From positions 33,646,792 through 33,710,791 of the forward strand of contig NC_049980.1 of the NCBI RefSeq assembly GCF_000003815.2: DNA of 64,000 nt. The letters run 5' to 3'. This DNA is from Branchiostoma floridae (taxonomy: Eukaryota; Chordata; Leptocardii; Amphioxiformes; Branchiostomatidae). Both the position numbers and the translations under genes were made by a program. This document shows, piece after piece, positions 1 to 64,000 of this stretch (its first letter is position 1; each line of letters opens with the position of its first letter). The notes below the pieces were generated by a model, which did not search any database, was not told the DNA's origin, and saw nothing but the letters and a program-made list of their open reading frames with translations.

Positions 1-868
1 ACCATGTCACCATTCCATCTAACATTACCATGTCTCCAGCTTTGAAAACTTTCCAGTTTACTATTCAAGTACATGTGTAATAAGAAAATCTGTCAATCTG
101 GTGAAGGCCTAACTTCCTTCCCAAAAACTCAATTACAACCTGAATAATTTCATAATTGTTCACATCAACAAGTCTACAAAACATCTACTTTTTCATTCAT
201 TGACCTTGGGACCAAAGCAAAATCAAGTACCAGTGTTTCCGCCAGACCTCAGCTGAGAGGCCGTCCACGTGGGAACGGAGTGCCGCGAAAATTAAATTCA
301 ATTGTTAAGCCGCGAAAATTAAATTCAATTGTTGCAAGGAAAAACTTCACTACTACAAGGAAGTTTTGTGTTGCGTACGGTACGCCGCGCCGATCCCGGC
401 ACTAGACTTGTAAAAAGTTTCGGTTCAAGTCCGGTTAAAACCGGAACGCAAATAAGGCAATATATTTATCTGTCTACTTGATTAACTTGTAATATTTTTC
501 CTGCCACATACGTATGCTTGAGACTACCCAGTACTTTAGTTCGGCAATCCGGCACTTCACAATTCTACCGCTAGGAGACGCTGGTGAGTCGTTTACAGGA
601 ACATGTGCAACAGTTGCGGCACCCCGACAAATGGGTAAATTAATAGAACTTCGAAGTTGTAAAGTCATATCAACGTCAGTGACGCCGCCGAATGCTGCGA
701 AGCGCCACTGTGCGATGCGTGGATGCAGAACCACCGCGTTAGAAGGAGCACAGACGCTGTCTTTGAGACTGAAGGTGTGATGTTTTTCTTTCGGGACATT
801 CTTTGCTATGTGACCTGCCTTGACCCGATGGGCGTGGTCACGATCGCAACCAAACTAAAAAACAACTC
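1..868. other. No gene seen; small 27-bp direct duplication
   Basis: Mostly unique sequence with no convincing exon. The only structure is a 27-bp direct duplication at 282-334, containing the word CGCGAAAATTAAATTC in both units. The open frames here are short and overlap on both strands with no domain. Confidence 0.6.
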
Positions 869-1517
869 NNNNNNNNNNNNNNNNNNNNNNNNNNNNNNNN
901 NNNNNNNNNNNNNNNNNNNNNNNNNNNNNNNNNNNNNNNNNNNNNNNNNNNNNNNNNNNNNNNNNNNNNNNNNNNNNNNNNNNNNNNNNNNNNNNNNNNN
1001 NNNNNNNNNNNNNNNNNNNNNNNNNNNNNNNNNNNNNNNNNNNNNNNNNNNNNNNNNNNNNNNNNNNNNNNNNNNNNNNNNNNNNNNNNNNNNNNNNNNN
1101 NNNNNNNNNNNNNNNNNNNNNNNNNNNNNNNNNNNNNNNNNNNNNNNNNNNNNNNNNNNNNNNNNNNNNNNNNNNNNNNNNNNNNNNNNNNNNNNNNNNN
1201 NNNNNNNNNNNNNNNNNNNNNNNNNNNNNNNNNNNNNNNNNNNNNNNNNNNNNNNNNNNNNNNNNNNNNNNNNNNNNNNNNNNNNNNNNNNNNNNNNNNN
1301 NNNNNNNNNNNNNNNNNNNNNNNNNNNNNNNNNNNNNNNNNNNNNNNNNNNNNNNNNNNNNNNNNNNNNNNNNNNNNNNNNNNNNNNNNNNNNNNNNNNN
1401 NNNNNNNNNNNNNNNNNNNNNNNNNNNNNNNNNNNNNNNNNNNNNNNNNNNNNNNNNNNNNNNNNNNNNNNNNNNNNNNNNNNNNNNNNNNNNNNNNNNN
1501 NNNNNNNNNNNNNNNNN
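869..1517. other. Assembly gap (649 N)
   Basis: Run of 649 N. The length is not a round number, so it is probably an estimated gap size. Any open frame crossing it is an artefact. Confidence 0.99.
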
Positions 1518-2838
1518 ATAGGCTTACAGATCCCTATCTTGGTGGGTTGCAGCTGTCAAAAGTATCCGCGAGTTTTGCCCGAGAGGACTCCATAAATTAT
1601 AGATGATGTTGTGGAATAGTGTTGTTGAAGTTTACCAGTCGTAATACGGGTGAGAGTCGGTGTTAAAGTGTGCGTGTGTGCTAGCAGTGCGAGTTTGTAA
1701 GACAAGACTGTAAGAATCAGTTCACCCCGATAGTTAACCCCCGTGCAGAGGTCAACTCGGCTAGTGTCGGGTGGCGGGGTCGGCTGCAAACTTGTTCTTC
1801 TTCAAAACTCAACCCAAGTGTGTCTCATGTCTTCTTCAAATTGTTAACAAGATTTGCTGTTGCCCTTTTTTTGTGCGCACAGCCCCACAATAATTTGTTT
1901 GAAAACCAGACATGTCACATAATAAGGTCTCGGTGACTTATGTTAGAGTACGTAATTTGTTGACGTTATTTATTATGATCATCTCGCGTGCTGAGTGGAG
2001 TGTTTGGCTTGAATTGAACACCTTACACGCATGATTACCTGTGGAAAGGAAGGTCAGGGTTTCTGATTCACTGGGCAGGCACAGGTGATCACCTTTGTTT
2101 CTGATATGGTGCAGGTCTTTGTTGTCAAAAGAAATTTGGATTAGTCATAATTTGATGGTAGAGGCAAATCTTTGGTTAGGTAGTTAACGTTTTTGTGTAC
2201 TTAACATGATGTCATATATCTGTGTCTCATTTAATAGCTGATCACTGATTTGTTTTTAACTTTTACAAGCGTCAAGATGCAACAGGTTGTTAGACCCTTT
2301 AGTAATGGACTAGTTGCATCCTTACAATGTACTTTATTCAGAACTCTACTCTACTCTACTCATTTGTGCTTTCCTTTGCAAGCAAATGCAGCATGCCCTC
2401 TCAGTATTTTAAAGAGTTTATTTTAATGCATTGTCATCAGTCTGGCACAGTAGCTAGTCATTACTAGGTGTTACACAACATTGAGCAAAAATTGCTGTCT
2501 GTTATAGTTAGACTACCACCAATAACGTTTTGAATACTGGCATTATAATGTTAAATTCTATGTTTTGAATTTATTTCATGAATGTATGATCTTTTAAGCT
2601 TTTGCATAATTGCAAGAGTAAGATGTGATAGATAAATTCTATGTAACTTACCTTGCCCTGTCACAAATCTTACCTCTTTTTCTAGTTTTACTCACAACAA
2701 TAGTTATTAGGACAAAAGTACTCTTATCCCAATCGTTTGTGAACACAACTTCTGAATTCAAGTGAAGCAAATAGTAAAATACATGTTATGTGATTTTTGT
2801 TTGTTGCTTTATTTCGATCTCCATTAGTGTTGCTTACT
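1518..2838. other. No gene seen; one ACTCT pentanucleotide run
   Basis: AT-rich sequence without a credible exon. A short ACTCT run lies at 2343-2361. The reverse complement GAGTA recurs at 3326-3345, 4162-4175, 5896-5908 and 49901-49913. Confidence 0.5.
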
Positions 2839-3402
2839 GTTTCACTATCATTGTCGTCTCGCAATTGTGTGTAGTTCAACAAAATGTCAACGATATTGTT
2901 GTGCTACTGCAAGTCTGTAGGTAAAGTGGAGAGAGAATTCCTGAGGTCCTCTTCCCTCCCTGTTCAGCCTGACTAGTGGCTGTGGTATGTTTGTCTGTAG
3001 CACCAAGAGCCCTAGTCTAGCGAAATAACAGACGTTAAACGAGGACAACAACAACAACAACTGTTTCACTGTCATTGTCGTTTCACTATTGTGTGTAGTC
3101 CAGCAAAGTGGTAACAATATAATTTTGCTACTGTGATTCTGTGAAAGTGTAAGTAAAGTGGAGTGAGGATTCGTTCCCTCTCAGTACAGCCTGACCAGTG
3201 ACTGTGGTATGTTTGTCTGTTTCATCATCATTGTCATTTCACTATTGTGTGTAGTCCAGCAAAGTGGTAACAGAATCATTTTGCTACTGTGGTTCTCTGT
3301 AAGTGAGGTGGATTGAAGATTTCTCAGAGTAGAGTAGAGTAGAGTCTAGCCAATCCCTCCCTGTACATCCTGACCAGTGGCTGTGGTATGTTTGTCTGTC
3401 AG
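2839..3402. repeat. Diverged tandem repeat, three copies of about 156-224 bp
   Basis: Three copies begin near 2839, 3063 and 3219. Each starts with GTTTCA(C/T), then TCATTGTC, then ATTGTGTGTAGT, and ends with GTGG(C/A)TGTGGTATGTTTGTC or a close variant. Copy 1 is longer because it includes an (AAC)n stretch near 3050. A GAGTA pentamer run at 3326-3345 sits inside copy 3. The copies have diverged through substitutions and small indels, so this is an old duplication. Confidence 0.8.
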
Positions 3403-3453
3403 CCCGGGTTGACATACCCCATCCCTGTCACATGATCACCTCTGCGGCCAGCT

Positions 3454-3553
3454 NNNNNNNNNNNNNNNNNNNNNNNNNNNNNNNNNNNNNNNNNNNNNNN
3501 NNNNNNNNNNNNNNNNNNNNNNNNNNNNNNNNNNNNNNNNNNNNNNNNNNNNN
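3454..3553. other. Assembly gap (100 N)
   Basis: Exactly 100 N, the conventional filler for a gap of unknown size. Confidence 0.99.
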
Positions 3554-3623
3554 TAGATATGCCTGACACTTTATAAGTAGTTTTCACTTAACTTTGATAA
3601 CCTTTGAAGAACACAGATGAACT

Positions 3624-3674
3624 GAAGCTCGAGCTCAAACCCTTTTGACTCAAAAGGGTTTGAGCTGGAGCTTC
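3624..3674. repeat. Near-perfect 51-bp palindrome
   Basis: Arms of 25 bp (3624-3648 and 3650-3674) are complementary at 24 positions and are separated by a single base. Flanking sequence is unique. It could extrude as a cruciform, or mark a fold-back repair event. It is too short-looped for a typical microRNA precursor. Confidence 0.9.
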
Positions 3675-4557
3675 GTTAGTTTTGAGTTACTACTACTTGT
3701 TTTTGTAACTAGTGAAAATGAAATGTTTGGCTCCAGTCAAGGCCAATCGCCGCACAGGACATGCGTAATTCACTGAGATGTTTTTCCTGACTGACAGTGA
3801 GACAAGTGGTATTTATGTGTGTGTCACCAATGATTAAGTTACATTTATAGCGCGGATTACTGGCATGCTTACCTCTGGGACGAATGTGATTGGGCGATCG
3901 CTACTGACAGAGGCAGCTCAACTTGAACATAGAGCAGGCTTAAGAATGCGATGATGAAGTTTTACTTGTTAGATTACTTGTACTGGTGTAAATCACACTG
4001 GTAATTAGCCATGGAGCGGACCCATGTTTGAGAATATAAACTGTGAATGATCAATGAAGTTGAATTTTTATTTTTGATTGTACTGTGTTCAGAGAGTAGA
4101 GTACTCGTACAGTTTAACAGTTATGTTGTGATGTACCAATGAAGTTGTGTATTGAGCAGACAGTAGAGTAGAGTCGAGTTGACTTTTTTCTACACTGCTG
4201 TACTGGGCTTGAGTGGAAATACTGTGTACACGCACTTCTGTGTCCCCAATTTTTGACAGTGGGTATATCTAGATAATTGCGCTACAGTGCAACTTTTGAT
4301 CTAGTTTTTCTAAATGTATGTTGAGAGCCAATGGCAAGTTGTAAGTATGATAAATGAATAAAGTTGTGATGAAATTATAGATGCATAGTATATGTTTGAT
4401 AGAGGGAGTGAGTTTTGGACCATTTATTTCATTCATTTTTATTCTTTTTAGTATTTTATGCCAAAAAGCAATTACTCAAGTAACTGGATATGATTTTGGA
4501 AATGGTCAGATGTGATGTTAGGCAGATTCCACTACCTATTGTCAGTGTCAAGGTATA
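3675..4557. other. No gene seen
   Basis: AT-rich unique sequence with short GAGTA pentamer runs at about 4091-4102 and 4162-4175. No domain-bearing frame and no transposon ends recognised. Confidence 0.45.
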
Positions 4558-4670
4558 TGACAATGACAATGATCTTTATTGTATATTCTTGCCCAACATG
4601 GGCTGAATGCATTGTGTTGTATAGCTAAAGTATTGGTATAAAGTGATTACATTTCATATCATCTACAGAG
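4558..4670 (-). mobile_element. LINE 3' end, 5'-truncated
   Basis: On the minus strand the sequence reads through GGGCAAGAATATACAATAAA into a tail of ATTGTC units (4558-4572). An AATAAA-like signal followed by a short tandem tail at the extreme 3' end is typical of CR1/L2-group non-LTR retrotransposons. The 5' boundary is uncertain. A similar 3' end, containing GCAATAAAGATTATTA, ends the LINE fragment at 37541. No coding portion remains. Confidence 0.6.
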
Positions 4671-4893
4671 TCTACAGAGTCTCTTCTCTCTTTTTAAAAC
4701 TTGTGAAAACAAATTGACAGATCTTCTCCAGTGTATATATGTATGATTCCTTTGTACTTATGCCTGAATATTTACAGTTCCCACGCAAAGGAGTATATTT
4801 ACTATTTAAGATTTGTTGCTCCTGAAGTCTCTTAAGACTTAAGTGAGTTTTGATGTGGAGTGGAGACTGTATATAGATTTAAATGTATTTAGA

Positions 4894-5083
4894 TGAGGGC
4901 TTGCATGCTCTTTTACGTAATGCGTAGGCAGCCTATTTTATTTCCCGTAATTCGTAGGGAAAATTATCTTATCTACGTAATTCGTAGCGAGGCGACCAAA
5001 TTTAGCGTAATTTACCATAATACGTAGGGGGTTCTTCTGAATTCAGCGTAAATCGTTGTCAGGACCCCCCATGCAGACCCTCA
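4894..5083. mobile_element. 190-bp MITE with 30-bp-phased CGTAATTCGTAG motifs
   Basis: The ends are inverted: TGAGGGCTTGCATG at the left, and TGAGGGTCTGCATG reading inward from the right. A 4-bp direct repeat, TAGA, flanks it (4890-4893 and 5084-5087). Inside, CGTAA starts at 4916, 4946, 4976 and 5006, exactly 30 bp apart, and three of these continue as CGTAATNCGTAG. The spacers between them are not conserved. The right terminus also occurs four times in the array at 24944-25195. The superfamily is unclear. Confidence 0.75.
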
Positions 5084-5087
5084 TAGA

Positions 5088-8000
5088 TGTATATCATGTA
5101 CGAACCATGAGTTCAGATGGATATGTAATGTTTTCTCACATTTTTGACTTCTGACTTTTGCCATACTTACAATACTTACCATACAGATTCCCAAGAAAAG
5201 GAATGATTTGTTCCTCCCGAAGTCTCCTTGGTTGAGTCTTGATGGTAACATGTAGCGAAGCCGGAGGAATGCATCCCTAATTCATTATGCTGTGCGAGAC
5301 CCTGGCACCTGTAAAGTATTAGGGACAGTCTGCAGTGATGGATCGCCCTACAGGCCACAGGAGCGCTATTGTCTGGTCCCAGGAACTACGCAAAAACAAA
5401 ACAAAAAAGTTGATATTCTTATTGGTAATGTAGCAGTTAAGCACCAATTCTAAACAACAAGTACTATAGTAGTTTTGTGAGGGTGAGGGTAACGAATTGT
5501 AGATATGTTATATTTTAGAGATGTATTTGTCTTAGACGTCTTTTAGTGATTCAGTCTGAGTTGTATTATTTTGTTGATTATTATTATTTTTTCGGTGCTA
5601 GTTGGTGCACACAGGATATAGCAAAAGTCTTGATTTTATTGAGGATATGTTTTTAAAAAAATATCTTAGATCATGCAATTGGTAGAACACATTGATTACA
5701 TACATGGATTATTGATTATAGATCAATCTTTGAGAGCAAGAAGATATGAAAATCCTCCCGATGATTCAACAAGTGTCTTTTGAACCATTTCAGACGTTTC
5801 CATGGTTAACACCATTTTTCCTACAAGCATGTCCTCAAAGTTATAACTTATATAAGCCAGTTTGTTGTATGTCCCCAAAGTTTTATAGCTTATAATCTAC
5901 TCTACTCTTCTTTAGTCATAACCCAGTTTGTTATATTTACTGTAGGACTCCCCACATACAACAGATAACAGGATTAGTAAGTGGGTAGCACTGATTCTAC
6001 ATACAGGGCTCCTGTAGCAGGGGTACGAGTGTTTAGCCAACATGTTTATCTGCCCAGAGTTGTAGCCCGGGGGCACAGTGCATACCCCGTGTGCATCGCC
6101 CCATTTGTCCCTTTGTGTGTTATCATTCTATCAGGAGCTCTAAGCTTCAAATATAAACTTCTGTTGGGTCAATCCCGGCATTGTTAGGAACAAGCGCGAG
6201 TCTTTCCCCCCTTCCGTTGCCGGCCTGGGCGGAACTGGGGGCCTGTAAATTGCAGAGGATCACAACGTTTGTGTTTTGTAGCCTCCAGCGCGAAAACAGT
6301 TACCCATGTGTGGACTCATTCCCCTTTTGTCTCCTCTTTATTCCGATCACCGGAGGCCGGGGAGCTGAAATGAATTTGCCATGCATGGGTTCCCCTGGAT
6401 CCTGAGGAGTAGACTTTCCTGGCTGGCTGGCACCAGGAGGTCAGGGGTCGCGGGTATTTGTTACAGTATTGGGTTCAAAGGTCACAGATGGAACGACTTG
6501 TGTAGGTCTGAAGGTGCCAATGGGTGCACAGCGGGAGTGAATGGCTGCTCTCTGGCGCAGGGAGTTCCGTGGAATGTGGTACATGCAGCGGGGCGGTGTT
6601 TTTGCTGCGGCTAGAGCCTTCCTACACGGACTGGGAAATTTGTACCGCGTAATGGCGTCCATCTGAGTGCCAGGGGGGACAAAAACTTGTGGTGTCTTCA
6701 CGGTGAAGCTTCAAAACTTGGTAAGCAACTTCAGATGTGTCCTTGCAGCTCCTTACCCCTGTGTAGTGAGGTGTGAGCGTGACTCAGTTTGGACCTGAGA
6801 TTGTGACATGGACCAGGCTTATATCTGTTTGCATCAGTATTTTCCTGCATGCCCCTGAAGTGGGGTTGACACCTGTACCCACCACTTGTGTTAATCCCCA
6901 GAAGAGATTTGCTTTACGAAGTGTGTTTTCTAACCGCCTAGGTGTGACTGCTGAAGTGTGGATAATTTTGTCCATTGTTTGGCCGGCAGGTCTGTAATTG
7001 GCAACTTTGCGGGGACAAAATGTAAGCGGCTGGGAATAATGGCTCCATACAATAATGTGAAAACGATGCTCCAGTTTACAATATGGTCGGAGTTGTTTTC
7101 TGTTCATTAGGTCAGTGGGCCAGTGTTTCACGCTAGTGATTCTGCATAAGGCATTGCAGAAATCTTTCTGATAATCTAGATAACACGGACTGGAAAATAC
7201 CTCAATAATATGATTATGAAGATAATGTGTACATGTGTCTTGTAACCACTTGTGTGGTTTCTAAGGAGGTTCTAAAGTTGAAGTTATAAAACTGTTCGTG
7301 TCTACATTATGCAAATTATATGCTAGTATTTAGGAAGTCCTACATATACAGTACATCTACACACATGTCTTTGTACTGAGTCTGCTAATTTTTGTGTTTA
7401 GTGAGGCATCTATGTCTTGTGCTTATTTAGGAACTAGCAAAACTTCTCACAAACTTTTCAGAAGTTTGGATCAATCGTAAAGTTTCATCAGTGTTGTTAT
7501 TTTGAACAGACAACACGATCGAGACTTCCCGTAGTTTTATGGTCTGTTGAGTCGGTGTGTAGGGTAGTGTGTGGGTGCAACACTTCAGGTGCCGTCATTC
7601 AGAAGCTTGTTCCATAAAACTTCGCTCTGAGTGACGTTTTGTAAAAGAGCGATTCCAGTTGTAAATCTCTGCAGGTCTTTTCTCGATTTATACCTCCAAC
7701 TTCCAAGAGGAGAGATGGAGTGAAAATAAAACACCTCTGTGTTGTTTACGCTGGTTCTGTGACCGGTTGTCCTTGAGTGCACCAGGTATGGCCAGGTGAG
7801 TTTAGAGGTCATTAATCACAGTCAGACTCGGAGTTGAAAGGATTTGTGAAGCGATCGATCACTGGACTTAATTAAAAAGTGCTGTCACAGGTGACTACCG
7901 GACTGTCTTTATAACAGGGTGTATTGTCTAGTATGGGACATACCCACGACAAGGAACTTCCGTCGAGTTGGGAAAAGTTTGTAGCCGTCTCAGATATGTG

Positions 8001-8584
8001 GGTGTATAGGACTTATTTACTAGTAAAAGCACATGGCAATGTGAGGGAAAAGTGGCCAATATTGTTCAAATAACAGCCTAGGATTGTACACAACTATGCT
8101 TGGACTCTTTGGTGTTAGGTAAACACATACAAATTGTACAGGGCATGGCCTATATAATGAAAGTGGCCAGGATTTTTGTACACCTCACTTATTACTAAGG
8201 CTGTACTTACTGTACAAGTGAATGGAAGAAAGGAAGCTTTGTTGACATTAATAACTTGTTGAAGTAAAAGTTGTTCTTTAACTTGAAAACATACATTTCA
8301 GCTGTTTTTTTTGTAATGTTTTATGATTTTGTCTTATAAGTTTTATTGCAAAAGATTTCAAGTTGTACCAAAGATTGAAATGCCTTTTAGTGAGTGAAAA
8401 GACCTGCAATGCACTCATTTTTACTCTCTACTAGTACTAGTTGGACATTCCATAACTTTTGGTTATCCTACTCATAATAGATAGGCTTAATAGCCCGGAA
8501 ATTAACGAATGAAAAAAGACTAAGCGGTTTGAGTATAGCCCAGATGTATAGTTTTCACTTGTTTTGTAAATGGAAAAGGTCATA
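5088..8584. other. Long unique stretch; no supported gene
   Basis: No exon with a recognisable domain and no transposon ends. GC content rises at about 6000-7150. There, two exact T-box half-sites, AGGTGTGA, occur at 6769-6776 and 6940-6947. A motif resembling retroelement tails (GATGATTC, then CAGACGTTTCC) lies at about 5758-5803. The longest open frame (minus, 6784-7131, 115 codons) has no motif I recognise. The block could be regulatory or intronic, but nothing is proven. Confidence 0.4.
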
Positions 8585-8588
8585 GATA

Positions 8589-8741
8589 GAACTATAGAAC
8601 CCTATAGAAATGGAAATGGCCATAGAACTATAGAACCCTATAGAACTCACTCTATAGAACCCAATAGAACTCACTCTATATAGAACTCACTCTATAGAAC
8701 CCTATAGAACTCACTCTGTAGAACTCACGCTATAGAACCCT
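8589..8741. repeat. Minisatellite, TATAGAACCC / TAGAACTCACTC units
   Basis: Irregular tandem repeat of about 22-24 bp built from TATAGAACCC and TAGAACTCACTC, with partial units. It has no coding potential. Confidence 0.9.
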
Positions 8742-8827
8742 TGCCAAACAAAGTCTTAAGTTTTACCAGCTTGCTTGTCTTGATCATTAGTTATATTCTC
8801 CTTTAAAGTTTAATAACCCTAACAGTG

Positions 8828-9346
8828 CCCGTCTTTCGGAAAGGATATAAAACGAGGAGGTCCGTGTTCAAGGAGGTGTTTCGAGCACTTGAAAGGATTA
8901 GGGTAAGAGCTAGCAACCCCTCCTTGTCAAAAATATACCTGCTAGTGCTTCAGAAACAGTAAGCAAACTTGGGTCTGAAGAAAGGAAGGCCCGTATATGA
9001 GGTCAGTGTTTGAGGTCAGTATTTTGAGCAGGGCTATAGCAGTTCCTCCCTGTAAACATGCCCTGCTACAGAAAAACAAGAAAACTTGCTACTCCACTAG
9101 GCACTACAAGTTTCTGTAGGAAAGAAGGCCCAGACGTTTGTTGCCCTACCCCATATATCCTGCTATAGAAATAGCGGAGTTCTTAAAGAATCTTGCTATG
9201 CCACTACAAGGGTCTATTGCCAGAGTCTGAAGGAAAGAAGGCCCAGACTTTTGTTGCCCTACCCCATATATCCTGCTATAGAAATAGACGAGTTCTTGAA
9301 GAATCTTGCTATGCCACTACACAAGGGTCTATTGCCCTCCCCCATA
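8828..9346. repeat. Tandem repeat, two clean 113-bp copies plus degenerate upstream copies
   Basis: Two close copies start at 9119 and 9232 (GGAAAGAAGGCCCAGAC, then CCTACCCCATATATCC). Diverged copies precede them at about 8976 and 8828 (AAAGGAAGGCCC and related). Similarity falls off upstream, consistent with recent duplication of the last unit. Confidence 0.75.
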
Positions 9347-10559
9347 TCTCACCCTCACAATAAGTAGCCCCATTTGCTCTCATCAACAGGCACAAGTTCA
9401 TTAATTGAAACCACTTTGCTGCATTTCCACCCCAGAACCCGGTAGTCTATCAGGGTACGGGGAGGGGAGGTCCAGTGTCGGGGATTTCTGTTTCCCCTGC
9501 CCTAACCTAATTTGGCATTCCAAGCACTGGGTGCTTGCCAAGGTATTCCAGCATTCTCTCAGCCCGGCCTTTGAAGTGTTGGGAGTTTGGGTTCCTCGCT
9601 AGTTTTTCCCCGGTGATAATTTGTAGAGAGGGATTATGGCCATACCGACTTCAAACGGCGCTGCCCGAGCGCGCTTCCGTAAACTTGAACCTCCCTCTTT
9701 GTTGGTTGGCTGCGTAGCTCTGCTCTTGTTTTTTTTTTTTTTTCCGAACGAAGGCCTTTGTTCCCACGTGCATTTGCCAGGTGTTCGGCCGTAGCCTCCA
9801 GGCCTGAAGCAGTTTCTTTGGCTGGACAAAAATGCGGTTAGTCCGTGCGCATCTGCACTATAAAGGTAATTCGGGTCCTGCCCTCCTTTGTCTCCTAAAT
9901 GCCACCGGCCTCTGGTGTGTGCGTACGATGACTCCGGGAAGGGCGTAATGGTACAGTATCGCGCCCAGATCGGAAGGGGCAAGTCGAGTGGGTGCGCGGT
10001 GATCTTCCGAGCATTTGGCCACCCTTAAATAACAAACGGCCTGACAAAACGCTCATAATTGCTGCCAATTATTGCGACCGGCTCCCGCACAATACCCGCC
10101 ATTGAACAGCCTCAAACAGTGGAGCTGCTTTCTGGTAGCCTTGGGCCCAGCTTGTGTGCATCAGGGGATGGAGGTGTCAGGACTGGATCTGAGCTGGCTG
10201 GGAAATTCATTTCTGTCCTGCCTGGCTGCCCTGTACCTCTCTAATCCACCTCCGCACTACAGTAACCTCTTAGTTTTAGAGTATATATAATAAGTGTTTA
10301 AGTGTTTTCCTAGAGGCAGATTGGAGTTTTGTCTGTTTGGGTTAGGTTCTGTGAATCGTGTGAAGGTCCATTTTCAAACTTGTCTCTCTTTTAAAACAGC
10401 CAGTTGTAAAGTAGTAGACAGACATTGAGTAGAGATTGGGCGTATCACGTTTCCTGGCCTTTATTTTTCTTTCCTTACCAAAACTCAAGCAGGGCCAAAA
10501 CAGAAATGGTAGGTGGGCTCTGGGCAAAGTTCTACACGAGACGGCTGGACACGACGAAG
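9347..10559. other. GC-richer unique block; candidate regulatory DNA, no gene
   Basis: Unlike its surroundings, this block has no repeats and has raised GC and CpG content from about 9420 to 10250. It contains an E-box CACGTG near 9765, a second E-box CAGGTG just downstream, and AT-rich homeobox-like cores (CATAATT, CCAATTATT) near 10050-10072, with a poly-T run at about 9728-9743. Short open frames here are mutually overlapping and lack domains. Lack of repeats makes it a fair candidate for a conserved non-coding element, but conservation cannot be seen from one sequence. Confidence 0.35.
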
Positions 10560-10659
10560 NNNNNNNNNNNNNNNNNNNNNNNNNNNNNNNNNNNNNNNNN
10601 NNNNNNNNNNNNNNNNNNNNNNNNNNNNNNNNNNNNNNNNNNNNNNNNNNNNNNNNNNN
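10560..10659. other. Assembly gap (100 N)
   Basis: Exactly 100 N. Confidence 0.99.
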
Positions 10660-11009
10660 GGTTCTGGTTGGAAAGGCTGTCTGACTTCCTACAGGGATGG
10701 TGTTATGACTGGGCTGGGCCGGGCGGGCTTGGGAAGAATGAGCGTTCTGTTGACACCAGGAGATGTGAGAACTTTCAATTTTTCATTTCGAAGAGGTGAC
10801 TAGGGTCAAGAGGCATGGCAGGCTTGGTTTATTTTTCTATAGCGTGTGTTTTCCGCAATTTTATTTTTCATTATTTTCCGGTGCTAAGTTTTGTTGGCTG
10901 TGATTTTAAATGGCTCTTATGGGGAATCCTGATTCATGCCAAAGTAACGAAATGTGAAGTCTGCTGGGTTGCTTGTTGTGTAACTTGTTACTTAACCTAG
11001 TATATGAAG

Positions 11010-11076
11010 CAGGGCTTGAAATACTGGTTGCCTGTTGACTTTTGTGCAACCAAAATTGGTGCCGTGCACATAAACT
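11010..11076. mobile_element. Isolated left terminus of the CAGGGCTCGAAATAC-type MITE
   Basis: CAGGGCTTGAAATACT is followed by the word GGTTGCC and its inverse GCAACC, then GTGCAC. It matches the terminal sequence of the MITEs at 21046, 26547 and 33437, but no matching right end is found next to it. Either it is truncated, or its right end is the terminus at 12746 and the hAT element at 11135-12438 inserted inside it. Confidence 0.55.
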
Positions 11077-11134
11077 TTGACTGTTCGTGATTGCATAGGT
11101 GCTCCTAGAGTATTCAACTGAAGTATATCCTTGG

Positions 11135-12438
11135 CAGGGCTCCAGACTAACTTTTTGACCTAGGAGCATGGCGCTCCTAACTCCTAAAACTTAGGAGCGC
11201 CAGCAAAAAGTTAGGAGCACCACTATGAAAGGTTGGGAGCACAAGCAAACGTCTGAAGCCATACAAAATATTACTCCAATAATCAATGTTTTTGACTAGA
11301 GGTGGGTATGGCTTAAAGAATTAATTAGGGGTGTTATATATTATATATAGTTACAGTAACCAAACAAGAAACAAGAGAATACATGAGATCACTTTCAAGT
11401 AATATAACACTGATTCCTTACAATATATGATTTTTATAATGTTTCATAAGTTAATACACACAATCAGGAAGAGTAAATTAACCTTCCTGCTAAAGGTGAA
11501 ACTTGACTGTTACATATACAACAACAACAAACTAAAGAAGTCTACAAGAAAATCTGCAAGCCAACAGAGGAGAAAGTGTAGCCAGGACTGTCAGGTACAT
11601 TTTGTATTTCTTTTGTATCTCTTCTACTTTGTTAAGAACATAGCTGAAAATAGATGCACTGGAAAATTAGAGGTTTACTTCTAGCCTGTAACATCAGTGT
11701 TAACTTATATAAAAAAAATCTGTGTACAAACAATTCATATTTTCAGTTGAAAAAATGTAGCAGAAAAGATGTGTTCGAAGGGCAAATCAATCGAACTTTT
11801 CCCAACAAACGACATCTATTTATCAGTCTTTTGAAAATAAAGACTGCAACAAAAGTAATATCTGAAGGAACCGTGAAAAAATCGCGACCTCCGTTCAACA
11901 TTTTCTACGACTTCAGTGCCGACACAGCCCCCCTCCCCAGTTTGTCATCGTCGCATTAGCTGTTAATTTTCCCGCATTCCACCGACAAACAAGCAAAAAA
12001 ACCCTCCAAAAGAATCCTGTACATGTACTTATCACCAAGGACTTTAGGCATTCGATGAGTTTTCGTCAAAGTTACACGCTTTTGAAGCGTTCCTGCGTGA
12101 TTTTTCCCGCGATCACAGCGGGGATATCAGATATTCCACCAATAATGGCGGCCGGGCGAGCTACGTCACGCCGAAATGGCCAATGGGGTGCGACTCTCGC
12201 GATTCGCGAGATGTGAGTTACTGCGAGACTTGCGCGAGACTTGAGTTAGAATCAAAATGGCGGCTCGGTGAAGGCCGAAATCGGCGAATTTTGAACTTTG
12301 AGCGAAGTTTTCGGGGGAAAATAAGGGCGTTGCTCATTTTTTTTATTGGCGCGCCGTGCGACCATCGTTTAAAAAATAGGCGCATTATTAAAATTACGGG
12401 CGCATTGCGACCAAATCTAGTCGCAGTCACGAGCCCTG
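11135..12438. mobile_element. Non-autonomous hAT element, 1304 bp, perfect 8-bp TSD
   Basis: The ends are CAGGGCTC at the left and GAGCCCTG at the right, and they extend imperfectly inward (CAGGGCTCCAGACT versus CAGGGCTCGTGACT). ATCCTTGG occurs immediately outside both ends (11127-11134 and 12439-12446). An 8-bp TSD with CAGGG termini is the hAT signature. The left subterminal region repeats TTAGGAGC-type words in both orientations, a usual place for transposase binding sites. No transposase frame is present. The largest internal frame (plus, 11654-11959, 101 codons) has no domain I recognise. The right third is CpG-rich and promoter-like (12141-12264). Confidence 0.92.
12141..12264 (+). promoter_or_regulatory. 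Promoter-like CpG module inside the hAT element
   Basis: About 120 bp contains two YY1-type sites (AATAATGGCGGCC at 12141-12153 and CAAAATGGCGGC at 12253-12264), a CRE-like TACGTCAC (12162-12169), and a 17-bp perfect palindrome, TCTCGCGATTCGCGAGA (12195-12211). The palindrome's TCTCGCGA core is the CGCG element bound by BANP. This combination is typical of TATA-less CpG-island promoters. Function is inferred from motifs only. It may drive transcription of an autonomous relative. Confidence 0.5.
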
Positions 12439-12477
12439 ATCCTTGGCATCAATTCAATGAATATCAAGCCCTTGTTG

Positions 12478-12524
12478 TATTGCTTTCGTAGAATCTTAAA
12501 CTTTAAGATTCTACGAAAGCAATA
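12478..12524. repeat. Perfect inverted repeat, 23-bp arms, 1-bp centre
   Basis: Arms 12478-12500 and 12502-12524 are exactly complementary around a single C at 12501. It lies 40 bp outside the hAT element. The perfect match suggests a recent origin. Confidence 0.95.
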
Positions 12525-12689
12525 TAATCTTTAAGTTAAAGATTTCTGTATGACTTGTGGCAGTGCTCATCATAATTTTCAAAGCTTGAAAACTTTTACC
12601 ACTTTACTGACATTCTTACATTGTGTATGTACTCAACGTAGTAGAGTTTTTATGTGAACCTAGATTTCTGCAATTTCGGTAACTTTAGG

Positions 12690-12746
12690 GTAAGGTGCAC
12701 CTGTGCACCTCACTCACCTATCCCCGAAAATGAATTTCGAGCCCTG
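12690..12746. mobile_element. Isolated right terminus of the GGTGCAC-word MITE subfamily
   Basis: AAGGTGCACCTGTGCACC is followed by the terminal GAATTTCGAGCCCTG at 12746. It matches the ends of the complete element at 21046-21405. The natural partner is the left terminus at 11010, with the hAT element nested between them. Confidence 0.55.
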
Positions 12747-12957
12747 TCTCGCAAGTAGTTCAAGCAGAGGAGGGTTAGAGTGAGGTATGCGAGAGGTTGT
12801 CTTGTGGTGAGACGGATTTAAAATCGCGCCAGCCGTGCATGTCCATGCAAAGAAGCTCCAGGCGTTGCACACAACTGGAAAGTGTGACAAATAGACTGTA
12901 CCGACCTTTCGCTCGGGATTTTTTAAGACTTGCCAACAGCTTGCTAGAGAGTTAGAC

Positions 12958-13316
12958 TAGACAGGGTTGTAGCCATGTGCCAGCACCCGTCCTTCCGTCC
13001 TTTGACGGAATTTTGCAGTTGGGGACGGAAAATAATTTTGCTCGTCCTCTGTAACAGACATAGGATTAAAAAAAAAACTGTCTCCCTTGTGTAATATTTT
13101 GCCAGAACAGATGACGTTGAACATCTAAGTCTACCAGCAGCAAGATTTACACCCCAAAATGCAGAAAATAGTGTTTCAGAGGGTCTGTATTTAAAATTTT
13201 TCTGGAGAACATGCACCAGGACCCCCGAAGAAACATGGCGTCTTTGGCGCATTGTCTCGTGTCTAGGATTCAAAATCGAAAGGACGGGAAATGATTTTAG
13301 GCCGGCTACGACTCTG
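12958..13316. mobile_element. Probable MITE with CAGGGTTGTAGCC / GGCTACGACTCTG ends
   Basis: The left end at 12962 reads CAGGGTTGTAGCC and the right end reads GGCTACGACTCTG, complementary at 11 of 13 positions. GTTAGAC occurs just outside both ends (12951-12957 and 13318-13324), a possible decayed 8-bp TSD. Subterminal GTCC/GGAC words repeat on the left. No coding content. Confidence 0.6.
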
Positions 13317-13700
13317 GGTTAGACCACGGCCGCACGGCGATGTGCCACATTTTCCTGCCTGCTCTGTTACTAGTGTTAGCACCCAAACTAAAGTTCAGTG
13401 GACTTTGTCCTCATTGAAAACTGACAGGTATAGGAGGTTAGTAGCTACCTGTAACAGGGTGATGATTTCCCTTTAAATGTGACAACTTCCGAAGAGGTGT
13501 TATGTTATTATTGACCTATATAATGCTGATAAACCATTGAAGCACCTTTATAGAAGGTGTGGAAGGCGTTCTAAAGTCGTGTGGTAAAACCAACTTCACC
13601 AAGACAGTGAAACGGTAGTTTGCATGATCATTGGTGTTTTGCGACTGCACGATTTTATTCTTAAATTCTTAGTTCTAGGATTAGCATTAACAATCTTAAC
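13317..13700. other. No gene seen
   Basis: Unique sequence without transposon ends or a coding signal. Confidence 0.45.
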
Positions 13701-13772
13701 TATAGTGACCACCTGTCCACAAGGACCACATCTTGATGGTCCTACGAGTGGTCTTCTTGGGCAGGTTTGACT
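13701..13772. repeat. Dispersed single copy of the TATAGTGACC repeat, relative of the 64-bp array
   Basis: TATAGTGACCACCTGTCCAC leads to GTGGTCTTCTTGGGCAGGTT, the same core that starts every unit of the array at 14057-14760. Other single copies lie at 14018-14084, 17426-17500 and 41865-41941. These are plausible progenitors or relatives of the array. Confidence 0.75.
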
Positions 13773-13774
13773 GC

Positions 13775-13846
13775 CTTGTTTGTTTGAACCTTTGTTTATT
13801 CATGAAAGCTCAAATCATCTTGCAGGCCGCTTTTCATTGAGATCAT
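13775..13846 (-). mobile_element. LINE 3' end, 5'-truncated
   Basis: On the minus strand it reads GACC/GATCTCAATGAAAAG, a GGCCTGCAAG word, ATTTGAGCTTTCATGAATAA, then AAACAAACAAG. The same 3' end occurs on the plus strand at 27470-27547, so they are two truncated copies of one LINE family (CR1-type by tail style). It is directly next to the TATAGTGACC repeat. Confidence 0.65.
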
Positions 13847-14056
13847 AAGGGAAGAGGCAAGGGTCAGATACAGTTTACAATGTTTAAAGACCTAATGAGT
13901 CTTATAAGTGTACAAGTCTGAGACTGTATGAGACTTCACATGTTTGAATGATCATTAGTGGTTTAAGTCTACATAATTCAATTCTTGGTTCTAGAATTTA
14001 GCATCAAGAATCCTGTCTATAGTGACCACAAAGACCAAAGTTTATCAGTCCCTTAA

Positions 14057-14760
14057 GTGGTCTTCTTGGGCAGGTTCGACTGTACAGTACTTCACACATA
14101 TCCATTGGTCGGTCCCCAGAGTACTCTTCTTGGGCAGGTTAGACTGTATGAGACTTCGCACATATCCATTGGTCGGTCCCCAGATTGGTCTTCTTGTACA
14201 GGTTTGACAGTATAAGACTTCACACATATCCATTGGTCGGTCCCCAGAGTGGTCTTCTTGGGCAGGTTCATCTGTATAACACTTCACACATATCCATTGG
14301 TCGGTCCTCAGAGTGGTCTTCATGGGCAGGTTCGTCTGTATGAGACTTCGCACATATCCATTGGTCGGTCCCCAGAGTGGTCTTCTTGGGCAGGTTTGAC
14401 TGTATGAGACTTCACACATATCCATTGGTCGGTCCCCAGAGCGGTCTTCTTGGGCAGGTTTGACTGTATGAGACTTCGCACATATCCATTGGTCGGTCCC
14501 CAGAGTGGTCTTCATGGGCAGGTTGGACTGTATGAGACTTCACACATATCCATTGGTCGGTCCCTAGAGTGGTCTTCATGGGAAGGTTCGACTGTATGAG
14601 ACTTCCCACATATCCATTGGTCGGTCCCGAGAGTGGTCTTCTTGGGCAGGTTCGTCTGCATGAGACTTCGCACATATCCATTGGTCGGTCCTCAGAGTGG
14701 TCCTCTTGTGCAGGTTCGACTGTTTTAGACTTCACACATATCCATTGGTCGGTCCCCAGT
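14057..14760. repeat. Tandem array, 11 units of exactly 64 bp
   Basis: The anchor TCCATTGGTCGGTCC starts at 14101 and then every 64 bp to 14741 with no indel in any unit. 704 bp equals 11 whole units, starting at GTGGTCTTC and ending at GGTCCCCAG. Variation is by substitution only. Because 64 is not a multiple of 3, a frame shifts phase each unit and repeats every 192 bp. This explains the long minus-strand open frames here, which show three alternating peptides. The unit core comes from the dispersed TATAGTGACC repeat. Confidence 0.97.
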
Positions 14761-14993
14761 CCGCACAGGTGGCGGCCGTCAACTGTCAATAGGGGTGTGT
14801 AAATAGGGTCCTTATCAGGAGGCAGGGCCCAATATTTGATCAAGCGGCCCTTGGGAATATTGTTTCAGGTGTTTCAGAAAGATGGAGGACTTCATAAATG
14901 ACAAGTGGCTTTCAGGAAGTCCTGATAACTTTTTATTGGCACGCACTCGGCTCAGAGAGTATTAAGAAACCGCATTCCGGGGGAAGAGAGAGT
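14761..14993. other. No gene seen
   Basis: Unique linker between the 64-bp array and the 179-bp duplication. Confidence 0.5.
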
Positions 14994-15350
14994 TGTACAA
15001 GCATTCAATTTCGCGTCCTGTGGTTGTCCTAAACTTCTCCTCCCAAAGATTTGCTGTCAGCATGAAATGTATTTTGAAAATTTGAAAATTCTTGAAAATT
15101 GTAAGAAGAAGTTCCAGTTGGAAGTGTATCTAGCAGGCACGGGATGACTGTAAAGCAGACAGCTTGTCGACGCGTACAAGTATTCAATTTCGTATTTTTG
15201 TGGTAGTCCTACAGTCTTTCTCCCTACGATTTGCTGTCAGTTTGAAATATATTTCGGATGGGGCCAAGTTTGAAACGTGGATGACTATAAAGTTGCAGTT
15301 GGAAGTATCAATCGGGCACGGGATAGCCGTACAGCAGACAGCTTGTGGAG
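14994..15350. repeat. Direct duplication, two copies with 179-bp period
   Basis: GTACAAG(C/T)ATTCAATTTCG begins at 14995 and 15174. Both copies run through ATTTGCTGTCAG to GCAGACAGCTTGT. The copies are clearly diverged. Confidence 0.85.
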
Positions 15351-15499
15351 GACCCGGTGCCAGGGGTTACATGCCAGCGCTGGAAGGTCCCCTGTGTGTC
15401 AACTGCACTTGGAATGGCTGATGAACCCGGGGTCACCGCGGCTCCTACCGGTTAATTAAAGCCTTCATCAGGGAGAGGCCTGTTTTTGTTTGTGGTGGC

Positions 15500-16570
15500 T
15501 TTCTGTGGTGGGATTGGACAAAGTTTCTGTCGTGTTCGTTTTTCTGCAGAAGGTAAGGAGGCAAGAATTATTACTTCTTGAAGTTCTTAAGGTGTTGGAG
15601 TCATTTTACATTGAGTGGATGGATCAGTTGGGCATAAGGCCACACCAATTTAATTTGTTGGTTTTCGGATTTAAAAAATGTTGACAAGGAATTTAAAAAA
15701 ACAGTTGCTTTTGTCAATTCGTGGTGGGATAGGACAAAGTTTCTGTCGTGTTCGTTTTTCTGCAGAAGGTAAGTAAAGAACTATCATATTTTGGAGTCAT
15801 TTTACGTTGAGTGGATGGATCAGTTGGGCATAAGGCCACACCAATTTAATTAGTTGGTTTTTGGTTTAAAAAATGTTGACAAGGAATATTAAAAAAAAAA
15901 AAACAGTTGCTTTTGCCTATTTGTGGGGGGAATAGGACAAAGTTTCTGCTTCTTGAAGTACTTGCAGGTGTTGGAGTCATTTTACGTTGAGTGGATGGAT
16001 AAGTTGGGCATAACGCCACACTAATTCAATTTGTTGTTTTTTAGATATGAAAAAATAATGTTGAACATAAAAACTTTTTGTTGTGGGGGATAGGACGAAG
16101 TTTCTGCTGTGTTGTTTTTCTGCAGAAGGTAAAAATTATTAATTTTGGAGTCATTTTACATTGAGTGGATGGATTTTATTTGGTAGTTTCTGACAAGGAA
16201 TATAAAAAAACAGTTGCTGTTATGTTCGCTTTTCTGCAGAAGGTAAAGTTATTACTTCTTGAAGTATTTAAGGTGTTAGTGTCATTTTACATTGAGTGGA
16301 TGGATCAGTTGAGCATAAGGCCACATCAATTTAATTTTTTGTTGTTTATGTTTAAAAAAATTTTTTCTAAATAGTGTTGACGAGACATATAATTAAAGTG
16401 ACTTTTGTGGGGGGGAATAGGACTAAGGTTCTACTGTGTTCATTTTTCTTCAGAATGTAAGGATGCAAGAATTATTACTTCTTCAAGTTCTTCAAGTGTT
16501 GGATAGATCAGCAGGCATATAAGGCCACACCAATTTGATTTGTTGTTTTTTGGATTAAATGACTTATAAG
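15500..16570. repeat. Irregular tandem array whose unit contains a MITE terminus
   Basis: Five or six diverged units of about 150-205 bp. TAAGGCCACACCAATTTAAT-type sequence occurs near 15635, 15831, 16011, 16315 and 16520. The same sequence is the terminal inverted repeat of the MITE at 49012-49360. Each unit also carries TTGAGTGGATGGAT, and most carry TTTTTCTGCAGAAGGTAA, which resembles a splice acceptor followed at once by a donor. No conserved frame spans the units. Confidence 0.8.
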
Positions 16571-17258
16571 ATAATGTTGAGAAGGAATATAAAAAAAAGA
16601 TCCAGTAAAGTCTGCACCTTGGTATGCACAGTTGCAGGGAGTGAGTGTAGTCAGATTAAAAATGTCCCAGAAACAAGAAATGAATTGATTGTCACTGCTG
16701 GCGATAAAAGGGTCATTCTGTGAACAAGGTTGACGGAGTTCGTCCGAAAATTTAGAGGGGTAAGTCGCTATAGTGTGTTGGATGTAAAGTGTTAACATTT
16801 TTCTATATTTGGAATTGATCTAGTCTATGTTTAGACAGTATAGGTAGAGACATTTTCCTTTTACATTGTCAGGTTATGAAAAAAGACTGAATGCAGCTAT
16901 AGGACTTTCCAAGACTATAGGTGCAAAACCCAGTGACTGATGATGAATCAGGTACAGGTGGACAGTGGAAAACTCAGTAGTGTTTGACTCAAACAGATAC
17001 AGGCAGTTTAAAATTCCTGTAGAAAATATATCTACCACAGATTAACCACATGACTCAACTACTACTACTACCACAGATTGACCATGAGGCATTGCTGTTG
17101 TTGGGTTGAAATAAAGTGCCTGTATTACGTGTACTTTGCTCCGTTCGCGTAATTGTGGATTTAGAAATCGCTCGGTGTCCACGGCCTTATCAAAGGGAGT
17201 TAATCCCCTCATGACTGACACGGTTCCTGCGCCAAATGAGAGATGCCTGTGTCGCCAC
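16571..17258. other. No gene seen
   Basis: Unique AT-rich sequence with small ACT triplet runs near 17055. No coding or transposon signal. Confidence 0.45.
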
Positions 17259-17291
17259 GTTTCCATGGCAACCTGGCGTAACCATAGCAAC
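17259..17291. promoter_or_regulatory. Two adjacent RFX X-box motifs
   Basis: GTAACCATAGCAAC (17278-17291) fits the RFX consensus GTNRCC-N(0-3)-RGYAAC exactly. GTTTCCATGGCAAC (17259-17272) fits with one mismatch. Their starts are 19 bp apart, about two helical turns. RFX factors bind such sites upstream of ciliary genes. The surrounding 17.13-17.30 kb is unique and CpG-richer, which favours a regulatory reading. No flanking gene is visible to say what it would control. Confidence 0.5.
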
Positions 17292-17425
17292 CTCTACTCT
17301 GACTTGGCCTTGTGGTCATACCTGTCCAATGTCAAGTGACCACCTGTACATGCTTATCACCTGGCCAAGGTGGCCACTTCTTGGTGGTACCTTTGACAAA
17401 TTTTCCCCATTGATGCAAGTATAAC

Positions 17426-17500
17426 TATAGTGACCACCTGTACACATAGACCATATTTTATCAATCCCCTTAGTGGACTTCTTGGGCAAGTTTGGCCATA
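17426..17500. repeat. Dispersed TATAGTGACC repeat copy
   Basis: TATAGTGACCACCTGTACAC, then GTGGACTTCTTGGGCAAG. Same family as 13701-13772 and the 64-bp array. Confidence 0.7.
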
Positions 17501-17654
17501 GTTGGTCAGTTTAAGAAGTACCATCTCAAAAGGCTGTACGTGTCTAAGATCGGCCCTCTTGTCCCACCTGTGTCTCCTTGAAGTGACCTTTCCATCTCAC
17601 CTTTGCCAAGGTAAACTCACCTGTTGAGTGATTGACAGCCAGACCTGGTGTTTT

Positions 17655-18150
17655 TCATACCTGTTGTAAAACACCTGAACACTGTGTTTTCCAATTCCAT
17701 CCTACCGTATGACTATGAACATTACAATCTTACTATATTCAAGAATCAAGAAACTTTAAGAAAATTAGTGAGGACCATTTTCTCCCAGATCACTTGAGTG
17801 TCACTGAGGAAAGATGGTAGATGCTCTTTTAAACGTCTCCAAAATCATATCCAGTTGCTTGAGCAACTGCTTTTTAGCATATCTTATTACCGTGATGTCT
17901 TATCTTCATCGAGGTATATTAGCGAGATTTTGCTCTTCTGATTTTATAAGTGTTTAGCTCTGATAATTGACCTTCTTTACCTGTTATAAAACACCCAAAC
18001 ACTGTGTCTTCAGTCCAACGTAATCAACATTACAGTCTCTCTTTGGAAACTTTAGAAACTTTGTTTTCTTTCTTCAACAAATCTCCTGACATGTATAATT
18101 GAGATTTTGCTCTTCTGATATAAGTGTTTCGCCCCGGTAATTGACCTTGG
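17655..18150. repeat. Interleaved partial duplications
   Basis: ACCTGTTGTAAAACACC with ACACTGTGT occurs near 17661 and, as ACCTGTTATAAAACACC, near 17978. GAGATTTTGCTCTTCTGAT occurs near 17927 and 18104, each followed by an AATTGACCTT tract. These are two overlapping old direct duplications. Confidence 0.65.
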
Positions 18151-18767
18151 TGAGAGCGTTCTTTACGACCTGTCACTCCCCGACGTCACTCCCGACATGT
18201 CCCCGCGGCTCAAGTGCCGCTCTCTTCACCGTTATGAAAGGCCGGCAATAATTGTGATTGTTGTTAAACATTAACGTTGTAGAGCTCCCCGGTATGACCG
18301 ACTGTTTGCTGCGGATTAGGACATGAAAGTATGGGCAGGGAGAGAGTTTTGGGCTGTATTGTCTGCCTAGGGTCACCACTGGGCCAACCAAACTTTCACC
18401 ACAACCAAGATTCCTTCTTTGTCACTGTAACTGCCATAAACAGAAGGTACAGAACTCACTTTCAGCATTTTTATGTAAGAATCAGGAAGCTTGTGACGTT
18501 AGGTTCAGGTATAGATGCTGAGAGCGTTTTTCTTCTTGTTTACAAGAGTTGCAGGGAAGAATGTTGTTTGTGAGATTCTCGGTGGGAAAGCGGGTATCAC
18601 AGGTTGTCTGAGCGGAGATTGGTTTGCATACGTTCATAGCTAGGACTGGAAGAAATTCTTTCCGGACTACTTGGTACAGTATGTGGACGCTCGTATGGTC
18701 CGCGGATATTCGTTGGCCATCTACAAAGGTATGGAAGCTTTTTATTGTTTTACTCAGTATGTAATAT
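18151..18767. other. Unique, CpG-richer stretch; no gene
   Basis: About 18150-18330 is repeat-free and CpG-rich, with a TGACGTCA-like core (CGACGTCACT near 18182). No domain in any frame. Possible regulatory DNA. Confidence 0.35.
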
Positions 18768-19117
18768 GTGGCAGTTTTCACCGCAGTTTTGCAGTTCTTT
18801 TTTGTAACTTCGTTAAGACAAGGGATACGTTGTTGTTGCCATTGAGGTTTTTCTTTTAAGATAAAGATATAACTTCTGTAAGTAAGCAAGGGCTTTATAA
18901 TCATATGTGCATAGTTGATTTGAACCAGTCCAGATGTCTGCCAAAATACTCATGTTATATGTGCAGTTTTATACTTCATTCTTTATTTGTTAAGACAAGG
19001 AAAACGTTTTTTTTTTTAAGTAAAAATGTAACTTCCATATTACTCCCTACAGTGCTATAAATATGCATAGTTAATGCAGAACCTGAGTCTAAATGTCTAT
19101 CAAAATACATGTATAAT
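18768..19117. repeat. Direct duplication, 177-bp period
   Basis: GTTAAGACAAGG starts at 18812 and 18989. Both copies continue through TAAC TTC and TGCATAGTT words to a CAAAATAC end. Diverged. Confidence 0.75.
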
Positions 19118-19540
19118 ATCCATATAGGGCCCATACAAATATTGATAATATACGGTAATGGTTGTTTGACGTATTATCTGGTTTGTAACACACAAGTGAA
19201 AATGTGCAGCCATTATTTGGCATGTTTGCATGCGGTGCTGTGTTTCTGTGTCATAACAGACTGTCTCAGCGAATATAGTTTACAGAAAATGTGCTGGCAT
19301 AGAAATTGTTGCACCCAGGGAATCAACCAGCGACTCTGTTGGGTCATAACTTCTCAATTTCCCCTTTACGACTTGTTTGGATATCATATTACCTTTCACA
19401 GTACATGTGATTTCCTCCGAGTTTGTCGGCCTCCCGAGGGAGCGATAACGAGATCGGACAGAGTCGGAATGAAATGAGCATGTTCCCTTTCAATTCCACT
19501 GCCAAAAGCCAGGTGGATGGATTGCATTAAGGAGGGTCTC
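19118..19540. other. No gene seen
   Basis: A 122-codon plus-strand frame (19109-19477) covers most of this stretch. It shows no recognisable domain or repeat support, so it is not called a gene. Confidence 0.4.
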
Positions 19541-20267
19541 TCCTCTCTGATTAGATTTGGAAGGTTTGATTAGGGATCGGGGTAGGAAATCTATGGGAAG
19601 ACCTTGTATCTACCGAGTGGCCATCAGGCCAATGATTGTGTGGGGGAATGATTGTATGGGTGTTCTCCAAGCAGACATTAGGCTCTGGCTTCTTGCTTTG
19701 AATTTAACAAGAAAAGAAAATCTAACTTCACAAGAAAAAAAATGGAATTTGATACACTATGAAAAAGTATGATTTAAAAGAGAGTAAGATTAAATATAAT
19801 AGAATACAGAAGATCCCATTAAATTTGTTCTAGGCAACAGTAAGTAAATTTTATGGATGACATCCTTTGCAGACTGCAAAAATAATAGAAAGGGCGAAAA
19901 GAAGTCTTCCCTGATTAGATTTGGAAGGTTTGATTAGGGATTCTGGTAGGAAATCTATGGGAAGACCTTGTATCTACCGAGTGGCCATCAGGCCAATGAT
20001 GAGAGAGGGCTGCTTATTTTTGATGTTCTGCAAGCAGAGGTTAGGGTCTGGATCTTTTGTACTTCTTCTTAATTGTTTTTATCTGGCTTTCAATTTAACA
20101 AGAAATAAAGAAAAAAACTGACAAAATTGGACTTTGATGCACAATGAAAAAATATGATTTAAAAGACAATAAATAAAATGAAAAAAAAAAACACAAAATC
20201 TGAGGAAATTTTTTTTTTTTTCTCATTCTATAAAATTCGTTGAGCGATTTGCCAGATATTTGGATAC
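19541..20267. repeat. Direct duplication, 364-bp period
   Basis: GATTAGATTTGGAAGG begins at 19549 and 19913. The first ~100 bp are almost identical between copies, and the rest is looser (GATTTAAAAGA... tails). Both copies keep an ATG-started frame (19557 and 19921) whose first 26 residues differ at one position, but the frames diverge afterwards. That is expected from sequence identity and is not evidence of a gene. Confidence 0.85.
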
Positions 20268-20629
20268 TTGTTGGTAGCAGCTCTAGTGGAAAAGTGGTGA
20301 AGAGAGCTTGGATATGACAGAGCTTGTGAAGTTAGATTTGAATTCCTGTTGTTTTGTGTCATTATTTTCATTTGTTGGTTGAATGATTTAGGTTAGATAA
20401 GAAACCTTTGCCAGTGTTATCCTTGATTACTTGATTTTTATGTCAGATACGAGTGACAAAAAGAAATGTCGTTTAACCTTTGCCAAGAGGATTATATTTT
20501 TAGTGGTGTTCGTACTAGCATGTGGTCGTAGAACTCATACAGGTATGTGTATTGACTGTCATGTCATACCAAAGAAATGGTTAGATTTTGAGATCTTGAC
20601 AGCTTTCCTTAGTACTTCAGCAGAACTGC
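20268..20629. other. No gene seen
   Basis: AT-rich unique sequence. Confidence 0.45.
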
Positions 20630-20715
20630 TAGCCTGATTAAATCTCGCTTATAGCAGCCTGCCCAACATCCACCAGTTACAGCCCTGGACAGCAGAGTTT
20701 GTGCCACACAGACTA
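20630..20715. mobile_element. 86-bp micro-element, TAGCCTG...CAGACTA, ~9-bp TSD
   Basis: It starts with TAGCCTGATTAAATCTCGC and ends with CACAGACTA. Flanks are CAGAACTGC (20621-20629) and CAGAACTTC (20716-20724), matching at 8 of 9. It is the shortest of three copies. The others (48135-48240 and 60929-61174) have perfect 9-bp TSDs. TSDs of 9 bp point to a Mutator-like (MULE) transposase, although the inverted ends are only 7 bp. Confidence 0.85.
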
Positions 20716-21045
20716 CAGAACTTCAAGTTTTGATGTTCTTTTTTAATGCAAGTTTTTGACTTAGACTTTGACTTGAGTGGCTTTTTCAAAAGCTATGTAA
20801 CAACGACAAGCTGGGAAAGGAATTTTCATGATTACGCCTGACAGCAAACTGATATGACCCTTGATACGCGTTTGGCAAAAACCGAAGGTGAACAACTAGT
20901 CAAGCAAACCTAGTTATCGCACAGTTGTATGGCCTTACCTACCTACAAAAGAGTGTCCTGAGGCAGTACAAAGGTAAAGGTTAGGGTGAATAATTCTGTA
21001 CATTCATTTATTTTTCTGTGATAGAGATTGTAGTACATTAGTATT
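20716..21045. other. No gene seen
   Basis: Unique sequence between two mobile elements. Confidence 0.45.
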
Positions 21046-21405
21046 CAGGGCTCGAAATTCATTTTTGGGATTAGGTGCACTAGTGCACCCAGCTTAAAAA
21101 TTGGGTGCACCAACAAATTTTTGGGTGCACCACTTAAATTTAAGTAGAATGTCAAAAAAACTAACAACAAAACTTAGTTACAAGCTATCAAATTCACAAA
21201 CAAGTAACATGGCAGACATTTTTATTATCTTCCTAACACTTAGATGTCAAGAATATGATGTATACTAGTATACTTGATATTTTTCCATACATAAACCTAA
21301 GAAAAATATTTGGGTGCACCAGTGCACCCACTGAAAGAAAATTGGGTGCACAGTTCTAATTTTGGGTGCACCTGGGTGCACAAAACCCCAGTATTTCTAG
21401 CCCTG
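21046..21405. mobile_element. 360-bp MITE, GCTCGAAAT termini, GGTGCACC words, 5-bp TSD
   Basis: The ends are CAGGGCTCGAAATTC and GTATTTCTAGCCCTG. GTATT flanks both sides (21041-21045 and 21406-21410), a perfect 5-bp TSD. Both subterminal regions are built from TGGGTGCACC-type words. Other pieces of this subfamily are at 12690-12746 and 45290-45330. No coding capacity. A hAT-like group with 5-bp TSDs (hAT5 of Repbase) would fit. Confidence 0.88.
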
Positions 21406-21574
21406 GTATTGCATTTGAAACACACCCTGGTGTTAACGAATTCAAATGTGAAGGTAAACCCATGACATCCTCGGTGTGTAATGCTGTACATTGATTTCTT
21501 TTCAGGTAGAAATTAGAAAGGAAGTTTTTGCTGCATTTTAGCATTCAATGTGGTTGAAACAAAATCTGCAGTAC

Positions 21575-22370
21575 AGTAGTAGATTACATTGGAAACACAA
21601 ATTTATGGTGTTAGGAATTCGCAGAAGAAAGGCCACTACAAAAGCTACGCAAGTTAAACCACCGAGTACATTTCAAGATCAACGGTAGCAAGCCTTGTCC
21701 TACCTGTTGAACACCCCATGTACCTTACCGACCAATTTAAAGCCCCTTTGTGCAGGGGAATCACCCAGATTGTCATCTGTGCAAGTACATGGTGTAAACA
21801 TAGGAGACATGCATGTAACAATGAACAGTGATAAACGTTATTGTACAAAGAGGCTACTCGAATACCAGTGTTGGCTATTTCTAGTTAGGTTGGAAACACA
21901 TTTGCAATGATGCAAATTCTCGGTGGAGAGGCCACTGTGAAAAACTACGCCGTGAATATTTCAAGTTTAACAGTAGCACGCCTTGTCCTACCAGTCGAAC
22001 ACCCCATGTACCTTACCGACCAATTGAAAGCCCCTTTGTGCAGGGGAATCACCCAGATTGACATCTGTGCAAGTACATGGTGTAAACATAGGATACATGC
22101 ATGTAACAATGAACAGTGATAAACATTGTAACATTGTACAAAGACTGAAAGAGACTATTCGAATACCAGTGTTAGCTATATCTAGTAAGGTTGGAAACAC
22201 ATTTGCAGTGTTACAAATTCCCAGTGGAGAGGCCACTGTGAAAACAACGCCGTGAATATTTCAAGTTTAACGGTAGCACGCCTTGTCCTACCAGTCGTGT
22301 ACCTTACCGACCAATTTAAAGCCCCTTTGTGCGAGGGAATCACCCAGATTGTCATCTGCGCTGTAATGTC
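21575..22370. repeat. Tandem array, three copies with ~290-bp period
   Basis: TACCTTACCGACCAATT starts at 21721, 22009 and 22300 (periods 288 and 291). Each copy carries TGGAAACACA, AGGCCACT, TTTCAAG and CACCCAGATTG in order. Copy 3 has a small deletion before TACCTTACC. Frames across the copies do not share a reading frame. Confidence 0.9.
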
Positions 22371-22459
22371 GGCTGATTGTTTAGAAGATTCCGTAATGCC
22401 GAGTGTCAAGGCTTGTGCCATGATGCGTCACGCCTTGATCCCTTGTAGGCATGTCCCTA

Positions 22460-22533
22460 CAGGGCTGGAAATACCACCTGCATATACAGGTTAGTGCAGG
22501 TAAAATTGGAGCTGTGCAGGTATTTCTGGTGTC
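22460..22533 (+). mobile_element. Left part of an ACCTGCAC-word MITE, cut by a gap
   Basis: CAGGGCTGGAAATACC, then CCTGCATATACAGG, GTGCAGGTA and GTGCAGGTATTTCTGGTGTC. It matches the left side of the element at 52611-52953 closely. The 100-N gap begins inside it, so its right end cannot be seen. Confidence 0.8.
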
Positions 22534-22633
22534 NNNNNNNNNNNNNNNNNNNNNNNNNNNNNNNNNNNNNNNNNNNNNNNNNNNNNNNNNNNNNNNNNNN
22601 NNNNNNNNNNNNNNNNNNNNNNNNNNNNNNNNN
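22534..22633. other. Assembly gap (100 N)
   Basis: Exactly 100 N, inside a MITE copy. Confidence 0.99.
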
Positions 22634-23744
22634 CGACGCCAAGGCGGGGAAATCCACTACATGTCCTCTCCATTCACTGTTATTGCGCTATTGAAAACAC
22701 AAGTTCAACAGGTATATTGCCTGAGCGGTATTGGTAACTGTTGAAGGCTTTATGTAAAGCCATAGGCAGGTTTTGTTGTATTTCAGACAACTTTGTCATG
22801 TTATTATATAAAGTTTAGGTGTGTGAATTATTGGGCTTACAAATACAAAAGTTTCCTTTGGAAAATACACAAATTGTAGTCATTTTTCTTCTGCCTCTGA
22901 CAAATGGTCTTTTACTAGTTGGAGAGTTTTATCAAAAGGGAATCGCAGCAAGGATTTTGAGTGAGTGACTGAGTGAGTGAGTGAATCGCAACACATAATT
23001 TCTAGTTGATGACATTTCGTGCAATCGAGTTCATAATGTTTCGCAATCTGACGTTCCAAGTGGTAATGAAGTTGAATGCTGAAGGAATAAATGTACAAAT
23101 AGATTGTGAAGTCATAAGCAATTAGACAACTGTTGGCTTTTAATACAATATAGTACCCTTGCCTCTTCCCTTTGACCTCAGCGAAAGCGGCCTGCAGGCC
23201 TAAGTACTTATTCTGCTTGCGTTTCAATGATTGAAATGTTGATCTTAAAGTACAAACTACCCAAAGTACCAATTCTACGTCCAGTTTTATTCTTTTGTAT
23301 AACGAAATGGCTGAGAATCCCGTGGCCTCCCCAAAATATACAGTAGGTACCGTACAATGTTTGGGTCAGTAACCAGCATATTGCTGAAAAAATTCATCCG
23401 GGGGTTTAAAACGCAGGAAATTGGATTTCGTGTGTACTACCGGATCTTCACGTCGGTAATCCATTTTTGTGTGTGTACCTTTGTCCGGGGCAATATGCTG
23501 GCTCCACTCCGCTATTGGATTTAAACTCGATTTTGGTGTCCAAACAGTTAAGTCTGCAATCAAATAGGAGTGTTATCTGGTAATCTCGGAGGGACGCTTT
23601 ACGGATGGAAGTCATCATGTATTTTTATTGGGGCTCTGCTGGTAACCCCTTCTTTGCGATTCGTCAAAATCAAATCCTTAGTCTATCTCTGGATCGTAAA
23701 AGATTTTATTTTAGCATAATATTACTGGTAATGGTGAGGTAGCA
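22634..23744. other. No gene seen; small GAGT microsatellite
   Basis: GAGTGAGTGACTGAGTGAGT run at about 22958-22984. The minus-strand frame 22880-23272 (130 codons) overlaps it and has no domain. A relic of LINE-tail sequence (GACCTCAGCGAAAGCGGCC) lies near 23175-23195. Confidence 0.4.
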
Positions 23745-23956
23745 AAGTTATCAATTTTATGGTGAGGAGATTTCGAAAATGTAGGGTTAAAAGTTGGCAT
23801 TCAAGTACACTTTTTTTGCCAGTTTTTCATATTTGATCACGTATTGTTCCATAAGTAAACTTTAGCAAAGTACCACTATGTGAGTTGAAAATTAGTGTCA
23901 TGCTCCTCATTTAGTGTTGTGGCCCATTTTGATAGATTGTACTAGCTAGAACCCTG
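23745..23956. mobile_element. Relic of the CTAGAACCCTG MITE family
   Basis: It ends in CTAGCTAGAACCCTG at 23956 and carries GGGTTAAAAGTTGGCA and GAAAATTAGTG words. All of these also occur in the complete element at 58424-58777. The left terminus is not preserved. A lone right terminus of the family is at 50515-50529. Confidence 0.7.
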
Positions 23957-24842
23957 TGTACGAGATAGCACAGGAAAAAATGGTGTATGTTTAGTTCAAA
24001 ATGTATACTTGAGAAAGATGAAGTGAACAAAAATCATCTTTGCCACAACACTAGGCAAAACTGTCACCAATTTTATGTTTCTCTATAGAGAAATTCTCAA
24101 ACAACCTCACCTAGCCATATTATTTATCTGTCCTTCACGACTCAACAGTTTGTGGTATCGTTTTCCGTTCATTTCTTTGCCACTCATGTATCATTACATC
24201 CATAGTAAGTGGCAATGGAGGAGTGATGAAGTAAAAAATATATCTTTTGTTGGAGTTAGGTGCTATTATGCGAGTTAGGTGCTATTATGTAAGTTATACC
24301 ACCCGGTAGGTTGTTGTTATTCTTTGTACCATTCTAATGAAAAGTGGACTTGCAGTCGGGTGGAAGTAAGTGCCTTAAACGCTAAGTCAGAGCACCTGCT
24401 CTCAGAAATAACTCGCTTCCTCTGATATTACCTCATGCCAATCAAGGATGGAAAATATCTGGATTGAAGATATATTTTTAATGTTTAAAATTTTAAAAAA
24501 ACGTAGGAATGATTGGAATATTCCATTAACAAAATTGTGGGTGTCAATTGTTTAAAAGATTCTATTGGACTCTCTGTCAAGTAATACACCTGACATTTTG
24601 GAAATTTGACAATTTTTACACAAGATCATAAGTGTGTATGTTTATTTTTAGAGTATTGAACTGTCAAAGTTTTGGACATTCAAAATCTAAAGGTAAACGA
24701 ATACATAGTAACATAAGTTTGTCCTGCAGCTTACACATATTCTTATCATTTTGGATTCACCATAATGGTTGATTAGGCCTAGGAAAAAAAATGTTGTGTT
24801 TCCTGTTTCAGCCCTGAAAAAATTAGGGTCGGTAGGTAGGGA
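23957..24842. other. No gene seen
   Basis: AT-rich unique sequence. Its last ~70 bp (AGGAAAAAAAATGTTGTG, then TTAGGGTCGGTAGGTAGGG) look like the end of a dispersed repeat running into the gap, but there is only one copy here. Confidence 0.4.
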
Positions 24843-24942
24843 NNNNNNNNNNNNNNNNNNNNNNNNNNNNNNNNNNNNNNNNNNNNNNNNNNNNNNNNNN
24901 NNNNNNNNNNNNNNNNNNNNNNNNNNNNNNNNNNNNNNNNNN
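24843..24942. other. Assembly gap (100 N)
   Basis: Exactly 100 N, directly beside an array of MITE-terminus repeats. Confidence 0.99.
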
Positions 24943-24943
24943 C

Positions 24944-25195
24944 TAAGTCTGAGTGCTACAGTTATACATTCATGATCACCTATAACTCACAAGAGGGTCT
25001 GTATGGGGGGTTTACCATCAGCAGTTACAAGAGGGTCTACATGGAGGGGTTTCTAATGGCATAATAAGTCTGAGTGCTGCAGTTATATATTTATGTTCTC
25101 CTATAACTTACAAGAGGGTCCGAATGGGGAGTTACCATCAGAAGTTACAAGAGGGTCTGCATGGGGGGTTACCATCAGCACTCTGTGCTTAACTA
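24944..25195. repeat. 121-bp duplication built from a MITE terminus
   Basis: TAAGTCTGAGTGCT begins at 24944 and 25065. GAGGGTCTGCATGGGGGG, or variants, occurs four times (24993, 25031, 25114, 25151). This word is the inward-reading right terminus of the MITE at 4894-5083. The array may extend into the adjacent gap. Confidence 0.8.
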
Positions 25196-26546
25196 AGGAA
25201 GCCAGGGGCTACATATTACATATACATTGAACTTACCAGACGTATCCTTACACTATACATAGAATGCATCACTGACACGTTACATAAGATTTGAGTCTGG
25301 CTACAAATCACATAGAGTTAAAACTGCTTATTATGCAAAAGGGCTTGCAGGCCACCCTACAAGACTTTGTCGGATCCGATGTTTATACAAAGAGTATTGC
25401 CTGGCACCTAGCGTGTTCTTTTATGTGTACATGACAAAAGCGTGATCTCTTTCAATCGTTCAATAGGATATGTACAAAGTGACTTCTATGCAGACGTGTA
25501 CAGTACATGGGGTTTTAGTTGTTGTCAGATGGTTATCTGTTGAAAGTTTGCTTTTAACATTTTCGTGTGTTGTACAGCAAAATCATAGCAGTAAGTTCAT
25601 CAATAGAAAAGACACTGAAATCCACGATTAGCCTCACCTGATTGTGATAAGATATTCCAGATTTTCTCATGTTTAGTCTTTACTGTTTAGTACGTAAAAT
25701 TTCAAGATTTATTTTTTATGTCCTATTCTGTTGTTGGTAATTGAGCGCATAAAAGGCATTGTACTTTTGCTACTTCACTAAACTTTGTTCTCACCTATAT
25801 TCTTCTTTAGATAAGTTCTAGCTTTATATATCTATAAACTCAGCTGTCTTCTAGTCTCTGCTGCAGTCTTCGAATGGGGCTGTTTTTTATTTGGAGGGGG
25901 GTGGTTGGTTTGCGATTTCCAAATTTGGCTAGTTCTCTTGTGTGCCGGGAAAGGGAGTTTGCCTAGGAAGGGAGTTTCACCCCGTCTGGAAGTCTGTCTC
26001 CAACCACAAACACCCTTCCCCCCCCCCTTTCCTCGGGTGAGTGGAGATCTCCCAACCTAATTTTGTAGGATTTGGCCCCATTGTCGGCAGCTGAAATCCC
26101 CTGGTCTTGCCTGGGGCTACACTTCGCTGCCCGCTTTTGTTCGCTCGGCGAGGATGGAAAACATCCTCTGAAGAACTGAAATTCTCAGGTAGGCCTTTTC
26201 ATTCGGCTTTTGCATCATTTCTAGGTTAGCACATAGAGTCCACAGACAATTGTTGCATACAGTACAATATGGTACAATGCTGGAGCCAAGTTATACTGTG
26301 GTCAGGTGTGTAACTCATTGATTGTGTACTGTATAGACTAAAGTTATTTGCTGGACAAGGATTGAAAATCTTAGCTTGAGCATGTACATTGCGTACAAGT
26401 AGACAAAAATTCAGGTAATCTAGGAAAAGCATACCGCGATTCCCGTGAACCCTAGGGTCGCCATTCGCTGACGCAAACGAGTCATGAATGAACAGCAACA
26501 ACTGCAGCGTGGCCGGTACGGGCCCTAAGTTGTGGAGGAGCATTAA
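25196..26546. other. No gene seen; GC-rich patch 25.9-26.2 kb
   Basis: Unique sequence. A GC-rich repeat-free patch at about 25900-26160 includes a C-run near 26012-26025. The minus-strand frame 26226-26612 (128 codons) has no domain I recognise and overlaps the next MITE. Confidence 0.4.
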
Positions 26547-27099
26547 CAGGGCTCGAAATACTTTCTTCTGTCTAGCTGTACTGGAGCAGGTAACTTTTGA
26601 AATTACCTGCACCAGAGAAATATTACCTTTATATACCCCAAATGTGGATAAAACAACCTTTTAAACATACTTTGTACACATGTTAACTAACAAAGTAGGT
26701 AAGGGAATACTGTACTGCCTTGTTGTATAGAAACCAAACGTGATAAAAAGTTACATGTTGATGTACCCACAATGATTACAGTATCAGTGATCATCATCAC
26801 TGTTCTCCTCATGATCAGCTGGATCCAAGGGACCCTCCCTTAAAAGAATATTGTATTTGGTGCAGCACAGGTATTTGCAAGTTTTATTGAGAAAAATCAC
26901 ACTGGAAGCTGTTCATTTGCCATCTTTCTTATTTATTGCATCTCTTGCTTGCGGCATTACAACCAGTACAGCAAAGAAGTATCCACTTCACAATTATACA
27001 CAGTGCATCAACCTAGTGCAGGTTAGACACCAGAAATACCTGCACAGCCCAACTTTTACCTGCACTAACCTGCACATGCAGGTGGTATTTGGAGCCCTG
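26547..27099 (-). mobile_element. 553-bp MITE, GCTCGAAATAC termini, ACCTGCAC words
   Basis: The ends are CAGGGCTCGAAATACT and GGTATTTGGAGCCCTG. It is inverted relative to the copy at 52611-52953: its left part (TTACCTGCACCAGA) matches that element's right side, and its right part (ACCTGCACATGCAGGT) matches that element's left side. No clear TSD remains (AGCATTAA left, AGTGTGTA right). Non-coding. Confidence 0.85.
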
Positions 27100-27340
27100 A
27101 GTGTGTAGTACACAGGCATTCCTCGCGTCTACATTCTTTCACCTTCCTTGCGAGGAGAGTATGTGGGGTGAAGACGTGGAGTCCTTTCTTCTCCGGCTTA
27201 GGGGAATGTGGGTCCTCTCCGGACACAACATTCCCGGTTTGTTGACAGGAGATTCTCATGTCTTGTTTATCTGTTTGTGAGGACCATGATGATGTTCTGT
27301 CTGGTGGTAGCCGGGACAAGCACAGAAGTGGCATCGCCTC

Positions 27341-27445
27341 CAGGGCTCGAAATACTTTTTTCTACATACCTGCATGGTGCAGGCGACATTGAAAATTACC
27401 TGCACCAGACAAATTTTACCTGTATCACTCTGAATTTAGAAAGTA
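27341..27445 (-). mobile_element. Truncated ACCTGCAC-word MITE
   Basis: CAGGGCTCGAAATACT, then ATTACCTGCACCAGACAAAT. Same orientation as 26547-27099. The right portion is missing, and the sequence passes into a LINE 3' end at about 27470. Confidence 0.8.
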
Positions 27446-27469
27446 TGGACCATACTAAATGATCCCTCA

Positions 27470-27547
27470 TGACCTCAATGAAAAGTGGCTTGCAGGCCAA
27501 TTTGAGCTTTTCATGAATAAATTAAGGTTCAAATAAACAAACAAACA
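27470..27547 (+). mobile_element. LINE 3' end, 5'-truncated
   Basis: GACCTCAATGAAAAGTGGCT, then TTTGAGCTTTTCATGAATAA, then AAATAAACAAACAAACA. Same family as the minus-strand copy at 13775-13846. Confidence 0.7.
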
Positions 27548-28699
27548 TAACATAATAGGCTTACATGTGTGACTGTACTGTTGTACACTAGCATACAGCA
27601 TGCTCTTGTAATATCAGAGTATCAGACAGAACCTTAAAACTTTTGTTGCATTGCTTGTTCAAAACTTTGGAGTTTGCTATAGAATTCCATATTCAAGCTC
27701 TAAACAGTTGCAGGGAGTTTTGTAATTGTAATTGTGTTTTCCTGACATTTACCTTTATGTTACGTTTCTGTGTACGTATGTACGTTTTGGTACACCACTG
27801 CACCTATTCGCAATAATGATTTTCCAACCGTGTGCATAGTTAGTTCTTGTGTGCACCTCTTTCATGGCTTTCCCCACAAGGCAGACCCCATCCCTGAAAA
27901 GGTGGTGCTCTCCATGTGCTCAGATTACATGATGCCTGTTACCTGGTGCAGGAACAATAGGGTTAGACCTTATCAGTTGTTCCATCTCTGCTGCTTCCAT
28001 GTCCTCATGTGGATGAACTCAGTCGACCTGTCTGTCAGGATGTTTCAATGTATTATAGTGGGCTTTTCTACTCTTATAACACATGGTTCAAGACATTTCA
28101 TGCAGTGAAATTTAGAATGTTTGATAATCATATGGTCCAAGTGGCAATGAAATGGTTTGCTGATATATGTATATAGATGTAAAATAAGATAAATGTGAAT
28201 TAAAGAAAGCAGACTTGAAGTTGTAAATTTGAAGAAAAAAAATGTGAAAATTTTTGAAGAAAATCACTTGTGGATAGGTGGTCACTAGACAGGATTTGTA
28301 AAGCTGTGGTGTCAGTGGGAAAAATTAAGAGATCATCAGAAGATGGTCCATACTTACGTAGAGGTGTTCACTCTATTTGTGTAATAGTCTCATATTGGTC
28401 TCATTTTGGATAGAAATAAATTCTTAGTCTTACCAAGCATGTTGTTCTTATTGTACATTTGCCCTGGGCCTGCAGTACCTGTGCTGTACTGATAGGGGGC
28501 ATTGTTGGCAAACGCACCATGTTCAGAACACTGAATCTCAGAGAAAGCTCGAGTTTTCTCATATACAGATTTCTAGTTTGTATGGTCCCTTTGGCGTAAT
28601 CCTGCAATCTATCATGTTAGAAATGGTATGAAATTAAGTTGTTGTCTAGTCATGTTGTCTTTCAACAGTTTTTTTCTACAAAATGAAAAGTATTGGATG
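27548..28699. other. No gene seen
   Basis: Unique sequence. The plus frame 27770-28108 (112 codons) is Cys- and His-rich but shows no spaced zinc-finger pattern and no homologue that I recognise. Confidence 0.4.
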
Positions 28700-28870
28700 A
28701 TGAAGACTACTATTAGTAGTCAGTACAAACTGCATAAGAATGGACTGGAAGGTTTGACCCACTCACACTGGAATGGACAATTTCTCTTTTCCCTAACTTC
28801 AAGTCAGGTATTGCTCTCCTCAAACACAGGGCATCTGGTTTTGCGTCCCCATCGAAAGGGATGTCCTTAA
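28700..28870. repeat. Dispersed repeat, second copy at 39095-39275
   Basis: ACTGGAAGGTTTGACCCACT, then ACACTGG, TTCTCTTTT and TTGCTCTCCTCAAA. A similar series occurs at 39095-39275. The leading ACACACCAGTT(A/T)TGTACAGTAG part of that copy also occurs near 47380. The class is unknown. Confidence 0.6.
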
Positions 28871-29476
28871 CCCAAGCTTAGTGCTCATTTTTCCACAGAT
28901 TTAGTTTAGAAGCATGAAATTTTAATGGGAGGTTTCCATACTTGTTTCCCCCATCCTTTCATACATTCCTGTAATACTGTAAATGCTTATAAGTCTGTAG
29001 TGATTTAACTTCACCCTGTAGAGAAAATGGAGCGTCCGCAATGGTTTTGAGTTGGTGTAACTGTGTAAGTTCTTTGGTAGCGCATACTGTACAGGAATGG
29101 AAACTCCGGTGGTTTCAGTTTTGCGGTAAGGCTGTCACCGTAAAAACTGCGAACAGAAACCGTCGCAAAAATTTCAAGAAACTACAGTATAGCATCCTTT
29201 CCACAGTCCCCATTGGGACTCTGCACCCCCCCTGCATCATTTATGAGCCTCCCCTGAGGGATGATGTGGGGAGAGCTCACCTGGGGGAGGATACAGTGGA
29301 TGTGCACTTCTCTTCCCAGCTCCTTTGTTCTGGCCTCTCCTGGGAGCCATTTTTCACACTGATAATGACCTTGTGTGGCAGGGGTGTGGTCTGCTCTTCC
29401 CTTTGTCATATCAACTTGTCTTTGAAAAAATGACAGCTTTGGGACAGTCAGTATTTGACTGATTTTTACTTTATTC
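28871..29476. other. No gene seen
   Basis: The plus frame 29041-29433 (130 codons) spans GC-richer sequence but has no recognised motif. A GCGG/CCGT inverted tract near 29105-29170 resembles the TTTGCGGT dispersed repeats of the ~290-bp array. Confidence 0.35.
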
Positions 29477-29719
29477 CAGGGCTGTCTCTAGCTTGAAATG
29501 TTTTTCTATCCCACTCATTGTTTATGGAGCTCGTCATGTTAATTTGCCACCTTGAATCTGTCATTTTAAGCCTAACAAATAACATTGTCATCAATCTTGT
29601 GTCATGAAGGTTGGATTTTTGTGATGGACTGAGTAAAAATGTTTTTCTATCCCAACAAACAAACAAACAAACAAACAAACAAACAAACAAACAAGGAACT
29701 GGTCCTGGAGACAGCCCTT
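29477..29719. mobile_element. MITE, CAGGGCTGTCTC(T/C)AG termini, with AAAC microsatellite
   Basis: The left end is CAGGGCTGTCTCTAG and the right end is CTGGAGACAGCCCTT. Internal words CCCACTCATTGTTTATGGAG and GTTTTTCTATCCCA are shared with the copies at 30649-30957 and 34415-34635. An (AAAC)n run fills 29655-29694. No TSD is readable. The CAGGG end suggests hAT. Confidence 0.75.
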
Positions 29720-30041
29720 GGGTTGATGAAGCTATACAAGAAGCCTGATGAGGTATCGTACCTATCCTTTGGAGACATTTGTGATATAGCGGAAAAAGCC
29801 TTCATACACAAACAACAAATATTTATAGATGCTGAGAAAAACCTGTCGCTCTCCCGATATTACCTGTCATGAAATTACAAAATTTGATGTGTGAAGTGAG
29901 CCTTCGTGTAAGTTGTGTCAGGTTGTGATTTTAAGTTTAAAAGCTTTAGTGTAAGATATGTCAGGTTGTGATTTTAAGTTCGAGAGCTTTTTTTCGTTGC
30001 ACGATTTCATTATGAATAATTCACGCGGCGTGGGTTGAGTC
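29720..30041. other. No gene seen
   Basis: A 51-codon open stretch after the MITE (29697-29870) contains no domain. A near-duplicate word TCAGGTTGTGATTTTAAGTT occurs at 29918 and 29960. Confidence 0.4.
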
Positions 30042-30250
30042 AGGTGTGATGTGCGTAACTCGAGGTGTGAAGATTTACTGCCGATCCGCCCGTAATCCGA
30101 TCTCCCGGCCTTCCCCATCTGCACCTGGGAGCCGCTAACCGAATATCGGCGCGGCGCTTCTGGGGATACTGACGACATGTTATGGATGGAGCTACACACC
30201 TAATTGACACTGATTCGGTTTGGGGGAAGAGCGCGGTCCCTGCGTCGCTA
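30042..30250. promoter_or_regulatory. Candidate enhancer: paired T-box half-sites and TAATCC
   Basis: Exact T-box half-sites AGGTGTGA lie at 30042-30049 and 30063-30070, in direct orientation 21 bp apart. A TAATCC (Otx/Bicoid-type) core follows near 30093. The 30.0-30.3 kb block is repeat-free and CpG-richer than its neighbours. The motifs are short, so this is suggestive only. Confidence 0.35.
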
Positions 30251-30648
30251 TCAACTGCTGGTCCTTGTCCTCACTTCCATCTATTTTACTGTTCTCCTAT
30301 CGAATACCCATAATGTCTTCATCTTCTAAAATTAATTAAAGCATATCTCACGCTTGCGTCGTTTTTGTTTTCCCTGTTTTGTTGTGATTCTAATTTCGGT
30401 ACCTTGGTTATCTTCTGAAGGATGCGCACAGAGTTGATGAAATAAAGCCGTGACAAGGACAAATGACTCGGCGGTTTTAAGAAGCAGATTTTCTCGTCTG
30501 CTGTCGCACCAATCATTCTATCTGAGTATCTGTCTTGGCAGAATATGATTTTGTGGAGCCGGCTCATTTTTCAGTGTCAGAGGGTCTTTGTTTAATCTCC
30601 TTGTGTGATGCTACATCAGATGATACAGCATGTAAATAGAGCTGCGTT

Positions 30649-30957
30649 CAGGGCTGTCTTCAGCTTAAATTTTTTTTCATCCCACTCATTGTTTGAGAGC
30701 TAGCCTGGATACCATACCCCAACCTCAAAAATATCTTCCCTGCAAGATACATATTTATGATACTGGGGACTGGTAATCAGGCTATTTCAGAGCCCATGTT
30801 GTTGATTTTGCTGGTTAAATATGTCATATTATATTAGCTTGTGAAAGTACATTTTCAACAGTTTCATGTCATTTTTGGGACGGATGGGGTGAAATTTTTG
30901 TCTGTCCAAAGAAGCAAATTTCCATCCCGGGACGGACTAACGCGTCCTGGAAACTAC
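30649..30957. mobile_element. Second copy of the CAGGGCTGTCT MITE
   Basis: The left end is CAGGGCTGTCTTCAG. The right end is decayed (TCCTGGAAACTACCC). GTGAAAGTACATTTTCAACA and GGGACGG words are shared with the copy at 34415-34635. Confidence 0.7.
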
Positions 30958-31639
30958 CCAATTCTGTGTTTCTACTCAACTTTGGGATGTTCCAAGAAGG
31001 CTACTCAAGGGACAAAATGTCCTAGATTGACACGTTGATGGACAAGTGACAAGTGACAAATAAAATCTGGTTCATGAAGACAGGTGGTCACTGTGACTGA
31101 GTAATTGAAATTTTAACAGGTTTTGTATTTTTGGTGGAATAAAAATTATGTCAAACTCTTTGATTTGATATACATGATATGTACTGTTCTTTAGACAAAG
31201 GAGTTCTTGTTGTATCTTTGTTTCACTGTAGTGGCAATGATAGGCAAGGATTGTGGTTGGCTTAATGTGTATCATTATCTCATCATACCTTTTTAGTCCT
31301 GTCACATAGCACTTAGGGCGCACAGTCGTAAATAGTGGGAATGGGGACAAAAAAAGACTGAAGCAAAGTTCTACTGTAATGTCAAACACGATCGGATGAC
31401 ACAAATGGACAGTTGAATATTTGGGTATGTCCAATTTTGTAAGTTGGAAGTTACAATTCAACTCTACTTTAGACTGATTTCTACCAACTCACAACTCAAG
31501 ATGAACAAGCATTTTTTTCAAGGTAAAGGCTACTTAAGCTAGACATTTTTTGATAGTATTTACTCAAAACTTTCCAGAAACTTTCAGTGAATTTGTGATA
31601 GATATCTGATAAATAGGTTCAGTGAACTGTTTGCCCTTT
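30958..31639. other. No gene seen
   Basis: AT-rich unique sequence. The minus frame 31072-31461 (129 codons) has no domain. Confidence 0.45.
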
Positions 31640-33095
31640 CCACAAGTGTAGATCATTTGGTATTTAAAGTGCCTCTCCTTGGCACTGTCACACAATCCTT
31701 CTTCAACAAAGTTTTCTTGACCAAGCCCTGAAAATCTTTCTAGAAACCGAGTAGTTCAGTTGACATTTATAGATGACCAAAGAGGTATTTTTTCTGTCCA
31801 CAAGTTTTATTTGACAGTGTATCTCTTCTTGGCGCTGGAGCAAAATCCATCTTCAACAAAGTTTTAAACTTGCTTAGTTGACAGTTTCTGGATGTTTTAA
31901 GAAGTATTTATTAGTCTCTATTTGGCACTGTAACAGAATCCTTCTTATCAAGTTTTTTTCGACTAGTTTTGTGGTACTAAAACCTTTCTGGAAACTGGGT
32001 AGCTCTGTCGGAAAGTTTCTTGATGTTTAAAGAAGTATTTGTCATTTGACATCTCTATTTGGCACTGTAACAGAATCAACCTCAATCTTGAGAAGAAAAA
32101 AGTTGGCCGATGTTGCTGCAGCTGTGGAAATGTGTGTTAAGATTTGTGAAATGTCGGCATGATATGTGATGAGTACCTAAGTGGACAGTTTCTCGATGTT
32201 TGAAGAAGTATTTGTCATTTGACATTATACATTCTGTATCTCTTTTTGGCACTGTAACAGAATCCTTCTTCAAAGTTTTTTCCCTCAATCTTGAGAAGAA
32301 AAAAAGTTGGCTGGGTTTGCTGTAGAAATGTGTGAAAAGATTTGCAAGATGTATTCATGATGTGTGACATGATGACTTCAGTTGACAGTTTTTCGATGTC
32401 TAAAAATGTATTTGTCATTTGACATCTCTATTTGGCACAGTAACAGAAGCCTTCTTCAAAGTTTTTTCCTCAGTTTTGAGAAGAAAAAAGTTTGCCAAGT
32501 TTGCTGTAGAAATGTGTGAAAATTTACGAGATGTCATCATGATACTGTATATCCAGTGGACAGTTTCTCTATGTTTGAAGAGGAATTTGTCATTTGACAT
32601 TATACAGTTTGTATCTCTTTTTAGCACTGTAACGGAATCTTTCTTCAAAGTTTTTCCCTCAATCTTGAGAAGAAAAAAGTTGGCCGGGTTTGCTGTAGAA
32701 ATGTGTGTAAAGATTTGCAACATGTCTTTATGATATTTGACATGATCAGTACAACAGTTGACAGTTTCTTGATGTTTAAAGAAGTATTTGTCATTTGACA
32801 TCTCTATTTGGCACTGTAACAGAATCTTTCTTCAAAGTTTTTCCCTCAGTCTTGAGAAGAAGAAAAAGTTGGCCAAGTTTGCTGTGGAAATGTGTGAAAA
32901 TTTACGAGATGTCATTATGATATATCCAGAGGACAGTTTCTCGATGTTTAAACTAAGAAGTATTTGTCATTTAACATTTAACATCTCTATTTGGCACTGT
33001 AACAGAATCCTTCTTTAAAGTTTTTCCCTCAGTCTTGAGAAGAAGAAAAAAGTTGGCCGAGGTTGCCGTGGAAATGTGTGTGAAGATTTGCGAGA
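31640..33095. repeat. Satellite-like array, ~187-bp units, dimeric A-B order
   Basis: GGCACTGTAAC(A/G)GAA anchors lie at 32061, 32248, 32434, 32623, 32810 and 32993 (spacings 187, 186, 189, 187, 183). Diverged units precede them at about 31681, 31831 and 31924. Two unit types alternate. A units read CATCTCTATTTGGCAC and carry GAAAATTTACGAGATG. B units read TGTATCTCTTTTT(G/A)GCAC and carry GTTTGCTGTAGAAATG with GACATGATGA or GACATGATCA. The A-to-A distance is about 375 bp. Open frames on both strands are by-products. Confidence 0.92.
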
Positions 33096-33371
33096 TGTCG
33101 AAGGTCAGGTAGAATTGATGAGAGTGTTTCGGCCTTGGCTGACACGGGCCTGCAGAAGCTCTCAGCGTGGTGTTTGTGTAGACTCCCCGCCAGCTTTAAC
33201 GTCCCGTCCAAGGGCACGGAGCCGACCCCGCACACATCATCGCACCTTGCTAACATGTGCTTAAGACATCGCTACTCCCGCGTCTTGAAAGAAGAGCAAA
33301 TCCCGAGAAAGTGCGAAGCCAGATTCTGGTGTTGATGTGAGACTCCTGGCAAACAGGTGGCGTGTGGGGAA
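33096..33371. other. Unique CpG-richer stretch; no gene
   Basis: GC-rich sequence between two arrays. TTTAACGTCCCGTCC near 33197 faintly resembles the SINE core at 35959-35994, but nothing else of the SINE is visible. Confidence 0.35.
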
Positions 33372-34345
33372 GGAAATACTTGGCCAACGTGCAGGGTTCT
33401 CTGAGTCTGAAGAAGGGGCCAGGAAATAACACCTCACAGTGTTCGAAATACCCATCTGCAATCTGCAATTTGCAGAAGGATTTTCAAGATTGCAGAAAAA
33501 AGTTAAACAATCTGCAATTTTGCAGAATGAAAAAATCAGGCTTGGGATTCAATGGTTCTAATATGTTAGCAAACTGGTGACATTCTCACCCCTACAAGAC
33601 AACATGAGCATTGTGTTGACATTGTCTTACTTTTGTTTCCTATTGGGCTATCTTAAAGTTGTCTTCACCTCCTTTGACTTTCTGCAATATTGCAGAACAC
33701 CGGAAAAAAGTATTTCGACCACTGCCTCAGTAGCTCGGGCCACTCCAGTAGAATTACTTGATTATTATACATTTTTACCTTTAGTATGACTGATACTTTA
33801 AACTCCCCAAATCAAATCATTTCACCAAATTCTTTCATACACAACATATATTGAAAATTTAAATACTGTATGTATGAACTTGGCCGACGTGCAAGGTTCT
33901 CCGAAGAAGGGGCCAGGAAATAAAACCTCAGTAGCTCGGGCCACTCCAGTAGAATTGCTTGGTTCTCTAACAGTCATGTTTAAACTCCCTAAATCGAATC
34001 ATTTCTTTCATACATAACTTATATTGAAAATCTAAATCGTATGTATGAAATACTTGGCCAACATGCAAGGTTCTCTGAAGAAGGGGCCAGGAAATAACAC
34101 CTCAGTATCTCGGGCCACTCCAGGGTAATTTCTTGGTTCTTATACATTTTACGTAAAGTATGACTGATGTTTAAGCTCCCCAAATCAGATCATTTCACCA
34201 AATTCTTTCATACACAACATATATTGAAAATCTAAATATTGCATTATGAACTTGGCCAATGTTCCCTGAAGAAGGAGCCAGGAAATAGCACCTCAGTAGC
34301 TTGGGCCACTCCAGCAGAATTTCTTGGTCCTCATACATTTTTTTT
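33372..34345. repeat. Tandem array, four ~175-200-bp units, first one split by a MITE
   Basis: GGGGCCAGGAAATAA(C/A)ACCTCA or close variants begin near 33415, 33909, 34083 and 34274. Units share TAGCTCGGGCCACTCCAG and CATATATTGAAAAT. Removing the 288-bp MITE and its 5-bp TSD makes the first spacing ~201 bp. A further partial unit (AATCATTTCACCAAATTC) occurs near 34870. Confidence 0.9.
33437..33724. mobile_element. 288-bp MITE with proven empty sites, CCTCA 5-bp TSD
   Basis: The ends are CAGTGTTCGAAATAC and GTATTTCGACCACTG. CCTCA is present on both sides (33432-33436 and 33725-33729). The three neighbouring array units carry the uninterrupted site with one CCTCA (near 33926, 34100 and 34291), so insertion and TSD length are directly read. 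The internal word is CTGCAAT(A/T)TTGCAG. The termini belong to the GCTCGAAATAC group. Confidence 0.96.
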
Positions 34346-34414
34346 TAATGTAGAATTTTAATAAGAGAAAACACCATGGAAACAGAGGGTTGGGAGGAAA
34401 ACTTTCAGCTGTTC

Positions 34415-34635
34415 CAGGGTCGTGTCTACAGCTTGAATTTTTTTTCTGTCCCTCTCTTCATTGTGAAGCCCTTGTGGTTGATTTTCCTGTTAAAAGATGT
34501 CAGTTTAAGCTTATGAAAGTACATTTTCAACACTTTCATGTCCTCCTTTAGACAGATGCCATGGGTTAAGATTATTTTCTGTCCCAAAAAGCAAACCATC
34601 CTGGGACAGAAGAACGGGTCCTGGAGACAGCCCTT
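34415..34635. mobile_element. Third copy of the CAGGGCTGTCTCCAG MITE
   Basis: The left end is CAGGGTCGTGTCTACAG and the right end is CTGGAGACAGCCCTT. The flanks AGCTGTTC (34407-34414) and CTCTGTTC (34636-34643) match at 6 of 8, consistent with a decayed 8-bp hAT TSD. Internal words are shared with 30649-30957. Confidence 0.8.
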
Positions 34636-34643
34636 CTCTGTTC

Positions 34644-35656
34644 CGTCCTGAAACTGTGTGTAGCAATGTACAGACTTTTTCCTCAAAGTCTGTTTCTATA
34701 TGTTAATCCAATTTATCATTATCTAAAACCAGAGAACATAAAAATTGAAATGGTCTTAGACTGCAGCTCTGGCATTTTACTTGTGCAAATTTAACCCTAG
34801 CCTCAATACCTCCCGTGATAGTGTTATGATTATCAGTACGACTACTGTGATGTTTGAAATCCAAAAATCAAATCATTTCACCAAATTCTTTCATACATAA
34901 CATATAATCAAAATTGCATGTAGCTGTACATGAAGCTTTGATTTATACGCATAGCTGCTGTCACTCAATTATTCCCTTTGATGTTAGGTTATAATGTACG
35001 GCATTTCAGTTCAATTATAACAACCCTGCCCAACACAATGGGATGATTACCCAATTTCGTAAGTGGTAACCGATTTTCTCGTGTTTCGGTTAATGAAATC
35101 TGGCGGCGCGCCCCTAAACTGTAAAGGTCATGCGATTGTGAGAGAGCTTCCTCAGAGGATGGGTCTTTGTTCGGTGGATCACAGATGCTTCTGTAGGGAT
35201 AGTCAGGGAAATATGATGAACAACAGGGTGTGTACATGTTTATAGAGATCATTTTCACGGTCTCAGCATTACGGAAAGTTGTGTAAGCTGTTGATGGACA
35301 CTGGATCCTGTTTGTATGTTGTGATAGTCATAATGATATACCATTGTGATGTACTGCAAAAGAAATTTTAATCACGTTAGACAACATTGCACCGATAGTA
35401 TTTGCTTCGTTTTGCACTGTTGGAGGCGACTGATGGTTGTCGAAATGCTTACTGAAGATTTAAAGGAAGGTTGTGAAATGAGGAAGACTTTGTTCACATG
35501 AAATTTTAGTTTAAGTGAACTCTGGAGCAAAGTTGAACTATGGCTTAAAACTTAGCTGTGTTTGACAAAGACTAGAGTTTATTGGAAAGTTGAAAATTTT
35601 GTTACATCCAATTTTTGTGTCGGAAATTTCAGCTGAACCCTTGTCTGCAAGTACTT
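34644..35656. other. No gene seen
   Basis: Unique AT-rich sequence. A GGCGGCGCGCCCC patch near 35101 stands out, but no frame or element is supported. Confidence 0.45.
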
Positions 35657-36153
35657 GATTGATTGATTGATCTTATAGGGTAGTCCCTTCAGTCTAGATG
35701 ACTGATTTCCAAGGGAGCCCTGAACATGTTCGCACATGTTTACACGGCGGGGTTATAACGCCCCTTACGGGGTGACATACCCTTTCGCTGGTAAATCACC
35801 GTGTGGCTGATACGGTATGGAGGTTCGCCAGGCCTCCATCCGGGTGATTTGAAGTGAATCACCAACTCCAGACAGAAGGGTTTGTTCCATCTCACACCGC
35901 ACCATCGCACGTGTGGGGGTTCTTTAACGTGCATGGGGTGTGACTCTCCCCATACACGGGACCTCCATTTAACGTCCTATCCGAGGGACGGCCCTAGCCG
36001 AAGCTAGGTACTCATTTTCACCTGAGTATAGTGAGGAAATTCGTGTAAAGTGCCTTTCCCAAGGGCACAAGATCGGTGACACGCAGCCGGATTTGAACCC
36101 GCAACCTCTCGGTCACGAGGCACAAATCCTGCCACTGCGCCAGGCGATCTCGG
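35657..36153 (-). mobile_element. tRNA-headed SINE with Meta/Nin-like core, near full length
   Basis: On the minus strand the element starts at about 36153. An A-box TGGCGCAGTGG is followed by a B-box GGTTCAAATCC (about 36094), the internal RNA polymerase III promoter of a tRNA-derived head. The body carries an ACGTTAAATGGAGGTCCCGT stretch (complement of 35959-35978 region) and an ACGTTAAAGAACCCCC stretch. These resemble the conserved core shared by MetaSINEs across animals. It ends in a (GATT)-type tail at 35657-35671 (ATCAATCAATC on the minus strand). No other copy is in the window. The TSD is not clear. Confidence 0.85.
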
Positions 36154-36197
36154 TTTTACTTCCCCACCTTTTGTAGTCTATCTTAGTAATTTCATAG

Positions 36198-37180
36198 TCT
36201 ACTAGACTTGGACGGTGAATAAACTTATAGTTGAAAAAGTCCATAGTTAAAACAATACAAAGTTTGTGAAGTTTTTTTTATTAATTTTAACAGCAGTAAA
36301 TAGCTATGATATAGTATGATAGCTGACTTTCCCAACTCACAGAAAGTCATCAGATCATATCATCTTTGCTGTTACCTAAGGATTTAGCACTATGATATGA
36401 TAATATCTTGTATCATCTCTGTAAACATCTGGCGCATTTGCTGCTGCCTGAGTATCAAAAGATCTAGCACCATCCAGATCTAATGAAAATGTTTGAGTGA
36501 TTCTAGCACGCTAGACTTCAAAAGTAAATGAACTTAAAGTTCAGGAATAGTACAAAGTTTGTGAAGTTTTGGAACAGCTACAATAGCTGACCTTCCTTAC
36601 TTACAGAAACACATCATCCCATCTGTATTTGCTGTTACCTAAGGATCTAACGCTATAATATCTTGTATCATCTCTGCAAACATCTGGCGCATTTGCTGCT
36701 GCCTGAGTATCAAAAGATCTAGCACCATCCAGATCTAATGAAAATGTTTGAGTGATGATAGCATGCTAGACTTGGAAAGTAACGATACAAAGTTTGAAAA
36801 GTTTTTTTAACGGCAATAATAGTTGACTTTCCTAACTCACAGAAAGATCACATCATCTCTGTTAACATCTGGTGTATTTGCTGTTGGCCAAAGATCTCTA
36901 CCTCCATCCAAGTCTAATGAAAATGTTTGAGTGATTCTAGCACGCTAGACTTCAAAAGTAAATGAACTTAAAGTTTAGGAAGAGTACAAAGTTTGTGAAG
37001 TTTTGTAACAGCAATAATAGCTGACCAGAAACACATCATCTCATCTGTATTTGCTGTTACCTAAGGGTCTAACGCTATGATATCTTGTATCATCTCTGTA
37101 AACATCTGGTGTATTTGCTGCTGCCTGAGTATCAAAAGATCTAGCACCATCCAGATCTAATGAAATGTTTGAGTGATCAG
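36198..37180. repeat. Tandem array with ~430-bp dimeric period
   Basis: ATCCA(G/A)(A/G)TCTAATGAAA anchors at 36472, 36727, 36905 and 37149 (spacings 255, 178, 244). Units at 36472 and 36905 are followed by TTCTAGCACGCTAGACTTC and share a long tract. The unit at 36727 differs (GATAGCATGCTAGACTTGG). The CAGAAACACATCATC tract recurs at 36604 and 37026. The array is thus an A-B repeat with a 422-433-bp period. Confidence 0.85.
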
Positions 37181-37540
37181 AGCCTGTTGTAATCCCGGCT
37201 AATCCCTGTGCTGGTTTCTGTCCAATCATCCGATCCCCAGCACTGTGGTGTATCCTCTTGAGTCTCTCTATCTACACACCAGGCCCTGAGCACCATGTGG
37301 ACAGCATTCTCCCCTATTTGATTTCATTAATGACTGTTTACAGTATCTCCATATGTTCTCATTTGTTATAGGGGATCTGGGCACATGGGTGTCTAGTTTA
37401 CTGGAAATAGATGATAGGGATTTGATAGGGCTGGGTTATCTCTCTGTGATGGGGCTGCATTGTGTAGTCATCTCTCCAACTGAACACCACAGATCACAGA
37501 CATGGCAGAAAAATATAGCCTGGACATCACACCCTATATA
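37181..37540. other. No gene seen
   Basis: Unique sequence between the array and a LINE fragment. Confidence 0.45.
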
Positions 37541-37995
37541 TAATAATCTTTATTGCAAACTCATGCCCGAAGGCTTATTGCAAAAATACATGTATGAAAG
37601 TACACTGATGATAGTGATATAATAACAAAGTGGACATTAAGAGAAATAGGGGTCACAAACGAGTGATACTTCTAATCTAAAATGAATACTATTGGGTTTG
37701 ATTTCTTTTCTGTATACAGTGGAGGATGAAATTCCCGAAATTTTGGGAGACATATGCATTGCGTGGTTTTTTGTAGTTCGGTACGATGTTCAAAGCTGGG
37801 AAAACTTTTGTTGACTAGTTTAAATAGTTTGTCTCTTTCGGTACTGTAGTGTGGACAATGACAAATAAAGTGCATTTCATCTTCCACTGCTTTTCCTGTA
37901 CAATATTTACATATTCTCTCGTTAACAGGTAAAACCGATCTCAAAAATATCTTGTACGATAGGTATTGAGATTGGGCTAAAATATAGACCTTTTA
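37541..37995 (-). pseudogene. LINE fragment: reverse-transcriptase ORF C-terminus and 3' end
   Basis: The minus-strand frame (37672 to about 37993) encodes the C-terminal cysteine/histidine segment of a non-LTR retrotransposon ORF2. LPVNERICKYC is followed by a KAVEDEMHFICHCPHYS stretch. Counting from the Leu-Arg-Ser at 37944, C12-x2-C15, H25 and C30 form the zinc-knuckle-like set, followed by a YSTERDKLF tract. In the family this segment follows the reverse transcriptase and helps nucleic-acid binding. A stop lies just upstream, so the RT domain itself is missing (5' truncation). The 3' UTR ends in GCAATAAAGATTATTA next to 37541. Translation could begin nowhere useful, so it is a dead fragment. 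CR1/L2-group is likely. Confidence 0.85.
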
Positions 37996-39094
37996 TCTTC
38001 CATGGTCTTCAAAAAGATGACAAACCTAGCAAATAAAGTTTTAACTTTTAAGGTTAGCATCTAAAGTAGAATAGAAAGTATAATTTTCTTATTGTTCTTC
38101 ATGCACGCTTTCTGTTGCTAGCAATTGCTTTTAGTAAAGGAAACTGAAGTACAATATTGAGATGTATATAGGATGTTACAAATGTTAAAAGTAGGCTGAT
38201 TCAAATCAAACACTGCTGGTTGCTGTTTGAAGATTATATTTGACACTGGAACAGTACAGACACTTGAACTTGAAGTGTATTTCTACTTGGAGACATCAAA
38301 CTCTAACATTCCATTTCACAAAGCACCAAACTTTCATTTTTCTGGCCACAAGTATTCAGTTGGGAAATGGTTATTAATTGCTGATTAAAAGGTCTCTAAG
38401 ATTGATTGAATGATTGCCTGAAAACAGTACACTCTCTGTTCCCCAAAGTCAGTTTGATTAGGACATAAATTATCCAGAAGGAAAATAAATTTCTAGTCAC
38501 TAATCAGTGCTAAAATCTGAATGTCACTGTTCGATAAGGTTCTGATAAATGTCAAAGTAACTTTTCCGATTGTGGAGAATTAAGTGTTTTTTTTTGTAAA
38601 ACTTGTGCATTGGTGTTATAGAATTGTTAGAATACTCGCTATATGCTTACTGTAGATACTAATGATTATATATTTTACTAAGGTTAACTTAACTTTTAAA
38701 AGATTTTGGATTTTTGAAAAATTGTGAAAAGTTTGGATTTCAATCATACAAGCTTATATTCTAACTCAAGTTTAGAGAAATGTTTATTCTTTGGCTTAAA
38801 TATTGGCACAATTTCCTGTTAAACCCAATGCTTAGAATGAGATGTATGTCTCATATAGGATCACATTCCAGGGTACTTGGGATGATGTTTGGTTCTCTTA
38901 ATCTCAATCATTTTTTCTAGAATTGTTTACCTGATGCACCTGTAAGGTGTGAAAGTCTGAAGTATGTGGGTTTACCAGTGTTATAACGTATTACAGTATT
39001 GCTCTGATGGTAAACTCAAACACAAACTTTGCTTCTCTTTCTCCAATTGGAAAATTGTGGATTTGGGAGGTAGGAGTATTTTGTTTGCCGGGCG
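37996..39094. other. No gene seen
   Basis: AT-rich unique sequence with no transposon ends. Confidence 0.45.
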
Positions 39095-39275
39095 TTTTAT
39101 GTAAATCATCTTCAGGTATAACACACCAGTTTTGTACAGTAGGTGCAAGCTGTGTAAGACTGGACTATAAGGTTTCACCCACTTACACTGGGAAGGACCC
39201 CTTCTCTTTTGAATGAATAAAGGTAGGATCTGAAATGTGCTCAAGGTGTTGCTCTTCTCAAATGCGAGGTCTCCA
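39095..39275. repeat. Dispersed repeat, partner of 28700-28870
   Basis: ACACACCAGTTTTGTACAGT, then GACTGGACTATAAGGTTTC, CCCTTCTCTTTT and TTGCTCTTCTCAAA. The long minus frame 38981-39514 (177 codons) runs through it and has no domain, so it is not called. Confidence 0.6.
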
Positions 39276-39915
39276 ACATATCCAACTAAAGATAGGAACT
39301 CATTTTCATGCAAGTTGAGTATTTCAACTGTACAGTTCTTCACTTTGTTGTAATGTAGTAGAATTAGACATGACAATCGAGGAAGCAAAAGATAGATTCT
39401 TTTTGTCCAAAATCTATTTCGATGGCTTGAAAAATGTGTCAGAAAAGATGTGTGTTGAAACACGTATTCGTGCAAATTACGCATCGCATTTGCACATTGG
39501 TAGACAATAATCAATGGTCATGCTTTAGTAACCGATTGTCAAGAAGGTTACAACAAAATGTCAGGTTAGATTGTTAAAAAGATACCCTTTATTGGAGTTT
39601 CCATCTCCCATTGTAGTCCGTGTGGCACCTGGTGAATGAACAGGTATGACAAGTGGTCGGGAACACCAGTCATTGTATTGTTGTAACGAGATGACTGATA
39701 GCCTGTTAGCCACTTCCAATATGGTGGGAAGAGCACAAAAGGAGTCTTGGTACTGTACGTTGGTTTATTTTTTGCAGGGACTTAATTTCACAATGAAGCG
39801 GAAAATCAGCTTTTAGCACTGTTTTATATTTGCTTTTGAGACAATTTGTTAGTTCAGATATGATAGATTTGAAAAGTCAGTGAGTAGTTTCATCAGGTTG
39901 GTACGTCACTGAAAA
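39276..39915. other. No gene seen
   Basis: Unique sequence. Confidence 0.45.
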
Positions 39916-40080
39916 AAAGAGACTCTTTACCAAACCATTGCTTTATTTATTCTCACCAATGTTTCTGTGACTGTCCTGCAGTACAATATGAACCAGTCAG
40001 AATTGCCCTAAAGAAGGTGACAGACGGTCACCGAAACGTTGGTGAGAATAAAGCAATAGTTAAAAGAGTCTAGTCTCTTT
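39916..40080. mobile_element. Fold-back element with hammerhead-like core in its right arm
   Basis: The left arm (39916-39975) and right arm (40020-40080) are inverted copies: ATTGCTTTATT, ATTCTCACCAA and GTTTC(T/G)GTGAC match in order, with ~45 bp between. In the right arm, CTAAAGA (40008-40014), a GGTGAC/GTCACC stem with a 5-nt loop, and GAAA (40033-40036) reproduce a hammerhead core CTGANGA-stem II-GAAA with one substitution (G to A). Penelope-like elements are known to carry such ribozymes in their terminal repeats. The substitution suggests it is inactive. Confidence 0.55.
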
Positions 40081-40358
40081 AATATTCAGATTTGAAAAGT
40101 GTATTTGTGGTGTTACAAATTTGGATTGGGGAGGTCGTTGCAAAAACTGCAAAATATAAGTAATTTAACCATTGCTAATATTTCAGAAGTTACTGTAGGT
40201 TTTGGCGTGTGAGGCAGCACATTGTGAGCGACACGTTTCGAGCGAAATGTCAGAGCTTTGTCCCACCAATGGGTGATGGATGATGTTTTAAATAATGTCA
40301 GAAAAGATGAGAAGAGAAGAAAAGAGAGCCTTCAGTTGTGAAGTTTTTGTGGTAGAAA
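40081..40358. other. Retroelement-like tail motif, otherwise unique
   Basis: ACACGTTTCGAGCGAAATGT near 40220 and CCCACCAATGGGTG near 40262 form short inverted motifs of the style seen at retroelement 3' regions. No coding sequence. Confidence 0.35.
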
Positions 40359-40652
40359 CTATGATTCTGGATGGTAAAGTTTGGCATACATTATGTCAAA
40401 CTTCTGTTCTTGTTTTTCCTGTAGGGCATTGCAAGCTAAATCTATCTTATGTTTTAATATATCTTGATACATAGGCCGTAAGTGAGTGAGTGATCGATAC
40501 ATAGCACAATGTAAGCCTGTCATATGGTTTTTCGGCACATTTTGAGCATTTAGAAGACGGGCATGCAGAGAAAGAAACCAACGAAGCCAAACTTGGTCAA
40601 TTCCCAATGCAACTTGTACTTCAAGTTCAAGCATAAGTTCATAGCTATACAA
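40359..40652 (-). CDS. Unassigned 97-codon open frame
   Basis: I do not recognise this protein. It is unusual here in having balanced composition, several Leu/His/Met-rich helical-looking stretches (LELEVQVALGIDQVWLRW; HARLLNAQNV; DILKHKIDLACNALQEKQEQ) and a Glu/Gln-rich segment near residues 75-85. That is less like random AT-rich translation than the other frames. It lies between the retroelement-like tail at 40.2 kb and a LINE tail at 40.7 kb, so it may be a fragment of a transposon protein. No start context or splice support was found. It may be chance. Confidence 0.2.
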   Translation of the reverse strand: MYSYELMLELEVQVALGIDQVWLRWFLSLHARLLNAQNVPKNHMTGLHCAMYRSLTHLRPMYQDILKHKIDLACNALQEKQEQKFDIMYAKLYHPES

Positions 40653-40719
40653 AGTTATGTTTGTTACATGCTACAGATTAAAATTTTAGAAATTTCATTT
40701 GCTTTTTGCTAAAACTATC

Positions 40720-40798
40720 ATCATACATGGGCAGGCTGCAGCCTGAGTATAATTTTACCCTGGTAAAATAAAATAAAATGAATGAAATGAAATGAAAG
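40720..40798 (+). mobile_element. LINE 3' tail
   Basis: GGCAGGCTGCAGCCTGAG, then TTTTACCCTGGTAAAATAAA and a GAATGAAATGAAATGAAA tail. A variant of the same end (TTACCCTGGTGAAAGAATAC) is on the minus strand at 60268-60320. Only the 3' end is kept. Confidence 0.6.
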
Positions 40799-41501
40799 AC
40801 TGGACTTGTTTTAAGTTTCTTCATATATGCGCATATCGTATATCATATTTTGCTACCCCTGAGAACGTACTTGTCTGTTTGGCGTGTTACTCGGGCATGT
40901 GGCAACGTCTCATATCATATTTCACGTGTTATAAAAGGCAGGAGGGTCGCCAATCCATGGGTAATAATTAATGTTCATACCTTGCCTACTGTGCTTTGTG
41001 CAGGAAGATGATTGATTGAGTGCCATTTTGTGTTTGAGCAGACAGGGTTGATGGATGAGTGTTGCTGTCAGCCGTGTTGCAGTCAGCTTGCTAATAGGAA
41101 TGGCATTACCTATTAATGGTGGGTGTGAAGGTATAAATGTCCGTGTGTGTGCGGTAGTGGGGAGTTAGGGAAGGCTGTGTGGTACGGAGAAGAGGGTCGA
41201 GTGAGTGCATCTCTGGTTAGTGCTACTCCTATGTTATCCTAGGTATGTTACTTGGAATAGATAAATGTGAACTTCATTGCTACGTACATAGTATTATTGT
41301 ATTGTATATATAAAGTTCGTTGACTTTCATGGTGGGTTTCATTTGTGAGGGAAATATTTTGGGCAGATTTTGAGGTCATGGTCGTAGAAATTTTGTAGTG
41401 CAGTAGTCATACAAGTTGAAACATATTTGCAGTAATGTTGAATTTTTGGTGGAGAGTTCTTGATGAAATCCGTCAAAATAAAACGCATGTTTTCAACCCT
41501 T
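40799..41501. other. No gene seen
   Basis: Unique sequence. TTGAAACATATTTGCAGTAA and TTTTTGGTGGAGAG near 41415 resemble the ~290-bp array unit at 21.6-22.4 kb. Confidence 0.4.
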
Positions 41502-41712
41502 ATGAGGCTGACGTCACATTTCCAAACAGGGGCCCGGCTGGGCTGTTTGTGGAAACGAATAATAGAAATGTACACATAAAATATATACACAGATAATGCC
41601 CACGAGTCTGCGACTATTCTCTTTACGTCTTGTGTAGTTTGGTGTCTTTTACATGTATATCATACATTTCATTCCCGGCCAAGCCCCGGTTTGGAAATGC
41701 GACGTAGGCCTG
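41502..41712. mobile_element. MITE with ~40-bp inverted ends (ACGTCACATTTCCAAAC)
   Basis: The left end reads TGAGGCTGACGTCACATTTC and the right end, read inward, TCAGGCCTACGTCGCATTTC. Both continue CAAAC(A/C)GGGGC. A decayed partial copy lies at about 47165-47218 (CACCGGTTTGGAAAT). The TSD could not be defined. Non-coding. Confidence 0.75.
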
Positions 41713-41864
41713 AGGTCAATTGACTCAAAGAAAGTGAAGTAGGTGGAAAATTCACAACAAATAGATGTGGCATAATTGTTGAATGCAGTTATGACGGTCC
41801 CTTAGAATAAGTTAGTTATTTTCTCCATTGACACAAGAATTAAGAATCCTGTCTATAGTCTATA

Positions 41865-41945
41865 GTGACCACTTGTCCACATAGACAGAGTTTCTCGGTC
41901 CCCTGACTGGCGCTGAGTGGTCTTCTTCGGCAGTTTTGACTATCT
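41865..41945. repeat. Dispersed TATAGTGACC repeat copy
   Basis: TATAGTGACCACTTGTCCAC, then GAGTGGTCTTCTTCGGCAG. Family of the 64-bp array. Confidence 0.7.
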
Positions 41946-42243
41946 ATATATATCTTTGTGTTTATATGAGAGTTTAAGTGTACTTACCTTTGTCTAAGGC
42001 CACTATCAGTGGCTATACAGTATACTTGATACTGCCCCTAGCTGGCAACACTATCGGTGGTGCAATCGTTCGGATCCAATTCTGCACGATTACGGCCCTG
42101 ATTTCACTGCCCCTGTAGAACGCTGATGGCTTTTTGAGAGCCGTTGCCGTCCTAACGGAATTACGTGCCGAACATTATCCACATTTGCAATGGTAATGGG
42201 GTGGATGGGATCTGGCCTTGGAAGGTCTTGTCCAGCTCAAATG
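41946..42243. other. No gene seen
   Basis: Unique sequence. Confidence 0.4.
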
Positions 42244-42310
42244 CAGGGCTCGAAATCCATGTTTGGGAGAAGGCTTACACCTGACCCTAAAATTAGGTAT
42301 TCCAACCAAA
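42244..42310. mobile_element. Isolated CAGGGCTCGAAATCC terminus
   Basis: A left terminus of the GCTCGAAATAC group, followed by CTTACACCTGACCC. The matching right end was not found. The GGTGCAC words at 45290-45330 could be a distant internal part, but this link is speculative. Confidence 0.55.
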
Positions 42311-44086
42311 ATTTCAAAAACACAATACAATGACTGTTTTTACTGTTTCTGAAAGAGCTAACCAAGAGGAGTAAAATGCTTTTTAAATGAAGCAAATATC
42401 TTGAAGGGTTGCTGAGATATGGCTCCACAAAGTTGCCAAAACCTACCCTCAGATATGGCCGGCTGCGCGATAAACTATGAAAATTAACAAAATACCTTTT
42501 TTGAGGGTTGATGAAAAGGTAAGTAAAGGCTGCAAAGCTTGTTTTATCTTATTTCCCTGTAATATGTACTACATAGAATCACTCCACAGAGTTCTGAACA
42601 TTCATGTCATTTTATTATGTTTTTACACAGGGTCGAAGTATGCATTTCACAACAAATTACACAGGTGGCACCGTGACCTTTGACCCCTGGAGAAGGAAAA
42701 ATCCTCCAAAGATCACACACTTGTATCTCTTGACAGGAACAACCCTCTCCTTCAATATTTTACACATAACAGCACCCACTGGTGTCCTTTCACACAATAA
42801 TTGTCATCTTACCTGTAACTCTTTAAAAAATAAGTAAATTTGGGTTTAAAAGTTCACATTTTGGGTTACGGTCAATGGTGTTTTTTGCACCAGTTGAGTC
42901 GCATTGCAGAAAATTAAATATCATGCTTCATATACTTTTGCAATGTACACAACAAATATACCAACAATGTCACATCCATAGAATATCAGCAATATTAATT
43001 GCCTTATAACAAGGTCAACTTGGTCAAGGTGAAAGGTAAGTGTGTGAATATGTCGCATTACTTTCATGTTAAGTCATCATGTGACACAGCATCAACAGTA
43101 CAACTTTACACTTGTAATTGTATAATAAAATATAGAAGACAGATGTTAGTACTAATAAGAGATAAAATATCAATATGTAGACATTGTGTAAACACTAAAT
43201 TTATTAGGATAAGTTCAACATTTTTCAAGGTCAAAGGCTGTCTTCAGGATACATACAATCGATACAGATTTCTTTGATGTACTTGCAGGTACATGTACTT
43301 CTCCTTATTTAATCAATACTATATATAATAATTCAAGGTAAACAACTTTTCACAAAAACAACAGGCTTACTTATCATTCTCTGTGGTAGCAACAGTATTC
43401 TTTAAACAAACTTAATGCTGATAATGGAACTGGCTGCACAACTTGTCAACATTATGTTTGACCTCTACCATTCAATATCTCCGCTCCGCTCTCCGGTCTT
43501 ATATCAGCTACATCTGGGAGTTGGTACAATCTACATTCCACCTGGAAAACAAAATTATTTGAGTTTTATGATTAGCATGTCTACCATGGTGATAATGTTC
43601 TTACATCTGAGGGGATGACGACCTACTCCAGTACCACGTCTGATGTTCATCTACATCATCATCTTTCTTATGACTTATGACTTCTTTCTTTCTTGTGACG
43701 AAAGGATCAGAATGATCCAATAATGAAATAAAGAATTCAATAAAGAAAGGCAGGCAAGTTGGGGGTAAGGAATAGATTTAACTTATTATCATTAAGTAGA
43801 TGAATACCTGCAACAAGATGGAAGGAGGTAAGTGTCACTGTTTCTGAGCCATCTTCTGCGACTGAACCTCAGTACCAACTGCGTCAACCTCGCCCGGTCA
43901 GTAGGAACCTGGCTGATAGTAGAGACAAGAATATAATATTGCAGGTAAGTACTGATTTATGATTTTTGCTACACCAGAAAAGTCGAGCAAAAAATCACTT
44001 GGCAAAATCTGACAAAGAAAACACAATCTGGTTGCACAATTTTTTCACGTTGACAATGAAAATGCCATTCGTGTTTTGAAAAATTT
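42311..44086. other. No gene seen
   Basis: AT-rich sequence with many short frames and no domain. GGTAAGT-like words occur (for example 42520, 43034, 43828) without partner acceptors or coding frames that would make a convincing exon. Confidence 0.4.
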
Positions 44087-44335
44087 GGGCATAGGTTCCC
44101 CGGCTGACCCCTAACCGGGGGCCCGCGGTGCCTCAAGTTCAACAAGTGAAAAAAATACACAATGGTATTTTAGACTTGGAACGAGGCAAGAAATGATTCA
44201 CACGAACAGTAAAGATGACATTGAAAATATACAATTGATATTTTCTAAAAAAAAATTGGGCATAGGTTCCCCGGCTGACCCCTAACCGGGCCACGGTGCC
44301 TCAAGTTCAACAAAAGTGAAAAAAATTATCCATAT
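44087..44335. repeat. Direct duplication, 171-bp period
   Basis: GGGCATAGGTTCCCCGGCTG starts at 44087 and 44258. Both copies continue to GGTGCCTCAAGTTCAACAA. The match covers about 75 bp. Confidence 0.9.
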
Positions 44336-45289
44336 GTAAAATATACTAAAGAAAGCAATAAACTAAGAATAATTAATAAGAAATAATTACTAAGAAACAT
44401 TTTACATTACATGTAAGTTTCATGACTAAAACATGGATAAAGAAACACTGCATAGAAATTATATTGCTGGGATTGACTTGAGAAAAAATTGTTCAAAAGC
44501 ACATTTTTCTTCAACATGCCCCCCTCCCCCAAACACTACAAATTGTATCAAGTATTTTACCTTGAAATTCTTCATCCATAGCGTCGAAAAATGTTCTATT
44601 TGTGCCGCTTCAATCACACATCCTCCATTTCTGAGGGGCGCGGGGCCCAAAATTTGGCGCGTTAGGATCGCACGGCGCCGCCGGCCGGCCAAATCAGGGC
44701 GATCGTCGGGGAAAATAGCCCGACGCTTTGCCAGTGTGCATGTTATAAACATGCCGATTACATCAAAACGTAGCCCTGTTTTTTGTCGTCAGTTTGGCAC
44801 CAGGAACAAGAAGAAAAAATAAAGTTCGTTCGGTGATTTTTATCATTAAAGATCGACGATTCCTTTCAAATTGACTTTTGTCCCCCGAAAAATTAATTTT
44901 TCCTCATGTTCCAGGCATCATTTTAAAGCTTGAAATGTGCTCTTTCAAATGGTACAATTTTCATTCTGATGCGGTCTAAGACGGCGAAGCGCAAGCGCGG
45001 TAAAGTCAGGGGTCACGGCGGCTGCATCCGGAAGTTTTGAAACCACGATCTGAAACCCAGGCCTCCCCGCTTACGGCGCGCCGTTTTCACCGGCGAATTT
45101 CTGGCGTTTTAAACAATTTACAAGCAAAATAAACACATCACAGGAAAGAGAAACTTATATCCTTTATTTTGATGGGTAAATTTGCCTCTAGAACCGGATA
45201 GTTTTTGTACCGCGGGTGTGGGAAGATGGTAGCAAATTTACGGATCGCCGTACGGCAGAGGGTTTTCGCGGTAGCGTTGGAATACCTAC
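44336..45289. other. CpG-rich unique block (44.6-45.3 kb); possible old promoter
   Basis: About 44630-45110 and 45200-45280 are far richer in CG dinucleotides than their surroundings (GGCGCGTTAGG, CGCCGCCGG, GGCGCGCCG, CGGATCGCCG). The open frame 44433-44822 (plus, 129 codons) ends in an Arg/Lys-rich stretch but has no domain. The block is followed by GGTGCAC MITE words, so it could be the internal CpG part of a larger element, as in the hAT element at 11135-12438, or a host promoter with no visible gene. Confidence 0.4.
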
Positions 45290-45350
45290 TAAAATGTAGG
45301 TGCACAACTAAAAGTTGGGTGCACAGCATAAAACAAAGTTGAGTGTCAGC
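45290..45350. mobile_element. GGTGCAC-word MITE remnant
   Basis: TAGGTGCACAACTAAAAGTT is followed by GGGTGCACAGC. These match subterminal words of the MITE at 21046-21405. No terminus is present. Confidence 0.6.
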
Positions 45351-45540
45351 AAAACCTAATAATTATTACAAGCCTTACTGACTCTCTCCTGAGCTTGTAT
45401 CTGAAATTCTATAGATAATGTCAGGATTTTAAACAAGTGATGTAGCATTTTTATTACTGTTTTCAAGAATTTGTTGGCAAGTCTAGCAGTAATGTCAGGT
45501 TTGTTTGCTAATTCTACAGTCTCCGTGGAAGTCCCTGTTA

Positions 45541-46250
45541 TTGCTGTGATCTTATGTTGTATTGCCCTGGCCTTGGTGCTGGTGTCAGTGGAGGTGGCAG
45601 GCTAGGGGACTGGATAAGATAGCAAGAGTTTTACAGTAGCCCTTCCCAGTCATGTACAGTTTAGGTATAGGTCTGGACCTGTACCAGTACCTGAACAATT
45701 TGAGATTATGTACTACTAATATGCTCTTCAGTCATGTCTGCACTGCTTGTCTGCGAAGCTGGTGTGTTTGTTTGTTACACCGAAGGGCAGTTATACTGGC
45801 TATACAGATGCAGATACAGAAACAGTTATCAGAATGTTTAATTCTTGGATTACGACTCTTTCTTACTTACTTGTTTAGACAACAGGTATGCCATTTATTG
45901 CTGTGCCCTTATGTTGTATTGCCCTGGCCTTGGTGCTGAACCGCTTCAGGTGGTCGGGTCAAGGAGAAATAACCCACAGGGGACAGCTGGGGTAGAAGTG
46001 GAGGTGACAGGCGGGGGTTGGATTAGATAGCTAAGGTTTTGCATAACTCTTACCCTACGTGTAGACAGTTACATGTCCAGAGGTTCAGGCACAGAAGTTC
46101 AGGTACAATTTGAGAACGTAATGTATGGTTTGTCAATCATGGGAGAAACACGAATAAACAATTATCAGAATGTTTATTTCTTTGAGTATGACGTCTTATT
46201 TAAACGACTCTTTCTTATGTAGACATCAGGTATGTCATTTAGAAAACCTG
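45541..46250. repeat. Direct duplication, ~357-bp period, with a LINE end in copy 1
   Basis: CTTATGTTGTATTGCCCTGG starts at about 45551 and 45908. Both copies carry AATTTGAGA, TTATCAGAATGTTTA and ACTCTTTCTTA in order. Copy 1 contains a LINE 3' end at 45741-45826 that copy 2 lacks, so the insertion came after the duplication. Confidence 0.8.
45741..45826 (+). mobile_element. LINE 3' end (family of 53888-54152)
   Basis: CTGCGAAGCTGGTGTGTTTG, then CACCGAAGGGCAGTTATAC, then the tail ATACAGATGCAGATACAG. It matches the 3' end of the LINE at 53888-54152. Confidence 0.8.
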
Positions 46251-46394
46251 TGCTTTTAAGAAGAGATCAAATCAAAGATGATGCTCACACAGCGTTTTCA
46301 ATTTTTTCAATGTTGAATGCTGAAATCTTTATGATGGGAAAGACATGTTTTGTGACAAAAATATGTAAATTTATCTACAGCTATATCAATTAAG

Positions 46395-46880
46395 GTTATC
46401 AACACCTATACTGATTGTATATGTGTGGACACTCTCCGTATACTTGCTGTAATGTTCCCTTACAGGAGTGATTTTGCTGTGTTCGCTGTAAACCTGTATT
46501 TGTGTGACATGTGTGAACACTGTGTATACAGATGTACATGTGTGACAACTGTACTGATACATTTGTATTTGCTGTCATGTTATATTTCAGGTGTAACAGT
46601 GCTGTTTACGCTGTAGACCTGTGATATATTTGTGTTAATACTGTGTGTACAGATGCACATCTACTACATGTGTGAACATTACATATATTTGCTGTTCTGT
46701 TACCTTACAGGTGTGATAGTGCTGTGTACGCTGTAGACCTGTAACTGTGTGAGACATGTATCATGTATGTGTGACAACTGTGTATACAGATGTACATGTG
46801 TAACAACTATACTTATACTTGCTGTTATTATATGTTACAGGTGTTGTAGTGCTGTGTATGCTGTAGACTTTTACCTGTGA
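46395..46880. repeat. Tandem array, four ~126-bp units
   Basis: TTACAG-G(T/A)GTG anchors near 46463, 46589, 46709 and 46839 (126, 120, 130). Units share GCTGTGTACGCTGTAGACC and ACAGATGTACATGTGTGA. Diverged, with small indels. Confidence 0.85.
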
Positions 46881-47562
46881 GACTCCTGTCTGCAACTGGA
46901 CTAGCCCAAAACTGGTCCGCCCAGGTGCAGCCAACCGTCAACTCTGGACAAAAGAACACGGCATCCGTCTGTCTTGTTATCCTGAAGGTAAGGGTTGGTC
47001 CAGAAATGGTCCTGGGAGGGGTGGTGGTGGAATTATTGCTACGGTCATATTTACAAACCCTAGCCTAAGCTTTTTGGAAAAGTACAATATGAAGGGTATC
47101 AAAATGAAAAAAAAGTCAGAAGCATAATTTTGTGTATATTCCTTGATAGTTTACACTTTTTTATTTTTCGTTTCCACAAATATCCTGTGTTGGACACCGG
47201 TTTGGAAATATGATCTTAGTATAAGAAATAGCATTTAGATTGTGCAAACTCTAAAGGCATAGATTACATCCTTATATTCTGTGCTGTATGGTAAGAACTA
47301 ATTTGGGGCTGTTCAAGACTTCTATTTTAGACCAGAGTTTTTGTTGTTCTGAATAACCAGTAAACCACCTTTACGCATAACACACCAGTTATGTACAGTA
47401 GATACTGAGGCTTAATCCACGCACAACTAGCATGATGTTTGATGATATGATTCTGGAAACGGTCAGACGTCTCAGACAACCATCCAGTGTCTTTCGTCAG
47501 TGACACTGGCTAAAGTGACAGTGACACAAAATATTGCAGAATATCTGCAATGTCAGTGACAC
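46881..47562. other. No gene seen; decayed MITE piece
   Basis: CACCGGTTTGGAAATATGAT near 47195 is a relic of the MITE at 41502-41712. ACACACCAGTTATGTACAGT near 47380 is a piece of the dispersed repeat at 39095. AGACGTCTCAGACAACC near 47470 resembles a retroelement tail motif. Confidence 0.4.
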
Positions 47563-47880
47563 AAAATACTTTCACCCCAGCGATTCCTGTAGCCGTGTAC
47601 AGGTATGGTAAGCTAGGTAGCCCATTATGTTCACCATTTTAGGTGCAATTGTTACAGTCAATGGTACAAATGTATGTCAAAGGATTCGAACCCAGGACCT
47701 TCGGGTTATGGGCTAAACACGTTCTTCACGCCACAGTTTAGCATTAATTGGATCTTACACAATATTGATCGAAATCATGAAGCTAAAATACTTTCACCCC
47801 AGCGATTCCTGTAGCCGTGTACAGGTATGGTAAGCCAGGTAACCTATTATGTCCACCACTTTACCTGCAATTGTTACAAC
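47563..47880. repeat. Direct duplication, 222-bp period, spanning a SINE-like piece
   Basis: AAAATACTTTCACCCCAGCG starts at 47563 and 47785. Both run through GTAGCCGTGTACAGGTATGG to GCAATTGTTACA, about 95 bp of similarity. Between them lies the tRNA-like piece at 47677-47735. Confidence 0.85.
47677..47735 (-). mobile_element. tRNA-derived SINE fragment
   Basis: On the minus strand a B-box GGTTCGAATCC (complement of 47682-47692) is preceded by TAACCCGAAGGTCCTG, the T-arm side of a tRNA-like head. No full cloverleaf or acceptor stem can be formed, so it is not a tRNA gene. Confidence 0.6.
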
Positions 47881-48134
47881 TGGGTCTGCCTGCTCCAGCC
47901 TTGACCCCCTCTCACCTGCTGTAGATAATAGCCTCCCAGCCAGGTAAGTTTAGGCAGGCCAGCCAGATATATGCATGATAAGGAGGGTGTCCATATATTG
48001 CAATTTCACGCTCGGGTGGACCTGAATAGGGTAGTGGAGGAATAGGGGGCGACTCGCTTGCCTCAGTTGTTCGGCCCTTATGTGTCATTAAAACGTGTTT
48101 CTATGGCTTTTTTTATCTGTAGACTACAGGAACC

Positions 48135-48240
48135 TAGCCTGATTAAATCTCGCTTATAGCAGCCCGCCAAACATCCGCCGGCCACCTCGGGGAGGGGCCA
48201 GTTACAGCCCTGGACAGTGGAGTTTGTGTTACACAGACTA
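48135..48240. mobile_element. 106-bp micro-element, TAGCCTG...CAGACTA, perfect 9-bp TSD
   Basis: It starts TAGCCTGATTAAATCTCGC and ends ACACAGACTA. ACAGGAACC lies directly on both sides (48126-48134 and 48241-48249). Second of three copies in the window. Confidence 0.93.
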
Positions 48241-48373
48241 ACAGGAACCGGTTTGTCTATGCATTTTGACTAGCAATAACTTTCGATACTTTGGTAGTTA
48301 GGTTAAATGTAAGTTTATCAGTGATGGTAGTCAACATTATGTTACAATTTTAATACCCTATATCCGTACACAA

Positions 48374-48425
48374 AATAAAGTGCTTACCAACAAGCTTTCG
48401 ATCAGTCCTCTGATCCTTATCAAGT
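48374..48425 (-). mobile_element. Hammerhead-like motif at Penelope 3' side
   Basis: On the minus strand TTGATAA, a stem GATCAG/CTGATC with a 4-nt loop, and CGAAAG appear in hammerhead order, just 3' of the GIY-YIG frame. Two core positions differ from CTGANGA, so cleavage is unlikely. The position fits Penelope-like elements. Confidence 0.5.
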
Positions 48426-48441
48426 TGAAATGACCCAAAGC

Positions 48442-48687
48442 CTAAGTCACGTATCGGAACTGGAAGTGTGACGTCAGCAAAGGGTCAAAGGTGCATGGTA
48501 GTCGGTATCGGCCCCTGTCTCGGTTGAGGGAAGGTTGGTGGGCTCTGATGTAAATGGCCTCTTTCACTCCCCTGAAAAAGTAATCCTGTTCGGAATCAAG
48601 TATCTTTACCTTGTCGAAATCCACAGAGTGTCCCGGTGATTCTATATTGGTAGTCAGGTTGTTATGTTTTGGAAAGGCAATGGTCAA
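48442..48687 (-). pseudogene. Penelope-like element GIY-YIG endonuclease C-terminus
   Basis: The 81-codon minus frame contains GHSVDFDKVKIL (residues 19-30), then VKEAIYIR (41-48) with the family Glu at 43, then PSLNRDRGRYRLP (52-64) with the family Asn at 55, and a DPLL ending. This order is the C-terminal half of the GIY-YIG nuclease fused to the reverse transcriptase in Penelope-like retroelements. There it nicks target DNA for integration. The GIY-YIG motif itself and the whole RT are missing upstream. The next minus frame (48662-48850) overlaps in another phase and is not clearly homologous, so there is truncation and probably a frameshift. The stop comes shortly after DPLL, near the usual end. 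Confidence 0.88.
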
Positions 48688-49011
48688 GGTTGATTATGGG
48701 CTGCCTGGCAGCTTCCCTTAGTACTGCAGCAGAGCTTTTGGTTCTTGTATCTTTTGTTCTGTCAATGGTCTTATGATTTTTTGGTGGCAAATAGGTTTTG
48801 ATGTCACAGGGCCCGAAATACTGCATACATATGAACTTTTGTGTTCCCAAAATTAGGTCAAAGTCATAATTTAAAAAAATCAGACAATCTTACAATTGGT
48901 CTTGATTTATGACAGACAACTGAATATTATTTCATAAGGTCTTAAGTCCATACAGTTCATTCTTGAGAATACAACAAGTTTGAAACATTTTTGTGAATAG
49001 TATTTTATAGA
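48688..49011. other. No gene seen; isolated MITE terminus at 48807
   Basis: CAGGGCCCGAAATACTGC at 48807 is a left terminus of the GCTCGAAATAC group without a recognisable right end. The rest is AT-rich. Confidence 0.5.
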
Positions 49012-49360
49012 TAAGGCCACACAGATTTAATTTCTTGGTTCACGGATTCGCTCGCTCCTATTTTTTGGAAAAAAAAAATAAAAATAAAAATTACCACTCA
49101 GCAAATTTTCACCATTAATGAATCCATTCACCAACTTTCTGGTGTAGCAAATTGGCCTTTATAGTGGGCACAGGTGCTGTTTCTGTACAAAAATAGTGTT
49201 TTTGTACTTTTTTCAAGCTGAAAACTTTTTTTCCTTATGTTTTGGATTAGCCATTACCTTTACCCCAACCATTTTACAATTTTTATTTTCATTTTGCCCT
49301 CTCGCTCCATATTTTTTATGAAAAAATCCGTGAACCAAGAAATTAAATTGGTGTGGCCTA
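49012..49360. mobile_element. 349-bp MITE with long inverted ends (GGCCACAC...TTAATTTCTTGGTTC)
   Basis: The left end TAAGGCCACACAGATTTAAT and the right end read inward TAGGCCACACCAATTTAAT continue for at least 36 bp of near-identity (TTCTTGGTTCACGGATT). ATTTTAT occurs just outside both ends, a possible 7-9-bp TSD. The same terminus is amplified in the array at 15500-16570. The minus frame 49213-49497 crosses the right end and is not a gene. Confidence 0.87.
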
Positions 49361-49717
49361 ATTTTATGATTATCACTGTATACTTTCTGGTAGGTCAATT
49401 TTTTCCAGTATGATTCCTCTACAGTCCTGTTGACAGGAAAGTTTAAAGTTTTTTTCCCAATACCGTTTGTGACGATGCAGAGTTCTAGATTGTGCACTTA
49501 AGTGTAATAGGCCATCACACTATAATTTGTGACCACCACCCTAAATTAAAAACCACTTGAGGACAAAAGAAGGCAATACAGTACATTGCTAGTATTTACT
49601 AGTGTCAGATCATATGTGAAAAAAAATGATATGACTGTCGGAACTGACAAAAAAGCCTTCAAATTACATGTAGGTTGCAAATTCCAATTACAAAAGAATG
49701 AAGTTCTCCATGGGTAC
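49361..49717. other. No gene seen
   Basis: Unique AT-rich sequence. Confidence 0.45.
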
Positions 49718-50148
49718 TAGGGCTGGGTATCGGTACAGCGTACCGGTACAAAACCGGTTTTTCTTATTGGACCGGTCCAGAAAAACCGGACCTGAAAAAA
49801 TTACGTGGACCGGATGTTGGACCGATAAGAAAATTAACATATTATTTCATCAGGCATTCACACGTTTTGGCGCTTGCAGGTGGAAGAAAATAACGAGCGA
49901 AGTAGAGTAGAGTTTATAGAAATTTCTACCAAGTTATACAGCCAATCGCACAGGTGCAAATAGCGTTGTAGGATTTTAAAACGCCAGTTTAAGTCTAATA
50001 CTCCACCAAACAGATGTATTTGTAGTGAAATGGACCATTGGTATGAGTCATACTGAATTAGGGTCAGGTTCAGGTCCGGACCTGGACCTGATCCTTTGGA
50101 CCTGAACCGGACCTGGACCTGAATTTTCTGTACCGGTACCCAGCCCTA
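49718..50148. mobile_element. 431-bp hAT MITE, TAGGGCTGGGTA ends, perfect 8-bp TSD
   Basis: The left end TAGGGCTGGGTATCGGTACA and right end (inward) TAGGGCTGGGTACCGGTACA differ at one position. ATGGGTAC flanks both sides (49710-49717 and 50149-50156). Subterminal regions repeat GGACCTG and ACCGG words. No coding content. TAGGGCTGGG ends with 8-bp TSDs are found in hAT MITEs of many animals. Confidence 0.95.
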
Positions 50149-50229
50149 ATGGGTACCCTTAGAGTGCCAAATTTTTTACCTTACATTTTCAAAATCTCTG
50201 CGTAAGGGCCAAGACCCCCCTTTCCATAG

Positions 50230-50507
50230 TCTGATAGGTCGCTCCTGTACCTTGCCATTGCAGTCATGCTGAAAAATTTGATAATTTTGTATATAATCAA
50301 TTCTGTGTATAATTGTCACCGAATTTGTATATTCATGTCTACTGACTTTTGATGTCTAATGTTTATTGTTTGATTTTGGTTTCGTATTGTTTTCTATTAT
50401 CATTTCAGGTTTGGGAGGACAACTTGTAAAGGTGTTGATACACCTGTTTTGTCCTCCCTTCCACTTGTTTTTGCATGTGGTAAATTAAAATAAAGAAATA
50501 AAGAAAT
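50230..50507 (+). mobile_element. LINE 3' UTR and tail
   Basis: A GGAGGACAACTT...TTTTGTCCTCC hairpin (about 50413-50460) precedes a tail ATTAAAATAAAGAAATAAAG. A terminal hairpin plus a short A-rich tandem tail is typical of L2/CR1-type 3' ends. The 5' limit is uncertain. Confidence 0.55.
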
Positions 50508-51620
50508 AAAAACTCTGGCTAGAACCCTGTGATGTCTCTTCCTGTCTTTTGACGCTGACCTTCGGGGTTGAGATCACTGAAAGCTGGAAGCCAGAACTGG
50601 CCTGCAGGTGCAACTAAACTGCTGAACTGAACATATTTTGACTAAAATGGAAAGAATTTGGGCTCATTCATGTTACGCTGTGCACTCAACCTTTTTTTTC
50701 TATGGAGCTAAATTTTTAGATGAGGTTTTTTAGATTGGGTACGGTATCACAGTGGGGCTGCATTCTGCTTTCGGAGGAGACATAAGTCCATGTTACTGAA
50801 AGCCAGAACCCCAATGCAGGTGCAAGGATAACTGAATAATTAATGGCGGGTGTTAGAAGTGTTGGTGAGAGCAGGGAGCATTTAATCTGCCAAATGTATC
50901 CATGGCACGAAATGGTACAACTGACAAAAGGGCTTACATTTTGTAAAATAGTGTTTGATCCTGGTAAAAGGAAGTGAGTGGATAATAACAACCTCGCCTC
51001 GCTGACTCTTTACCTAGTAAGCCAGGCAAAAAATGTATGTCTTTGATTGAAAAAAAAATGTTTTTGACTGCAAAGAATACCAATTTCTGTCAATATTTGT
51101 AACATTTGGATGTCAACTTCCATTGTTGAAGATGAATCCCTTATGCTACTTTTCTGAGAATTTTATTTTTCAGATTTAAAATCTGTGTATGTTGTAGTAT
51201 CTTTGTTTTGAATCCTTTTCTTATATGTACAGCGTTTTAACAAGAGAGACGTCAGAATTTATCGATTAACGAGAGAGACATCAGAAAAAGCAACCGTTTT
51301 ATATTGGTCCTACAGGTTAAACGTTTAGTATCAACTGCACATTTCCCATGTTTGAAAACATTTAAGTTTTCACTGAACTTGAGGTGCGTAGAGCGAGGCA
51401 AACAAAGCGGGCTGCCAGCGCCAGGCAAGGTGTGTTTACTCCCCTCTCCTGCGCATCAGTCATACTTTCAAGGTCCCATGGGCGTGGCAGGCGGTGACAC
51501 AAGCAAACTTTATGCCTGACAAGACTCGAAATGAGAACTGTTTTCCAAAGTTCGCGGTAAGGTTAGTCAAACAGGAGAAGGCAATCATTCAGAGTCGGGC
51601 AATCGGTGCAGAACGCAATT
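50508..51620. other. No gene seen; GC-richer patch 51.36-51.60 kb
   Basis: An isolated GGCTAGAACCCTG terminus at 50517-50529 belongs to the MITE family of 58424-58777. The repeat-free GC-rich patch at 51360-51600 could be regulatory. No coding signal. Confidence 0.4.
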
Positions 51621-52010
51621 AACTTTTGGTGAAGAGGGGAGGTTAACTTTTGGTGAAGAGGGGAGGGTACTCCAGGTGTTGTTGGTTGTTGATCAGGGTA
51701 GGTGAAAAGTCACTTTGGATTTTTATGATCTCTTTTTTTGTTCAGAATTAGATGTTGAGGTCAGTACCACTAGGAAATAGGACCCCACCCCCTCCTTTAA
51801 GGCAAGTTATAACACTGTTATAGACAAGTGTTGTTGGTTGGTAGAACAGGGTAGGTAGAAAAGTCACTTTGGATTGTTATGATCTCTCTTTGTGGCTAGA
51901 TTTTGGGATCAGTACCACTGGGAAATAGGACCCCCTCTCCCCTCAGACAGCTTTCTTTCAAATTGCTGATTACAACTGTGTAGTAAGTTAATAACACTGT
52001 TATAGAGGCT
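51621..52010. repeat. Two nested direct duplications (24-bp and ~152-bp)
   Basis: AACTTTTGGTGAAGAGGGGA is repeated at 51621 and 51645. A larger repeat (GTGTTGTTGGTTG, AAAGTCACTTTGGAT, AAATAGGACCCC) starts at about 51679 and 51830. Confidence 0.8.
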
Positions 52011-52054
52011 TGAAAGTGGTCAAAATGTAACTGTGATGTAAGCTTGATTGTCGC

Positions 52055-52221
52055 CAGCTTTTGAATTTTCTGTACCGTCCATGTTGTTGATTTTCGTTGT
52101 TAAACTTAAACTTGTCATTTTTAACCTCATGCAAATACAACTTTCCTCACTTTCAAGTTGTGAACTTAAGAATTTTTCGAAAGGTGAGATGACATTTTTT
52201 TGGGTCCTGGAGACAGCCAAG
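52055..52221. mobile_element. Fourth copy (truncated) of the CAGGGCTGTCTCCAG MITE
   Basis: CCAGCTTTTGAATTTTCTGT at the left and GGGTCCTGGAGACAGCC at the right match the copy at 34415-34635. The outermost bases of both ends are lost. An isolated right terminus of the family, CTGGGGACAGCCCTG, is at 59341-59355. Confidence 0.6.
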
Positions 52222-52610
52222 GATGTCTTTTGCAGTCCCTTCAAACTAAGCAAAACATCAGTGCCGACATTTAGTTCTTTATGTACTCGGTTTGTGTAGC
52301 CATATAAATGCTAATGTGGTACTTGCAATCATAAATCTATCTAAGCAGACCTGTGCTGTAGGGAATATCCAGTATTCACCCAACTCAGTGTCATGTAATC
52401 AGACAAGCCTCCAGGTTAAAACAAGGGAATCCTCTGTTGTGCCCTTGAACTTGGAGAAAACAGGCGAGGGCAGCCCGTTGAGAGAGAGGCTACTGACAGA
52501 ACCGAATCGGGCTCCGCTTTTCAGCATGGCGGTTCTGGACTTGCTCAAGTCGCGAGCTCCTCCATGCTTGCTTGGTATCCATGGTTACTGCTGCTGTAGT
52601 TTTTGTCTTG
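52222..52610. other. No gene seen
   Basis: The 117-codon plus frame 52292-52645 runs into the next MITE and shows no domain. GTATCCATGGTTAC near 52575 is a weak X-box-like match. Confidence 0.4.
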
Positions 52611-52953
52611 CAGGGCTCAAAATACTACCTGCATATGCAGGTTAGTGCAGGTGAAATTGGAGCTGTGCAGGTATTTCTGGTGTCTACCTGCACCTAACCT
52701 GCACTGGTTCATGTACTGGGTTTTATACATAATGTCATATAATATAGCTGTATATGGATTGTTATTAGCTGCTTTGAATGTTACCACCTATAAAGTATAA
52801 AAGTAAAAAATAGCAGTGGTTCCTGAACAATTAAGTAGGATCCATACTTCTCAAATTCAGAGCGGTGCACGTAAAATTTGTCTGGTGCAGGTAATTTTCA
52901 ATGTTACCTGCACCAGTGATGAAGGTATGCAGAAATAAGTATTTCTAGCCCTG
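52611..52953 (+). mobile_element. 343-bp MITE, GCTCGAAATAC termini, ACCTGCAC words
   Basis: The ends are CAGGGCTCAAAATACT and AAGTATTTCTAGCCCTG. The words GCAGGT/ACCTGC occur in both orientations near each end, including CCTGCATATGCAGG. No TSD can be read because the right flank has been amplified into the 87-bp array. It is the best-preserved reference copy for 22460, 26547 and 27341. Confidence 0.9.
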
Positions 52954-53635
52954 ACTGTTGTAGTTGTCCTGGGTTGGGCGGTACACATTTGGCAGACTTG
53001 TAGGTGGTTAGTGGAAGACTGATAAGTATTTCGAGCCCTGACTGTTATAGTTGTCCTGGGTTGGGCGGTACAAGTTTGGCAGACTTGGAGGCGGTTAGTG
53101 GAATACTGATAAGTATTTCGAGCCCTGACTGTTGTAGTTGTCCTGGGTTGGGCGGTACAAGTTTGGCAGACTTGGAGGCGGTTAGTGGAATACTGATAAG
53201 TATTTCGAGCCCTGACTGTTATAGTTGTCCTGGGTTGGGCGGTACAAGTTTGGCAGACTTGGAGGCGGTTAGTGGAATACTGATAAGTATTTCGAGCCCT
53301 GACTGTTGTAGTTGTCCTGGGTTGGGCGGTACAAGTTTGGCAGACTTGGAGGCGGTTAGTGGAATACTGATAAGTATTTCGAGCCCTGACTGTTTAAGTT
53401 GTCCTGGGTTGGGCGGTACAAGTTTGGCAGACTTGGAGGCGGTTAGTGGAATACTGATAACTATTTCGAGCCCTGACTGTTGTAGTTGTCCTGGGTTGGG
53501 CGGAACAAGTTTGGCAGACTTGGAGGCGGTTAGTGGAATACTGATAAGTATTTCGAGCCCTGACTGTTGTAGTTGTCCTGGGTTGGGCGGTACAAGTTTG
53601 GCAGACTTGTAGGTGGTTAGTGGAATATTGACCAG
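52938..53635. repeat. 87-bp tandem array (about eight units) seeded by a MITE end
   Basis: (T/G)AGCCCTGACTGTT anchors at 52946, 53033, 53120, 53207, 53294, 53381, 53468 and 53555, exactly 87 bp apart. Each unit contains the last ~18 bp of the MITE (AAGTATTTCGAGCCCTG) plus ~69 bp of flank. Unit 1 uses the MITE's own right end. First and last units share TTGTAGGTGGTTAG where inner ones have TTGGAGGCGGTTAG. Since 87 is 29 codons, both strands stay open through the array (about 200 codons each). These frames are not genes. Confidence 0.97.
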
Positions 53636-53887
53636 GCCTGCTGTCATCAGCGCGCAGCAGCTATACCTGTCAGTCCTCCTGGAATCACCCATCCAGAAAC
53701 ATGGGGTAATTAACCTTGTCCTGGGTAAGTAGGAAACATTAGGGTGATCAGAGGGTTGGGAGCCTGTGGGACGTCTCACCAACACCTCAGTGGGATCCAG
53801 TAAAGCACTGGCTGGGGGTGTAAATCAGTGGTGGGGACATGGTACTGCAGCGGGGATGGAAATTACCAACCTAGGATTGTGGATTGA
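53636..53887. other. No gene seen
   Basis: Unique sequence before the LINE fragment. Confidence 0.4.
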
Positions 53888-54152
53888 CCGAGTTACCAAC
53901 CTAGGATTGATGTGTTCAAAAATTCGTATTTTCCCAGAACTATCGTAGAGTGGAACTTGTTATCACCAAGCACAGTAGGGGCATCTTCTCTGGATAGTTT
54001 TAAAGAACGCTTGCAGATAGATGTGCAAAAGTTAGGTGTGACGGATCGTTCAGTGTAATATAACCAGCTGCTGCTGCACCGCGTGCCTGCGAAGCTGGTG
54101 TGTTACGCCGAAGGGCGGTTATACCGGCTATATAGATACAGATACAGATACA
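53888..54152 (+). pseudogene. LINE fragment: RT ORF C-terminus, 3' UTR and (ATACAG) tail
   Basis: The plus frame from 53888 to the stop at 54056-54058 ends with NSYFPRTIVEWNLLSPSTVG followed by ASSLDSFKERLQ. This is the hallmark C-terminal segment of CR1/L2-type reverse-transcriptase proteins (F-P-R-T-I-x-x-W-N, then S-L-D-S-F-K). A stop just upstream (53885) and lack of the RT domain show 5' truncation. The 3' UTR (CTGCGAAGCTGGTGTGTTAC, CCGAAGGGCGGTTATACC) ends in ATACAGATACAGATACAG. A second copy of this 3' end is at 45741-45826. Confidence 0.88.
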
Positions 54153-55469
54153 GAAATACTGGGGGCATGTGGGCCAGAGACTGTGTAAAGAAGGTGTAGA
54201 GGATGAATACCATTTCAAAGAATGTCACAATGGTCTTTTTTATAGCCGTTGAAAAGATGAGGTCAAAGGACTCCAACTCCAATAAAAACCATCTATATAT
54301 GAAAGAAAACTCACCTTTGGCCCCAGCATTCTTCTGTATCCATCCACACAACTCAAATCTGTCCTTACGTCAACTAAACTGCTGAACTGAACAAATTTTT
54401 ACCAATATTTTTACCAAGAATTTTTATTCATTAGTTTTATGCTTTGGATTAAAACTTTTTTCTATACCGCTAAATCTTTAGGTTAGGTTCAACCCTAGAT
54501 AAGGACTTATGTCAATTGGAACTGCACTCTGCTTTCGGAAGAGACGTAAAAGTGGGTTTCCATTCTCAATGAAGTGCCTCAAGTACACTAATTTTGACTA
54601 AAGGAGAAAGGTGGCAAACCCTATAGAAATGTACCCTAATACTGAAACAGCAGGGCTAAAACTTGCGGCCCTATGTGTTGCAAGCATTTGAACGAAACAA
54701 CAAAAGAAGGCACCAGTGTACCTACTTTTCCTCAAAGCGAATTTCGAGCCCCGATCTCGGAGACCACCCGGAGAAATGTATACTTCAGTTCCACACAACA
54801 ACGTTAAGCCTTAGGAGAATCCTGGTTGTACAGAACACAGCAATGTCAATGGCAGAGTTTAATGTAAACATCGAAGTGCACCCATTTGTACTCCGGTAAT
54901 CCAGGCCCTACAGACCGGTCCGGTGTGTACGTTAGGGCTCTCGCTGTTGCTATGCAACCGGTTACAGACACGTTCACTCATGGGGAAGCAATGATGGGAT
55001 AAACAGTTTGGTGTAACTGTAAGACAACAACGGGCACGACACTTCTGGATGTTGATAGAATATCTCTTCAGGAATTCGATGTAACATTGGCTTAAGTGAT
55101 AACTAAATTTGAAATCCCATTTTTAATTGGGGTATAACAAAATCAAAAAAAGAAGGAAAACTAGACAAGAGAGACAAGAGTTTTTTTCACTGTTGTAATT
55201 TTTTTGTTACATTTCAAAGAACATGCAAGGTACACCCAAGTGTGTAGGGGCAGTGCACATCTCAATTTCTATAGCCCTCGGGCCACACATACCACAACAC
55301 AAGGGGGGATAGTTCATTGGTAGTGGGGTGTGTACTAACTGTTACCATAGTCATTGTCACAAGAGCTGAGTGCTAAGCAGAGAAAACAGTCTTTGATATA
55401 CGCAAGGCAAACCCTTTACCCCCTAGACTTTTCACTGGTTAACTCGAGCAGGTAGTGAGGACATATTTT
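54153..55469. other. No gene seen; weak RFX-like site
   Basis: Unique sequence. GTTGCTATGCAAC at 54946-54958 resembles an X-box with two mismatches and a shorter spacer. No domain-bearing frame. Confidence 0.4.
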
Positions 55470-55940
55470 GATTGGCTATAGCTATTAGGTACAGGAATAT
55501 TTAGTATATACTGTATCACTCAGTCACTCCTTGTTATGAGTATATGAAATTGGTAGTGATGTGCTTTCAGTTGCCATAGTCTTCCTCTCAAGAGAAGAGA
55601 AAGCAGTTACATCCTCACCCTCCCATGCTGCTTTAATGGTAAATTCAAGCTGGTAGAAGCTCATACAGTGGAAGCCGCTTAATTGCACACCCAATTTACC
55701 AGAGAATCCCGTGCAATTATCCGGCGTGTGCGATAATGCGAAGTTACCCAGTTGGACCGCACCGCCACGGGATTTAGGGATTCCGTGCAATTGACCGAAA
55801 TGTGCGTTTATCCGACGTGCAATTAACTGGCTTCCACTGTATTTCTATTGCCGTATTGGCTATATCTGAAAAGAACAGGAATACAGTGTATTTAGCATAT
55901 CAGTCAATCACTTCTAGTTGTGAGTATATGAAAACTTCAG
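55470..55940. repeat. ~80-bp direct duplication flanking a MITE
   Basis: ATTGGCTATA(G/T), ACAGGAATA, CAGTCA and TGAGTATATGAAA occur in the same order at about 55470-55560 and 55853-55935, with the 174-bp MITE between them. Confidence 0.65.
55666..55839. mobile_element. 174-bp TA-flanked MITE (pogo/Tc1-mariner type)
   Basis: The ends are CAGTGGAAGCCGCTTAATTG and, inward from the right, CAGTGGAAGCCAGTTAATTG, each followed by CAC (21 of 23 match). TA lies on both sides (55664-55665 and 55840-55841). CAGTGG ends with TA TSDs fit pogo/Tigger-like transposases. The minus frame 55524-55790 runs across it and is not a gene. Confidence 0.92.
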
Positions 55941-57279
55941 TCTTACATAGCTTTTACTGTACAGAAATGTTGTGCTACGCTATTTACAAAGGTAGTTAAC
56001 TGGATATGCAAAGCAGACAGCTACATGTATGTATATCAGACTCTTCCTTGTGGTCTGTCACTAATTAAGTTAATGAGGTTATCTTAATTGTTACAGGTGC
56101 AGCAGAGATTCTGGCAGAGTTGAATGATTTTCACTCGCTTCGGATGATTGGCAGTTCCTTCGGATGATTGACACCCCCTTCGGAGGGACCACCTCGACCT
56201 AGTGCTTCCTTGCATAAAGCGAGGGGTAGGTGAAGTTTGTTTGTTTATAAGTTTTTTGTTTGTTTGTTTGTTTGTTTTTTGTACTAGAGCCAGAAAGCAT
56301 CATGGAGGAGACAGAAATGTTGGCAAAATTTCTATACTCGGTCACAGAAGCTGGTTTTGTCTGTTGTCATCTTACGGCACAGTCAAATTCATCAATGTGA
56401 TATGATTTTGGTATTGTGGGATCTCCAACCTAGTCACGACAGACCCAACCGAGGACAGCCTCTTTCATAAGGAAGCTGCTGCATTTTGTACGACACTTGC
56501 ACTACTATCCAAAGAATGCTGACAGTTTGCAAGCATACTACGATCGTAAGACAAATTTGACCAGGTCCAATGTTTTTTAGATAGGCAGGTATGGTTTGAT
56601 TAATTCCTACATTTCTCCTCCATGGTGCTTACTGGCTTATTGGTCAATGGTTATAATTTTTGAGACTACAAGACTGGGATGTGCCACTGAGGAGATATGT
56701 ACTAGAAAAGGTTTAAAATGGGTGACTTGTACTTAGGTGCTAAATCCCATCTTCAGTACCTTAGATGTGAGATGTCAAAAAGTTCAAGGTGGTTGGTCTG
56801 AACTTGAGTTTGTATGATGTTTTTATTTAATTTGGCCTTTTTACCCCTTAAAAAATCAATTAGAAAACCCTATTAGGGACAGGAAATATTCTTATTCCGG
56901 GTTGTAAGAAGTTATCCCCATATTGGTAACAGATATTGGCACTTATATGAAAAGTATTTAGAAAATGTAAGGAAGGAAAAGGGAGAATTGATAGAAAATT
57001 TGTGTTTCAGTACCTTGACTGCAAACCTTTCTAACAAGCTATTAAAAAGTCAGGTTCAAGTCTCCTATTGGCACCTCCTAGTCGTGTTGCTTGCACTTAA
57101 AACTGTTTGTTTAATAAAAGTCGATACGATCCCTGTACAAATATTGACCAACACGCCAACATTATATTTTCCCTGCGCATGAAAGTTATTAAACTGTACC
57201 AATTAAGTGTACAATGGTTTGACTTGGGTTTTGACACCTGTCAAAGCAACATGGATTACATGGGATTCTGTAAATGTCA
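55941..57279. other. No gene seen; GTTT microsatellite
   Basis: (GTTT)n at about 56237-56281. CTTCGGATGATTG is repeated at about 56139-56171. The rest is AT-rich and unique. Confidence 0.45.
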
Positions 57280-58078
57280 CATTTTCTATGTCAAAGCATG
57301 AAACACTTGTAAACCTTTTTTTCATGTTTGTGTTTTAGTCACCAGTTCAGTGACTATCAAGTTGATTTGACAGAATCAAACCCCAAGTCTTGTCTTTTGA
57401 TTTTATACGTCTGCAATAAAATGGCCTGAAACTGTCCAGTAACATTTACGAAGCAAAATGCGACGTTTCGCCCAGCATTCAGCGCGCAAGAAAGCACGTT
57501 CATCTTGTTTTATTTACTTCTTCTTGAAACAGTTGATGAAAACTTGAATGAAGTCCAACTTCAAAGTTAAACTCTGTCAATGAATCCCAGATCCACTGTT
57601 GTTATCAATGATTTTGACACCGTCCCTACACAATGATTTGTTGTCAATCGGATGAGGCCACCCAATACCAGCTACACATTTTCTATGTCAAAACATGAAA
57701 CACTTTTAAACCTTTTACTTTTTTGTGTTTTAGTCACGAGTTCAGTGACTATCAAGTTGATTTGACAGAATCAAAGCCCAAGTCTTGTCTTTTGATTTTA
57801 TACGTCTGCAATAAAATGGCCCGAAACTGTCCAGTATTATTTACGAAGCAAAATGCGATGTTTTGCCCAGCATTCAGCGCACAAGAAAGTGCGTTCATCT
57901 TGTTTTCTTTACTTCTTCTTGCAACATTTGATAAAAAACTTGAATGAACACGTCCAAATTCAAAGTTAAACTCTGTCAATAAATCCCAGATCCACTGTTG
58001 TTGTCAAAGACTTTGACCCCATCCCTACACCATGATCTGTTGACAATCGGATGAGGCCACCCAATACCAGCTATATAT
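57280..58078. repeat. 395-bp direct duplication with CpG decay
   Basis: GTTGATTTGACAGAATCAAA starts at 57361 and 57756. Similarity covers the whole ~395 bp, from TTTCTATGTCAAA(G/A)CATGAA to CACCCAATACCAGCTA. In the middle stretch (GCGACGTTTCGCCC versus GCGATGTTTTGCCC, and so on) the differences are mostly at CpG sites. The frames in the two copies are not maintained. Confidence 0.93.
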
Positions 58079-58423
58079 GATTTGCTATGAGAAGCTGCTT
58101 GAATGACATGCCAACGAGTACTGAACATAACACGCCTAGACTCATGTCCAACATACCACGTGTCAAAGTTTGGACGCCCGTCCTAAATTGGGACATATCC
58201 CCTCTATATCGAGCGATATTTCAGAGAAAGGTGTACCCAAATGTAGCGGGGGCAGAAATTCTGGCGTGCCAGTAGTGACACGGATTTCCCCCATGGGAGT
58301 ACGTTTCACGTCGCATGATGTGTCGCACAGAAACGAAAATATCACATCACAGACAGACATACACCCTACCCGCTCAATCACACTCGCTTGTTTGTTGTCT
58401 GACTTAATACCACGTCCTCAGAC

Positions 58424-58777
58424 CAGGGTTCTAGCCAGGATTTCATTTTAGTGTAGTGGGAATGACATGGGAGTGAAGCGACCAATCAGGAGATTGGTGT
58501 CTTGGCCCTTCCATGGTGAGATTTTGAAAATGTAGAGTTAAAAGTTGGCACTCTGTTAACATCACATGTAATTTGAAGGATTTTTTGGTCAGTTTTGAAT
58601 GGCGTATCATCATTTTTTTATTGTTCACACATTGATTAGACATTGTTGAACGAGCAAATGATAGCAAAGCACCACTACACTAGTTGAAAATTAGTGCAGT
58701 GGCCCTTATTTCAGCATATAGGTCACAAATTTTAGCGTAGTGGCCCACTACACTAAAATGCGCTACCTAGAACCCTG
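58424..58777. mobile_element. 354-bp MITE, CAGGGTTCTAGCCAGG ends
   Basis: The left end is CAGGGTTCTAGCCAGG and the right end is CTACCTAGAACCCTG. Internal words AGTGTAGTGG and CCACTACACTA are inverted near the two ends. It sits between two ~70-bp direct repeats (about 58347-58418 and 58783-58850). No short TSD is evident. A relic is at 23745-23956 and a lone end at 50517-50529. Confidence 0.82.
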
Positions 58778-58850
58778 TTGAACACAGACATCCACCCTAC
58801 CCGCTCACTCACACTCGTCTGTTTGTTGTCTGGTTTAATACCACATCCCA

Positions 58851-59745
58851 GCCTGATCCTAACCTAAGAAATGCACAAGTCCAGATGTGTGTACTGGATG
58901 GGATGCATACCTGCCATCAGTGAGGGATGAATCCCCTTATGTTGGAGTGTGTTGGAGGATGCGACCAATGCGAGCTATTCATCCTGAGTAATTGGGGAGA
59001 GATCTCGATCGTTAGTCGTGCGAACGTTAGACACCGCACGGATCTAGAACATCCTGGAGGCTTGCCAGGTGTATATGGAGAACTGAACTGCACTGAATCA
59101 GTGGGGAAACAAGCAAACAGTTTGTGCCCATATTACTTCAGAATGATTTATGATGTCGTTTAGAGCTATTTTCAGAGCAAATATATATATTTTTGGCTCC
59201 CTGGTATTAAAAACAAATGACCTAAAATTTTGGTATGGGAGTTGTCTGGGAAAGTCCAATTTATAACTCCTATTAGTTACATGTAGACGTGTACTGTACT
59301 AAGCTTTTATTCAATACAAAACATTTAGTGATATCTAAAGCTGGGGACAGCCCTGTGCACCACACAAGAAAAGTAGAAGGAAGTTTGTCCAGGTTTTGTT
59401 TCATTTTTTTTTTTTGCATGATAGTTTGTGTTAGATGTGAAAATGATAATGCAAGAAGCTGAAAAGCAGCAAAAAACTCAGAAAGACCAGGTGACCTGAC
59501 CTATCCATGTTCAAAGTAGACATATAGGATATTGCAACAGACCTGACATAGCAAGAAAAACAAGACCATACCTGTAGTATGTCCAAGACAAAAGATGTAG
59601 AAATTGAACATTCTCCTGCAGTACCAAGGAAAGATGCGAGGATGCCAAAAATTTGCGTTGACCTTCATCTTCCCAAGACTTACCCACACACCAAATGCCA
59701 TCACAATATATCAAGGAGTTCTTCTGATATGCTGACCACAAACAT
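58851..59745. other. No gene seen
   Basis: Unique sequence apart from the isolated MITE terminus CTGGGGACAGCCCTG at 59341-59355 and a poly-T run near 59406. Confidence 0.45.
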
Positions 59746-59771
59746 GCACACACACACACACACACACATAC

Positions 59772-59809
<38 letters not shown>
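59746..59809. repeat. (CA)n microsatellite
   Basis: CA dinucleotide run with a few interspersed TACACA steps. Open frames on both strands across it (histidine/threonine on plus, cysteine/valine on minus) are low-complexity artefacts. Confidence 0.98.
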
Positions 59810-60928
59810 GCAGATAGTCAGACAGACCCAAAACAGTACCTCCATTTTCATGTAGGTAACAACTGCATCTGCGAGTTGCATGCCACTGACACTGGACATG
59901 CATGAACCCATGTGGAAAACCCTGTTGACATTTTGCCCATGTGTGACCAAGCTCTCTCCATGTGTGACCAGGGATGTTTTGTCTCACAAGTCCAAGTGTG
60001 GAAAGTGCCTCCAAGTCCGAATCAAATTAATTTTTTCTGCCATTTCCACCCTCTGTTTTCTCTGCCATGTGTGTGGGGTGGGGGTCTGCATGGTCCTTTG
60101 AGTACAGCGTAATCAGCTGAGTTAATTCCACTTAATTAGTAATTAATAAAACTTGTAACATATGTAACAGTGGGGTTCAAGCACTGCCAAACTGACCACA
60201 TGAAGCATAATCGATACATGCAAGAAAAAGCGCAATTGGCGCTGGAACTTAGCAATAAATCGCCAAATTTATTTACCTATTTCTGTATTCTTTCACCAGG
60301 GTAAGCTCCCATCAGTGACTAGCACTGCTTTTCAGGAACATACAAATAACACATACATACAATATAATACAATGTTTACATAGTACAACATATCACAAAA
60401 TAATTTGACTTCAAACGTGTTCACTGACTTTTAAGATTCAGCTCAGAGTGTTTATTGTACCCCCCCTCCCTCCATGCAGGCTCCCTATATATTATTAGTT
60501 TACCAGTTGTTGAGCCTCTAATATACAGCCATGTTGTGGCATGATGCGGTGTACGCAGACATGGTCATATTACACAAGTATTGTAAGCACGCACAAAAAC
60601 AGTGTCGCTTATTACACGAATAGATGGTTGCCATGCCTGGCATCGCTGCGATATCTGCGCCGGCTATCCGGCACAACTGTCCGGTAATAAAATCCCGTCC
60701 AACTCTAATCAAAACATGTCATTTGAGTAGATGTCTTGTAGGATTCCCGACGCAGGCGGCTGTAGATATGCCGTCGTGCAAGCTCCTTACGCCACCCCTG
60801 CCAGCATAGCCCGCATTGCAGGCATATTCGGAGCATTATGGGTGCTGAAACAGAATGGCTGGGCAGTTATGTGGCTAACCTGGGTGACAGACTCATGCGC
60901 TGCAAGATAACCGTTCGTCCAAGGAAGC
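59810..60928. other. No gene seen; LINE tail near 60.27-60.32 kb
   Basis: On the minus strand GAGCTTACCCTGGTGAAAG, then an AAATAGGTAAATAAAT tail (60268-60315), is a truncated LINE end related to 40720-40798. About 60620-60900 is CpG-richer and unique. Confidence 0.45.
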
Positions 60929-61174
60929 TAGCCTGATTAAAGCTCGCTTATAGCAGCCTTCCCAACATCCACCGGCCTCTGTGGGGAGGGGTCAGTTACA
61001 GCCTGATTAAATATTGCTTATAGCAGCTCGCCCAACATCCGCCGGCCTCTGTGGGGAGGGGTCAGTTACAGTCTGATTAAATCTCGCATGTAGCAGCCCG
61101 CCCAACATCCGCCGGCCTCTACGGGTAGGGTTCAGTTACAGCCCAGGACAGCAGAGGTTGTGTTACACAGACTA
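60929..61174. mobile_element. 246-bp micro-element, TAGCCTG...CAGACTA, perfect 9-bp TSD, internal triplication
   Basis: CAAGGAAGC lies on both sides (60920-60928 and 61175-61183). The 5' segment is present three times with an exact 70-bp period: C(C/T)TGATTAAA at 60932, 61002 and 61072, each followed by CCAACATCC(A/G)CCGGCCTCT. The sister copies at 20630 and 48135 have it once. The third unit then joins the common 3' part (ACAGCAGAG... to CAGACTA). Confidence 0.95.
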
Positions 61175-61235
61175 CAAGGAAGCCATGTGCCCCAGAAAAA
61201 TGATGCCACCATACCTCTTGCTTGGACTATAACTT

Positions 61236-61258
61236 GGGGGGTGGGGGTGGGGGTGGGG
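61236..61258 (+). other. G-quadruplex motif with single-T loops
   Basis: Four runs of at least four G are separated by single T bases (GGGGGGTGGGGGTGGGGG, then TGGGG). One-base loops favour a very stable parallel G-quadruplex. Confidence 0.9.
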
Positions 61259-62337
61259 AACAATATACTTTGGGAGTATTTAAGTTGGTCCTAGAGCCGT
61301 GAGCCGGTCTGTGTAGGCCCAGGAGGAAGTCTGACATTCAGGCTATCATCCAGCCACAGATCTACATTTATACTTGACAAACTAATTGTCGTTATTTGTA
61401 GGCTTTGGAAAAAGCCTAACACCCAGGCTATCATCCAGCCACAGATCTACATTTATACTAGACAAACTAACTGTTGTCATGCCTGTCATACAATCATAGA
61501 TACACATGCCCATCTGAATATGGGAAGTATGGCCGTGACAGAAGGTGAGGGTCGTAGTATTTATAGGGGATGGGTTCAGTATATATATATATGTGTGTGT
61601 ATACATGTATATATAAAGGTGTGAAGCATTCCCAAGATACTCCAGTCTGCATGTAGAACTAGAAGGCTGGAGGAATATCAGAGACGACAACCAAGCTCAC
61701 AAGCTGCTGGACTGAACAGTAGGAAGTACAAGGTAAGTGCAGGGGGGAACTTGAAAGTTTTACATTACAGTTTACAGTTTGCTATCAATTTCTTGTTAGC
61801 GAAACTGATGACAATGTCATGTCCCGATGGAGAGGTATCAAAAAACAACATTTGACAAGACATTAAATGATGTATTGAGTGAAGTTTGTTATGTACAGTA
61901 CAGTGATTATATTGGGCAACAATTGCATTGGTGACCATGTACATTTGTATGTGAAAGAGGGAGGAAGGGATGGAGGTAGGGAGGGAGGTACTGAGGAAAG
62001 GAGGGAGAGAGAGAGAGAGAGAGAAGGAGTTACATGTGTTAGTTTTGCCCATCATGACAGTATTTCACTGACATTTGTTGAAGTGTGATGTATGTTTGAG
62101 GTATGATAAATGGGGTTATATCATACCATATATGGCGGAGCTAAGATATTAGCCTCAGCAGAAAGAACCTCTGCTTGGAGAGTGCCCCCCTCCCACCCAC
62201 GAGAGGTATCAGTTGCTGTGTCCAGCCTCCATGGCATTTGTCCAAGCACCAGCCACATGTGGATCCAATATGCGCTCAGTTTACTCCTTTCACCGCACTG
62301 ATTCCACAAAGGTCTTCTTCCAGACCAGCGAGCTGCC
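61259..62337. other. No gene seen; TA/TG and GA simple repeats
   Basis: A CCAGGCTATCATCC...TTATACT tract is duplicated at about 61340 and 61412. A TATATATATATATGTGTGTG run lies at 61578-61600, and purine-rich GGGA then (GA)n runs at about 61955-62026. No coding signal. Confidence 0.5.
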
Positions 62338-63320
62338 AGAGTAGCCTGTCTGGCCACAACTCAGCAGTACTGAGGCAATGTCAAGTTATTACCGTGGTCT
62401 TAGGGAAAGAATTACAATAGTGAGAAGAAAAATGAGAAGAAAAATTGCTTGAAGACTCTAAACATTCAAAATAAGACATTATAGAGTAGCCTGCCTGGCC
62501 ACAACTCAGCGCTGAGGCAACATCAAGTTATTACTGTTGTTCTTAGAGAAAAAAATTTCTCAAGCACCGAGGATGAAAGTATGAAAATGAGAAGAAAAGT
62601 TGCATCTTGAAGACTCTAAACATTCAAAATAAGACATTATAGAGTAGCATGCCTGGTCACAACTCAGCACTGAGGCAACGTCAAGTCGTTACTGTTGTTC
62701 TTAGAGAGAAAAAAATATCAAGCGGTGAAGAAGAAAATGAGAAGAGAAATTGCATCTTGAAGACTCTAAACATTCAAAATAAAACATTATAGAGTAGCCT
62801 GCCTGGCCACAACTCAGCACTGAGGCAATGTCAAGTCATGACTGTTGTTCTTAGGGAAAGAATTACAATAGTGAGAAGAAAAATGAGAAAAAAAATTGCT
62901 TGTGAAGACTCTAAACATTCAAAATAAGACATTACAGAGTAGCCTGCCTGGTCACAACTCAGCGCTGAGGCAACGACAAGTCATTACTGTTGTTCGTAGA
63001 GAAAAGAATTTATCAAGCGCCGAAGATGAAAGTATGAAAATGAGAAGAAAAATTGCTTCTTGAAGACTGTAAAAATTCAAAATAAGACATTACAGAGTAG
63101 CCTGCCCGGACAGAACTCACCGCTGAGGCAACGTCAAGTTATTACTGTGGTTCGTAGAGAAAAGAAATTATCAAGCGGTGAAGATGAAAATGAGAAGAGA
63201 AATTGCATCTTGATGACTGTAAAAATTCAAAATAAGACACTACAGAGTAGCCTGCCCAGCTAGAACTCAGCGCTGAGGCAACGTCTAGTTATTACTGTGG
63301 TTTTCAGACATCTAATTAGC
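62338..63320. repeat. Trimeric higher-order tandem array, 453-bp period
   Basis: GTAGC(C/A)TG anchors at 62341, 62486, 62644, 62794, 62939, 63097 and 63247, with spacings 145, 158, 150, 145, 158, 150. Monomer types A (GGGAAAGAATTACAATAG), B (GATGAAAGTATGAAAATGAG) and C (TCAAGCGGTGAAGA) recur in the same order, so every monomer matches the one 453 bp away. The seventh monomer is partial. Non-coding. Confidence 0.96.
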
Positions 63321-64000
63321 TAAGAGCAAAACCTTAGCAAGCAGTCAAGTTGAAAACATAAGCAGAGAGGAATACATGCTTATAAGAATTCAAAATAATA
63401 TAAGACTTTTGATAATTAGTTTTAACCAGAGTAATATTTTCTACATCGGAATACATATTTACGATGTATATGCTCATTTATCGTTATATTCGTATTTCAT
63501 GATGAATGTATATAAATTGCATATTTTGAAGGTTTACATTTCACTCCCTGAAACTGAGTGTATCAAGGTACATATCTCAGAAACAAGACTATTTTTAAGT
63601 CGATATTTCAATCTAGCATCATTTCTTAAAGACCGAGAACCGACAAATGAAATTGGTGTTGCCCAATCTATCAGGGTGGAAGCAGGGGGTGGAAGTGAGG
63701 AAAGGGGTTGGAGTTGGAGGTTAGGCCATGTTGATTTGATTATATGGATGACATCCTCTGGGAATCCAAAAACTGATGGGAGTGTGCAAATAAAAAAAAA
63801 GTTTGGCCAAAAAAAAAGTTGCCTTCCTTATGAAATCTAACTGGTCTGGAAGGTTGAACAAATGACAAACACAGATTGTTGAATACCGAACAATTATTTT
63901 CTTCATTGTTTTTTCCACAGTCTTCTTCTTTGACCCTGGAGTTGATGTTGACATTTAATAGTACGTGTTTCCCGATATATTTTTCTCTTAATCTACGTCA
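63321..64000. other. No gene seen
   Basis: AT-rich unique sequence. The plus frame 63376-63840 (154 codons) is rich in Ile, Tyr and Phe at first and Gly/Ser/Arg later. It has no domain I recognise and no repeat support, so it is noted but not called. Confidence 0.4.

Follow-up and report, generated by a model that had tools for sequence, protein, structure and literature searches.

Three copies of a short element lie in the window, by which we mean the whole 64,000-nucleotide stretch of DNA analysed here, and together they very probably represent one MITE-like family of non-autonomous DNA transposons that move by cut and paste and are very short, at 86-246 bp. All three are oriented on the + strand, share the ends TAGCCTG...CAGACTA, and are bounded by 9-bp direct repeats, listed below as target-site duplications (TSDs).

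20621-20629, + strand: left TSD of copy A, CAGAACTGC
20630-20715, + strand: copy A, 86 bp, without 20 bp that are found in copy B and, diverged, in the units of copy C
20716-20724, + strand: right TSD of copy A, CAGAACTTC, 8/9 match to the left TSD
48126-48134, + strand: left TSD of copy B, ACAGGAACC
48135-48240, + strand: copy B, 106 bp, made of a left module at bases 1-71 followed by a right module at bases 72-106
48241-48249, + strand: right TSD of copy B, ACAGGAACC, 9/9 match
60920-60928, + strand: left TSD of copy C, CAAGGAAGC
60929-61174, + strand: copy C, 246 bp, in which three left modules precede a single right module
61175-61183, + strand: right TSD of copy C, CAAGGAAGC, 9/9 match

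These coordinates, lengths, ends and flanks agree with those claimed in the first-pass annotation of this DNA. The flanking repeat has a different sequence at each copy, and when flanks were compared at lengths from 4 to 12, every length except 9 matched at 60% or less. We took the background from the window as a whole: matches of at least 8/9 occur at 15 of 62,320 positions at 86-bp spacing, and matches of 9/9 at 9 of 62,228 positions at 106-bp spacing and at 87 of 61,948 at 246-bp spacing, the last figure probably being inflated by tandem arrays. The product of these window-wide rates gives a joint chance of about 5e-11 for the three matches. The TSDs show a single mismatch in 27 positions, while the copies themselves have diverged. 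There is thus good support for a small mobile element having inserted three separate times, each time with a 9-bp TSD, and the earlier argument for independent insertion, drawn from the differing TSDs, stands.

The inverted ends had been described as 7 bp long; they are shared by all three copies, but match at six of the seven bases (TAGCCTG versus TAGTCTG) rather than at all seven. Over 20 bp the match is 12/20, and the part beyond base 7 (6/13) is weak taken alone. In local alignments between copies, likeness ends at the proposed termini or continues no more than 7 bases past them, where the TSDs are alike by coincidence. Copies A and B differ at 7 of 86 positions (the 20-bp gap left out) and copies B and C at 14 of 106. 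Searching the window with a profile (HMMER, filters off, E values up to 10) gave five hits, all within copies A, B and C, and hence no fourth copy in the 64 kb. Exact-pattern scans of two contig collections, viral_contigs and genome_contigs, gave no copy, which says little, as only viral, bacterial and archaeal records were covered. Six element pieces of 12-14 bases, sought in full-text literature, were matched in only two papers, whose titles concern microsatellites of plants and a lipase from a bacterium, matches that we take as chance. Against a transposon family it can be said that there are only three copies, and that neither a transposase nor a longer relative was seen in the window.

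The differences in size have a simple cause, which is that copy C has two 70-bp units more than copy B and a 20-bp hairpin is missing from copy A. This cause and the palindromic ends described below are additions to the first-pass annotation. The features concerned are as follows.

60930-60999, 61000-61069 and 61070-61139, + strand: three units of a 70-bp array, which starts at the second base of copy C
48180-48199, + strand: GGCCACCTCGGGGAGGGGCC hairpin of copy B, missing from copy A

Copy C corresponds to copy B with two additional 70-bp units, in phase with the element's second base; AGYCTG is found at element positions 2, 72 and 142 of copy C, and AGCCCAGG at position 212. In copy B, the AGCCTG motif of base 2 returns 70 bp further on, at base 72, as AGCCCTG, and because of this recurrence slippage in replication, or unequal exchange between the two motifs, could gain or lose 70-bp units; a B-like form would have become copy C by such additions. 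The 22 nt of copy B around the hairpin (48179-48200) fold at -6.5 kcal/mol, a value equalled by 5 of 200 shuffles, and the 20-bp gap of copy A relative to copy B has four equivalent placements, bounded by GCC. Copy A may accordingly derive from a B-like form through slippage from one short GCC repeat to another on the far side of the hairpin. The window is generally rich in tandem arrays, with 34 rows listed, some of them overlapping.

Both ends of copies A and B are imperfect 19-bp palindromes, equal in geometry and different in sequence, and they are partly decayed in copy C. Those of copy B are:

48136-48154, + strand: left terminal imperfect palindrome, AGC-CT-GAT-TAA-ATC-TC-GCT
48221-48239, - strand: right terminal imperfect palindrome, AGT-C-TGTG-TAA-CACA-A-ACT in the minus-strand reading

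The best palindrome for copy B has 9-base arms around one central base, with 7/9 and 8/9 positions paired. None of 4,000 trials was as good under any of three nulls, and among 30,000 random window segments the scores of copies B, A and C were reached by 6, 28 and 201, respectively; these results need to be read with the knowledge that the test was devised after the fold had been seen. Changes in copy C disrupt palindrome pairs, leaving 5/8 and 6/8 as against 6 and 7. The terminal hairpins have little stability, at -0.9 and -1.8 kcal/mol, and of 200 shuffles 30 and 59 were as good as those of copy B, and 157 and 83 as good as those of copy C. Given this weakness, the palindromic ends are likelier to be a putative symmetric protein-binding site than a folded structure. 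A foldback or RNA structure was considered and rejected, as the whole-element folds of copies A and B, the two that were folded whole, are ordinary (z from -0.34 to 0.70). No copy matched its own reverse strand by blastn, which indicates that the elements have no long inverted repeats.

We envisage that a transposase provided in trans would bind both ends; their dyad symmetry points to contact by a dimer or at two half-sites. It would join the element to a target cleaved with a stagger of 9 bp, and repair of the gaps would produce the TSD. No frame scanned in the window proved to encode a transposase. Pfam gave no match in 143 open frames, scanned from a list of 176 frames of at least 68 aa that left out those containing N or lying within five tandem arrays, nor in 10 long open frames, eight of which are among the 143. 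Rfam likewise gave no match in the window at gathering scores, and no tRNA was found there.

There is close to an even prospect that the mobilising transposase is of Merlin, hAT or P type, or comes from a superfamily not yet described. hAT and P elements have 8-bp TSDs, whereas nine flanking positions match here; the ninth TSD base is C in all of copies A, B and C, and reading the TSDs as 8 bp would require a chance C next in all three right flanks. Short repeats with ends that we take to be hAT-like do occur in the same window, and these ends found no match in full-text literature. Merlin, with TSDs of 8 or 9 bp and with very divergent TIRs or tandem repeats in some families, fits the 9-bp TSD, but its terminal 5'-GG is at variance with the ends TAGCC and TAGTC seen here (PMC8101967).

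A Mutator-related (MULE) transposase, as the first-pass annotation had suggested, is possible, although we put it below an even chance. It is a reasonable guess because the TSD is 9 bp in all three copies, within the 8-11 bp reported for MULEs (PMC6446971); TSD length is the sole basis of that suggestion, however, and Merlin overlaps the same range (PMC8101967). The annotation itself called such short ends unusual for the group; in the survey of PMC6446971, MULE TIRs measure 14-500 bp where present, against a 6/7 and then 12/20 match here. Some MULE groups in that survey have no TIR at all, which counts in favour of a MULE. The same source saw little evidence for chordate MULEs, and an earlier report of them in amphioxus was not confirmable; this, together with the lack of a transposase in the frames scanned, counts against a MULE, although the amphioxus point matters only if the host is one, a guess prompted by the minisatellites and the hAT-like ends. 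A relative of Rehavkus or of foldback elements, in which a 9-bp TSD would go with a minisatellite within the element, is unlikely. Rehavkus has 9-bp TSDs and a minisatellite before its 3' TIR (PMC6446971), and the foldback element Tetris combines TSDs of 8-10 bp with TIRs that contain tandem repeats (PMC4079207), features with which the TSDs and the three-unit array of copy C are comparable; but the array is confined to the left end of one copy in three, long inverted repeats are missing, and Rehavkus is listed in PMC6446971 from arthropods and annelids only.

Two further readings were also weighed. The copies could be introners, inserted in exons and spliced from the minus strand as GT...AG introns (TA|GTCTGT...AATCAG|GCTA), and the minus strand of all three does have GT at base 3 and, immediately ahead of the terminal GCTA, a last AG. 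Open frames across the three empty sites gave this reading no support, being of ordinary length (690, 1721 and 786 of 2,000 random sites had frames as long), a test that only withholds support, since exons can be short; the frames scanned also held no Pfam domain, and we regard introners as very improbable. That the copies are chance likenesses or non-mobile fragments of a dispersed minisatellite is scarcely credible, for all the tandem arrays of the window, given the joint chance of the TSDs and the exactness of the common ends.

The reading as a transposon family can be carried further, to an element of near-minimum size with two palindromic ends, alike in geometry but not in sequence, that serve as transposase sites; it would be mobilised by an undescribed group of transposases with 9-bp TSDs, and a short inbuilt direct repeat, a copy of its end lying 70 bp inside it, would allow a minisatellite to form. 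Taken as a whole this is unlikely. Should many copies prove to have the palindromic ends, the family would reveal the minimal DNA needed by a eukaryotic cut-and-paste transposase (86 bp between TSDs), as well as the shape of its site. Copy C, lying between one intact TSD pair, illustrates how a transposon end may seed a minisatellite. Apart from the palindromic ends and the array, this is an ordinary small transposon family.

The elements are like MITEs in being short and non-coding, with inverted ends and a TSD of constant length, and 86-106 bp is at the small end of the MITE size range; they differ in that the inverted ends match at only 6/7 bases and that size varies threefold. MITEs of a lancelet (amphioxus) appear under the name LanceletTn in PMC5802833, and would be a point of comparison if the host is a lancelet. 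Mutator-like elements share the 9-bp TSD, and Rehavkus among them also has a minisatellite (PMC6446971), whereas here there is no long TIR and no transposase seen in the window. Merlin agrees in TSD length and differs in its ends, GG as against TAG (PMC8101967). The CMITEs of corals, of about 100 bp, are as small as copies A and B, and have a conserved interior and tandem arrays ascribed to slippage (PMC2872659). Their TSDs are TTAA and their TIRs 13-14 bp, one family being linked to piggyBac (PMC2872659), whereas the TSDs here are of 9 bp and the whole array is contained in a single element flanked by a single TSD pair.

Three copies of a short element, here called A, B and C, lie on the plus strand of the window at the positions and with the lengths (86, 106 and 246 bp) that the first-pass annotation had assigned to them.

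Copies of the short element in the window
20630-20715, plus strand, copy A, 86 bp
48135-48240, plus strand, copy B, 106 bp
60929-61174, plus strand, copy C, 246 bp

As that annotation had also claimed, the ends are identical in all three, each copy beginning with TAGCCTGATTAAA and finishing with ACACAGACTA, and each is flanked by 9-bp target-site duplications (TSDs): CAGAACTGC/CAGAACTTC in A (8/9 identical), ACAGGAACC on both sides of B (9/9) and CAAGGAAGC on both sides of C (9/9). At every other repeat length from 4 to 12, flank identity is at most 60% in A, B and C. Equally good flank matches occur at 15 of 62,320 window positions at the spacing of A, 9 of 62,228 at that of B and 87 of 61,948 at that of C; the product of these rates gives a joint chance of about 5e-11. 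As the TSDs differ in sequence between copies, the earlier claim of independent insertions, three in number, holds. Immediately left of B, at 48120-48134 (AGACTACAGGAACC), AGACT precedes the left TSD much as AGACTA precedes the right one, perhaps by chance or through an earlier insertion into this site.

With their TSDs and common ends, A, B and C have the anatomy of non-autonomous cut-and-paste DNA transposons. Both ends would be bound, and the element excised, by a transposase encoded elsewhere in the genome, and the excised ends would be joined to a target site cleaved with a stagger of 9 bp. Within the window, Pfam searches of 10 long open frames and of 143 of 176 listed frames of at least 68 aa found no domain; eight frames belong to both sets, and the list excluded any frame that contained N or lay in one of five tandem arrays. 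A full-text literature search for six pieces of the element sequence returned only two papers, both apparently unrelated. No fourth copy was found in the window by profile search (HMMER, filters off, E <= 10), all five matches lying within A, B and C. A window scan (twelve repeat regions masked, low-complexity 9-mers dropped) for segments of 60-600 bp that are enclosed by perfect 9-bp repeats and have 6/7 or more inverted terminal bases yielded four pairs, B and C being two of them. The others, 3133-3279 and 44114-44275, have perfect 9-bp repeats and 6/7 inverted bases; both adjoin local repeats and may be artefacts.

B is the simplest complete form: its left module takes up the first 71 bases, and its right module, opening with AGCCCTGGACAG at base 72, takes up the remainder. 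C carries the left 70 bp three times, in an array starting at element base 2, followed by the same right module, which accounts for its length (106 + 2 x 70 = 246). The AGCCTG at base 2 of B has a near-repeat, AGCCCTG, at base 72, while the unit borders of C fall at element bases 2, 72, 142 and 212; the period is therefore the distance between the short repeats. Slippage or unequal exchange at the AGCC(C)TG repeat is the likely source of change in unit number, and may have led from B to C by expansion or from C to B by contraction. A has an extra AGCCTG at base 27 and no array. B and C differ at 14 of 106 positions (third unit and right module of C), and A and B at 7 of 86 with 20 bp, GGCCACCTCGGGGAGGGGCC, omitted, a gap with four equivalent placements. 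The 22 nt of B containing GGCCACCTCGGGGAGGGGCC fold well (-6.5 kcal/mol, a value matched in 5 of 200 shuffles), in keeping with a hairpin that is easily lost.

Left and right ends agree at 6/7 terminal bases and 12/20 overall, identity past base 7 (6/13) being weak when taken alone. Both terminal 19-mers form imperfect palindromes around TAA (left, AGC-CT-GAT-TAA-ATC-TC-GCT; right, AGT-C-TGTG-TAA-CACA-A-ACT; the right loop of A is TGG), with pairing at 6/8 left and 7/8 right arm positions in A and B, and at 5/8 and 6/8 in C. We scored the geometry shared by both ends, searched over offsets, arms and loops, in a test framed after the fold had been seen. The score of B was reached by 0 of 4,000 in each of three nulls; among 30,000 random 106-bp window segments, 6 reached the score of B, 28 that of A and 201 that of C, scores which are not independent because the copies are related. 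Folded single-stranded, the two ends of B reach only -0.9 and -1.8 kcal/mol (equalled by 30 and 59 of 200 shuffles), those of C fold more weakly, and whole-element folds of A and B are no better than shuffles; we therefore read the ends as putative symmetric protein-binding sites rather than extruded hairpins.

Elsewhere, a dispersed repeat (52830-52953) has a hAT-like end, and an 87-bp minisatellite (52935-53631) starts inside the final 19 bp of this repeat, so that the minisatellite's unit consensus carries ...AAGTATTTCGAGCCCTG; it is a second window array that begins in a transposon-like end. Dispersed short repeats at 22460-22533 (adjoining a run of N), 27016-27099 (minus strand) and 52611-52693 start with CAGGGCT, two variable bases and AAATAC, which we take to resemble hAT-type ends. 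A 64-bp minisatellite occupies 14045-14759 (11 copies, 90% match), and 14027-14076, spanning its start, is found again at 17443-17492.

An origin as introners (intron-generating elements) would accord with the minus-strand GT...AG, which would permit splicing, but it finds no support: the open frames that cross the three empty sites are ordinary, being matched by 690, 1721 and 786 of 2,000 random sites.

Set against the known transposon groups described below, the Mutator label is a fair guess, not a result. Of the Mutator-like transposase first proposed, the TSD length stands, lying within the 8-11 bp of Mutator-like elements (MULEs; PMC6446971), whereas the scanned window frames gave no Pfam domain for the enzyme. 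In a survey, MULE terminal inverted repeats span 14-500 bp or are lacking, evidence for chordate MULEs is limited, and an earlier amphioxus report could not be confirmed (PMC6446971). Rehavkus shares the 9-bp TSD and a minisatellite, here the 70-bp array of C, but is listed there from arthropods and annelids (PMC6446971). Merlin is alike in its TSD of 8 or 9 bp but differs in its terminal GG (PMC8101967). Coral CMITEs are similar in size and form arrays, but their TSD is TTAA (PMC2872659), whereas that of A, B and C is 9 bp.
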